A program made the position numbers and the translations under genes. The notes beneath the pieces are model-generated. The model was given only the letters and a program-made list of their open reading frames with translations, ran no database searches and had not been told where the DNA came from. A DNA stretch of 64,000 nt, from assembly GCF_016545825.1 (NCBI RefSeq), contig NC_052616.1, forward strand, positions 7,254,001 through 7,318,000. The letters run 5' to 3'. This document shows, piece after piece, positions 1 through 64,000 of this stretch. Origin of the DNA: Eucalyptus grandis. Taxonomy: Eukaryota; Streptophyta; Magnoliopsida; Myrtales; Myrtaceae. The first letter of the stretch is position 1. Every line of letters starts with the position of its first letter.

Positions 1-1640
1 ACACTCTTTTGAGAAAGAGAGAACAAATAACAAACTAATCATATATATATATATATGGAATTAGGTAAACGTATGAATTATTAAAATTTGATTGGGAAAA
101 TGATATAAATGGTTCATGAACTTTGGTTTAGTGTGTAATATCGCCCATAAATTTTTAATTTTGTTCGATGTGATTTTTAAATGGTTGGCAAATGTTTAAT
201 TTAGTCCATTATATATTCAAATGGTTAATGTTGGAAGAACTATTGGAAATCGAGTATTTCACTAAGTTCATTCGATTGTCTCTATTAATAATTAATTGCT
301 ATTTATTGAAAGAAAGTTTAATCTAAAAGTTTAGACTTATTAATGAAGGTATATCGCATTAATATAAAGAGTAGATATGACCATTGTCAAGTAATGTGAA
401 ATTATATTTTAATATTTATTTCTAAGAAAAATGAAGTAGTCTGGAATTTGTGAGATTAATATAATATTTCAAGTGTAAATCACCAGAAATTAGACCGAGG
501 TTAATTAAAAACCTAAATGGGTCGCATGTCTATGTTGTCGTATTTCATGTCATTTAGCTTTGGAGATCGCAGCTCTCAACGAGGAAGGTGGATTTGCTAA
601 ATTCATAATTCAAATTCTAAAATTAAATTGTCTCTCCGTCTGTACCTCCGGATTTAAAAAAAAAAAAAAAATTCTAAAGTTGATTGTCAGCTTGTGGGGA
701 GGTCTTCTCTTCGATAATGTCAAGTTAGACTGTTAACGACAACTCAGTTTTTACTATCTATTTTTTCGTAGATATCTCTTTCAGATTCAGTAATTTTTTT
801 TTTTTTCCTTTAATGAATGACGTTAAAGAAATAAATCTGGATGCTCAAGGACGAAAGTAAGATAAGAAAATTAATCCCTCGTGTCTATCTCTCGGATTTT
901 TTACTTGTTGGTTTTTCCTCTGCCTTTACTCGCCAATTTACGAGAATCCCCATTCAATCTTCGCCGAGTCCCTCTTTCATTCAGCAAGAAAGAGGAGCCC
1001 CTCCATCCTCTATCTCCAAATCTAGGCCAAATCTATCTCTCTTCTATCTTTCTTTACTTTCAAAATCAACTCCTTCCTCCCTTAAACTCGCCAGTCCTTC
1101 ATTCCTTTGAGTTGACCATATCCTCCATCCCCTTTCCTGGCGTGTTTCCGGTAGAGTCGCATATTTTTTTCAAGTTGATGCCTGATGCGGCATGCTATTT
1201 TTAAACAAGAACGTCCCTAATTTCTAAATTTAGTTTAATACGGAAAAGAATGAGATTGCAAGACCCAGACTTTCATACTTGCAATGTCAGATGCCAACAT
1301 AAGCATTTGCAATTTGTAACTTGATGTTCATAAGTTGAGAAGCAAAGAGAAACATAAGCTCAAATTGTATGAACTTAAATTGTTTTTCAATTTTGATTTT
1401 TCGCTTCTCAAAGATTAGAGGAAAAGTAAATGTCATGATTCAAACACAAAGAAAATCAAAGTGAACCAAGACATAAAATTTTCCTTAAAAAAAGCAAATA
1501 TAAAACTCCAGAGATTAATTAATCAAGTGCTGTCGATGAAAAAGCCATTGCCCGGGCAGGGCAATTAGCGTAAATTGGGGCTTTTTGTCGACCAACTTTA
1601 CTTTTCTTTGTGGGCCATATAGAAATGGGGTTGTTCTCAT
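1..1640. other. AT-rich stretch without a recognisable gene
   Basis: Contains an AT dinucleotide run near 41-56, A- and T-tracts near 656-670 and 790-805, and short open frames at 841-1204. Those frames have a mirror copy at 44803-45127 with a few changes but resemble no known protein and overlap in two frames. I read it as intergenic DNA shared by both arms. Confidence 0.6.
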
Positions 1641-2830
1641 AGACTTCCGGCACTTTAAGGTCTGTTTGGTAATACTTCCATTTCGAAGAACAATTTCTTT
1701 TCAGAAATAGTTTTTTTTTTTTTAAATTTCTATTCCTTGGAACAAGAGTAAAAGAACTTATTTGGTAACTATACAAAATTTCTATTCTCATAATGAAAAA
1801 AGAATAGGAATATGTTTGGTATGATCCACAAAAAGAGTTTTTCTTTTTTTCTTTTCTTATTCTTCCTTGCCATTGTGGCTGCTCACCGCTTGCCATTGGC
1901 CACCGATTGACCGCCACCTGTTGGCTGCTGGTCGCCAAAGGTTAATGGCGGTCGGGGTTGGCGATGTGCGGTTGGTGGCAGGTGGTCAATCGGCAGCCAA
2001 GGGTCGCGGTGGCAATGGTCATCGGTTGGACAACGGGGGTAGTGGCAAGGGGCAAGGGTGGCAAGGAAGAAGAAAAGAAAAAAAGAAAAGTAAAAATAAC
2101 TTATTTCTAAAAATTGTTCTTGGGAATATGAAGTTACTTTTTTTTTTTTTAATTTCTCGTTTATATTCCAAATCTATTCTTTGTCTACTTTTCTATTTCG
2201 AAGAATAGAAAAATTAATTGACGTTACCAAACGGATTTCTGTTTTTTTTTCTATATTGGGGAGCAAAAGAACAGAAAAATCAAGGAACAGGAAGATTGCC
2301 AAACAGCCCCATACGGGCTGCATAGGAATGTTTTTGTTCCTTCATTTTTTTGTTATTTTGCTCCTTGGAATTGAAAAAGAGCAGAAATTTGTTTGATAAT
2401 AACAAATAATTTTTCTATTTCGGAATAGAAAAGTATATGAGGAATAGATTTGGAAAAGAACAAGAAATAAAAAAAAAAGTAACTTATTGTTCCTAGGAAT
2501 AATTTCTAGAAATAAGTCATTTTTTCTTTTCTATTTTTCTTTTCTTCTTCTTCCTTGCTGTGGTCGTTGCCCTTGGATCCGCCACTGTCGCAGTTGGCTA
2601 TCAGCCATTGATAGCCATTGCCTGCCGATCGCCAACCCATCGCTCGTCGCCCCGGTCGACGGTTGGCAGCCAACATCGGTAGCGGTGACCAACGAGCAAG
2701 AAGAAAAAAATTAAAAAATTTAAAAAAAAAAATTGTGAATCGTACCAAACACATTCCTATTTTTGTATAGTTATCAAACGCATTGTAAAAATAGAAAATA
2801 ACTATTTTTGAAAAGAAATTATTCCTCAAA
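1640..2830. repeat. Cluster of fold-back MITE-like elements (left arm)
   Basis: Repeated GTTTGGTAA/TTACCAAAC boundaries occur in both orientations (for example 1667, 1765, 1814, 2222, 2390, 2741) beside T-rich tracts and AAATTTCTATTC motifs. The cores are self-complementary, such as ACAGCCCCATACGGGCTGC near 2303-2321. GC-rich centres (1868-2060, 2555-2700) sit between TTCTTCC and GGAAGAA arms. This is the structure of nested fold-back miniature elements. Open frames in it, including the one across 2506-3255, are not credible genes. Mirrored at about 43180-44370. Confidence 0.55.
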
Positions 2831-2943
2831 AGAGAAATGTTACCATTTGCATTCTTACTTTTCAGCCTTCCAAAGAGTGGTACAATAGTTTCAACTTTTA
2901 AAAAAGAAAGAGAGCCATTTTTCTCCTTTTCACACATGGTGTT

Positions 2944-2945
<2 letters not shown>

Positions 2946-3006
<61 letters not shown>
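2946..3006. repeat. GA microsatellite
   Basis: Uninterrupted GA run of about 61 bp. The second tandem copy has only about 18 bp (near 13405) and the right-arm copy about 38 bp of TC (43053-43090), so it is length-variable between copies. Confidence 0.95.
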
Positions 3007-3008
<2 letters not shown>

Positions 3009-3433
3009 CTATTGATAGACCAAGAGAAGAAACTATGGAAGTTACCAGGAAGATAGAGTAGCAAGTGTTCCCGAACTTTAGAGACCCCGTCCTTATCGGC
3101 CAATAGCATTTGACGTTAAGGTCTTTGTCCTGATATATTATGACTTTCTGCTTCAACCATTTTCTCATGGACCCATTAGCATTTGATTGGTTGCTTAGTA
3201 CTACTCCGTTAATGATTGACGAAGAGAGGCCCACGCACAACGTTACTGATGGCATCTCCTGCAGTTGTTACATTAGCAACTTCATTGAGTTTTTAGCTTC
3301 ATCTCAGCATCAGGAGCTAAATTCATACATTTTTCTGGACAACACGAGACAATCCAACTTTCACTTGTACTAATTATTCCATACGGACGTGTGTAATGGA
3401 CTAGTAGTGTTGTTCACACGTATCGGGGTAGTC

Positions 3434-3438
3434 TCTAC
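3434..3438. repeat. Target-site duplication TCTAC, 5' copy
   Basis: Identical to 13179-13183 directly after the 3' LTR; 5 bp is the normal Copia integrase footprint. Confidence 0.93.
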
Positions 3439-4338
3439 TGTTGGAGAAATCTTCTTGAAGTGTTTTGAAGTTGACAAATCGTTTCTATCAGTCTAGTCTG
3501 AAGGCTTGCGGACTATGCTATTTAAAGTCTGAAGACCTTGGGACAGCCACACTCAAGACTCAAAGTCTATCCTCATTGTGATCACTAATCCGTTGAAGAA
3601 AGGTTATCCAGAAATTGGATGTTTCGTTAAGGATTTAACCTTATCAACTAGAGAAGATCTCATGGCTGGAGAAGACATAAACGGAGTCCTTTGATTGATC
3701 GAAGATTGATTCGATAATTGAAGATCCGGTGATTGCCTAAATATTATTGGAAGGTTCTGCTTATGGAAACCGAGATCCTGATTGTATGGGCGAACATGAT
3801 TGATGGGCTATCAACACGTTCCTTTAATAGCTTGAACAATCTTCCTAATTGATTCCGTCTAACGGGTAGATTGGAGGAATTCCTTTGGTAAGTGCCAACG
3901 GGTATGATGGCATAAAGGAGTATATAAGGAAGACTGTCTTAGTTGTTCAAGGTGTGCACGATAGAAGAATTCCAAAGTCTGAAGCTCCTTTTTGTTTAGA
4001 CAAATCCTTTGAGCGAATACTTGTATACGAAAGAGAGTCTATATTTGTGAGAAATCTTGAGGAGGTGTGGTAGAACATCTACTTTGTGGAATCAAGGCAA
4101 AGCTGTGTTGTAACCTCTCTCTTGTTCATAGTGGAATCCAGCCAATAGGCTGTCAGTGAAGAAGAGTGGACGTAGGCTTGATATAAGCTGAACCACTATA
4201 AACCGCGTGTTCAATTTTCTCTTCTCTCGTCTTACTTTGATTATCGTTTCCTCCAACTGTCTAGTATTGTGCAATTGCTTGAGAAAAATTCTTTATATAC
4301 CTATTCACCCCCTCTAGGTACTCATACTAGCAATATCA
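3439..4338 (+). repeat. Sirevirus 5' LTR
   Basis: 900 bp, TGTTGGAG...AATATCA. Aligns end to end with 12046-13178 apart from the SINE insertion and scattered substitutions and indels. Short open frames inside (3885-4073 and 4092-4274 on the minus strand) are non-coding LTR sequence. Confidence 0.94.
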
Positions 4339-4340
4339 AT

Positions 4341-4352
4341 TGGTATCAGAGC
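4341..4352 (+). promoter_or_regulatory. Primer-binding site for initiator Met tRNA
   Basis: TGGTATCAGAGC two bases after the LTR, complementary to the 3' end of plant tRNA-iMet, the standard Copia minus-strand primer. Confidence 0.92.
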
Positions 4353-4400
4353 CCGTGTACTTACTTTATTTGAAGTGTTTTACTTCGTAGTAAAAGATCC

Positions 4401-7400
4401 ATGGCTAGTATGCTAGCACCAGGGCTGATGGAAGGGCAAAGCAATACCATACCACCCTACTTTGATGGAAAGGATTACAACATCTGGAAGAACAAGATGA
4501 AAGCTTTCCTTCGATCAAAGGATCCTACGGAATGGGACGTTGTAGAAAAAGGAATTACTCTTACCACTTTGCATCGGTCTCGAAAGAGGAAAAGAAACCG
4601 ATGAAACCAGCGGAATGTCTCAGGAAGAAATAATCAAGAGACAAGCACTCGATGCAAAAACAATTTACTCGTTATATTGTGCTTTATCACCAACTGAATA
4701 TAATAGAATATCTTCTTGTGGTACAGCAAAAGAAGTTTGGGACAGATTGTATATCACCTATGAAGGAACCAATCGAGTGAAGGAAACAAGAATCAACATT
4801 CTTCTCGGTCAATACGAAGCCTTCGTAATGAAACCAGGAGAATCTATATCGACATGTTTAGTCGTTTACGAGATATTGTGAATGGTCTTGAAAATCAAGG
4901 TCAACCAACTTCGATCCCATGAAGGTAAACAAGCTACTGCGTGGACTCTCCAGGGATTGGAATCACATAAAGACTTCGATAAGAGAGACGCAAAGAATTA
5001 TGCCACTATTTGTCGACGAGCTAATTGGAACTCTTTAGTCTTATGAAGTGGAACGGATCAATGAAGATGAAGATCCAAAAGGTAAGAAATCCATTGCATT
5101 AAAATCAAATGATGATTCGATGATACAGATTCTGAAGAAGATATGGACGATGAGGAGCTTGCTCTCATGATAAGAAGATTAAGAAAACTGAATAGAAAAG
5201 GAAGAAGGTTCAACTCAAAGAAACAAAGCTTTCAAAGACAGCGAGACCAAGTCTCGTTGATGATGAGGAACCAAACAAAGACATAGTCTCGCTTTGAATG
5301 TAAGAAAAAGGGACACATCGACTCCAACTGTCCTCTTCGAAGAAGAAAAAAGGAAAAGCTGAAAGATTTCGAAAAGCTCTCAAAGCCGAAACTTGGAGTG
5401 ACACGAGTGTGAAGAAAGTGATAATGAATATGCCAATCTATGTCGATGGCACAATCGACTCGGACTACTGGATCGACTCGACACGGTGAATTTGAGGCAA
5501 GTAATTTTAAAATTCTTGTCAAAGTTTCTAAATACATTGATGAACGTGTTTCGTCTTAAGACTTCTCTCAAAAGAATTTCCGAACTGAAAAGGAAAACTC
5601 AGCTCTAAAGCAAAAGGAAAATGTTTTAGTAGAAAGAGTTAAAAGTCTAGACTTGACTGTTTCCACTCTTAAAGAAAATGAAGATAATCTTTTAAAAGAA
5701 AATCCTCTTTTAAAAACAGACTTATCAAATATCTCAAAGAAATTTTCAATAGGGTCTGAAAAACTTGAGAAAATTCTTTCAGCTCAAAGACCTTACTTCA
5801 ATAAGTCCGGTCTAGGTATGACAGCAGAAACAATTCCCTTGATTGATTTTCCTAAAGTAAAAGAAAGAATTAAGAAAAGACTCTCGAAAGAGGTTTACAA
5901 AAATCACTTCAAGAAAGTTTTTGTAAAATCGTAGGTAGAAATACTCTCGATGTTCAAAATGCAACAGTCCGGATCACTTTGAAAAGAGTGTCCTATGGTT
6001 TGGAAACCTGTTAAGAAATTATGGGCTAATCTGCTTATGTTACTAACACCAAAGGACCCAAGAAAGTTTGGGTACCAAAGAAAGCTTGAGACTCTTTTTT
6101 AAATGCAGGTCACCGTCAAGAAAAAGGTAAAGTGGTATCTTGACAGTGGATGCTCAAGACACATGACAGGAGACTCAAATTGTTTTATAAAGATTGCTCA
6201 AGTAAATGGTGGAAAAGTTTCATTTGGAGGAAACAAAGCAAAGGGAGTATTGTGGGATTTGGAACTATGAAAATTGGAAATCTCACAATAAGTAATGTTT
6301 CCTTAGTGGAAGGACTCAATTACAATCTTCTCAGCATTAGTCAATTGTGTTATACTAGTTTCAAGATCTTCTTTCAAGAAGGAATATGTTCTGGAATCAG
6401 TAAAGACTCTACTCAGTCCTTCATGGGTCGTAGACATGGAAACATTTATCTTCTGGATGTGAAACCAAATGAATCGCAATGTTTTATCTCAATTCAAGAC
6501 GAAGCAAGCTTATGGCACGAAAGCTTGGTCATGTCAACATGAAGCAATTAGCCAAAATCTCATCAAAACAGCTTGTTCGAGGACTACCCAAATTACCTTA
6601 TCAAAAGACTCGATCCATGCACTCCATGTATTCGGGAAAGCAGGTAAGAAATTCATTTAAGCCAATAAATCATGTCTCTACTAATCATGTACTACGCTTG
6701 CTGCATATGGATCTTTTCGGACCAACCGAACACGAGTATTGGAGGTAAGTAATATTGCCTAGTAATTGTGGACGATTACTCCCGTTTTACTTGGGTATAT
6801 TTCCTTGCAAGTAAGTCTGAAACCTTCTCGTATTTTGAAAAGTTTGCTAAAAAGGTTCAAAATGAAAAAGGATGTGTTATCTCAAGTATAAGAACAGATC
6901 ATGGAGGTGAATTCGAAAATCAAGATTTTACAAAATTTTGTGATGAATCTGGCTTTAATCATGTGTTCTCCTCTCCATATACTCCTTAGCAAAATGGAGT
7001 TGTGGAAAGAAAGAACAGATCTCTTCAGAAATGGCTAGAACTCTTTTAATTGAAAGCAAGATTTCTTCACGATTTTGGGCTGAAGCTGTTTCAACAGCTT
7101 GTTATATCATCAATAGAGTCTTCTTAAGACCTATTCTAGAGAAAACCCCTTTCGAATTGTTCAAAGATAAGAAGCCTATTGTTTCATACTTTCATGTATT
7201 CGGTTGCAAATGTTTTATATTGAAAATGCAAATGATCGAGTTGGTAAGTTTGAAGAAAGATCAGATGAAGGTATCTTCCTTGGATATTCTACATCAAGCA
7301 AAGCCTTGAGTCTATAACAAGAAGAGCGATCGTGGAGGAGTCAATGAATGTCAAATTTCAAGACTCAACGCAAGATGAATCAAGTCGACTCATCAAGAAG

Positions 7401-9174
7401 AGTCCGAAACCTCCCGATCTTCCAAAGCTTACAACTCAAGAAGCATCTCGGACTACGGAAAACCAGCTTCAGGATGTTCGTGAAGATCCAAACAAAGAAA
7501 GAGATCATCAACCGGACGAGATCAACGAGTAACCGGAAGCATAAGTCCGGTCATCCCAAAGATCTTATAATCGGCGAAATGAATGAAGGAATTCGCACCA
7601 GATCCAAAAGGCGAGAAGAGTCTAGTGCTGTGGCTCTTGTTTCTGAAATTGAACCAAAAAGCATAGAAGAAGCTTTATCTGATGAAAGCTGGATTGAGGC
7701 TATGCAAGAAGAGCTCAGACAGTTCAGCATTAATGATGTCTGGGAATTGACATCCAAACCAAAAGGTAAAACTATTATTGGAGCTAAATGGGTGTTCAGA
7801 AACAAGATGAATGAGAAAGGAAAAGTCGTACGAAACAAAGCAAGACTCGTGGCCAAGGTATACGCAAGAAGAAGGAATAGACTATGATGAGACTTACGCT
7901 CCAAAAGAGTAGCAAGGTTAGAAGCTATTCGACCGTTACTTGCGTTTGCTTGTTATAAGAATTTCAGGTTATTCCAAATGGACGTCAAAAGCGCCTTCCT
8001 AAATGGATTTATCCAAGAGGAAGTTTATGTGGAACAACCACCAGGGTTTGAAGACCCAAAGAAACCGGACTCGAGTCTTTAGACGAAAAAGGCTTTGTAT
8101 GGTTTAAAGCAAGCACCTCGAGCTTGGTACGACAGATTAAGTAAGTTCCTAATACAAAATGGTTTTGCCAAAGGTAAAGTAGATACGACTTTATTTATTA
8201 AAAGGAGAACAAAAGTTTCTTACTTGTTCAAATATATGTGGATGACATTATTTTCGGATCTTCTAATGAAAATCTGCAAGAAATTTTCTAAGTCTATGCG
8301 GGATGAATTTGAAATGAGTATGATGGGAGAGTTAACATTCTTTCTTGGTCTTCAAGTAAAACAATTGAAGGAAGGAACTTTTATTTATCAAGAAAAATAT
8401 GTTAATGATCTTGTCAAAAGATTTGGACTGGAAAAGTGCAAAAAGACCGACATACCGATGTCAAGTTCTTTGAAGATAGACAAAGATGAAGAAGGGAAGA
8501 AAGTTGATCAAAAGCTGTACGGGAGCATCATTGGTTCACTTCTTTATCTTACGCTTCTAGACCTCCGACATTTTGTTGAGTGTTTGCATCTGTGCAAGGT
8601 TTCAATCAGATTCTAAAGAATCCCATCTTAGTGCTGCGAAACGCATCATTAAATATGTTGCTTCATCATCAAGCATCGGTCTTTGGTATCCTAAGAAGGA
8701 GACTTTAATCTTCCGGGGATATTCGAGACGCAGATTTGGCTAGTTGCGAGTTGATAGAAAGAGCACTTCGGGGAACCCGCCGTTGCTTGGAAGTAGGACA
8801 AAGTGTCTTGGTTTTCAAGGAAACAAAGCACTTTGTGTCTCTTTCAAACAACGAAGGAGTATGTAGCCACGGGAAGCTGCTGTTCGCAAATTCTATGGAT
8901 AAAACAACAGCTAAGAGACTTTGAAATTGAAGACTCATGCACGGAGATTAATTGCGACAACACCAGCGCTATCAACCTTACCAAAAATCCAATTCTCCAC
9001 TCAAGAGCAAAGCATATAGAGATTCGACATCACTTTATTAGAGACCATGTTCAAAATGGAGATGTTTCAATTCAATTTGTCGACTCAAAGAATCAAGCGG
9101 CGGATATATTCACAAAGCCTTTGGAGAAAAATCAATTTGAGTCTATACACCAGACTCAACATTTTGAGATATGA
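4401..9174 (+). pseudogene. Sirevirus gag-pol, degenerate
   Basis: Gag begins at 4401 (MASMLAPGLMEGQ) with a UBN2-type segment to about 4880. Zinc-knuckle remnants lie near 5293-5335 and 5950-5990, the first lacking its opening cysteine. A protease motif DSGCSRHMTG is at about 6141. GAG-preintegrase follows at about 6460-6660. The integrase core has VDDYSR (about 6765) and RTDHGGEFEN (about 6895), then a stop TAG at 6987-6989, then QNGVVERKNR. Reverse transcriptase spans about 7650-8600; the YVDD codons are at 8235-8246 but lie out of frame with the flanking ORF, and another TAG interrupts near 8080. RNase H spans about 8730-9170 and ends in the usual FTKPLE tail. No intact polyprotein is possible, so the element is non-autonomous now. 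The overlapping partial ORFs between 4401 and 9174 are pieces of this one pseudogene. Confidence 0.93.
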
Positions 9175-9559
9175 GGATATCAAAGTCTAAAGACTTTCAG
9201 ACTCAGACTAACAAGACTTTATCTGAAAGATAGTCTTGGTACGTCCGTCAGACTGTAAGTCTTTCTCTATTGAATCTCATCTTGAAAAGGTACGATCGTC
9301 GGATTTGTGTTTAAATTGTTGCTATATTTAATTGACGTAAATATTGCATCGTTTCATTTTCAAAAGGGAAGTTATTTTTGAAATGGCTATTTTTGCGGAA
9401 AAAGACAATTATTTTGAAAAGGCATATTTTTATTTCCTTTATGACGGTTCGCTTATCCCTCTTTTTAACCGATCGTGAACTGTCGATTCCTCTTCACTTT
9501 TCTCAAACCCTAGAAAGCATCGATCCTCCATTCCCGTTTGTCTTCTTCGTTTAATCCTC

Positions 9560-11560
9560 AAAAAGTTGTCATCTTTCATGGGAAAGTCAAGCAAGAAATC
9601 TTCCAAAAACTGAGAAAGATGTCATCTTCAAGAAAGTCTTCGAGAATTGCAAGTAGGGGACCACGGCGGATGAGTGAGGGGCCTACGCACTTCGATCTTG
9701 CGAAGATGAAGTGACTCCGAACAGCAAGCGAGCCCACAACATTCTCAACAACGTCATTCTCCTCCATCTAGTCCTCAAGGCGTTGATCATCAACAACATG
9801 AAGAAATCATCGAGGATGCAGACTCGTAAGAGTTCAAAAGCCCGCTTATATTTACCGTTTATATCGTGCCCTAAAAGGAATTCGTACTCCTTTGAACTAC
9901 ATTGATGATTTTCTTAAAGACAAAAGGACATGGGAACGAATATATCTTTTGAAAAAAATGGAAAGTTTGGGAATTGCTCGAAAAGGGGTGGCCGAGGAAA
10001 CCCTTGCAAATATCCCAAGTGATCCTCGTGATGGGGCCGAATCTCGTAGATGGGAATGATGATGATATATTATACAGTCAATTCCAACCGAAAATGGGTG
10101 TTGCGGTTGATAATCAAGGAAAAATGGGAGATTTGTTCAGATCAAAGGAGCAAAAGGATATGTACTCGAAATTGCTGAAGCGTGGGGTAATAAACCCTAG
10201 GAGTGTAGATTTTGATTTTCTGGATGCTGTGAATATGAACTTGAGGGAAAAGTTCAGTTATCTTCAACTTGAAAAGTTCGCCCGACTCTATAGAAGCCTA
10301 TGCTGAATTAACTGCATATTTCTATTCAAATCTAAGCTTTTGGATGCGAATAGATTCTCGTTCAGCGTTAAAGACCAAGATTATGTTGTGGATATGAATA
10401 TGCTTTGGCGAGATGTGTTAGAAGTCGAAAGAGGAAGATATCAACCAATCAAAATTTCCATTGCTCGGGCCACTCTTGAACCGGTGAAGGACGGGAGAAC
10501 AGATGAAAAGATCACATACTTAAGGATGGGTGCATTCAACATCTTGATTCACAAGATTGTGATTAATTGCCTCCGACCGAAATCAACTTCCAAGACCGAT
10601 GTTTCAAGTTCGAGGCCAAGCCGATGTATGCCATTCTCTTTGGAAAAAGGTTTTCTCTCTCACACCGTGATGTTTCACATGTATAGAGCAATGATGAAGG
10701 ACAGAGGTCAACTCCCTTACCCAAGCCTTGTTACGAAGTTATTCAGACATCTGAATATTCAGCCTCCACAAATCTTTTGTGTTCGACCATGCGATCATAT
10801 GGTGGTAGGTCTGAAAATGGTAACCAAATTGCGTCTGAAAGAACTGAGCAAGGAGTTGGAGAAATTCAAGGAGAAGACTCCTGCAAAATCTCATCAAATA
10901 TCTTCTGTAGCTAAAAGAAAAGGGAAGGAGCCCATGGTTGCTCCATCCAAGAGAAGAAGAGCTCTCCTTGTTGAGGATGAAGATGATGAGGAAGACATCA
11001 CCATCTCTGCATTGGCTTTGAAGAATTTAAGTCGTCTGTTCCACGAAAGAATCGGAGAAAATGACGAAAGAAGCGAGAGGAGAAGGAAGAAGAAGAAATA
11101 GAAGCTGAAAAAGAAACGAGAGGAGGAAAGACCTGAAGAAGAAAGAAGAGAAGAAGGAGAACTCGAAGAACACTCTTCTCCACCCGTAGGCATGGAAATA
11201 AGGGGAGATCAGGAGAAAGGTGTGAAGTCTTCATGTCCTGATGCAAGTAAAGGAGTCAGTCGCTCACCAGCAGACCCAGAGGATGTTTATGCATCTCAAT
11301 TTCCAGAAGAAGGTCATGAAGTTTCATCGCCAAACCTGCAAAACTATGCTGATCTACCATCGTCTGCATTTACTCCATCAGATCGAGCCGAAGCAAGTAC
11401 TCAAACTGATAATGGAGCAGATTTTTGCAGAATCATGGATATTCTTTTGGAGATGCGAGGTCAGATTTATGCCTTGGGATGCGAAGTTCAAAGCTTGAAG
11501 AATGAAGGTCAAGCTTCTTCCTGTTCATTGAATGATAAAATGCAAGCCCTCTCTATTTAG
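9560..11560 (+). pseudogene. Sirevirus post-pol (env-like) ORF region, broken
   Basis: Open segments at 9974-10306, 10340-11101 and 11192-11560 lie in a consistent order with frameshifts near 10305-10345 and a stop at 11099-11101. The 10340-11101 part (253 codons) has a globular N-terminal region and a highly charged tail with a lysine/arginine cluster (KRKGKEPMVAPSKRRR) and an acidic run (EDEDDEEDI). The last part contains heptad-like sequence (residues about 70-115). Sireviruses of the SIRE1/Maximus type carry such an extra ORF, sometimes called env-like. I see no convincing signal peptide or membrane segment here, so an envelope role is not supported by the sequence. Confidence 0.7.
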
Positions 11561-11698
11561 AATCAGGCCAATGCCAAGAGTGAGGAGATTGCACAGCTAA
11601 AGGAAGACTTTAAAAGGTGGAAGGCATCGTTCGATCTATGGAAGATTTCCAGCTTGTCCGCGTTCCCAAGCAATCTTAACTTCATCTCATCCTTTTTA

Positions 11699-12045
11699 AT
11701 GATGACAAAAGGGGGAGAGATGCAAGATTTGATCAAAAACCTTTCATTCATTAAACTTTTAATTGTTTGTTGGATTGTTTTGTGGTTTGAATCTGTTTGA
11801 CTTTGGTTTGTGTCTGGATGAGAACTGAACTAGACTTGGACTTGACTGCTTCTATTAACCAATATTGATATCTTATAAATGGCTTCATCATATACCGACT
11901 AACCTATTTTCTCGTGGTTGCAGATTCTAGTGTTATTCTGTTAGCCATTTATCTCTATAAGATATGCATATGTGTTTGAGAAATGTTTTGTGTCAAAGAT
12001 ATCCAAATCTACAGGAAAGTTTTGTCACCATCAAAAGGGGGAGAT
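11699..12045 (+). promoter_or_regulatory. Sirevirus polypurine tracts
   Basis: The functional tract AAAAGGGGGAGA (12033-12044) ends one base before the 3' LTR. A second copy, ACAAAAGGGGGAGA, lies near 11704-11717. Multiple identical tracts upstream of the 3' LTR are characteristic of Sireviruses. Confidence 0.85.
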
Positions 12046-13178
12046 TGTTGGAGAAATCTTCTTGAAGTGTTTTGAAGTTGACAAATCGTTTCTATCGCCT
12101 AGTCCGAAGGCTTACAGACTATGCTATTTAAAGTCTGAAGACCTTGGGACAGCCAAACTCAAGACTCAAAGTCTATCCTCATTGACGGTCACTAATCCGT
12201 TGAAGAAAGGTTATCCATAACTGGATGTTTCGTTAAGGATTTAACCTTATCAACTCGGAGAAGATCTCATGGTGGAGAAGACATAAACGGAGTCCTTTGA
12301 TTGATTGAAGATTGATTCGATAATTGAAGATCCGGTGATTGCCTAAATATTATTGGAAGGTTCTCGCTTATGGAAACCGAGATCCCGATTGTATGGGCGA
12401 ACATGATTGATGGGCTATCAACACGTTCCTTTAATAGCTTGAACAATCTTCCTAATTGATTCCGTCCAACGGGTAGATTGGAGGAATTCCTTTGGTAAGT
12501 GCCAACGGGTATGATGGCATAAAGGAGTATATAAGGAAGACTGTCTTAGTTGTTCAAGGTGTGCGCGATAGAAGAATTCCAAAATCTGAAGCTCCTTTTT
12601 GTTTAGACAAATCCTTTGAGCGAATACTTGTATACGAAAGAGAGAGTCTATAACCACCGCCCGCGGTGGAAGCGGTGGTTAAGGCTTGGTACCCCAAACG
12701 CAGGGGGAAGAGTTCGAGACTCCGTGGAAGCGTTGCTTCAATGCAAACGCGCGGTTTAACCGCGTTTGGGGGTCAGCGGTGGGATCCCCGGCGCTCCAGG
12801 GTTTACTCTCCCCGCGAAGCGGCGTCCGGAGGTTCCCTAGGTCATCAAAAAAAAAAAGAAAAAAAAAAGGAGAGAGTCTATATTTGTGAGAAATCTTGAG
12901 GAGGTGTGGTAGAACATCTACCTTTGTGGAATCAAGGCAAAGCTGTGCTGTAACTCTCTCTTGTTCATAGTGGAATCCAGCCAATAGGCTGTCGGTGAAG
13001 AAGAGTGGACGTAGGCTTGATATAAGCTGAACCACTATAAACCGCGTGTTCAATTTTTCTTCTCTCAGTCTTACTTTGATTATCGTTTCCTCCAACTGTC
13101 TAGTATTGTGCAATTGCTTGAGAAAAATTCTTTATATACCTATTCACCCCCCTCTAGGTACTCATACTAGCAATATCA
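12046..13178 (+). repeat. Sirevirus 3' LTR, interrupted by a SINE
   Basis: TGTTGGAG...AATATCA, 1,133 bp. It is 233 bp longer than the 5' LTR, almost all of it explained by the SINE and its duplicated target (12640-12882). Confidence 0.94.
12653..12869 (+). mobile_element. tRNA-derived SINE inside the 3' LTR
   Basis: About 217 bp, flanked by a 13-bp direct repeat GAGAGAGTCTATA (12640-12652 and 12870-12882). Pol III A box-like TGGTTAAGGCTTGG at 12676-12689 and B box-like AGTTCGAGACTCC at 12711-12723, about 35 bp apart as in tRNA. The body is GC-rich and ends in an A-rich tail (12847-12868). The 5' LTR keeps the empty site (near 4030-4045), so the SINE landed after the retrotransposon. Confidence 0.9.
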
Positions 13179-13183
13179 TCTAC
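13179..13183. repeat. Target-site duplication TCTAC, 3' copy
   Basis: Matches 3434-3438. The following CACATGATGTACGG continues the pre-insertion sequence seen uninterrupted at 13868 onward. Confidence 0.93.
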
Positions 13184-13243
13184 CACATGATGTACGGATG
13201 TAGAACTTGGCCTTATAGATTGGTGTCAATGGTGGAATAGAGA

Positions 13244-13928
13244 GTAAAAATAGAAAATAACTATTTTTGAAAAGAAATTATTCCTCAAAAGAGAAATGTT
13301 ACCATTTGCATTCTTACTTTTCAGCCTTCCAAGGAGTGGTACAATAGTTTCAACTTTTAAAAAAGAAAGAGAGCCATTTTTCTCCTTTTCACACATGGTG
13401 TTGGGAGAGAGAGAGAGAGACGGCTATTGATAGACCAAGAGAAGAAACTATGGCTAGCTCAGACGCAAGAAGTTACCAGGAAGATAGAGTAGCAAGTGTT
13501 CCCGAACTTTAGAGACCCCGTCCTTATCGGCCAATAGCATTTGACGTTAAGGTCTTTGTCCTGATATATTATGACTTTCTGCTTCAACTATTTTCTCACG
13601 GACCCATTAGCATTTGATTGGTTGCCTAGTACTGCTCCGTTAATGAATGACGAAGAGAGGCCCACGCACAACGTTACTGATGGCATCTCCTGCAGTTTTT
13701 ACATTAGCAACTTCATTGAGTTTTTAGCTTCATCTCAGCGTCAGGAGCTAAATTCATACATTTTTCTGGACAACACGAGACAATCCAACTTTCACTTGGA
13801 CTAATTAATCCATACGGACGTGTGTAATAATGGACTAGTAGTGTTGTTCACACGTATCGGGGTAGTCTCTACCACACGATGTACGGATGTAGAACTTGAC
13901 CTTACAGATTGGTCTCAATGGTGGAATA
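13244..13928 (+). repeat. Tandem-duplicated module, copy 2
   Basis: Repeats 2784-3438 plus 13184-13239, ending TCAATGGTGGAATA at the same point in both copies. It has a much shorter GA run and an extra GCTAGCTCAGACGCAAGA stretch (near 13452) that the right arm also has. So copy 2 resembles the right arm more than copy 1 does. Confidence 0.8.
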
Positions 13929-14748
13929 CTGTAATTTTAACGCTTTTTTTTTTTTTTGCCCCCAAACCAATATGAAAACCAAACATGATCACTTAACTAA
14001 TCATTATTCAATGATTTAAATTTGCGTTGTTCTATAAATTCCTTGAAAAAAATCCGACAAAATTTATCTTTAGCAATGTACTTTATTCTAGAAACAAGAC
14101 GGAAGACAATCATGCATACAATCACATCACTTGATTTTAGAAACAGTATCTTTAGCAATGCTAAAACCTCTATTTCCCCGATTGAGCAGTCTAACCAGGC
14201 CTTTGACGCCACATTGCGGGTTGGACTTGGATATGGACATATATAATCCTTTGGGGAAAAAATTCTAACTTCCTCTCTCTCTCTCTTCCTGTTTTCCGGT
14301 TGTGCTTTTATGTCATCGTATGAATAAGGTTGCTAAGCTCATGCTAAGAGTGAAGTCAAGTAAATAAATTAGACAGAGCTAAAAATTACCATTCCCAAAA
14401 TATTATTTATTTTCCTCAGCAAACGGAGAAGCTCGCTACTCCATTTTCTTGCAACATGGGTTTAATTTTGCTGGGTGGTATTCAGCCTTTCTCACTTCAA
14501 AAACTAGCTCAAATATGATACTTTCCCTCACACTTATAAAGTGGCTACCTGCCTCTTCCACAACCGATGTGGGATAAACCCCAATGATCTCTCCCTCACA
14601 CATCGGGTTTTGGTCGGAGGCCACTACAACCCTCTTCGAGTGATTGTTGGGTCCAAACTTATTGGTAACCTTGGCTCTCTCAGACTTGTTGATAACCTAG
14701 CCTCCGATACCAGTGTTAGGTGGTTTTGAGCCTCTCACATCCCAAAAG
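13929..14748. other. No gene recognised (left arm)
   Basis: AT-rich sequence mirrored at 41713-42540. Short frames at 13997-14246 exist on both strands and are kept in the mirror only because the DNA is duplicated. A CT run lies near 14273-14287. Confidence 0.5.
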
Positions 14749-14903
14749 TTAGTTCAAATAACTCAACTGTTTGGTGGCCAACAAATACATCTCGACCGCC
14801 ATAGACCAAGAAGGGTAATTGGTTCCATCTAGCTCGACGAACTCAACTTCATATTAGTAAGATTGGTATCCATGCTCACACTAGGTTCAGAGTTTCTAGC
14901 CAT
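14749..14903 (-). pseudogene. Copia gag N-terminal fragment (left arm)
   Basis: Mirror of 41557-41712 with one base missing (near 14850), so the frame is broken. The right-arm copy shows a gag start typical of Copia elements (LDGTNYPSWSMAVKMYLLAT). It lies on the same strand as the PBS and LTR at 15535-15878. Confidence 0.75.
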
Positions 14904-15534
14904 AACTCAATAATAAATAAAAAACATAAAGTCATCCCTTAAGGCATTAAGCTGTTTAGATATCGAAGCGACACTAAACCATCCAACACAAAGTTCTAGA
15001 TCAACAACAAGACCTATCAAAATTTCATAATTGTAAACAAACCCATGTCACTTTTCGTTGAGAAGTGAATCCACTAATTGTCATATGAAAACCAACCAAT
15101 CAAACTCTAAAATGATTACCGACCAAAAAAAAAAAAAAAACTCTCAAATGATTGCATTCGCTGCACTTGCAATCCTTGGCCACATCACCTAAAAGAGAAT
15201 ATTCCGATAGATGAGTAATTATGTGCACATCACCCTAGAAGAACTTCATGTCCTATTGCTTCAAAGTGCTCCGAAAGTCTGACACACTAGATGTTCCCTA
15301 AGCCAGGAAGGAGGAGAATACCTCATTCGTGCCACTAGATTTGCTCTCGAGGATAGGCGACCACAGCTATGGTTCAAACGATGCTAGATTTGGTCACCAA
15401 GCCTTGGCAATAATGACTAGAGCATCGTGGATGTTGCCGTTCGGCAAAGGTGGTTTCTCGCCATCTGGCGACGGTGGTTTCTCTGATGATATAACGATGA
15501 CTATCGGTGGCTAGAGTAAAAGGTGTATTTTTGT

Positions 15535-15878
15535 GGCTCTGATACCATGTAATCGAAAGAGAACAAAATTGTTATTTTCATAATTAGGGATTACATCAAA
15601 ATATTTAGTGAGCATTAGAGTTCACAAACAATGAAGAAGACTAAACTACCCTTCAACATAAGGCAATCCTTCGAACCCAGTGCACATTAGAAATCTCCCA
15701 ATTCTATTTTTTTTTTCTTGCTTTAACATTCTCAATGATGTATCCATGCATCCCAAGCAAATAAATGCATCCTCGCTGCTCGACACTACACACCCAAATG
15801 CCTTTCTAGAGCTAATGTTGTTTCTTGTCATTTCTTTTGTATAAGTCCTAATATCCTCCACTCAAGTTGATTTCAACA
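15535..15878 (-). mobile_element. Copia LTR (331 bp) plus PBS, truncated element (left arm)
   Basis: Minus strand: TGTTGAAATCAAC...GATTACA LTR (15878 to 15548), immediately followed by the tRNA-iMet primer site TGGTATCAGAGCC (15547-15535). The gag fragment follows at 14903-14749. No 3' half or second LTR is seen, so it is a truncated relic. The right-arm mirror is 40588-40931 with the same LTR length. Confidence 0.75.
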
Positions 15879-15944
15879 ACGTTCTTCTCATCCGATAGCC
15901 AACATCATCTATAGAGCCCTATTATCCGAGAAAGCTGAGTTACT

Positions 15945-16185
15945 ATTTTACCAGCAAAGCTAGCCGCATCAGCTACTTACTATTTCTATTAGATTCTCAG
16001 CTTGGTCATTATGATGCGAGTTGCAAAGGTCGTGTCGTTCAGTAATTGTTTGAAAGCAAAGGCAGCCGCATCGACTGTTTGCTATTACGAAGTCAGCCGC
16101 ATTGGCTGTGTCGTCTAGTTACTATTTTAGGCAGCAAAGCCAGCCGTATCAATCACTTGCTGTTTTACCGCCGCTCATATTAGGG
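15945..16185. repeat. Degenerate minisatellite with AGCCGCATCRRCT motif
   Basis: At least four units in which AGCCGCATC or a variant is followed by a ..CTTRCTATTT segment (near 15960, 16044, 16094 and 16142), spaced irregularly at 30-90 bp. Mirror at about 40280-40520. Confidence 0.55.
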
Positions 16186-16297
16186 AACTGACTCCACCAC
16201 CAGACACACAGCGCTCAGATGAGCCAAATTCTGAAATATATAGTCTAGTTGTTTCTTGGTTTTTAATTTAAACTCAGGACTTAAGTTTGAGAGGGGA

Positions 16298-16556
16298 TGT
16301 TAGAGATAATTAGAACAATGTTTTAGGATATTTTCCTATATTAGAGAAAATTAGAATGTTTCCATTGGTTTTCAGTATCTCTCAAGATTGTGCAATATCT
16401 TCTTTGATTATTCACATCTTTGATTGATATATGTTAGCTTTGATTGTCTCTCGTAAAGCCTATAAATAGGTTAATATTTTTTTTATTAAATTTATCGAAT
16501 TATACAGAAATTCCTCAAATTTGTTTTCCGTACTATTAATCTCAACTGTACCAACA
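16298..16556 (+). mobile_element. Second Copia 3' LTR relic (left arm)
   Basis: Polypurine tract TTTGAGAGGGGA directly before TGTTAGAGATAATTAGAAC, ending GTACCAACA, 259 bp, with a TATA-like CCTATAAATAGG inside. No matching internal region follows upstream. It faces the 331-bp LTR relic head to head. Mirror copy 39910-40167. Confidence 0.65.
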
Positions 16557-16854
16557 CAGAATTTGCCAAATATTTGCCCCCCAACTTTGGAATGACACAA
16601 ATAAGCAAGGCCTAACGGCCACCCAACTTACAGTAACTTGCTATTTCACAATTTTACGTTCATACATTTCCAAGCAAGATCGACCTTGATTAAGGAAAAA
16701 AAGAAAAGGAACACAGAGACTCTGCTTTAACAGCAGTACATGTAAATAGGATCATGCTAGTACTTATTATTCACTCCATGTCCAAGACACGAGCTGGCTA
16801 TAGTTTGCATCTCCGAGCTGAACTTTCGAATGTGTTGGTTCAGGCATCCTCTTT

Positions 16855-20008
<3,154 letters not shown>

Positions 20009-20190
20009 GACTACTTGAATCGTTCTTCTCAGCAACAACTGATTTTGGTAGCTTTAGAACATCAGAAGACACAACCTGAAGTTTAGGACAGAAGGTGGAA
20101 ATCTCAAATATAGAGAGAGAAGACCTTGTGGTTTAAGATAAAGATACATTTTCCATTGCAAAGGGTGGCTTAAGCATCGCCATGAAGAAA

Positions 20191-20196
20191 TTTATA
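20191..20196 (-). promoter_or_regulatory. Candidate TATA box of kinase B, left copy
   Basis: TATAAA within GCAATATAAATTTCTTC, conserved at 36305-36310 in the other arm. Here it is about 185 bp upstream of the chosen ATG; the left copy has a small extra segment between the two. Position and conservation support it; no expression evidence. Confidence 0.4.
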
Positions 20197-20439
20197 TTGC
20201 TCTAAGGGGAAGATTTTCCTCGTCAACTATTGCTGTCAATATCCTGATTTTTCCCTGTCTAGTAGCTTAAAATGGCCTTTCGAAAGTCTTCCACATGGTG
20301 GTCTTTTTCGTTGAGACCACTTTCTTCTTTGGCTCTTATGGACATTTATTATTTCTTCTCATAGGGTGATTCTTGGAAGGTCGCTCTACCTTGACTTATG
20401 GGTCAAGAATAGTGATCTAGCAAGCCATGTGAGAGCATT

Positions 20440-20830
20440 AATGTGACAATCCAGACCCGGGAAGTGCGGAGGTACGGTCTAGTGCAACGCCTCAGCAGTA
20501 CATGGGTGAGGCTAAGCACATGTCTCATGTCCCACATTGTCTAGGGGGAGTTAATGCGTTTTAAAGCCGTGAGGGTAGAAGGCCCAAAGTGGAGGTATCA
20601 GAGTCAATTCCTGGGGAGAATATGACAAAGAGCCGACTCTCGCAGCGTGTGGGGTCACAGCAAGGGCCTTGTGTCTTAAAGGGTGAAGAATGTGACAACC
20701 CAGACTCGGGAAGTAAGAAGGGGCAGGCTAGTGCAACGCCTTGGCAATACGAGGGCGAGGCTAAGCGCATGTCTCTTGTCCCACTTTGCCTGGGGGGAGT
20801 CCTGAGCTCAAAGCGAACAATATTACATGT
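20440..20830. repeat. Internally repeated segment upstream of kinase B (left)
   Basis: Two related blocks (about 20442-20560 and 20690-20810) share GTGACAATCCAGACCCGGGAAG / GTGACAACCCAGACTCGGGAAG followed by CTAGTGCAACGCC and CATGTCTC.TGTCCCAC. The middle has a gene-like frame (20589-20843) that I do not trust. It looks like a piece of a dispersed repeat. Mirror 35640-36060. Confidence 0.55.
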
Positions 20831-21146
20831 GATTACATACTGATAGCTCCCGAGTCCTTATAGTTAATGATGGGGATTTTCGCCCTTCGAGGGTAACTGA
20901 AGACAAAGCAATTAAGTCTTTGAAAGTGATCAATAAGAGAGAGAGAATACCATGGAAATTTTACATAATCAGACACTTCAAAAGCTTAAAATGCAAGCCC
21001 ATGAAGTTTTATTTTCATTTTTGGACAAAACATTCATAAGTTGACAAACTCAAGATGCAAACCCAATCACGACTCAAATCCCAAACATCATATCGATATT
21101 GACTACCCATGATCTGATCACTCCTACTCTGTTCTCTTAAACTTAA

Positions 21147-21742
21147 TCAATAAAATACTACGATGGAGAGCTTGAAAAGGGTCAAATCCACCGTCTCGCT
21201 TAGGAGTTTATAACTTCGGAAATAGAAGTAACGCAAGTCACAACCATTCTTAGATTGCTCTTGACATAATATAGTGTAGCAGATTATAATTGAGTATTTA
21301 AAAAGTTAAATCATATTCAATTCATAATTAAAAAAATCCCGCAACATCACTCAATATGTCAGTCATAAGTATATCCCGCATCAATTGGATTAGTGCAATG
21401 TGTGATTGAATTTATGATGCGAATTGAATATGGGTAAACACTAGAGGCCATTTCCACATTTGAGGGTATTTCCAGCGCTTCTACAATTTGAATTCTAATT
21501 TGGAACAAATAGAAACATCAAGGGGTAGTTGCAAACGTTGGAAGGAGGGGGCTAATTAGACTTCACCGCATAGTTGGGGGGTGGGGGTGGGGGCAGCGTT
21601 CACAATTCACAATTTTTCCAGAATTTTGTCTAAAGCACTGCCTCCTGAGATGAGAAGTAGAAGCATGAATCCCAACAAAAGGAACCAAATATTGGAATCC
21701 CAACTTTTGATGACACAAAGAGTTCATGTTTTGCTTTTCTAT
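21147..21742. other. 596-bp segment present only in the left arm
   Basis: In the right arm GGAAATGT joins directly to TTAAGTTTAAG (near 35316-35324). In the left arm the same two sequences are separated by this block. It has no target duplication or terminal repeats, and includes a G-rich run (GGGGGGTGGGGGTGGGGG near 21576). A deletion in the right arm is as likely as an insertion here. Confidence 0.8.
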
Positions 21743-21837
21743 ACATTTCCAAGCAAGATTGCCTAACAATAGCAAGTTGAACTCGAAACAGTAAGAACAG
21801 GACATGTAGTGAGAATCGTGCAAAAATTCAGATCATG

Positions 21838-22146
21838 TCATCTTCCTTGAAGAACAGTAAGAGTGACGTCGTTGGCAGAACATGTCTTTTGGCTTTGTCC
21901 AGAGGAATCCGTGTCTTGGGTTATTTTCCTCGCGGTGAATGCAGGTTGCTTTGGACGGGGAAGATCCACAATTTCACTGTTGATCATAGAAATAACTGTT
22001 GATATGGAAGGCCGATCTTTTGCCCTTTCTTGTGTACAGAGAAGCCCCACATTTATGCACCTTGAAAGCTGAACCTCAAAGGGTGTAGCAGGCATGGTTG
22101 GGTCCACTAGTGCTAGAACATCCTCTTCATTCCATAACTTCCATGC
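21838..22146 (-). pseudogene. Kinase A remnant: last exon only (left arm)
   Basis: The 309-bp final exon (kinase subdomain XI and C-terminal tail, ending [13 protein letters not shown]) is identical in protein to exon 34914-35222 of the right-arm gene. It keeps its AG acceptor. About 80 bp upstream of it (22224-22226) the sequence jumps to DNA that in the right arm lies 4 kb away, so all earlier exons are gone. It cannot encode a receptor. Confidence 0.92.
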
Positions 22147-22223
22147 CTGTAAATTAATCAAGTCAATTAACTATTGGAGTTCCAATTTATGAGAATAGAA
22201 TGCGGTTCCAACTTCTATATCAA

Positions 22224-22226
22224 TGA
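22224..22226. other. Deletion junction in the left arm (TGA microhomology)
   Basis: Joins sequence equivalent to right-arm 34837 onward with sequence equivalent to 30794 and below. TGA is present at both broken ends. The missing interval is right-arm 30795-34836, 4,042 bp. Confidence 0.88.
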
Positions 22227-23010
22227 TGGCTGAACTGCATTAGCCCAAATTACTCTCTGCAAGAAACACGAGCAAACCTCTAATTTCCCCCTAAACCGCA
22301 CATACTGAAACTCTGATCTTTCTACACCTATTCGTGGTCTCAGTGGCTGCGGATGACTCGAGTTACGAAAGTCAAGCCCCCGCCAACTTCCAGTCACCCT
22401 TCCCCCTGTCAAGCCGCACGTGAGAGGAGGAGGAGGAGGATGAGGACGACGACGACCGGACATCACATCTTCAGTAACTCGTCACAGCATGTGAGTTGCG
22501 TGGGATGGGATTGAGGGACGAAGACTGAGTGGTGGGTCAAGTCGTCTCCCCTGTGATCACATTGCCACGGTCCCAGCTCTCTCAATTTATTCGCACGAGA
22601 CAACGAAGGAGGGGACGGTGGGGAAGGAACGAAAGGACATGTCGGAGACACAGTAGACGGAGAAGTCATTGACCCGTGACTCAGTCTGGTCATTTGTATA
22701 GGTAGACTTTTGGAAGTATAGTATAGTTTGGAGATAGGTTTCCCTATTCCTACCCAGATTCCTGTCTTTTTGCTTGTAATGTAATGAACTTGTGAATAGC
22801 AAATCTGGTGTAAATAAAAGAAGCTTAAGTATGTTAGTTATATTTGTAAGGTTTTAATTGTTAAAGGAATATTCATAAATGTTTGATTACGCTTCTGCAT
22901 ACTAAAAGAGAGTAATAATATAAGAAATAAGTGTCAGGTGACGCTCTGGGCGTCACAGTGATGGCCTTACCCAAGGCCTTTGTGAGGGCGAGGCCTTTGT
23001 AGCAGATCGA
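22227..23010. other. No gene recognised; short frames mirrored at 30010-30795
   Basis: An arginine/proline-rich frame (22215-22466 minus) and neighbours at 22463-22802 are preserved in the mirror. They overlap each other, have GGA-repeat composition (GAGGAGGAGGAGGA near 22427) and match no family. The right-arm frame extends to 30833 and is cut by the deletion here. Confidence 0.4.
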
Positions 23011-23013
23011 TTG

Positions 23014-25854
23014 TGGCATCTTAAAATTTGACCATTTCGATATATATTTGAAATGGTTATTTCATTAATGCATTGATAGTTAATTTACTATGAATTGATC
23101 ACTTATAAGTTAACTAATTTATTAGGCGAGGTTGTAAAGGGTTAAATTGCGAAAGATCGGAGAATGCAATAAAGGATTGACTGCTTGACCATAAGGATCG
23201 ATAATGGTTAATATTGCACTGTTATAAGTCAATTAGCGCACTGATATAAATCAATTCAATGTACTTGGCTCGCGGTTAGTTCCGCACGATTACGATACTA
23301 TCATTTAACGATGATAAATCGATTTTCTATTAATCTCGTTCTCATGGGTACATAATTGAAACCCCGTGATTACATGACAACTGAGGGTCATCCATGATTC
23401 AAAGAGGCACGAATGTGGATTGAAAATTATCGACTACAAGTTAACTGCAGGAAAATCCTTAAAAGCCACCCAATAGTTTATGTCGTATTGAAGTCGCACG
23501 TGATCAATTTTAACCGTGAAATTAAATTTGATTTCAGATATTGAACTTTCAAGTATTTCTAGATCAATCTATTGGACATCGCCTTATTTGTCCGTCGATT
23601 TATCAACAAGATTAGAATTTTTGGGAAAATGATGAAACGATCGAGAATTGGAAGCTGGAAAGGGAGCCGGGTGGGGCGAAGGCCTAATGGCCCTCACACC
23701 TTCAAATCTCGGCCATGAGGGCCAAGTGGGCCAAGCTGAGCCTATTTTGAGCCCAAAGGCAAAATTGTAAATTTTGGTTAAAATGTTGACTTTTAAGAAA
23801 ATAAAAACAAAAGGAAATAAAGAAAGGAAGGAGAGGGTTTTAGGGACTTTGTTTGGAAAATATCCTAATTCTCTCTCTCTCTCTCACGTCCCCCCCTTAG
23901 CTGAGCCTTCTTTCCCTCCACCTCTCTCTCCTTTGCTTTCGTCTTCCTCTTCCCTTTCTTGGTTTCTTTCCTCCATCACCGACCCTCCCCATTGCCGTCC
24001 CTTTGGCCGCTAGACCATCGCCGCTCACAGCCTGTCCGTCAGTTGTTGCCGTTGCTTGCTCCGCCATTCAACGACGTGTTGATCATCGAGCCCCCATCGA
24101 GCTTAGCCGCCCCCTCCACTTCACCCACTGCCATTCTTGTCGCCCCTTAGTTGCACCACCGTCACCGCCGCTTGCCACCGCTCGTTGCCGCGCCACCACT
24201 TGCCTGTCCTCACCGCCGCAAGCCACCACCCATCGCCCAAGTCAAGCAACCACCACCACCGAACCACCCTTGATGGCCATGAGCCTCAAAAGCCGAGCTG
24301 CTGCCGTTCGTGCCACCGTTCGAGCCGTGAGCCCCGTGTTCTCAACGTTGTCGTGCAGCTATTGCCAGGAGCTTGTCGTCGCTGGAAAATCATGAGTTAA
24401 CTCATAATCATTGATTATGTAGTTAATTGTGTTTAGAGGTAGGTTTAGTTTAGGCTAATGGTAGTTAGTGTTAGTTAACTATGATTTAGCTTTAACTATG
24501 GTTAATGATGGTTTCTATTAAAATTAAGTGTGGTTAGTTTAACTAATTGTTGTTAGATTAATTAAAAATTGTTAGTTAAATTAATTGTGGTTAGATTAAT
24601 TAAGTGTGATTAGCTTAATTAATAACATATTAGTCGTTAAGTAGAATTTTATGCTTGATTTTCTAGATGAATTTACGCATAATTCTGATTGTTTGAGCTT
24701 GTTATGCCATGTTAGCTATTGTCCAATGTATAAACCTTATTTACTATTTTCAAAGAAGGTTTTGTTGGCAAGAAAATGTTATATTCTTTGGTGTCGTGTT
24801 TGGATGCCGTGTTTTACATGTCAAATGGGACAATGGAGTTTTAAAATGAAAGTTTGCAAAATTTGGCGAGTTGATTTTGAGCACGAGACCACATGCGATT
24901 ATTTTACTGGAATTTTAAGTGTGAAAATTTGCCAAAGTTTGTTATTTGAGCATGAACTCTTTTACACTAGGGTAATTGATGGCAAATGATATTAGCTTGA
25001 GTGTTGGTGTGCTTGAGTGGTCACTTAATCGAACTTGTCACCTAACGGGAGTTTGGGGAGATGCTCAATGTTTATCAGATGTTTGACGGGGGTCCAGATG
25101 CTGAGTTGCGGTTGAAGCCGGACCAATGCTTTTTAAGGAATGCCAACTAGGCGGGGGTTCTAGACAATACAGTGCCTGATGAGGTGGGATGATACCCAGT
25201 TATGCCAAAAGACCGCTGACTCTTGTATTGGCCATGGCCCAAGGGGTCGTAATAATTGGAACGTGTGTGTTGGTATTGCACCTGGATATTGTGGAATGGA
25301 TTCTAACTGTTGATTATACTTAATGCATTGATATCGGCATATATAATGTACTAAGGCATGCTAATGTGAGGTAAGATTGTATATCGTTGCATGTTTAGGC
25401 TACCTCTAGGACGAATTCATGTTCTAATCGAGGGTTGAGCTGTTAACTCGCTAAGATTTTTTTATCTCATCCATGTTGTTGTTAAATATTTCCAAGTCCG
25501 TAGAATGGATCGTTGTTACGTTCATATTAGGATCCCATGGACCAAGATACGGTTGTGACCTCATACCCTATTATGGGGACCGACCGTATGCACGAGCGAG
25601 GGATCATGACGGTGTGGTTAAATGAGGGGTTAGTCGCCTAGGTGCCTCATAGATTTAAGGCTTGGTTTGTTCAAGAGGGTGATATTTGTTTTGGTCTGTC
25701 CCTAAATAAAGAGAAGCCCTTGGAGTAATGTGGGGGAAGAAGGTGAGGCCTTCTTTGAAATTTTTGAAAAAACGAAGAGGAAGCTATAAGTTTTCTTGGG
25801 CAGGAGGGAGACGGGAGAAAAGTTCCATGCCGTAATAAATGCATTACAGAGGGG
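23014..25854. repeat. Inner repeat segment of left arm, LTR-like start
   Basis: Begins TGTGGCATCTTAAAATTTGACC, a start common in large Ty3/Gypsy LTRs, and runs without a gene to the spacer. It includes an AT-rich part with many GTTAACT/AGTTAAT words (24370-24640), a GC-rich part (23880-24395) with proline/arginine-rich frames on both strands, and a 112-codon frame (24651-24989). That frame is well conserved in the mirror (26856-27194) but unrecognised. In this inverted layout the two ends look like TGTGGCATC...GATGCCACA from 23014 to about 29995. I cannot say which Gypsy family, if any. Confidence 0.5.
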
Positions 25855-25949
25855 AGCCATCGCCTACGGAGCCACGTGTCGACTCTGAGTGGTCTTACCC
25901 ACCGCCTACATGGAGGGTAAAACCCTGCTAATATTTTCTCCACCCCAGC

Positions 25950-25981
<32 letters not shown>
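25855..25981. other. Central spacer of the palindrome
   Basis: 127 bp without a mirror copy, between the arm ends AGAGGGG (left) and CCCCTCT (right). The right end is a TC dinucleotide run of about 28 bp (25953-25980). The short loop means a transcript or single strand crossing it could fold back on itself over kilobases. Confidence 0.85.
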
Positions 25982-25983
<2 letters not shown>

Positions 25984-27738
25984 CCTCTGTAATGCATTTA
26001 TTACGGCATGGAACTTTTCTCCCGTCTCCCTCCTGCCCAAGAAAACTTATAGCTTCCTCTTCGTTTTCTCAAAAATTTCAAAGAAGGCCTCGCCTTCTTC
26101 CCCCACATTACTCCGAGGGCTTCTCTTTATTCAAGGACAGACCAAAACAAATATCACCCTCTCGACCAAACCAAGCCTTAAACCTATGAGGCACCTAGGC
26201 GACTAACCCCTCATTTAACCACACCGTCATGATCCCTCGCTCGTGCATACGGTCAGTCCCCATAATAGGGTATGAGGTCATAACCGTATCTTGGTACATG
26301 GGATCCTAATATGAACGTAACAACGATCCATTCTACGGACCTGAAAATATTTAATAACAACAGGGATGAGATAAAAAAAAATCTTACCGAGTTAACAGCT
26401 CAACCCTCGATTAGAACATGAATTCGTCCTAGAGGTAGCCTAAACATGCAATGATATACAATCTTGCCTCACATTAGCATGCCATTGCACGTAAGTACAT
26501 TATATATGCCGATATCAATGCATTAAGTATAATCAACAGTTAGAATCCATTCCACAATATCCAGGTGCAATGCCAACACACACGTTCCAATTATTACAAC
26601 CCCTTGGGCCACAGTCAATACAAGAGTCGGCGTCTTTTGGCATAACTGGGCATCATCCCGCCTCATCAGGCACGGTATTGTCTAGAACCCCCGCCTAGTT
26701 GGCATTCCTTAAAAAGCATTGGTCCGGCTTCAACTGCAACTCAGCATCCAGACCCCGTCGAACATCTGATAAACATCGAGCATCGTCCCCAAACTCCCGT
26801 TAGGTGACAAGTTCGATTAAGTGACCACTCAAGCACACCAACACTCAAGCTAATATCATTTGCCATCAATTACCCTAGTGTAAAAGAGTTCATGCTCAAA
26901 TAACAAACTTTGGCAAATTTTCACACTTAAAATTCCAATAAAATAATCGCACGTGGTCTCGTGCTCAAAATCAACTCGCCAAATTTTGCAAACTTTCATT
27001 TTAAAACTCCATTGTCCCATTTGACATGTAAAACACGGCATCCAAACATGACACCAAAGAATATAACATTTTCTTGCCAACAAAACCTTCTTTGAAAATA
27101 GTAAATAAGGTTTATACATTGGACAATAGCTAACATGGCATAACAAGCTCAAACAATCAGAATTATGCGTAAATTCATCTAGAAAATCAAGCATAAAATT
27201 CTACTTAACGACTAATATGTTATTAATTAAGCTAATCACACTTAATTAATCTAACCACAATTAATTTAACTAACAATTTTTAATTAATCTAACAACAATT
27301 AGTTAAACTAACCACACTTAATTTTAATCTAAACCATCATTAACCATAGTTAAAGCTAAATCATAGTTAACTAACACTAACTACCATTAGCCTAAACTAA
27401 ACCTACCTCTAAACACAATTAACTACATAATCAATGATTATGAGTTAACTCATGATTTTCCAGCAATGACAAGCTCCTGGCAACAACTGCACAACAACGT
27501 TGAGGACACGGGGCTCACGGCTCGAACGGTGGCATGAACGGCAATAGCTCGGCTTTTGAGGCTCATGGCCATCAAGGGTGGTTCGGTGGTGGTGGTTGCT
27601 TGACTTGGGCGATGGGTGGTGGCTTGCGGCGGTGAGGACAGGCGAGCGGTGGCAAGCGGCGGTGACGGTGGTGCAACTAAGGGGCGACAAGAATGGCGGT
27701 CTGGTGAAGTGGAGGGGGCGGCTAAGCTCGATGAGGGC
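25982..27738. repeat. Inner repeat segment of right arm, proximal part
   Basis: Mirror of 24090-25854, without a gene. Several small indels and substitutions relative to the left arm make this one of the more diverged parts of the palindrome; for example, some 20 bp of the GC-rich stretch near 27645 is missing. Confidence 0.75.
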
Positions 27739-27743
27739 TCGAT

Positions 27744-28879
27744 TGTTAGGAAAATCCCTTATAATGTTTTGAAGATGACAAAATAAATCAAAGGCTACTA
27801 ACATGTTTAATGGTTAAGTAATAGACCATGCAGATGATAGAACATGTAAAGGATATTGTCAAAGTGTGAAGACGACCAAAAGATCGAATGTAACTCATGT
27901 CCAAAGTATATTCTCGAAGATTTCCAGACTTCGTGTCAAAGTCGAAGGCGCCGACTTTAGTGTCAAAGTACATTCTACATCGAAGTCCGCTCACTCGACA
28001 AATTCCGCATCGAACGTGAATGATGAACTAGAAGACAAACTCTATCTTGAAGCCGAACCGGATGCACCTTAAAGCTAAATCTGTTCGAAGCAAAATATGT
28101 TCAAACTCATATTGCAAAGTTTATTGCACTCGGACTCAGATTGTAAAGTCTATTGCTCTCGAGACTTTACATCCGAACTCGACGTAACGTAACTCAAGCC
28201 CAATCATATAACGGCTAGTGATGATCTGGTTTGGATTCCACATCAAGATTGATTTGATTGACGATTAGATATTGAGACAAGAACTTTCTATACGAAGAAG
28301 CTTTACTTATGGAAACCGAGATTTCGTTTGTATGGGTGATCGGAATCAATTTGAGATTTTACCTTTGTCACTCAACAGCTACCAAATCTTCTAGATACGA
28401 GCTGTCCAATGGGTATATTGGAAGACGATCCTCGGATACCGTCCAACGGCTAGTTTGGAAGTGGAGGAGTATTTAAGGAGATGAAGGACCGATGAGCAAA
28501 TAAGAGATAGAGCGTAGAATTTATAATTCCAAAGTCTGACCAACCTTCGATCATACACTTGTCTTTGGAGAGCTTAAACGTTTGTGATCATGAGAGAAAT
28601 ACCAAAAGAGTGACTTAATGAGATAGTGTGATCTACTACTAAGTGTTTGCACTCAAAGTTGTAATCTCTTGTTGATTGCATAGTGGAATCCAGCCAAGAA
28701 GGCTGTTAGCGTGGGAGAGTGGACGTAGGCTTGGATTAAGCCGAACCATTATAAATCTTGTGTTCTTATTCTCTTCCCTAACTCCTTTGTTTAAAGTTTA
28801 TTTTATTCCGCATATATTTGCCAAGATTTATCTTAAACACATATTCACCCCCCTCTAGGTGTTCATACTAGCACTCTCA
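27744..28879 (+). mobile_element. Solo LTR, Sirevirus-like (right arm only)
   Basis: TGTTAGGAAAAT...GTTCATACTAGCACTCTCA, 1,136 bp, flanked by TCGAT on both sides (27739-27743 and 28880-28884). The end CACCCCCCTCTAGGTGTTCATACTAGCA resembles the end of the Sirevirus LTR at 13148-13178, and the middle shares words with it (GTGGAATCCAGCCAA, GTGGACGTAGGCTTG). It is a related but different family. There is no PBS or internal domain, so it is the product of LTR-LTR recombination. The left arm keeps the empty site at 24085-24089. Confidence 0.93.
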
Positions 28880-28884
28880 TCGAT

Positions 28885-29081
28885 GATCAACACGTTGTTG
28901 AATGGCGGAGCAAGCAACGGCAACAACTGATGGACAGGCTATGAGCGGCGGTGGTCTAGCGGCCAAAGGGACGGCAATGGGGAGGGTCAGTGATGGGGGA
29001 AAGAAACCAAGAAAAGGAAGAGGCAGACGAAAGCAAAGAGAGAGAGGTGGAGGGAAAGAAGGCTCAGCTAGGAGGGGGGAC

Positions 29082-29140
<59 letters not shown>

Positions 29141-30000
29141 AGGATATTTTCCAAAAAAATCCCTAAAACCCTCTCCTTCCTTTCTTTATTTCCTTTTTGT
29201 TTTTATTTTCTTAAAAGTCAACATTTTAACCAAAATTTACAATTTTGCCTTTGGGCTCAAAATAGGCTTGGCTTGGCCCACTTGGCCCTCATGGCCGAGA
29301 TTTGAAGGTGTGAGGGCCATTAGGCCTTCGCCCCACCCGGCTCCCTTTCCAGCTTCCAATTCTCGATCGTTTCATCATTTTCCCAAAAATTCTAATCTTG
29401 TCGATAAATCGACAGACAAATAAGGCGACGTCCAATAGATTGATCCAGAAATACTTGAAAGTTCAATACCTGAAATCAAATTTAATTTCATGGTTAAAAT
29501 CGATCAAATGCGACTTTAATACGACATAAACTATTGGGTGGCTTTTAAGGATTTTCCTGCAGTTAACTTATAGTCGATAATTTTCGATCCACATCTGTGC
29601 CTCTTTGAATCATGGATGACCCTCAGTTGTCATGTAATCACGGGGTTTCAATTATGTACCCATGAGAATGAGATTAATAGAAAATCGATTTATCATCGCT
29701 AAATGATAGTATCGTAATCGTGCGGAACCAACCGCGAGCCAAGTACATTGAATTGATTTATATCAGTGCTTTAATTGACTTATAACAGTGCAATATTAAC
29801 CATTATCGATCCTTATGGTCGAGTAGTCAATCCTTTATTGCATTCTCTGATCTTTCGCAATTTAACCCTTTACAACCTCGCCCAATAAATTAGTTAACTT
29901 ATAAGTGATCAGTTCATAGTAAATTAACTATCAATGCATTAATAAAATAACCATTTCAAATATATATCGAAATGGTCAAATTTTAGGATGCCACAATCGA
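28885..30000. repeat. Inner repeat segment of right arm, distal part
   Basis: Mirror of about 23010-24085. Contains a GA microsatellite of 54 bp (29084-29137) where the left arm has only about 14 bp of CT (23873-23886). The 173-codon frame at 28902-29423 is read through this GA run and the GC-rich repeat and is not a credible gene. Confidence 0.75.
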
Positions 30001-31810
30001 TCTGCTACAAAGGCCTCGCCCTTGACTAGTGTGGTCACAAAGGCCTTGGGTAAGGCATCACTGTGACGCCCAGAGCGTCACCTGATAATTATTTCTTATA
30101 TTATTACTCTCTTTTAGTATGCAGAAGCGTAATCAAACATTTATGATTATTCCTTTAACAATTAAAACCTTACAAATATAACTAACATACTTAAGCTTCT
30201 TTCATTTACACCACATTTGCTATTCACAAGTTCATTACATTACAAGCAAAAAGACAGGAATCTGGGAAGGAATAGGGAGACCTATCTCCAAACTATACTA
30301 TACTTCCAAAATTCTACCTATACAAATGACCAAACTGAGTCACGGGTCAATGACTTCTCCGTCTACTGTGTCCCCGACATGTCCTTTCGTTCCTTCCCCA
30401 CCGTCCCCTCCTTCGTTGTCTCGTGCGAATAAATTGAGAGAGCTGGGACCGTGGCAATGTGATCACAGGGAGACGACTTGACCCACCACTCAGTCTTCGT
30501 CCCTCATTCCCATCCCACGCAACTCACATGCTGTGACGAGTTACTGAAGATGTGATGTCCGGTCGTCGTCGTCCTCATCCTCCTCCTCCTCCTCTCACGT
30601 GCGGCTTGACAGGGGGAAGGGTGACTGGAAGTTGGCGGGGGCTTGACTTTCGTAACTCGAGTCATCCGCAGCCACTGAGACCACGAATAGGTGTAGAAAG
30701 ATCAGAGTTTCAGTATGTGCGGTTTAGGGGGAAATTAGAGGTTTGCTCGTGTTTCTTGCAGAGAGTAATTTGGGCTAATGCAGTTCAGCCATCAGATGGC
30801 AAAGTTGGTACTTTTAGAAGGGTACCTGGGTGAAAATGCGAGCAAGATATAATTTTTCTTAAATTTTTTTATTTAATCTAATGTACACTTAATAATTTCT
30901 TTTGCCTTTTGATTGACATTAATTAATGGTGCTTAATAGAAACAATCAGCCCATGACATAGTTAATCGAGATTGACCCGACAACTGACTAAAGAAAGTTA
31001 ACATTGATTCAAAGTAATAAATTTGAGTGCTCGAGATACTGATGTGTTAAATTGTGATGCTGCACATATTAATGAGTCGTGAAATTTTCAAATATTTTTT
31101 ATTTTAGAAAAATAAAGAAAAATCGAGGGCAAATTCTTAAAGGCCCAATTTTATTGAGTGATGGGTTGATGGGGGAATTCTTAAGGGCTTCTTTCAAATG
31201 ACGTTTTTCTCCCTTAAATGGTTTTTTTTTAATAAATAATTTGTAAAAAATCATATGATTTTACATGAGTTCAAATGCTAATATTCATATTCTATATGAA
31301 ATTCTTAATGCACAATACTTCAAATGAAATTTAAGACGCTAAGCAGAAAATGAAAGTCGACTGAACCTATCCTAAGGATCTCATGACCAAAAACAAGAAA
31401 ATTGTGGATACGGACAACTAGTGGTTCAAGTGAAGATGATAAGAGATCCAATATGCAACGCCTATGGTGAACAGTAGAGACCCCATTCTTAAACTCTACG
31501 AAAAACTGTGGGGCCATATTAGCTAGAAAAATCAGATTATGCGATACCGCTTTCTTCATGCAGCTCCTGAAGTCCATTAAACAGGGATTATGCAAATGAT
31601 AATTAGGCCATGTGGGTATCTCTTGTAGTGGGCAGCCGCCATCACCTTCAACCACTAGGCCTTCCTCTGCAGAATTCTGATTTTCATCTTCTGTCCTCAA
31701 ATTCACTTGCGGCTTGTGGTGTTCTTGGTACTCTGTCTACCAAGGCCAATAGTGCTGCAGCAGCGTGCCGTGTTATAGGTTGTTGAGGAGGAAAGATTCA
31801 AGTTGTCATC
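30001..31810. other. Upstream region of kinase A; no other gene supported
   Basis: 30001-30795 mirrors the left arm. 30795-31810 is right-arm only (the left is deleted). A 128-codon minus-strand frame at 31320-31706 points away from kinase A and resembles nothing I know; it may be chance. The likely promoter of kinase A is here, but I could not place a convincing TATA box. Confidence 0.4.
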
Positions 31811-34800
31811 ATGATATTTCTGGCAAAAGCAAGATTTTTGTCTCTCTTTCTTGTGTTTCATTATGTTGTAGAATTTTGCATTGGAGGAGATGTCATCACA
31901 GCATCTGAGTATATCCAAGACCCTGGAAGTATAACATCAAGTGGAGGTCTCTACAGAATGGGATTCTTTAGCCCTAATGGTTCTGCAAATCGCTATGTGG
32001 GGATTTGGTACAATAATGTTCCTAGATATAGTGTTCTCTGGGTAGCGAACAGGAAGAATCCGATTTTAGACTCTTCTGGTGTCATGACCATATCCGGTGA
32101 TGGTAATCTTGTGGTCATGAATGGAAAGAGGGAATTAGTTTGGTCATCAAACGTTTCCAACTCTGTAACCAATGCAAAAGCTCAGTTGTTAGATTCTGGG
32201 AACCTTGTCTTGCTCAAGCAGAGCTCTAATTCTAGTGCAAATGATGCAGAGAATCTATGGGAAAGTTTCCAGCACATGACGGATTCATTCTTAGAGAAAA
32301 TGAAGCTCAGCACTAACTCAAGAACAAATGAGAAGCAGGCACTAACATCTTGGAAAAGCCCTTCTGATCCATCAATTGGAAGCTTCTCGGCAAGTCTTGA
32401 TCCACGAAACATTCCTGAACTTTTCATTTGGAATGGCAGTTCTCTGTACTGGCGGAGCGGTCCATGGAATGGTAATATATTCACTGGAGTACCTGAGATG
32501 CAATCAGTCTATAGTAATGGGTTTAACCTGGTGGACGATCATGAAGGAACATTCTATCTGACTTACAGATTTGCTGAGGCGTCTTATATGTCATATTTGT
32601 TATTGAAATCAAATGGGGATTTGGTGCAACCATACTGGGATCAGAGTAGCAGTTCCTGGGGGATTGTTTGGTCATCTCGGTTGAGTGATTGTGATGTCTA
32701 TGGCCAGTGCGGACCATTTGGAATCTGCAATGCCAAGAAATCACCAATTTGTAGCTGCTTGAAAGGTTTTGAGCCTAAAAACTTTGAGGAATGGAGCAGA
32801 GGAAATTGGTCCAGTGGATGCATTCGGAAGTCATTGCTGCAGTGCAATGGAACTACAAATGGTAGCAGTACAGCCGGCAAAAAGGATGGCTTTTTAAAGC
32901 TGGAAATGATGAAAGTGCCAAGTTCTGGAATTTTTTTTTCTACCCTCGAAGAGGATTGCCCAGGAAATTGCTCAATGAATTGTTCATGTGTAGCATATGC
33001 ATATGACTCTGGTGTCGGCTGCGTGTTCTGGATAGGAGAACTAATTGACCTGCAGAAGTTCTCCATTGGAGGAACAACTCTTTATGTTCGGCTGGCCCAC
33101 TCAGAACTTGGTAAATTAACTTTACTCTTAGATGATGGTTCTTATCAATTTGGTACTGCAACTTATGTTTAGATGGATCAATACACTTGGCTTGAGTCAT
33201 TCTTCAAGACTTGATGGTTTCATTAACAAACCAACACGCACGCACCCGTACACGCTCAAATATAGGCTCGAGCAGTGTCTAATGTGGAACCCTGATAAAA
33301 GAACAGATTTAGCATATCATTTTTTCTATGACAAAGTCTCATTATTAGCTATAAAACAAGGGTTCCAAAAAGATTCGTTTAGTTGTTGTTTACTAGCAGC
33401 ATCAACATAGTCTGAGGGATCAGCTTATGTCTCCATTCTGATCTCCAGAGAAAAAGGGACATCTGAGAGAAATCATAGCAACTACAGTCATCATAGGAAC
33501 ACTCGTTGTCATCATCATAATATGGTTTGCCAGGAGGAAGGCAAAAAAACAAGGTAACGAGTAGTGCAGCTGTTGAATCTTGGAATTGCCAATTATTTCT
33601 GAGTTTGCATGGAATAAATACCAATGATTTATGGATCAGCAGTAAAGCAAAGCATGGAAAAACATTTGTCCAGTGGAGAAGCCCCTTCAGTGGTGATGCT
33701 TGGAGAGAACTCGAGCAGAGTTGAGTTCCAGGAGTTTGTGAAATATAAAATTGAAGAATTGGCTGCAGCAACTGGAATCTTTTGTGAGGCCAATAAGCTT
33801 GGACGGGGTGGTTTCGGGCCAGTATATAAGGTATATGTATTCATGTAAAGTATTATATATGTAGTTGTGTGTGCGCGTGTTGATTTTAGCAGCTCATTTA
33901 GTCCCTGTGTACAGGGGAGACTACCAAACGGTCAGGAAATAGCAATCAAGAGGCTATCGAGAGCCTCAGGACAAGGGCAGCAGGAATTTATGAACGAAAT
34001 GGAGGTCATTTGTAAGGTCCAACATCGAAATCTTGTTAGACTGCTCGGATGCTGTGCTGAAGGAGATGAGAAAATGTTAATCTATGAATTCATGCCAAAC
34101 AAGAGTCTGGACACATTTATTTTTGGTAATATTTCGTTTATTTCAATGTTGCCTCAAACTATCATTTGTAACATATATCTAGAAAGCCTCATTTGTATAG
34201 TCAGCTGTTAGCCATTGGAACAGGATTGGACTGTTCTTGCTGCAGAGGCTATAAGTTTTCTCGTTTGCCTTTGATCTTCTATGCATTTCACTCTTTTCCA
34301 GTTGCAAAAATGATTTTTTTTTTTTTGCATTAAACTTCTATGTCTATTCAGATCCACTGAAACAAGTACACTTGGATTGGAGAACACGGTTCAACATTGT
34401 TGATGGAATTTGTCGAGGTCTGCTTTATCTCCATAGGGACTCTAGACTAAGAATTATTCATAGAGATTTGAAGGCAAGCAATATCCTGCTGGATAAAGAG
34501 CTCAATCCAAAAATTTCAGACTTTGGAATGGCTCGGATATTTGGGGGAAATGAAAATCAAGCTAATACACGAAGAGTTGTGGGAACCTAGTTAGTACTTC
34601 ATTAATTTTGACATTCCTAGTGATTTTATTCTCTACTCAGAATAAGCAAACTTAACCTGTTTGATTGAATGCAGTGGTTATATGGCTCCTGAATATGCAA
34701 TGGAAGGGCGATTTTCGGAAAAATCAGATGTCTTTAGCTTTGGCATATTATTACTAGAGATTGTAAGTGGAAGACGGAACACGAGTTTTCATTATGAAGA

Positions 34801-35222
34801 TCAATGCTTGAGCCTTCTAGGATTGGTAAGCTTTCATTGATATAGAAGTTGGAACCGCATTCTATTCTCATAAATTGGAACTCCAATAATTAATTGACTT
34901 GATTAATTTACAGGCATGGAAGTTATGGAATGAAGAGGATGTTCTAGCACTAGTGGACCCAACCATGCCTGCTACACCCTTTGAGGTTCAGCTTTCAAGG
35001 TGCATAAATGTGGGGCTTCTCTGTACACAAGAAAGGGCAAAAGATCGGCCTTCCATATCAACAGTTATTTCTATGATCAACAGTGAAATTGTGGATCTTC
35101 CTCGTCCAAAGCAACCTGCATTCACCGCGAGGAAAATAACCCAAGACACGGATTCCTCTGGACAAAGCCAAAAGACATGTTCTGCCAACGATGTCACTCT
35201 TACTGTTCTTCAAGGAAGATGA
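31811..35222 (+). CDS. G-type lectin S-receptor-like serine/threonine kinase A
   Basis: Plasma-membrane receptor kinase of the S-domain (SD1) family; ligand unknown. Predicted exons: 31811-33110, 33449-33553, 33640-33830, 33915-34125, 34352-34586, 34675-34825, 34914-35222, total 2,502 bp, about 833 residues, with phases that join correctly. Domains: signal peptide (about 1-24), bulb-type lectin (about 27-180), S-locus glycoprotein and EGF-like region with [20 protein letters not shown] (about 292-311), PAN (about 350-430) and membrane segment [20 protein letters not shown] (about 443-462). The kinase has [11 protein letters not shown], catalytic lysine in [16 protein letters not shown] (about 637), DFGMARIF (about 658) and [20 protein letters not shown]. 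Two oddities: the 5' splice site after 34586 reads CT, not GT, and the juxtamembrane region needs an 86-bp intron absent in B. If intron 34587-34674 is retained, the frame stops in the kinase after VVGT. It is the only kinase here without a frameshift. Confidence 0.88.
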
Positions 35223-36455
35223 CATGATCTGAATTTTTGCGCTATTCTCACTACATGTCCTGTTCTTACTGTTTCGAGTTCAACTTGCTATTGTTAGGCA
35301 ATCTTGCTTGGAAATGTTTAAGTTTAAGAGAACAGAGCAGGAGTGATCAGATCGTGGGTAGTCAATATCGATATGATGTTTGGGATTTTAGTCGTGAATG
35401 TGTTTGCATCTTGAGTTTGTCAACTTATGAATGTTTTGTCCAAAAATGAAAATAAAAATTCATGGGCTTGCATTTTAAGCTTTTGAAGTGTCTGATTATG
35501 TAAAATTTACATGGTATTCTCTCTCTCTCTTACTGGTCACTTTCAAAGACTTAATTGCTTTGTCTTCAGTTGCCCTTAAAGGGTGAAAATCCTCTTCATT
35601 AACTATAAGGACCCGGGAGCTAGCACTGTGTAATTACCATGTAATATTGTCCACTTTGAGCTCAAGACTCCCCCAGGCAATGTGGGACAAGAGACATGCG
35701 CTTAGCCTCACCCTCGTATTGCCAAGGCGTTGCACTAGCATGTCCCTCCTTACTTCCCGAGTCTGGGTTGTCACATTCTTCACCCTTACACAAGGCCCTC
35801 GCTGTGGCCCCACACACTGCGAGTGTTGGCTCTTTGTCACATTCTCCCTAGGAATCGACTCTGATACCACCTATAACATCCTAGATCTACCACTATACAC
35901 ATATTGTCCACCTTAGGCCTTCCACCCTCACGGCTTTAAAACGCATTAACTCCCCCCTAGACAATGTGGGACAGGAGACATGTGCTTAGTCTCACCCATG
36001 TACTGCTAAGGCGTTGCACTAGACCGTCCCTCCGCACTTCCTGGGTCTGGATTGTCACACTAATGCTCTCACATGGCTCGCTAGATCACTATTCTTGACC
36101 CATAAGTCAAGGTAAAGCGACCTTCCAAGAATCACCCTATGAGAAGAAATAATAAATGTCCATAAGGGCCAAAGAAGAAAGTGGTCTCAACGATAAAGAC
36201 CACCGTGTGGAAGACTTTCGAAAGGCCATTTTAAGCTACTAGACAGGGAAAAATCAGGATATTGATAGCAATAGTTGACGAGGAAAATCTTCCCATTAGA
36301 GCAATATAAATTTCTTCATGGCGATGCTTAAGCCACAAGGTCTTCTCTCTCTATATTTGAGATTTCCACCTTCTGTCCTAAACTTCAGGTTGTGTCTTCT
36401 GATGTTCTAAAGCTACCAAAATCAGTTGTTGCTGAGAAGAACGATTCAAGTAGTC
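35223..36455. other. Intergenic region between kinases A and B
   Basis: Holds a CT run (35519-35531) and the repeated segment mirrored from the left arm (about 35640-36060), with CCCAGACTCGGG-type words in two blocks. It lacks the left-arm 596-bp block at about 35324. The TATA-like box for B lies near the end. No gene. Confidence 0.6.
36305..36310 (+). promoter_or_regulatory. Candidate TATA box of kinase B, right copy
   Basis: TATAAA in GCAATATAAATTTCTTC about 150 bp before the chosen ATG, conserved in the left copy. Confidence 0.4.
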
Positions 36456-39400
36456 ATGATACTTCCAGGAAAAGTAAGAATATTCTCTCTCTTTATTTTC
36501 TCTCATTATGCTGTGAAATTTTGCGTTGGTGGAGATGTCATTACGGCATCTGAGTACATCCAAGACCCTGGAAGTATCATATCAAGTGGAGGTCTCTACA
36601 GACTGGGATTCTTTAACCCCAATGGTTCTACCAATCGGTATGTCGGAATATGGCATGACAAGATTCCTGCATATAACGTCTTTTGGGTTGCGAACAGGGA
36701 GAAGCCTGTTGCAGATTCTTCTGGTGTCATGACCATATCTGATGACGGTAATCTTGTGATAATGAATGGAAAGAAGGAAGTACTTTGGTCATCCAACGTT
36801 TCCACCTCTGGAGCTAATGCAAAGCCCAATTATTAGATAGTGGAAATCTTATCTTGCTCAAACAAAGTTCTAATACGAGCACAAATGATACAGCAATGGT
36901 ATGGGAAAGTTTCCAGAACATGTCTGATACACTCATGGCGAAAATGAAGCTTAGCACCAATGTGAGAACAAATGAGAAGCAGGTACTCACATCTTGGAAA
37001 AGCCCTTCTGATCCATCAATTGGAAGTTTCTCAGTTAGTTTTGAACCACTAAATATTCCTGAAGTTTTCCTTTGGAATGGCAGTACTCTTTATTGGCGGA
37101 GTGGTCCATGGAATGGTAAGGTTTTCATTGGAATTCCCCAGATGGCATCTGTCTATCTTGATGGATTTAGCATAGGGGATGGCGAAGAAGGAACTGTCTA
37201 TCTGACTTACAATTTTGCAGAGGTGTCTTATTTGTCCTACTTTTTTGTGAAGTCAAATGGGGTATTGTTGCAGCCATACTGGGATTTAAAATTTAAGTAT
37301 TGGCGAATCGATTGGTCAACCCCGGATTCCGATTGTGATGTTTATGGCAAGTGTGGGCCGTTTGGATTCTGCGATACCAAGAAATCACCAATTTGCAGCT
37401 GCTTGAGAGGCTTTCAGCCTAAAAGAGTCGAAGAATGGAGCAGAGGGAATTGGTCCAGTGGATGCATCCAGAGATCATTGCTGCAATGTGACAGGATAAA
37501 AAATGGCAGTACTAAAGTGGGAAAAATGGATGGATTTCTAAAGCTTGAGAATGTGAAAGTGCCAAATTATGCAATCTGGTCATCATCTTTGGAAGACAAG
37601 TGCCGAGAGCAGTGCCTCAGTAATTGCTCGTGTGCAGCATATGCTTATGATGCGGGAGTTGGTTGCATGTACTGGAGGGGAGACCTAATCGACATACGGA
37701 AGTTTTCCTATGGAGGAAAAACTCTTTTTGTCCGACTGCCCCGTTCAGAACTTGGTAAGTTCATTCCTAAATTTAGTTCTTGATTAATCTGGTAATGTGA
37801 CTTACTGCTAGATGGTTAGGGAATTTCAATCTATGTGATATGCGAGGTGGAGTTGTGATCTATGAAAGGTAGCAAAACAGTACTTTCTTTAATGTCTGTT
37901 CAATCTCTTAAATCATTGTATGTCCGTATTTTGATCTGCAGAAGGAAAACGAGATCTGAGAGCAATTATAGCGGCTGCAGTTGTTGTGGCAACAGTTATT
38001 TTCAGTATTGGTACTTTCTTCGCCTGGAAGAAGTCAAAAACGAAGAGGTAAAGACGGAGAACAATTTTCAGAGGCTTCTACTGAGAACATGCTTGGAAAG
38101 AGCTTGAGCAAAGTTTATCTCCAGGAGCTTGTGCTATATAAATTGGAAGAGCTGGCCGCAGCAACAAGCAACTTTAGTGACGCGAACAAGCTCGGAGAGG
38201 GTGGTTTTGGGGCAGTATATAGGGTAATACTTTGTCATGAAGAGGCAAAAGCTCCTTTTTTTCTTCTTCTTTAATTTCAGCAGCTCATTTAAGTCCTTTT
38301 GTACAGGGGAGATTGCTAAATGGAAAAGAAATAGCAGTCAAAAGACTATCCAGGGCCTCGGGACAAGGATTGCAGGAATTTATCAATGAAATGGTCGTGA
38401 TTTCTAAGGTCCAACATCGAAATCTAGTTCGACTCCTTGGATGCTGTGCCGAGCAAGATGAGAAACTATTAATCTATGAGTTCATGCCAAATAAGGGTCT
38501 AGATACATTTCTTTTCGGTAATATTCCATTTCTTGCAACATTCCCTCGATCTATCATCGAATGCCAGTTTATAGGAAGTCTAATTTTTAATTTTAGCTGT
38601 TTAAACAGCATCTGGCTGTACCTATTGCACGTACTTCACATTTTCGGTTTACATAGGAACATCTTCCTGTGCATTTCACTCTTCTCCATTCATAAAACTA
38701 ACACATTATTTTATGAATTTCACTTCTCTTTTCTACTTCAGATCCGCTCAAACGAGAGCAACTGGATTGGAGAAGACGGTTCAACATTATTGATGGAATT
38801 TGTCGAGGGCTACTGTACCTTCACCGTGACTCTAGACTACGGATAATTCATAGAGATCTTAAGACAAGTAATATCCTGTTGGACGAAGAGCTCAATACAA
38901 AAATTTCAGACTTGGGAACAGCCAGGATATTTGGGGAAAAGAAGATCAAGCAGACACACTAAGAGTTGTGGGAACCTAGTTAGTATTTCTTATATTATGA
39001 GTCTCCTAATGATTTTTATCTTTATACCTAGCATAAGAAATATGAAGGTGTTTCATTGAATGCAGTGGTTACATGGCTCCGGAATATGCGATGGAAGGGC
39101 GGTTTTCAGAAAAATCAGATGTTTTTAGCTTCGGAGTAGTATTGCTGGAGATCGTAAGTGGAAGACAGAACACTAGCTTCAATGAGGAAGATCAATCCTT
39201 GAGCCTGTTAGGATTGGTAAGCTGTTACAAACAGAGAGATCACCCTATTTCCATCAACTCAAATTCCAAAATAATTGGCCTTGAATTCTGTTTTTTTGGC
39301 AGGCATGGAAATACTGGGAGGAAGACAATGTACTTGCACTAGCGGACCCTAAAATTTCTGTTGGACCCTTTGGGGTTGAGATCACAAGGTGCATAAACGT

Positions 39401-39611
39401 GGGGCTGCTCTGTACACAAGAATTCGCACAAGACAGGCCTACCATTTCAACTGTTATTTCAATGATTAACAATGAAATTGTTGGTCTTCCTAGTCCAAAC
39501 AAACCTGCATTCACCGAGAGGCAAACAACCACCGACACAGGTTCCTCCAGACAAAGCCAGAAGAAATATTCTGCCAACCATGTCACTCTTACCTCTCTGG
39601 AAGGCAGATAA
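36456..39611 (+). pseudogene. S-domain receptor-like kinase B, right copy, frameshifted
   Basis: Same architecture as the left copy. Exons 36456-37754, 37942-38223, 38307-38517, 38742-38975, 39066-39216, 39303-39611. Lesions relative to the left copy: one A missing at about 36821 in the lectin domain, two A missing at 38036-38040 just after the membrane segment (leads to TAA), and one G missing at about 38933 after the kinase activation-loop start. In addition DFG reads DLG (38909-38917). None of these is shared with the left copy, whose own lesions are absent here. Exon 4 again meets a CT instead of a GT donor (38976-38977). The last three lesions sit in or near homopolymers, so some could be consensus errors. 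The C-terminal exon is intact and identical in protein to the left copy. Confidence 0.9.
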
Positions 39612-39909
39612 AAAGAGGATGCCTGAACCAACACATTCGAAAGTTCAGCTCGGAGATGCAAACTATAGCCAGCTCGTGTCTTGGACATGGAGTGAATAAT
39701 AAGTACTAGCATGATCCTATTTACATGTACTGCTGTTAAAGCAGAGTCTCTGTGTTCCTTTTCTTTTTTTCCTTAATCAAGGTCGATCTTGCTTGGAAAT
39801 GTATGAACGTAAAATTGTGAAATAGCAAGTTACTGTAAGTTGGGTGGCCGTTAGGCCTTGCTTATTTGTGTCATTCCAAAGTTGGGGGGCAAATATTTGG
39901 CAAATTCTG

Positions 39910-40167
39910 TGTTGGTACAGTTGAGATTAATAGTACGGAAAACAAATTTGAGGAATTTCTGTATAATTCGATAAATTTAATAAAAAAATATTAACCTATT
40001 TATAGGCTTTACGAGAGACAATCAAAGCTAACATATATCAATCAAAGATGTGAATAATCAAAGAAGATATTGCACAATCTTGAGAGATACTGAAAACCAA
40101 TGGAAACATTCTAATTTTCTCTAATATAGGAAAATATCCTAAAACATTGTTCTAATTATCTCTAACA
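39910..40167 (-). mobile_element. Copia LTR relic with polypurine tract (right arm)
   Basis: Mirror of 16298-16556. Minus-strand LTR TGTTAGAGATAATTAG...GTACCAACA, preceded on that strand by TTTGAGAGGGGA (40168-40179). Confidence 0.65.
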
Positions 40168-40587
40168 TCCCCTCTCAAACTTAAGTCTTGAGTTTAAATT
40201 AAAAACCAAGAAACAACTAGACTATATATTTCAGAATTTGGCTCATCTGAGCGCTGTGTGTCTGGTGGTGGAGTCAGTTCCCTAATATGAGCGGCGGTAA
40301 AACAGCAAGTGATTGATACGGCTGGCTTTGCTGCCTAAAATAGTAACTAGACGACACAGCCAATGCGGCTGACTTCGTAATAGCAAACAGTCGATGCGGC
40401 TGCCTTTGCTTTCCAAACAATTACTGAACGACACGACCTTTGCAACTCGCATCATAATGACCAAGCTGAGAATCTAATAGAAATAGTAAGTAGCTGATGC
40501 GGCTAGCTTTGCTGGTAAAATAGTAACTCAGCTTTCTCGGATAATAGGGCTCTATAGATGATGTTGGCTATCGGATGAGAAGAACGT

Positions 40588-40931
40588 TGTTGAAATCAAC
40601 TTGAGTGGAGGATATTAGGACTTATACAAAAGAAATGACAAGAAACAACATTAGCTCTAGAAAGGCATTTGGGTGTGTAGTGTCGAGCAGCGAGGATGCA
40701 TTTATTTGCTTGGGATGCATGGATACATCATTGAGAATGTTAAAGCAAGAAAAAAAAAATAGAATTGGGAGATTTCTAATGTGCACTGGGTTCAAAGGAT
40801 TGCCTTATGTTGAAGGGTAGTTTAGTCTTCTTCATTGTTTGTGAACTCTAATGCTCACTAAATATTTTGATGTAATCCCTAATTATGAAAATAACAATTT
40901 TGTTCTCTTTCGATTACATGGTATCAGAGCC
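40588..40931 (+). mobile_element. Copia LTR (331 bp) plus PBS, truncated element (right arm)
   Basis: TGTTGAAATCAACTTGAGTGGAGG...CGATTACA (40588-40918) followed without a gap by TGGTATCAGAGCC (40919-40931), complementary to tRNA-iMet. The gag fragment at 41557 is on the same strand. Mirror 15535-15878. Confidence 0.75.
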
Positions 40932-41556
40932 ACAAAAATACACCTTTTACTCTAGCCACCGATAGTCATTGTTATATCATCGAGAAACCACCGTCGCGGA
41001 TGGCGAGAAACCACCTTTGCCGAACGGCAACATCCACGATGCTCTAGTCATTATTGCCAAGGCTTGGTGACCAAATCTAGCATCGTTTGAACCATAGCTG
41101 TGGTCGCCTATCCTCGAGAGCAAATCTAGCGGCACGAATGAGGTATTCTCCTCCTTCCTAGCTTAGGGAACATCTAGTGTGTCAGACTTTCGGAGCACTT
41201 TGAAGCAATAGGACATGAAGTTCTTCTAGGGTGATGTGCGCATAATTACTCATCTATCGGAATATTCTCTTTTAGGTGATGTGGCCAAGGATTGCAAGTG
41301 CAGCGAATGCAATCATTTGAGAGTTTTTTTTTTTTTTGGTCAGTAATCATTTGAGAGTTTGATTGGTTGGTTTTCATATGACAATTAGTGGATTCACTTC
41401 TCAACGAAAAGTGACATGGGTTTGTTTACAATTATGAAATTTTGATAGGTCTTGTTGTTGATCTAGAACTTTGTGTTGGTTTAGTGTCGCTTCAGATATC
41501 TAAACAGCTTAATGCCTTAAGGGATGACTTTATGTTTTTTTATTTATTATTGAGTT

Positions 41557-41712
41557 ATGGCTAGAAACTCTGAACCTAGTGTGAGCATGGATACCAATCT
41601 TACTAATATGAAGTTGAGTTCTGTCGAGCTAGATGGAACCAATTACCCTTCTTGGTCTATGGCGGTCAAGATGTATTTGTTGGCCACCAAACAGTTGAGT
41701 TATTTGAACTAA
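41557..41712 (+). pseudogene. Copia gag N-terminal fragment (right arm)
   Basis: 51-residue frame starting MARNSEPSVSMDTNLTNMKL and containing LDGTNYPSWSMAVKMYLLAT, the N-terminal gag motif of Copia elements, then an early stop. It lies about 630 bp after the PBS of the 331-bp-LTR relic and belongs to it. Nothing of pol follows. Confidence 0.78.
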
Positions 41713-43050
41713 CTTTTGGGATGTGAGAGGCTCAAAACCACCTAACACTGGTATTGGAGGCTAGGTTATCAACAAGTCTGAGAGAGCCAAGGTTACCAAT
41801 AAGTCTGGACCCAACAATCACTCGAAGAGGGTTGTAGTGGCCTCCGACCAAAATCCGATGTGTGAGGGAGAGATCATTGGGGTTTATCCCACATCGTTGT
41901 GGAAGAGGCAGGCAGCCACTTTATAAGTGTGAGGGAAAGTATCATATTTGAGCTAGCTTTTGAAGTGAGAAAGGCCGAATTCCACCCAGCAAAATTAAAC
42001 CCATCTTGCAAGAAAATGGAGTAGCGAGCTTCTCTGTTTGCTGAGGAAGATAAATAATATTTTGGGAATGGTAATTTTTAGCTCTGTCTAATTTATTTAC
42101 TTGACTTCACTCTTAGCATGAGCTTAGCAACCTTATTCATACGATGACATTAAAAGCACAACCGGAAAACAGGAAGAGAGAGAGAGAGAGAGAGAGAGAG
42201 GAAGTTAGAAAGAATTTTTTCTCCTTAGGATTATATATGTCCATATCCAAGTTCAACCCGCAATGTGGCGTCAAAGGCCTGGTTAGACTGCTCAATCGGG
42301 GAAATAGAGATTTTAGCATTGCTAAAGATACTGTTTCTAAAATCAAGTGATGTGATTGTATGCATGACTGTCTTCCGTCTTGTTTCTAGAATAAAGTACA
42401 TTGCTAAAGATAAATTTTGTCGGATTTTTTTCAAGGAAATTATAGAACAACGCAAATTTAAATCATTGAATAATGATTAGTTAAGTGATCAAATGTTTGG
42501 TTTTCATATTGGTTTGGGGGCAAAAAAAAGCGTTAAAATTACAGTATTCCACCATTGAGACCAATCTGTAAGGCCAAGTTCTACATACGTACATCGTGTG
42601 GTAGAGACTACCCCGATACGTGTGAACAACACTACAAGTCCATTACGCACGTCCGTATGGATTAATTAGTCCAAGTGAAAGTTGGATTGTCTCGTGTTGT
42701 CCAGAAAAATGTATGAATTTTGCTCCTGACGCTGAGATGAAGCTAAAAACTCAATGAAGTTGCTAATGTAACAACAGCAGGAGATGCCATCAGTAACGTT
42801 GTGCTTGGGCCTCTCTTCGTCATTCATTAACGGAGCAGTACTAGGCAACCAATCAAATGCTAATGGGTCCATGAGAAAATAGTTGAAGCAGAAAGTCATA
42901 ATATATCAGGACAAAGACCTTAACGTCAAATGCTATTAGCCGATAAGGACGGGATCCTTTAAAGTTCGGGAACACTTGCTACTCTATCTTCCTGGTAACT
43001 TCTTGCGTCTGAGCTAGCCATAGTTTCTTCTCTTGGTCTATCAATAGCCG

Positions 43051-43092
<42 letters not shown>

Positions 43093-43180
43093 AACACCAT
43101 GTATGAAAAGGAGAAATGGTAACATTTCTCTTTTGAGGAATAATTTCTTTTCACAAATAGTTATTTTCTATTTTTACTCT
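41713..43180. other. No gene; single copy of the module duplicated in the left arm
   Basis: Includes the empty Sirevirus target (GTAGA, 42601-42605), a GA run (about 42177-42200) and a TC run (43053-43090). The open frames (42231-42480, 42666-42899) are mirrored but have no recognisable product. Confidence 0.55.
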
Positions 43181-44370
43181 CTAGAATAATTTCTAAGTAA
43201 AACAACACGTTTGATAATTATACAAAATTTCTATTCTTGGAATAAAAAAAAATAGGAATGTGTTTGGTACGATTTACAATTTTTTTTTAATTTTTAATTT
43301 TTTTCTTCTTGCTTTCGGTTGCTTCTTTGCCACTATTGGCTGCTGACCATCGACCGGGGTGACGAGTGATGGGTTGGCGGTCGGCAGGCGATGGTAGTCA
43401 ATGGCTGACAGCCAACTGCGACAGCGGCAAATCCAAGGGCGATGACTGCAGCAAGGAAGAAGAAGAAAAGAAAAATAGAAAAGAAAAAAAATGACTAATT
43501 TCTAGAAATTATTCTTAGGAACAATAAGTTACTTTTTTTTTTAATTTCTTGCTTCTTTTCCAAATATATTCCCGTCTACTTTTCTATTCCATGAAATAGA
43601 AAAATTATTTGATATTATCAAACGGATTTTTGTTCTTTTTCAATTCCAGGGAGCAAAATACCAAAAAAATCAAGGAACAAAAACATTACTATGCAGCCCG
43701 TATGGGGCTGTTTAGCAATGTTCCCGTTCCTTGATTTTTCTATTCTTTTACTCCCTAGCATAGAATAAAAAATAGAAATCCATTTGGTAACGTTAATTAA
43801 TTTTTCTATTCCTCGGAATAAAAAAGTGGACAGGGAATAGATTTGGAACAAAAACAAGAAATTAAAAAAAAAAAGTAACTTCATGTTCCCAAGAACAATT
43901 TTTAGAAATAAGTTATTTTTTCTTTTCTTTTTTTTCTTTTCTTCTTCCTTGCCGGCCCTCACCCCTCGCCACTACCCCCTGTTGTCCAACCAATGACCAT
44001 CGCCACCACCGACCCTCGGCCGCCGATTGACCACCTGCCACCAACTGCACACCACCAACCCTTGACCGCTGTTAACCTCTGGCGACCAGCAGCTGACAGG
44101 TGGCGGTCAATCGATGGCCAAAGGCAGGCGGTGAGCAGCCACAATGGCAAGGAAGAATAAGAAAAGAAAAAAAGAAAAAAATCTTTTCTGGATCATACCA
44201 AACATATTTATATTCTTTTTTTCATTCTGAGAATAGAAATTTTATGTAGTTATTAAACACGTTATTTTACTCTTGTTTCAAGGAATAGAAAAAAAAAAAT
44301 TATTTCTAAAAAGAAATTGTTCTTCGAAATAAAAGTATTACCAAATGGACCTTAAAGTGCTTGAAATCTA
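43180..44370. repeat. Cluster of fold-back MITE-like elements (right arm)
   Basis: Mirror of 1640-2830, with the same GTTTGGTA/TACCAAAC boundaries and self-complementary cores (GCAGCCCGTATGGGGCTGTTTAG near 43695). Confidence 0.55.
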
Positions 44371-46539
44371 TGAGAACAACCCCATTTCTATATGGCCCAC
44401 AAAGAAAAGTAAAGTTGGTCGACAAAAGCCCCAATTGACGCTAATTGCCCTGCCCGGGCAATGGCTTTTTCATCGACAGCACTTGATTAATTAATCTCTG
44501 GAGTTTTATATTTGCTTTTTAAGGAAACTTTTATGCCTTGGTTCACTTTGATTTTCTTTGTGTTTGAATCATGACATTTACTTTTCCTCTAATCTTTGAG
44601 AAGCGAAAAATCAAAATTAAAAAACAATTTAAGTTGAGACAATTTGAGCTAATGTTTCTCTTTGCTTCTCAACTTATGAACATCAAGTTACAAATTGCAA
44701 ATGCTTATGTTGGCATCTGACATTGCAAGTATGAAAGTCTGGGTCTTGCAATCTCATTCTTTACCGTATTCATATAAATTTAGAAATTAGGGACGTTCTT
44801 GTTTAAAAATAGCATGCCGCATCAGGCATCGACTTGAAAAAAATATGCGACTCTACCGGAAACACGCCAGGAAAGGGGATGGAGGATATGGTCAACTCAA
44901 AGGAATGGAGGACCGGCGAGTTTAAGGGAGGAAGGAGTTGATTTTGGAAGTAAAGAAAGATAGAAGAGAGATAGATTTGGCCTAGATTTGGAGATAGAGG
45001 ATGGAGGGACTCCTCTTTCTTGCTGAATGAAAGAGGGACTCGGCGAAGATTCAATGGGGATTCTCGTAAATTGGCGTGTAAAGGCAGAGGAAAAACCGAA
45101 AAGTAAAAAAATCCGAGAGATAGACACGAGGGATTAATTTTCTTATCTTACTTTCGTCCTTGAGCATCCAGATTTATTTCTTGACATAACGTCATTCGTT
45201 AAAGGAAAAAAATTACTGAATCTGAAAAAGTTATTTATGAAAAAATAGATATTAAAAACTGAGCTGCCGTCGACAGTCTAACTTGACATTATCGAAGAGA
45301 AGACCTCCCCACAAGCTGACAATCAACTTTAGATTATTTTTTTTTCTTTTTAAATCCGGAGGTACAGACGGAGAGACAATTTAATTTTAGAATTTGAATT
45401 ATGAATTTAGCAAATCTACCTTCCTCGTTGAGAGCTGCGATCTCCAAAGCTAAATGACATGAAATACGACCACATAGACAAGCGACCCATTTAGGTTTTT
45501 AATTAACCCCGGTCTAATTTTTGTGATTTACACTTGAAATATTATATTGATCTCAGACTACTTCATTTTTCTTAGAAATAAATATTAAAATATAATTTCA
45601 CATTACTTGACAATGGTCATATCTACTCTTTATATTAATGTGATATACATATACCTTCATTAATAAGTCTAAACTTTTAGATTAAACTTTCTTTCAATAA
45701 ATAGCAATTAATTATTAATAGAGACAATCAAACGAACTTAGTGAAATACTCGATTTCCAATAGTTCTTCCAACATTAACCATTTTAATATATAATGGACT
45801 AAATTAAACATTTGCCAACCATTTAAAAATCACATTGAACAAATTTAAAAATTTATGGGTGATATTACACACTAAACCAAAGTTCATGAACCATTTATAT
45901 TATTTTCCCAGTCAAATTTTAATAATTCATACGTTTACCTAATTCCATATATAATTACTCATTGCTATTTTATCTATGATTAGTTTGTTATTTGTTCTCT
46001 CTTTCTCAAAAGATTTTTTTTTTATTACATTTTGAAAAGAATTCAATGATTTTACAAATGATTTGATAAATAATAAATTGTCTCGTTATGTATGATTAAT
46101 AGGAGAAATTGTCAGTTTCCTTCTTCTTATTTTTTAATGATTCTCTTAAAAATGACAAAAGTATCATTTACTCAATAACACTCAAACAAAAAGAATCCAC
46201 TCATATTTGTTGTCTTAACACGTGCGCATTCTACTATTTAAGATGAAATGAGCGTATAATAAATATGTGATGTGTGGCTCCTTGAGGAATTTACGATAAT
46301 TCTCTTCGTTGATCTCGGCACACTTAATGGACCACGAATTGTCTCAATTCAACCTCCTCATTTCTCGGGTCCTTCTTCATATCAAGCTTTCATGAAGTAT
46401 TTCTCGGTCTATGGCAGCAGCGGAGATCACGGGCTGAAGGCCCCGGGAAAAATGAATATTTCTTTCTGCAATAAATGTGTTCACATTACTTTATGAAAAT
46501 CTATGTTCTTCGAAATTTCTTTCTTAACAACTTGTAGAA

Positions 46540-48125
46540 CAATGTGAATACAAATTTAAATCCTCAAGTAATGATTAGCTAAAGGTGCGTTTGATAATAT
46601 TTCTACTTTGGAAATTCATAAATAGTCTTTTTAATTTCTATTCTTGGAACAATTTCTAAGTAAAAGAACGCGTTTTAGTAACTATACAAAATTTTCATTC
46701 TCAAAATAGAAAAAGAACATAAATTCATTTGGTACAGTTAACAATTTTTTAATATTTCTTTTCTTTTCTTCTTCTTCATTGTCACTGCCTACCCGCCGTT
46801 GCCCGCACCCTCTCCTCGCCGACGGCAAAGAAGGCGGTGCTAATGATGGTAGTGGGCGGCGAGTAGTGAGGAAGAAATGAAAATGAAAATAAAAAATAAT
46901 TTATTTCTAAAAATTGTTCTCAAGAATAAGAAGCTTTATTTTTCTTCTTTTTGTTTCTATTCCAAATCTATTCTCCAGCCACTTTTTTATTTCGGGGAAT
47001 AGAGAAATTAGTTGACGTTACTAAACGGATTTTTATTCTTTTTTTTTTTATTCCGGAGAACAAAAGAACAGAAAAAAAAAAAAATAGAAGCGTTGCCATG
47101 TACACCCTGAGTGATCAATCGTTTGGTTATCATATTGGTTTGGATATGACAAAGTACATGTTAAAATTAGAGAATTCTTCTCATGTTGAAATCGATCTGG
47201 AAGGCCACCTTCTTCATCGTGTGATGGAGACTACCTTGATAGATGTGGACAATGCTATTACATCCATTGGTAGGGACTGATTAGTCCAAGTTGGATTGTC
47301 TTGCATTGTATGGAAAAATATATGAATTTAGATCGTGATGCTGAGATGAAACTGAGAACTCATTAAATTTTCCAATTTGACAACTGCAGGAGATCCTATC
47401 AGTAACGCTGTGCTTGGACGGTTGGACCTCTCTCTGTCATTCATTAATGGAGTAGTAATAAGAACCCAATCCAAGCTGAGATTCGCTGCATATCACCACG
47501 AAGACCATAAAGTCAAATGCTATTGGTGGATGAGAACAGTGTTCTCTAAAACTCAGGAACACCTGCTACTCTATCTTCCTGGCAACTTCCTGCGTCTGAG
47601 CTAGCCATAGTTGCTTTGCTTGGTCGATCGGTCGCTCTCTCGCTTCCAACATCATGTGTGAAAAGAAGAAGAATGGCTCTCTTTCTTTACTAGAAGTTGA
47701 AATTATTGTACTACTCCTTGGAAGACCGAAAAGCAAAGTGCTGGTAGTCGATTAGAACGACCCCGTTGCCATATAGCCAACAAAGAAACGTGAAGGCGGT
47801 AGACAAAAAGCCCCAAATTACGCTAATTGCTCTGCTCAGGCGATGACTTTTACCTCGACAGTACTCAATTAATTAATCTCTGGAGATTTATATTTTCTTT
47901 TTTTAAGAAATTTTTTATGTTTTGGTCCACATTTTCCTTTGTGTTTGAATCATGACATCTTCTTTTCCTCTAATCTTTGAGAAGGAAAAAATTAAAATTA
48001 AAAAACAATTTAAATTGAGACAATTTGAGCTAATGTTTCTCTTTGCTTCTCAACTTATGAACATCAAGTTACAAATTGCAAATGCTCATGTTGGCATCTG
48101 ACATTGCAAGTATGTAAGTCCGGAT
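46540..48125 (+). repeat. Older, diverged direct copy of right-arm segment 42420-44760
   Basis: Shared in the same order and orientation: AACAATGTGAATACAAATTTAAATC..AATGATTAG (46540) with 42445; GTTTGGTTATCATATTGGTTTGG (47121) with 42494; TTAGTCCAAG..TTGGATTGTCT (47280) with 42667; CTCTATCTTCCTGGCAACTTC (47570) with 42981; and GTTTCTCTTTGCTTCTCAACTTATGAAC (48033) with 44654. The copy is much more diverged than the palindrome arms. It carries its own MITE-like block at about 46580-47110. It lies outside the palindrome and its mirror would be left of this window. Confidence 0.75.
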
Positions 48126-51100
48126 CGCTTTTTCACGAGTACTCATAAGCAAGTATAAGGTCTCTGCTTCGCCGTTGCTTGATTGTAGCTTTGTCTCGAA
48201 CCCGTCGGTGCTGAAGTTGCTGGCACTCTGGGCTTCACAATGATCTCATGCTTGATCTTGATGGGCCGCCAATTATCTCAACCTTTCACTGCTGAGTGGT
48301 TCCAAAACAAGGATTAAAACCAAACCAAATAAGTTACCCAACAAAAAGTAAGACTTGCTTGTTATTTAAATTTCCCTTGAGATGAGTGTTACTCATTTTT
48401 TAACGTATAATCCATACCCTTTAACTTGTTTACCCTTTAACTTGTTTTGTTCATTGGTGACAGAGACCCACAATTACTTAGACGAGCTTTCCATTCATAA
48501 AAAACGGACTCAATTACATGAAAAAAGGGCATCAAAACATATGAGCTCCCACAGTGCAAGTGGGGGGCTGGAAATCCAGTTAGGTGGGAGATAATTACAT
48601 CTACGAGCCTTTGCGGCCCAATCCGCAAGCCTGTTTATTCCTCTAGGACAATGGACTATCTTCAGGTTTGGAAAGGACGCCGAGAGAGGCTTGCCTTATG
48701 TGACAGCTGCCGAGACTTCCCACGGGCATATCAATTCTTCCACGAGAGAGGCTATCCAACTCAAGTAGTCTGACTCAAGTTCGTAGATCAGATCGGTTCG
48801 TTCGGAGAAGTACTTGAGGGTTTGAAGACAAGTTAGGGTTTCAGCTTGTAGCGCTGAAGACACCGTGCTTTATGCACAGACCCATGAATTAGATTCACGT
48901 CAAAATCACGGCGTAAGCGGGCTATGGAACATTATTGATTGTTGACGACTTCTCTGAAACATCTTCAAGGAGGCAGCAACACTTCCCAATTTGGGTAGAA
49001 AGTTGATAAAGATGACCTTGGGCAAGAGCCATTTTATTGATACTCCTATGCCATGAATTTGAATGAGATGCTCACCGCCAAAGTTAACGTCTAATGATTC
49101 TCTTATTGCTACAACTCGATCACTAATCCCCATTAATTGTAACGTCCTCTATTCTGACCATGTGAGGATCGGCCATAAGGTCCTAAAACGATCAATCATG
49201 GGCCATTGGCCATGGAACGATCGGTTCGATTGGCAAGGAATCACGGATCGGTCACGACCAACCGACTAACCGACCGACTAGTCACAAATTGGTCGAGATG
49301 TCGGCCGTGAATTTCTACCTACCATACCAATGGGATAGGATCACCAGATCATAAGATGACTTTTGATCATGAGAATTGGTCGTGGGATGATTTTAGATCG
49401 GTGGATGGTCACGGGTCGATCCAACCGGTCGCAGTTTCTGGTCACATGTGATTCCGCCCGATTATACACCGATACATAGACAATCTGAATTGACCAAATG
49501 TGATTTCCTTCTGACCAAAATACATCATTCCCTATTTAATTCTTAGTGATCGGAACGGAATCTTGAATTGGTGAAGTCCGATCATGGATTGAAACTGGCC
49601 TTGAGATCAAGCTAACCCCAAAAGTTGTCAATTTAATTCCTCTCTCCTTCCAATCACTTAGAATAGAAATACCATTAGATCAACCTACTCAGAAGTCTCA
49701 GGGATTTGATCTAGAAAGGACATCTTTTAGGACTAGATTGCATGACTAGATTTTGGCACTCAGTACAACCAACAAAGAAACAACCAATAAGGACTTTGTT
49801 GATAAAATTGATGAAATGCCTTGTCTAGAATTCAGGGAAAGCTACACGTCATCATAGTTTTGAGACAATCTAAACCAGGAGTTGCTTTTGCTACTCTAGA
49901 TCCACAACCACCCCAAGCATTAACACATATAACCCCAGGACAGGAGCAACTATCATTGAGCATATCTTACCATCTATTCCAAATTGACAACCTTACCTGC
50001 CCTGCTTTATCCTTTCCAGTCTATCATTCTTATATTTCGTTTAGAAGGCAAGGATGGTATGACAACCTCTTTGCGCCAAAGTTTCAAACTTTACCCCAAT
50101 TTTCCTTCCCTTCCCCTCCTTCCCAAACAAAGCATTGGTACCGATCCTTGGGAAGAGGCAACTAGAATGCCTAATACAAATCACATTGTAGCAATAAAGA
50201 AAGTCCAGCTTAGTTTGAGCATAGCCTCTAAAAGGGCTTTTCTTTGGGGATAGGAATCCCTATACACTCTAACTTGACTGCCTTGCATAGTTTAACAAGG
50301 TTTGTTCCTTCAAAAAATGGGGTGTCAACAAATAAGTAGAGCAATCACAAGTAGCATAATTCAGCGAATTCACACTACAACAACACAAACATTTTAACAA
50401 GGCCTTAAAAGATAGACTATGATCAGCCAAAGCATACAATTAATAGTAGTTACTGGCGCAACCTATTCTTCATAAGCAAAATTGAGAAACTGATAACCTA
50501 AACCAAAGTAGTAGGCTATTCCTTAGCAAGTTTATGGTCAAATTTCATAAATGGTAATTCTTCCAAGATCACTTCATTAGTTTGAGTAATCCTCACCCAA
50601 TTATTTGTAGGTTTGAACACCAGAAATAAGAAAATGATTATCAAACTAAGTCGTTGGGGAAAAAACGTTAAGTCTTCAGAGATCCTAACGTGCTAACCCT
50701 GATGACACAGATAAACCAATGAACTGAAGAGACAGTTTGTTGTTTCTAGTCATTACATCACCCATGAATTCTTGATTTTTATTAAATATCTCTACCAAAA
50801 GCTGCAGCCACAACAAACAGTTCAATAATTAAGCCCTTCACAACCGATAATCATTAGGCATAATCGTCATTACCCAATGAGCCCATGATCCTTATGTTAA
50901 TCTGTATCAAGGGACTACAGGAGTACTCAAATGTCCCATTGAAAGAACAAGACAGTTGAGTGAAAAGATTAAGCCCTTCACAAACCCCCACACACACAAT
51001 GGCATTTCGGCATTGATATCACTTGTGCCTTCAAGCGCTACAAACTTAATGGAAACAAGAAAACCATTCCCTGTGCCTTAAATTGCTACCATCACTCCAA

Positions 51101-51200
51101 ACATTTCAATTCCACGGTAAAGATTACTAAGCAAACACGAAGCAATAAATCCGAACAAGCATCGAGAACGGACGGGTACGGAAAATAGGAAAAGACAGCG
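48126..51200. other. No gene recognised; probable ARPC5 intron or intergenic DNA
   Basis: Contains a GATCGGT/ACCGATC-rich patch (about 49150-49460) and scattered short frames (48382-48628, 49821-50253) without known domains. I looked on the minus strand for the final ARPC5 exon and did not find it. Confidence 0.4.
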
Positions 51201-51210
51201 CAACACTCAC

Positions 51211-51685
51211 TTCATGAGGATGTCGTAGTACTCGGGATCCAAGGAAGAGAACAGGGCGTCCAGATCCTTTATCGCCATTATCGCTCTGTGCACCACTATC
51301 CAGTTCGCCGACTGCAAAGACCGCTACTTCACCACCTGGAAAGATCTACCGGTACAAGCAGCAAACACCTACCAAAAAATAAAAATAAAGGGCGAACCTT
51401 GCATCGCTCGTCCCGCGTGTTCGGAGGCGATCCTTCAACGTCGGTCTTGAGAGCCTCCACCGGCTTCGACCTACACGCGACGAAACGAAACACAAGGAAA
51501 TGCGGAGGTGGGTCAGCTCAAAATCGATCCAGCGAAATTGCGGACGGAAAGGCGGCAAGAGAGGGATTGAGGAGGGAAGTTTACTGCTTGAGCAAGCTCT
51601 CGATATTGCGGGACTTGTGCTTGATCCTGGAGATGATGGCCTCCGCGTTGTCCGCCTCCACGAAGTCGTCCGTCGCCACCATCAT
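51211..51685 (-). CDS. ARPC5: Arp2/3 complex subunit 5 (p16), 5' three coding exons
   Basis: ARPC5 is the small subunit of the seven-protein Arp2/3 complex, which nucleates branched actin filaments in the cytoplasm; plant mutants have distorted trichomes. Exons on the minus strand: 51685-51585, 51470-51398, 51311-51211, each with a GT donor, AG acceptors and matching phases. They encode about 91 residues beginning MMVATDDFVEADNAEAIISR and including SPPNTRDERCKSANWIVVHR and a C-terminal AIKDLDALFSSLDPEYYDIL. The family continues about 44 residues further (including the conserved YLYRGL start), but no matching exon is seen down to 48.1 kb. Exon 3 does end in a good donor (GTGAGT). So the last exon is either beyond a long intron, inside the rearranged region, or lost. 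The start is the first of two adjacent ATGs; the second (51682) is equally possible. Confidence 0.87.
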
Positions 51686-52465
51686 TCCAGCAAAGCGCCA
51701 AAAGTAATTGCATAACCGGCACTTCGGGGCGGGTGGACAGGCGGAGGTTATTGGGGAGGTAGACGAGGGCGAGCCGGAACGCGACCGACGCGATGACCCA
51801 TGTCCAGAACCCCGAGCGCGCACGCTTCTACTTCTTCGTCTCTATCTTCTGCTTCGTCATTTATCTCTCCTCCATTTTCGCCATCGTGGTTCGATGTGTT
51901 GGCGTCGGGTGCGTAGGGAGGCGAAGGCGGAGGAGACGGGGGCGACGGACTCCAACGCTAACGGAGGCAACCGGCGGAGGCGTCGGCGTCAAGTCGGGTT
52001 CGGGGAGGAGGCGGAGGCTATGTCGGCATCGGCGTCGGACAACCGCGGAGGGGGAGAGAGAGCATAGCAGACGTCGCGAGAGGGGGAGGAGGAGGAGAAG
52101 AGAAAGAGAGAGAGAAAAAAATTGTAGAAAATTCAATCGAGGAGAGAGAAATCTTTTGGGCGGGAGTCGTGACCTGTCTTTTCTTCTGTAGCGAGCCGAG
52201 CCGAGCCCACCCCTCCATTTTCCCGCGGGTCCCAAATGACGCGTTTCGATCTTTGAGTGGTAAGTGCGCACCATGTCAGCAGATGACGTGACGCACACAT
52301 ACCACTTAATATTTTCTCGGGGAAGCTAGCCGAGGCAGCTAGCACGCCACGTCCCACGTGCGCCGATACATAGAAGGAAGATACGAGAGAAGAGAGAGGG
52401 GGCCGTTTTAAGAGGGCTAGTTTTGAAGAGTTCCGGGTAAGCTTGAGGGAGAGAGAGCTCAAGAG
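51686..52465. promoter_or_regulatory. GC-rich upstream region of ARPC5
   Basis: Probable 5' UTR and promoter zone of the minus-strand gene. It is GC-rich with a GA/TC stretch (52078-52120). Many overlapping open frames occur on both strands (arginine-rich), a compositional effect. I could not fix a transcription start. Confidence 0.4.
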
Positions 52466-53124
52466 TAGGGGTGTGCATGGTTTGGGCGGGTGGTTTCCCG
52501 ACCTAGAAGCGGGAACCGCCCACTAAGGACCGGTTTCAAAAATTGGAGGCGGGATCCACCCGTTTGTTACATGGATCCACCACAGGCCGGACCGCCGGTC
52601 CGGTTCTCGGGTGGATCCATGGAACCGATCTTGACGTGAAATAATTTTGGTTTTCAAGATAGAACGGTCGGGTTTATGAGTTGGGAATGAGGAGAGGAGG
52701 TCTATGGTCGAGTTTTCAACATAGAACGGTTACAAAACAATTTTCTGCAGCTGTGGCGGGTGGCAGCCGACGCGAGGGGGCGAATAGCAGCGGCGGAGGA
52801 GCAACGGCGGTGGCGTCGACGCTCGGGGAGGAATCGAAATGGCGATAGGATTAGGAGGAACTGAGGAAGAGACAAAGAGAGAGAGAACCGAAGATGAAGG
52901 GAGTGAGGAGATGAGATTTAATCTAAGGTTTCTTTTAGTAATTTTTTTTTTTAATACTAAAAAGGTTCCGATCCGGTCCGGGTGGGCAAATCCGCCCATG
53001 GAGCTAGGAACCAAACCGGTACCCACCGGTTCTGAAAAATTGGAACCGGGAACCGGACTGGTTCCCTCAAGAACCGCCGGTTCCGGCGGTCCCGGGCGGT
53101 TCCCGGGTATTTTGCACACCCCTA
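52466..53124. mobile_element. Non-autonomous hAT element (MITE), 659 bp
   Basis: Perfect terminal inverted repeats TAGGGGTGTGCA / TGCACACCCCTA. The 8-bp target duplication is CTCAAGAG (52458-52465) and CTCGAGAG (53125-53132), one mismatch. TAGGGGTGTGCA is a frequent plant hAT terminus. Subterminal GGTTCC/GGAACC and CCGGTTCC words recur at both ends. The middle (52745-52920) is GC-rich and has no transposase. Confidence 0.92.
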
Positions 53125-53132
53125 CTCGAGAG

Positions 53133-54130
53133 AGATCTAGTCGGAGAAAGTGAACCAGAGAGAGAGTGAGCTGGAGAGAGGAGGTTCTAGAGGAAGTGAG
53201 TGAGCTTGAGGGTGAGGGTCAGCTTGAAAAAGAGACTGGTCTTCTTCTTCCTAGGGACCTGGACAGAACGGGGTGAAGAGACGGCGAACGGAGAGTGGGA
53301 GGTCTAAGCAAGCGAGAAGAGCAAGAGAGGGCATCTCAGCGTGTGCAAACCCATCCGACGACCTTCCCTGGCGACGTCCTCAAGCTGAACATGTAAGCCC
53401 GGGTCCCCTCACATTTTGTTTCGGGTGTGGTAGGCCGGAGCTTGTGGCCGTCCGACTCACGCATGCTCCGGCCCTCGTCACTTTTATATTTTGTTCTCGA
53501 TGTCTTGCTTGTCATGTGTCGAAGATCCCGATATTGTTCAAGCTACGGTTGAGCCAAGAATAGCTCATTATAGTAGCACACCTCAATTGTTCGACATAAT
53601 GTCTAAACTAGATCTAAAAATTTGTGTTGGCAATGTGCGTTCCTCAGCTTCGACCGATCGTTTGCTCGTTGGGTTGTTTCACCTATGGTTGTCACGGTCC
53701 CTTTCTTTGATCGAGCCGATGTAGGCAAGTGTTGCGTGGTCCCGAACGGTGGAAGGGTGTGTCGAGACTTTCGAGTTGGCCTCGGTTTGGCCATTCAAGG
53801 CAAGGTTGGCCGACGAGTGGTGGTCGGGGTGGATGACTGTGTGAGATTGGGTGTCGGCAAGCAACGGCCTAAACGCCGGTGAAGACTCACCACGGTATCG
53901 GCGTCAAGTGATCTTGGTTCTAGAAAAGGGGTTGCAAGTGTGATGGAGCACTTGGGGAAGGAAGAGTGTTTCTGAAGGTTGATGAAGATGGGCAGAAAAA
54001 GACAAAATGGAAAAGATAAGAGAGAGAAAAAATCATAAAATAAAAAAAATGAATGAGAGTATTAAAAAAATCTATTTTAATCTGATGCGAGTTGGATCTG
54101 TGTTTGGGTCGACTCAATGGGCCAGATTAG
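53133..54130. other. GC-rich stretch without a recognised gene
   Basis: GAGAGAG-rich start (53133-53210), then frames at 53273-53563 and 53491-53882 on both strands with no family resemblance. The style (GC-rich, purine-biased, followed by AT-rich DNA) is like the GC-rich parts of the large repeats at 24 kb and 59.6 kb. Confidence 0.35.
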
Positions 54131-54139
54131 GTAAACCCA

Positions 54140-54560
54140 ATCCGAACCCACTGTCCTGAATATAATAATATTAAATATTGAAAATCTCAAAAATTCAAAA
54201 AATTTAATTTTTTTTGAAAAATAATAAAAATTTAAAAAAATCAGAAAAATTCAAAAGCTTTCAGAGAATATTAAAAAAATCAGAAAAATTCAAAAGCTTT
54301 CAGAGAATATTAAAAAATTCAAAAATTCCGGAAAATATTAAAATTTGATTTTTTTAAAATAAAAAAATTCAAAAAATTCAAAAATTCTTAGAAAATTCCA
54401 AAATTCGGAAAAGTCTAAACATTTCAGTAGTAATTAAAAAAAAAGTCAAGAATTTTTTTGGGAAATTCGAAAAAATTCAAATTTTCCAAAAGAAAAATCC
54501 ACAAAAATTCTTTAAAAAAATCTCAAAAGGTTAAAATAAATCTTTTGGGTTATTTCCTCT
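54140..54560. repeat. AT-rich degenerate minisatellite (AAAATTCAAAAATTC)
   Basis: Built from variants of AAAAATTCAAAA and GGAAAATT. A 39-bp unit (TCAGAAAAATTCAAAAGCTT...) is tandemly repeated at 54241 and 54280. Confidence 0.75.
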
Positions 54561-54839
54561 TGAAAAATGGAAATCTTTCAATCTAGAATATTGGTCAAAG
54601 TTGACCAAGCCATTAGGGCTCTACCTTAAAGTTTTAGTTATCCTTAAAAAGACGAATACCCTTGATTGTGCAATATTGGTACGTTAATTTTGGCCCCCTT
54701 TAGTCTAATTGTGATTAGCATTTATCTTTTCCTTAGAGTTAAATCGTTGCTATCTCATGAAATGTATTTAATGCTTCCCTTGGTTGCTAATTGTTATGTT
54801 AACAATTGTGCACACATATAATCACATCATATGTTTGTG

Positions 54840-55130
54840 GATATTTATAAAATCAATCTAGACTACCTTGAAAAAAAAAATTATTCTTTTTTTTTTAAAT
54901 GGACAAGATTAGGTACCGAAAGGGCAGTAATTGGTTAATTAGTATAATTAAATCCCCGAATATAGATTCTTTAGTTACGTAGGAAGTGAGTTACACTCTC
55001 ATACTTCACTTGGTTTCTAGCCAACCTTAATAAGCTAGTAGCGACTCTTTATTATAAAATTCTTATGAACATCCCAATGTCACAGGAGATATAAGCTTAG
55101 GAGAGCTCGTGCTTAGTTATGGATTGTAGG
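54840..55130 (+). repeat. Diverged repeat, inverted partner of 58620-58870
   Basis: Shares ATCAATCTAGACTACCTT, AAGATTAGGTACCGAAAG, AAATCCC..AATATAGATTCT, AGGAAGTGAGTT..CATACTTCAC and AATAAGCTAGTAGCGACTC with the reverse complement of 58670-58870. Both are probably pieces of one transposon family. Confidence 0.65.
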
Positions 55131-55139
55131 CCTGTCTTT

Positions 55140-55940
55140 TGGGTAATACCCCTCAACTTATTATCTCCCTCGGGGTGGGTCACGATAGTACATTTAAATT
55201 AAATGAAAAGTCAAGTATAAAAATCAATCCAACCTGGCACGTCGTGTTGTGTTTAAGTTATCATGTGCTAATAGATTTTCCCCATGTAATGATTTAGGAT
55301 ACAAATGAAGATGTATAACACCTGGAATTTGTCAATGACTAAGAACTTACTAAAATCTTAGATTAAAATTCAACCCCTTCAAATGGGAAAACCCTGGAGA
55401 GCTGTTACTTACAATCTCAAATCACGTATGAAGTGTCTAAGATTGGTAAAATTTAAGGAATAATAGTAATTTCTCAAATGTGTTATTTAATATTGAGTAA
55501 GTTGTTTACATATTAATAAAACTAGACTTGTCAATTACTGCTCTAGCTGTAATTATTGAATATTGAATATGTTTACAAAAGATCGATCTTCAATGTATTA
55601 ATTGTGTATATCACGAGAATAGTCAGTCACAAACTTCTAACTTTACCTTTTGTCCCAATTCTAACTTTTGTCTTGTAAAAAAAACCTTCGAGTTTAGGTT
55701 TAGTCACAATTCCACCATAAACCTTTTTTTATCCCATAAAAAACCCACAACTTTAAGTCAGTGTCATTGTCTAAGTTGCAGGAGGTGAGGATGCACGTAA
55801 CAATAGATTTGTATAAGGACCTCCTTCCATTGGAGGCTAGAGCAAGGGTCTTGACATGAAGTTATGATCAGAATAGACCAGTAGGTCTAGTTCCATGGTT
55901 GTCCACCCCTTCATCCATTCATCATTGTCTCATTGCATTT
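55140..55940. other. No gene recognised
   Basis: AT-rich, with no open frame worth keeping and no clear repeat structure. Confidence 0.5.
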
Positions 55941-55946
55941 TTGCCA

Positions 55947-56387
55947 TCACCGTCCGAGGAAGTGAGTCGAGCATTGCTCCGCTGTTGAAACTTGACTAAG
56001 CAGTGTCCCTTGCATCCATATACGAGGAAGCCACCGCCCCATTGTCATCCAAAGTGATTTGGCATATGTGACCCCACTGCTGATGGCTTGGGCAAGTTGA
56101 GCTTGGTCGCCTGTAGTTAACAGCAAGGTGGCAGAAGAGTCATCATTGACGTTTGTGCGAAGGCCGCCGCCATTGCCGCCGCTATCCATTAGGAATGCCC
56201 TCTTTGCTCGTTGATTCTCTTCTTTTAAGTGCACCAGTTTGTCGTCTGAAATTACAATTGCCTTCCTTCTGATTTCTTCTCGTCTTTGTAATATTTGATT
56301 TTGCATAAGAAGGACTTGCATTGCTTCCAAGATGGGCAAATTGCTTAAAAATATTAAACCTACTGTATGACGGCCAAAGTTAATCAT
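55947..56387 (-). CDS. Uncharacterised ORF, 146 codons
   Basis: The N-terminal half could form a coiled coil (MQNQILQRREEIRRKAIVIS, then DDKLVHLKEENQRAKR), followed by a glycine-rich patch and a polar C-terminus. I do not recognise the family. Lack of introns, lack of context and the surrounding repeats make a gene fragment or chance ORF more likely than an intact gene. The tail from about residue 110 looks unlike protein-coding sequence. Confidence 0.2.
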   Translation of the reverse strand: MINFGRHTVGLIFLSNLPILEAMQVLLMQNQILQRREEIRRKAIVISDDKLVHLKEENQRAKRAFLMDSGGNGGGLRTNVNDDSSATLLLTTGDQAQLAQAISSGVTYAKSLWMTMGRWLPRIWMQGTLLSQVSTAEQCSTHFLGR

Positions 56388-56399
56388 AAACTTTTCAAT

Positions 56400-57440
56400 T
56401 GTGTTGATTTAGTTCTAACTCTTTTAATGATTTGTCAAGCTAGTCCCAAACTTTTTGATGAAATGCCAATTTAGTCTGCTTGGCTAATTTTAGTCAGATG
56501 TCGCCAATCGGCACCGGTCATCTTGCGTGACGCAACTTATGTGACGTCGTTGTCAGATAAGGCGAGTCCCATGTGAAATTCATACAATCCGACGGCGTAT
56601 GTGCATTGGTTTCACATGTGCTACAACCTTCCAATAATAGCTTTTGATGCATGTTGTCATATGACAATGTGTGGACACCTCAGCTCCGGTCCATAGAAAT
56701 TGCTATCGGACCACAACTTGTCATCGGGATTGTAGGTCGAGTCATAGTTTCTCCAAGCAATTGACCACGATATGACATTTTCTCTACCGTTGCGGTCTTT
56801 GAACTCCAACAAGTTCAATAGAAAGTGTCACGATCCTAACCCCATCTCCAGGGTCGCGAGTGACAAGGGTTACTTTTGCGACATCCCAAGCTTGTAGCTA
56901 TCTTGATTCTTCTTATCTTGTTATTATGCACATGCAGAATGTGAATAAATAACTCCCCGGACAAACAATAGCTGGAAGACTGAGACGTACATTACACAAA
57001 ACACACTAATTAATATTATAATAAGACTTTTACAAGCTCTTTCTCTACAAGCCCTCTTTTCTTTTTATATCACATTACAAGTTTTTCCCATAGACCAAGG
57101 GAAATCCTATCTCCTTTAGCATGACTACAGCTCCCAAAATTGACGTGAGACTTGCATGCTTACAAGACTGAAATATGAGAGGTGAGTTTTGAGAAAACTT
57201 AGTAAGCAAAATTTTTAGTTTTTTACTAGGAAAGCATCTTATCATTAAAGCCTAACAAGTACAACACTCGAAAACAATGTCGATGGCGGATCAATCGCAA
57301 GTTCATTGCCACCTCTCAACTATACGTATGCGATCTGCTTTCAACTTACCAAATAAGCTATTTCATCAAACGAGCACCAACATCACATAATAACATATTC
57401 AATAAATTCATCAACCATATAAATGGTTCTTCCCATAAGT
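56400..57440. other. No gene recognised
   Basis: Contains repeat-like words such as TGTCACGATCCTAACCCC (56826), of the sort seen at plant LTR ends, but no matching partner or target duplication could be placed. Confidence 0.4.
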
Positions 57441-57444
57441 TTAG

Positions 57445-57735
57445 GGGCTTCCCGGCCGAGGTTGGGCATCGGCCTCAAGCCGGCATCCCATACTCTCGGG
57501 GGCTTCCCATACTTCGGGGCTTCATGGCTTAACCAGGGCATTTGGCCATCAAGCTAGGCATCTTGTACTTTCAGGGGCTTCTAGCCGTGGGCTGGGCATC
57601 CGGCCTCAAGCTAGCTTCCCATACTCTCAAGGGCTTTCCATACTTTCAGGGGTTTTCTTACTCAACCAAGGCATTCAACCATCAAGCTAGGCACCCCATG
57701 CTTTAGGGGCTTCCTAGCTTAACTAGGGCATTCCG
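57445..57735. repeat. Tandem repeat, about 140-bp units
   Basis: Repeating blocks contain GGGGCTTC followed by CTTAACYAGGGCATT, then CATCAAGCTAGGCATC, then CATACTYTCRGGGGCTTCC. There are about two full units and a partial third, with substitutions. No coding frame runs through it. Confidence 0.7.
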
Positions 57736-57739
57736 TTCA

Positions 57740-58640
57740 ATGAATGAGGCATCGCTACCAGCACTATGTGATGACAGGTACTTTTCTTTTTAAGTGCACA
57801 CGCATAAGTGCATTACACAAGTCGGTTCTTATTTTCTCTCTTAGCTGACACATGCATTGTCACACTCCGATTCTTGAGGGCGTGCCCATCCCTCAGTGGT
57901 CAATTTAAAATATGACATCTCAAGACGCGTTGCCAATCCATTCATTTTAATACACATGCGGAAGCGTATAAATATATCCCAAAACAGCACAAAGATTGGA
58001 TAGAAAAGCAGGGTCACAATTGCACAACCACAATATACCTTTATACACAGCTAACTAGTTTATTTACAACATTAGTCTATAGGCAGAAGTCTACGAAAGC
58101 ATAAAGGTCTACAAGTCCTCTAGGTGTTCAAATCCCCAGCTGAAAACCCCAAGCTCTCTTGGGAACTTGGGTCCACCACCGCACCACTAGGAGGGTCAGC
58201 TATACCCTCGCCAAGCGATCTCTAACACCGACACTAGGACCTCAAAATCCTAAAAGGGACATTCTCTGGGTCCATTTCGCCCGTGATGATACCACACTCT
58301 GAATTGATGGGGTACCCTCCGAAGTAGACCCGTATCAACCCAGACAATAGTCCTCACAAGCTCATAGACCCAGGCTCCTTGGCCCCTGGGAAGAGGAATC
58401 TCAGTGACCTGCTCAATGACCCTCTTGGGCTAGCCAAAATGTTCCGAAGGAACCGCCATCTAAGGACTTGAAAAGGTTGAGTCAATGACGGGGTGAGACA
58501 ATGTCTTAGCAAGTTCACCCCCTAAACTCTGACTAGGAATGTATCGTGACCTATCTCTCAGGGGGAGGGAATAGGTTTAGGGATATTGCCTAAATGACGG
58601 ACCTAATGCCCATGATTAGACGCAGGCTCTCCCAAGCCCA
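57740..58640. other. No gene; probable LTR or transposon fragment
   Basis: Includes TGTCACACTCCGATTCTTGAGGG (57867), a sequence style common at starts of plant Gypsy LTRs. No second copy is in the window, so I cannot define the element. Confidence 0.35.
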
Positions 58641-58669
58641 TACCCCGCATGACATTCGAGTATTTTTTA

Positions 58670-58870
58670 GGAATTTTGCAAAAAGGAGTTGCCACTAGCT
58701 TATTAGGGTCATTTAGAAACCATACTTCACTTCCTATGCAACCAGAGAATCTAGGGTCAGGGATTTGATTACACTAATTATCCAATTAGTGTCTTTTGGT
58801 ACCTAATCTTATTCATTTTAAAATAAAGGATTTTTGTCAGGTAGTTTGGATTGATTTCATACCTATCTAC
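58670..58870 (-). repeat. Diverged repeat, inverted partner of 54840-55100
   Basis: Its reverse complement follows the order of the 54.8-kb copy (see that entry). The two copies have drifted strongly. Confidence 0.65.
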
Positions 58871-59029
58871 TAACATGTGAAGTGATCATGCATGTGCATA
58901 ATCATTAAATAACAAGCATAGCTATTAAGATCCTAATTGCAGTAAAATTAAACACGTGCAATTAAACATAATTAGATATGTAAATTAAACATACGATATA
59001 ATCAAAATACGAGCAAGTAAAGACCTAAT

Positions 59030-60300
59030 TACACTAAGAAGGCAAGATATGGCAATTGCCAATTAAATCCTACATTTTTTAAAAAATTTTTAATTTTTAA
59101 TTTTTTAAATATATATTTCTTTATTTTTTTTTTTTTTTGAAAAAAAAGGAACCAACCGAACCCGGTTTGGTTCGGTTGGGGGTGGGTCCCTCGACCCGCC
59201 CGAAAAGGGCAAGGCTCCACCAGGTCGAGCCTGGATTTAAATGTGGGTTGGCCCGATTGACGGGCCCACCCCTTTTGTAAAAGGGCCCCGTAGGCCCTTA
59301 AAAAGCAAATAACTAAACCTAGTCCAAAAAGACAAAATAAGCCCAATACATCAAATTCACCTCAGCCCAAAGAGTAAAACAAGCCCGACCCGATTTGAGG
59401 TCAAACCCTACCTAATTGGAGGCTCCTCCATGACTTGCCTCCCGATCCGCTAAGGACACGCTATAGGTCGCCGACCAGCCAAGGACTTCGGCGGTGGGCA
59501 GCAAACGTGTGGCAAGGGGACGGCGGTTTGGAGCTACAAAGTGACATTGCTCGGAAGGGGCTCGGAGCGGCATGCAAGGGGGGTCGGCGTTCGATTTGAG
59601 ACTTGCTGACATCAAGGGCAGTGGTGTTGCGCAGAGATAGTGGCAGCAGAGGAGGCAAGCGGTGCTTGGCGATGGGCAGCAGGCGCGACGACAAGCAAGC
59701 GTTGCAGGTCATGCGACAAGGAGCTCAGCTGTTGGTGTTGGCAAAGCTGGGCGGAGACGAGGCGAAGCTTTGGACGGAGGGTAGCGTAAGTGAGAGCTAT
59801 TGGGCGTCGGAGCAAAGGCGGAGGCGTGTGGTGGCTCGGCAAGAATCGCCGGCGTTGCGGGAGGGTGCTCGTGCGGAGGTGTTGCTCGCGGCAATCTAGC
59901 AAAGGGAGCGGCGGACCGGTAGCGGCGGTGGTGGAGGTGAAGGAGCGGCGGCTTGGACGGCGTCTTGTTGAGGTGGCGAGCTCGGACAGCGACTGGGGCG
60001 AGGCGGCGAGACCTCCTCTCGCCCCTCGAACTCTCTCTCTCTTCGCTCTTTGTGTTCTCCCCCTGCTCAATGTCCCTCCCCTTTTCCCTCTCTCTCCTCG
60101 CTTTCTCTTTAGGGTTTCTGCACGAAGATGGAGGAAGGAGAAGGCAGGGGCATGGGCGGGCCAATACCGAGATCCGACCCGACTTGACCTCTAGGAGTTT
60201 TTTCTTTTTCTCTTTTTTTGTCGTTTTGTTATTTGTTGTTGTTTTTTTTTTTGTGACTAATTCCTAATTTTTGTATGCGATTGAGTCATAAATAAAATAG
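59030..60300. other. Repeat-like DNA with a GC-rich core, no gene supported
   Basis: A T/A tract near 59080-59150 leads into GC-rich sequence (59420-60180) with long overlapping frames on both strands (up to 152 codons), rich in Arg, Ser and Pro. Open frames in all phases of GC-rich DNA are expected by chance. A CT-rich stretch (60020-60115) resembles the one in the 24-kb repeat. Confidence 0.4.
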
Positions 60301-60384
60301 TAAAATTTAGGTGTCAATAGAAGGAAATACGCTTAAAGGCAGTCTATGCACACATAAGACAGAGGACTTACCTTGTTCTAGTTC

Positions 60385-60560
60385 ATTCTTGCAAGTCAGT
60401 ACGATTCATATACTCAACCAATCAATTCAATTCAAATCATCAATCTATCAAACCACTCAGTCAATCAACTCAATTCGACACAATCAATATGATCCGTACC
60501 ATCTATCAATCAATACTATCTATCAATTCAATACCATATATACGATCAATTCTATCAATT
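60385..60560. repeat. TCAAT-rich simple repeat
   Basis: Degenerate (A)TCAAT(C)/TATCAAT units over about 170 bp. The 103-codon frame through it (60311-60622) is a product of the repeat. Confidence 0.7.
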
Positions 60561-60567
60561 TGATACG

Positions 60568-60800
60568 ACTAATGCTCACACAAGCTGAAATAAATGGTAA
60601 TAGCTTTCACAAGCTGATATAAATAGATAGTAGCTCGCACAAGTTGATATATAGATCATTGCTCTCACAAGCTGATAAACGATCAATGTTCACACAAGCT
60701 GATAAAGTATACTGTTCTCACAAGCTGACATATCATGATATAGTATCTTTGTTCTCACAAGCTAACAATTCAATAATAATGCTCACACAAGCTTATACAC
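60568..60800. repeat. Minisatellite with CTCACAAGCTGATA core
   Basis: Eight copies of (T/G)CTCACACAAGCT or TTCTCACAAGCTGATA variants (near 60573, 60606, 60634, 60664, 60690, 60716, 60755, 60781) separated by AT-rich linkers. The period varies from about 26 to 40 bp. Confidence 0.8.
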
Positions 60801-61473
60801 AATAAATCAATCCCGGCCAAGGACCTTGTGCTTTGCACACCCATTCCTCAAATAAAATAATGAAGTTGGCCTAATTTCATCGTATTAAATATACCCGATA
60901 AAAATAATCGTGTGTGGATACACAGTCGGTCTGAGCCAAAATGATATATCTTTCTTCTAAAAAATCCCACTATTTATTATAGTACCTAAAAAAATTTTGG
61001 CGTTAAAAACCAACACCCCAAAGATTTTTCAATTAAATACCGAAATTACTCAATTTTGAAATAAATACCAAAAATTACAATTACCACTCAATTTGCACAA
61101 ATTAGCACTCAATTAAATAAACCAAGTACACCATTGCAATCAGTACAAAATTCTAGTTACCAGTTATCCCGATATAATTTTCGGAAAATAATAAATAATT
61201 AAATAAATACCAAAATAATTAAGTAAATGCAATTAATTACCAAAATAGAAACTTAGGCCGGAAATGCTTAATTAAGCACTCGAATGGGCCGAGAAAATTT
61301 CCAAACCTATCTAGATAAATAGTACAACTTTCTAGTCCCTAATTAACCCCGTTCTAACCACCTAATATGTAAAATCGAATAATTAAATCACTAATCCATT
61401 CTAACTAACCATCTAAACCATACTTAGCCTAAACTAATCAATCCTTAAGCATCATTAATTCTCTAAGCATAGT

Positions 61474-62559
61474 CTAGGAAGCACGGACACGATGTCCGTG
61501 CTTCCGTGTCGTCCGACACGTGTCGGAGCGTGTCGGACACATCGACACGCTCGGACACGTGGTCAACGCGTGTCGGATTTTCCGACACGCGGTCAACTTT
61601 TCTCGACACGCTTGTCGACGCGTGTCCGAAAGGCTGATGGAGGGTGGAGGCGAGGGAGGGCGAGGGAGCAGAGGCCGCGAGCGCCGGCGAGACGAAGCCG
61701 CGACGGCGAGACGAAGCCACAACGGCGAGAGACGGCTAGAGAAAGAGCCGAACAGAGAAAAAGAAGAGAAGACAAACTCCCGCCGGCGAGACGAAGCCAC
61801 GAACAGACCAGGACCACCGCGACGGCGAGAGACAGCCTGAAAGAGCGGTGAGGGCCGCCACTGTTGCGATGGATCGGCGACGAGAGGAAGAGGAGAGGAG
61901 GGAAGGGGTCGTGCGGCGAGCGGCAAGGAGGAATAGGAAAAGGAGGGCTCGCGGCTCACTAGGGTTTTTCATAAAGAAACCCAAAAATATAAGAAAGGCG
62001 TGAGGGGGAGGGAAGTGACAGCTTACCTGTCACTGTCAAGTGGTGGGGGAGGGAAAAAGTAAAATAAACTTGAGGTGGAGGGAAAAGGACGAACGGAAGG
62101 AGTGATGGATTTGGGGGATTGTTTTTTGAACTGAAAATTAAATAAATGAAATTAAAAATAATTTCGAAAAATAAAAGTATTAAATTTTGAATAATGATAA
62201 ATTTTGATCACCGTAGAAAATCATGAATTTATTTAAATAATTGATTTGAATTTCTTATTAATTATTAGTTTCATCGATAACTTTTGTTAAAATTAAAAAA
62301 ATATTTCACATTAACTATAAATATATCTTTTGAATTTCAAATGAATTGATTTGTTAATATTATTAGTGTAAATTTATTATAGGCTCTTTTTAATTAATTA
62401 ATTATTTATGAATTTGAATCAAATTAATTAAAAATAAAAATATTTATTTAATATACAACGTGTCGCAACGTGTCGGAATTCTCTATTTTTGGAAATGACG
62501 TGTCGACGTGTCGTGTCGTGTCGGACACTCGTGTCGTGTCACGTGTCGGTGCTACCTAG
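61474..62559. mobile_element. hAT-like non-autonomous element with CGTGTCG subterminal arrays
   Basis: Imperfect terminal inverted repeats CTAGGAAGCACGGACACG / CTAGGTAGCACCGACACG (second read on the minus strand). Exact 8-bp target duplication AGCATAGT (61466-61473 and 62560-62567). Both ends are packed with CGTGTCG/CGACACG motifs (about ten in 61500-61630, about eight in 62456-62548). The GC-rich core has repeated CGGCGAGACGAAGCC units (61684, 61702, 61785). The frames in the core on both strands (up to 161 codons) are not transposase. The second half is AT-rich. Confidence 0.88.
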
Positions 62560-62567
62560 AGCATAGT

Positions 62568-64000
62568 TTAGTTAATAAACTCACCGGTTTAGCGATTGGT
62601 GAGTCCATGGCGACAAGAACGCGAAAATGGGCGACAAACCTCCTAGTGGCGAAGCCAAGCGAGGCCTGGAAGAGGCCTTAAATGGGCCTTGAAGCTCATG
62701 ACTAGGCTGGACTCATGGGATAGGCGAAACGGGCGTGCGGGGCTCGATGGCAATGATGGGCTTGGGCGATGGGCGGAGGGGCTTCGGCGGCTTGGGGTGG
62801 CTTGCGACAGCAGGGGGAAGCTTGGCTAGTTTCTCTAGATTTTTTGGAGCTTTAAAGCATCTCTAATGGAAAAAGCAGCTCTGCTGAAGAAGAATAAGAC
62901 AGCTCAAGAGTAGAGGGACCCAAGTTGGCCTTAAAGTCTTCTATCTCATCTGTTTGTCCTTGGCAGGCCCCACCAATTGGCTGGCTTCCTCAGCCAATTT
63001 TATGCACAAAAATCCCTAGAACCAATCTCAAGTGATCCAAAAGGTTGAGGGAACCATGGCCTACGAATTTGGTATTATTTTCCTCAAATTGACCCAAATT
63101 TCTCTTCAATTCGGTCTCCATAAATTCCACCAAGGTGTCATCGACCAAGTTAATATTTTTCATCACCAATTGAACAAACTTAAATCCCAAAAACGCGATA
63201 AAAATGGCTATTTGATTTTTCTAGTAAAAACGTCCCTACTTTGAATTTTCACCAAAATTTCATTTTGCAGAAAAATCTTTGGAGGATGAGTTGACAGTCC
63301 TAAAATAAATCGTGACATGACAGAACTTTCGATTTCTGTAATCGGGTTCAAATTCGCGGTTAATTTCAATTTAGCGCAATTTTAGCGTGACCTAACCTAC
63401 CAGGTAGCTTTTAGAAATTTTTAGTGCAATTGACCCGTGGTCGATTACTTTCGAGCCACATTGTACATCTTTGACACATTGGCGACTTCTGTTTCGGGCC
63501 GTGAAAATCTCGAGATTTCAAATACGGATACAGGGTACCAAGGTTCATTTCTTATTTATTATCATCATCACTCTTGAATTATTATACTTCATATTAGATA
63601 ATTTCACAGAATTAGCAGATTTTTTACTATTACATTAAAGATATAGAATTTACATAAATAATAATAACTAGATCAAACAAATTTAGATGTTTAGATTAAA
63701 TCACAAATTACTTAACAATTTTCTATATATATTGAAATCACTCTACGTTCATTTCTTATCATTTATATAGAACCCTAAATCCTAAGGGTTATCTGGTATT
63801 AGAGTTAAGGGGGATATGTTGGTTAACTTAATATTTTTTTAATAGGTTTGTCCAGTTTGGCCGGAACTTTCCTTAGGTGAGGTGTGTCGAACCGGTAGTG
63901 GTTCAGTAGTAAAACCCACTAGGGTAGTAAGTTCATTGGTCAGTTCTGGTTGGTAGCCTAGAAAGTATGAAAACAAACTTATTAAAATGGATTTATTAAA
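62568..64000. other. No gene recognised
   Basis: Mildly GC-rich to 62830, then AT-rich. Two overlapping opposite-strand frames at 62990-63244 are not convincing. Confidence 0.5.

Follow-up and report, generated by a model that had tools for sequence, protein, structure and literature searches.

A probable inverted segmental duplication with head-to-head receptor-kinase genes on chromosome 5 of Eucalyptus grandis

In the Eucalyptus grandis genome analyzed here (616.5 Mb in 36 sequences), chromosome 5 appears to contain an inverted duplication with receptor-kinase genes, the copied segment of which measures roughly 24 to 30 kb. The stretch under study, hereafter the window, comprises the 64,000 nucleotides from 7,254,001 to 7,318,000 of this chromosome; coordinates are given as window positions, with negative values denoting flanking DNA of the same genome to the left. 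Comparison of the window with itself, for which at most 120 matches of more than 100 columns were considered and the arms taken as the best collinear chain, recovered long inverted arms around a spacer, as anticipated by the original prediction, which had proposed a self-alignment as a check. The unpaired spacer occupies 25855-25981 and ends in a (CT) run at 25953-25981; its previously proposed length of 127 bp is exact. Outward from the spacer, the first 86 bp are identical in both arms, and the longest inverted match covers 6,765 columns at 98.5% identity, indicating that the palindrome is not a product of chance. While the palindrome had initially been placed at 1-46006 (46 kb), the end near 46 kb corresponds to the window edge, and extension into the flanks (matches of at least 250 bp) showed the homology to run from -4042 to 49591. 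Taking the inverted self-match and the flanks together, the palindrome totals 53,634 bp, with a left arm of 29,897 bp (-4042 to 25854, of which 1-25854 lies in the window), whose outer flank is continuous with a dispersed repeat, and a right arm, the inverted copy, of 23,610 bp (25982-49591, defined by the match chain up to 46013 and by the flank extension up to 49591).

Within the 274 kb examined, the only run of N (100 N at 75061-75160) lies outside the palindrome; the sequence from -109,999 to 75060, i.e. the palindrome with its flanks, contains no N. The center was considered as a special element and rejected, with about 2.5 kb of each arm next to it representing an old dispersed repeat (23.0-25.7 kb in the left arm) that shows about 67-69% identity in all five fetched loci. 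Searching the window for named RNA families gave no match at the gathering threshold, nor did a tRNA scan of the window with the bacterial code return a hit.

Pfam domain searches indicated the two genes at the locus, designated A and B, to encode G-type lectin receptor-like kinases (B_lectin, S_locus_glycop, PAN_2 and kinase pieces). Both are directed away from the center, starting about 5.8 kb from the spacer. Gene A is present in the left arm at 16858-20008 (minus strand) and in the right arm at 36456-39608 (plus strand), each copy being recognized by Pfam pieces and by matches to P0014, the E. grandis protein EUGRSUZ_E00546; for example, right-copy exons agree with it at 310 of 311 residues and left-copy exons at 159 of 160. 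Gene B, a related receptor-like kinase, is found in the right arm only (31811-35219, plus strand). In an exon-wise, unspliced comparison, its exon pieces form open frames matching P0186, a Eucalyptus protein taken from the protein search (among the matches listed, 120 of 7,160 proteins), and exon 1 is one open frame, with 99.8% identity to P0186 over 435 residues. The right arm thereby carries genes B and A, and the left arm gene A plus only the last exon of B (21841-22146, minus strand; 100% identity to P0186 residues 733-834). Since this last exon persists in the left arm, the absence of gene B there is a loss. The earlier description of a receptor-kinase locus duplicated head to head thus captured the orientation of the genes but not their content, as the locus is not simply duplicated and gene B resides mostly in the right arm. 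The main consequence of the rearrangement would be extra G-type lectin receptor-kinase gene copies, arranged head to head.

In this assembly, exon 1 of gene A contains frame shifts in the left copy and a frame shift in the right copy. These were not accepted as proof of a pseudogene, as they may be real or sequencing errors. In the gene A stretch (14718-20120), 16 of the 19 inter-arm indels are of 1 or 2 bp, many of them in homopolymer runs, and an allele-like pair of sequences to the right of the palindrome is also rich in indels, as in an error-rich draft. A 4-bp inter-arm difference at 19264 lies outside any homopolymer. Of 4,897 candidates, 62 were scored; among these, the closest relatives elsewhere in the genome are clustered on chromosome 4 (14.09-14.33 Mb), where identity reaches 82-84% in the longer matches resembling gene A and 63-66% in the remaining ones.

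Aligned within the window, the arms differ by 415 substitutions in 14,614 columns (2.84%), with a further 195 in 3,544 columns in the extension beyond it; locally, up to 17 substitutions fall within 98 columns. Four stretches of at least 500 bp within the window are private to one arm, those of the left arm measuring 10,473 bp (2765-13237) and 593 bp (21150-21742), those of the right arm 4,039 bp (30795-34833) and 1,136 bp (27744-28879); smaller inter-arm gaps in the window measure 8-39 bp, and left-only gaps in the extension 122, 329 and 23 bp. Consequently, of the claim that the arms match over their whole length, only the long inverted arms stand, given the substitutions and one-arm segments. 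Of the large offsets, most are indeed discrete insertions or deletions, the original prediction having claimed this of every offset.

The largest left-arm segment contains a copia-type LTR retrotransposon of 9,740 bp (3439-13178, plus strand) with RVT_2 pieces, LTRs at 3439-4338 and 12046-13178 that differ at 26 of 896 sites, and a target-site duplication (TCTAC). This element sits inside the first copy (2785-3438) of a 714-bp tandem duplication, whose second copy runs from 13244 onward. The 1,136-bp segment private to the right arm is a solo LTR on the minus strand with TG..CA ends and an ATCGA target-site duplication. The 4,039-bp segment is best read as a deletion from the left arm, with a 3-bp TGA microhomology at the scar, which would have taken most of gene B. 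The 593-bp segment represents either an insertion or a right-arm deletion.

A genome search with 48600-50700 as the query returned 42 rows, including 23 copies of a dispersed repeat that end at query 987-993 and nine copies of a second element that start at 990-995; repeat ends and second-element starts coincide at the right-arm end. Three copies of each element were fetched. All three repeat copies match the left arm as far as query 740-742, where the fetched repeat sequence ends about 100 bp beyond the boundary at 643, but match the right arm only to query 642 (position 49591). The three copies of the second element have a common 200 bp upstream of its start here (97-98%) that is absent at this locus. 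As judged from these comparisons, the left outer end is the unbroken state and the right outer end a joint of two element interiors sharing TTG (49589-49591), three bases common to the broken repeat and the adjoining truncated element. With the left arm continuous with the repeat and the right arm broken inside it, parental status falls to the left arm, of which the right arm is an inverted copy. The hallmarks of an inverted segmental duplication are present, namely inverted copies with a short spacer, a distal microhomology joint to unrelated sequence, and a parental native flank. The two inverted copies, the spacer, the private changes, the polarity and the TTG joint are all seen directly in the sequence.

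We consider it probable that a receptor-kinase locus has genuinely undergone inverted segmental duplication here, by fold-back, repair synthesis and end joining. We infer the following order of events: the DNA would have broken on the right-hand side of the parental (left) arm, and the broken strand would have folded back on itself near the 127-bp spacer, perhaps through pairing of CCCCTCT with AGAGGGG beside the (CT) run. Repair synthesis may then have proceeded outward along the arm, producing an inverted copy of about 24 kb, and end joining through the 3-bp TTG microhomology may have linked the new end to internal sequence of an unrelated transposon lying beyond. Later, the arms would have changed separately, the left by tandem duplication, insertion of the copia element and deletion of the larger part of gene B, and the right by acquiring the solo LTR. 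This putative mechanism fits the anatomy and is drawn from known models of inverted duplication: in the available text of PMC10766186, interstitial inverted duplications are explained by fold-back, template switching or ODIRA (see also PMC4689423). Like those described there, the Eucalyptus locus combines inverted copies, a short spacer and a non-homologous microhomology joint; unlike them, it has one inverted junction and no inverted triplication, is situated in a plant nuclear genome, and has long-diverged arms. It looks like a known kind of event, an inverted duplication, here large and with joins that show which copy is the original. If real, it would allow parental arm, copied arm and joining sequence to be told apart from a single genome, rendering fold-back models testable base by base, and would show a receptor-kinase cluster gaining inverted copies and then losing part of one. 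Instability of the palindrome, as originally predicted, is plausible.

Alternatively, the arms might be two haplotypes of one locus that were joined as a hairpin during assembly, e.g. via a folded-back nanopore read with the return path from the other haplotype, an explanation we regard as quite unlikely. The assembly under study is apparently the nanopore draft of PMC11146599, a 615.89-Mb E. grandis assembly described in the accessible portion of that report as based on nanopore reads, Canu, Purge Haplotigs, Racon and Pilon, and scaffolded on the E. grandis reference; if so, the nanopore, Canu-built and pseudohaploid nature of the assembly would suit a hairpin mis-join. According to the available part of PMC12870357, fold-back reads account for about 0.55-0.6% of genomic reads obtained by nanopore sequencing and are recognized by breakpoints that lie no more than 200 bp apart, and the inverted copy here begins within that distance. 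In addition, heterozygosity in E. grandis is high (2.1%, as given in the available text of PMC10460159), and no third copy of the arm was present among the scored candidates (40 of 962; 62 of 4,897). The surroundings likewise call for caution. The right flank was assembled twice: 50193-75060 recurs at 87972-112933 with 97% identity (444 substitutions in 24,690 columns; 8.9 one-base indels per kb). Because the first of these copies stops exactly at the scaffold gap, this corner contains an assembly duplication. Divergence between the arms is like that of this allele-like pair (Mann-Whitney p = 0.22; 26 against 49 complete 500-column windows, with the arms taken inside the analyzed window), as expected if the arms were two haplotypes. 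Moreover, the joint at 49591 lies between two repeated elements and may belong to the local assembly trouble; if this joint were chimeric and the spacer the site of a fold-back, the two combined would give the appearance of such a palindrome.

The outer flanks, which should then be mutual alleles, speak against two joined haplotypes. Instead, the 36 kb at -40000 to -4043 and the 114 kb at 49592 to 164000 share only short scattered repeats (longest inverted match 533 bp at 82%; matches of at least 80 bp), arguing against a haplotype-hairpin mis-join. In a wider comparison, inverted matches were fewer than direct ones (24 against 41); over its 106 kb, no inverted match of at least 600 bp occurred among the 60 of 92 rows listed other than an 84% element in the next contig, one repeated element accounting for two inverted matches of 2,591 and 1,897 bp at about 84%. 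Hence, allele-like arm divergence is seen, but allelic outer flanks are not. Besides, a non-homologous 3-bp joint terminates the right arm and has no counterpart in the left arm, so that a second artifact would be needed. A sequencing-adapter origin of the spacer found no support either, since typed adapter sequences score as well in shuffles as in the spacer itself. A single folded read, the arms of which should be identical save for errors, was rejected on the basis of the private transposon insertions with target-site duplications and the substitutions from 86 bp outward; these substitutions and insertions, together with the unrelated outer flanks, set the locus apart from the nanopore fold-back artifact as portrayed in the available part of PMC12870357. 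The second contig (carrying 87972-112933) has 12.8 kb of different sequence left of the shared point at 50193 (compared using matches of 120-150 bp or more). We dropped it as proof of another haplotype without the palindrome, because it extends leftward from the shared point by only 12.8 kb and because its own joint lies inside a repeated element. Were the palindrome an artifact after all, it would expose a trap in nanopore drafts of heterozygous trees, with two haplotypes passing for a palindrome.

In a real palindrome, ongoing gene conversion between the arms could also have preserved their similarity, as it does on sex chromosomes, and gene A would then have undergone conversion recently; we hold this to be unlikely. 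The lowest arm-to-arm divergence is found at 14718-20120, a stretch covering gene A and its 3′ side, with 15 substitutions in 5,388 columns, compared with 53 in 1,002 columns just inside of it (20106-21149), and arms made in one event should otherwise differ evenly throughout. However, patchiness is just as pronounced in the allele-like pair (variance/mean 16.3 against 15.6; longest run free of substitutions 2,064 against 1,273 columns), and conversion was dropped as the main reading once this emerged. Recombination of the parental arm with chromosomes lacking the copy could yield the same mosaic, and short-read polishing could even out near-identical stretches. Nor are the arms near-identical along their length, as in a converting palindrome of the sex-chromosome type, their overall divergence being 2.84%. 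With considerable doubt, we entertain the idea that, in this autosomal palindrome of an outcrossing tree, recent conversion homogenized gene A between the arms while the surrounding arm drifted; if true, this would make the locus a plant system in which conversion of palindromes could be tested away from sex chromosomes.

Among the results listed in our literature search, no report of this Eucalyptus locus was found. Plant palindromes of such size with so short a spacer had been thought to be rarely described; yet Salix purpurea W.P1, at about 42.7 kb, is of similar span, albeit with a longer spacer (put at 2.6 kb by the text and at 3.6 kb by a table, according to the available content of PMC7023750). 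As in Salix W.P1 and W.P2, the Eucalyptus palindrome has arms of about 20 kb with private indels and retrotransposons. In contrast, the Salix palindromes, as presented in that content, show >99% mean arm identity and reported conversion, have a spacer of 2.6-3.6 kb and reside on a sex chromosome, whereas the Eucalyptus arms differ by 2.8% substitutions around a 127-bp spacer on chromosome 5.

Should a transcript cross the spacer and fold, the palindrome might serve as a small-RNA source and silence G-type lectin kinase genes in cis and in trans, in analogy to VIM4-VIM2 of Arabidopsis Cvi. We judge this very improbable. In the available part of PMC13213937, VIM4-VIM2 likewise consists of head-to-head genes separated by a short intergenic region and is structurally polymorphic (PAI4-PAI1 being another inverted repeat), and the paralogs on chromosome 4 (14.09-14.33 Mb) would be possible targets. 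VIM4-VIM2 and PAI4-PAI1, whose arms are far shorter than those of the Eucalyptus locus, are described there as producing small RNAs. The gene starts lie about 5.8 kb away from the spacer, and gene B is mostly single, the left arm keeping only its last exon. As the genes point outward from such distant starts, their mRNAs would share one sense and hence be unable to pair. Folding back would be possible only for a transcript that crosses the center; silencing would not follow from the anatomy, and any effect on expression is conjectural. With respect to base composition of the changes, transitions are commoner near the center (83:20, transitions to transversions) than elsewhere in the arms (211:101; p = 0.012), a single test that hints at the transition excess expected of methylated repeats.

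The right flank, i.e. the sequence beyond the right-arm end of the palindrome, is present twice in the assembly: 50193-75060, of which 50193-64000 falls within the window, aligns in direct orientation with 87972-112933 at 97% identity, and 12 of the 49 complete 500-column alignment windows counted along this pair are free of substitutions. Because the first copy ends exactly at a 100-N gap (75061-75160), its double assembly probably represents an unpurged haplotype overlap. The next contig opens, outside the window, with 12.8 kb of repeat-rich sequence (75161-87971) that includes direct repeats of LTR-like appearance at 75393-75800 and 82148-82528; comparison of this opening with the palindrome arms revealed no homology.

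Within the palindrome, the near-centre parts of both arms (23011-25698 and its right-arm mirror) belong to an old dispersed repeat family. Many chromosomes carry further copies, about 70-81% identical, and over a longer stretch the identity is 67-69% in the five loci compared. Each arm also carries a self-inverted stretch of 500 bp (43451-43952 and 2066-2558) with ~80% identity to its own reverse complement, reminiscent of a fold-back or miniature element. Finally, the copia LTR retrotransposon of the left arm (3439-13178) has another copy left of the palindrome and outside the window (-21217 to -11709), inverted and 96% identical across 9.3 kb, whose LTRs differ from one another at 37 of 901 sites.
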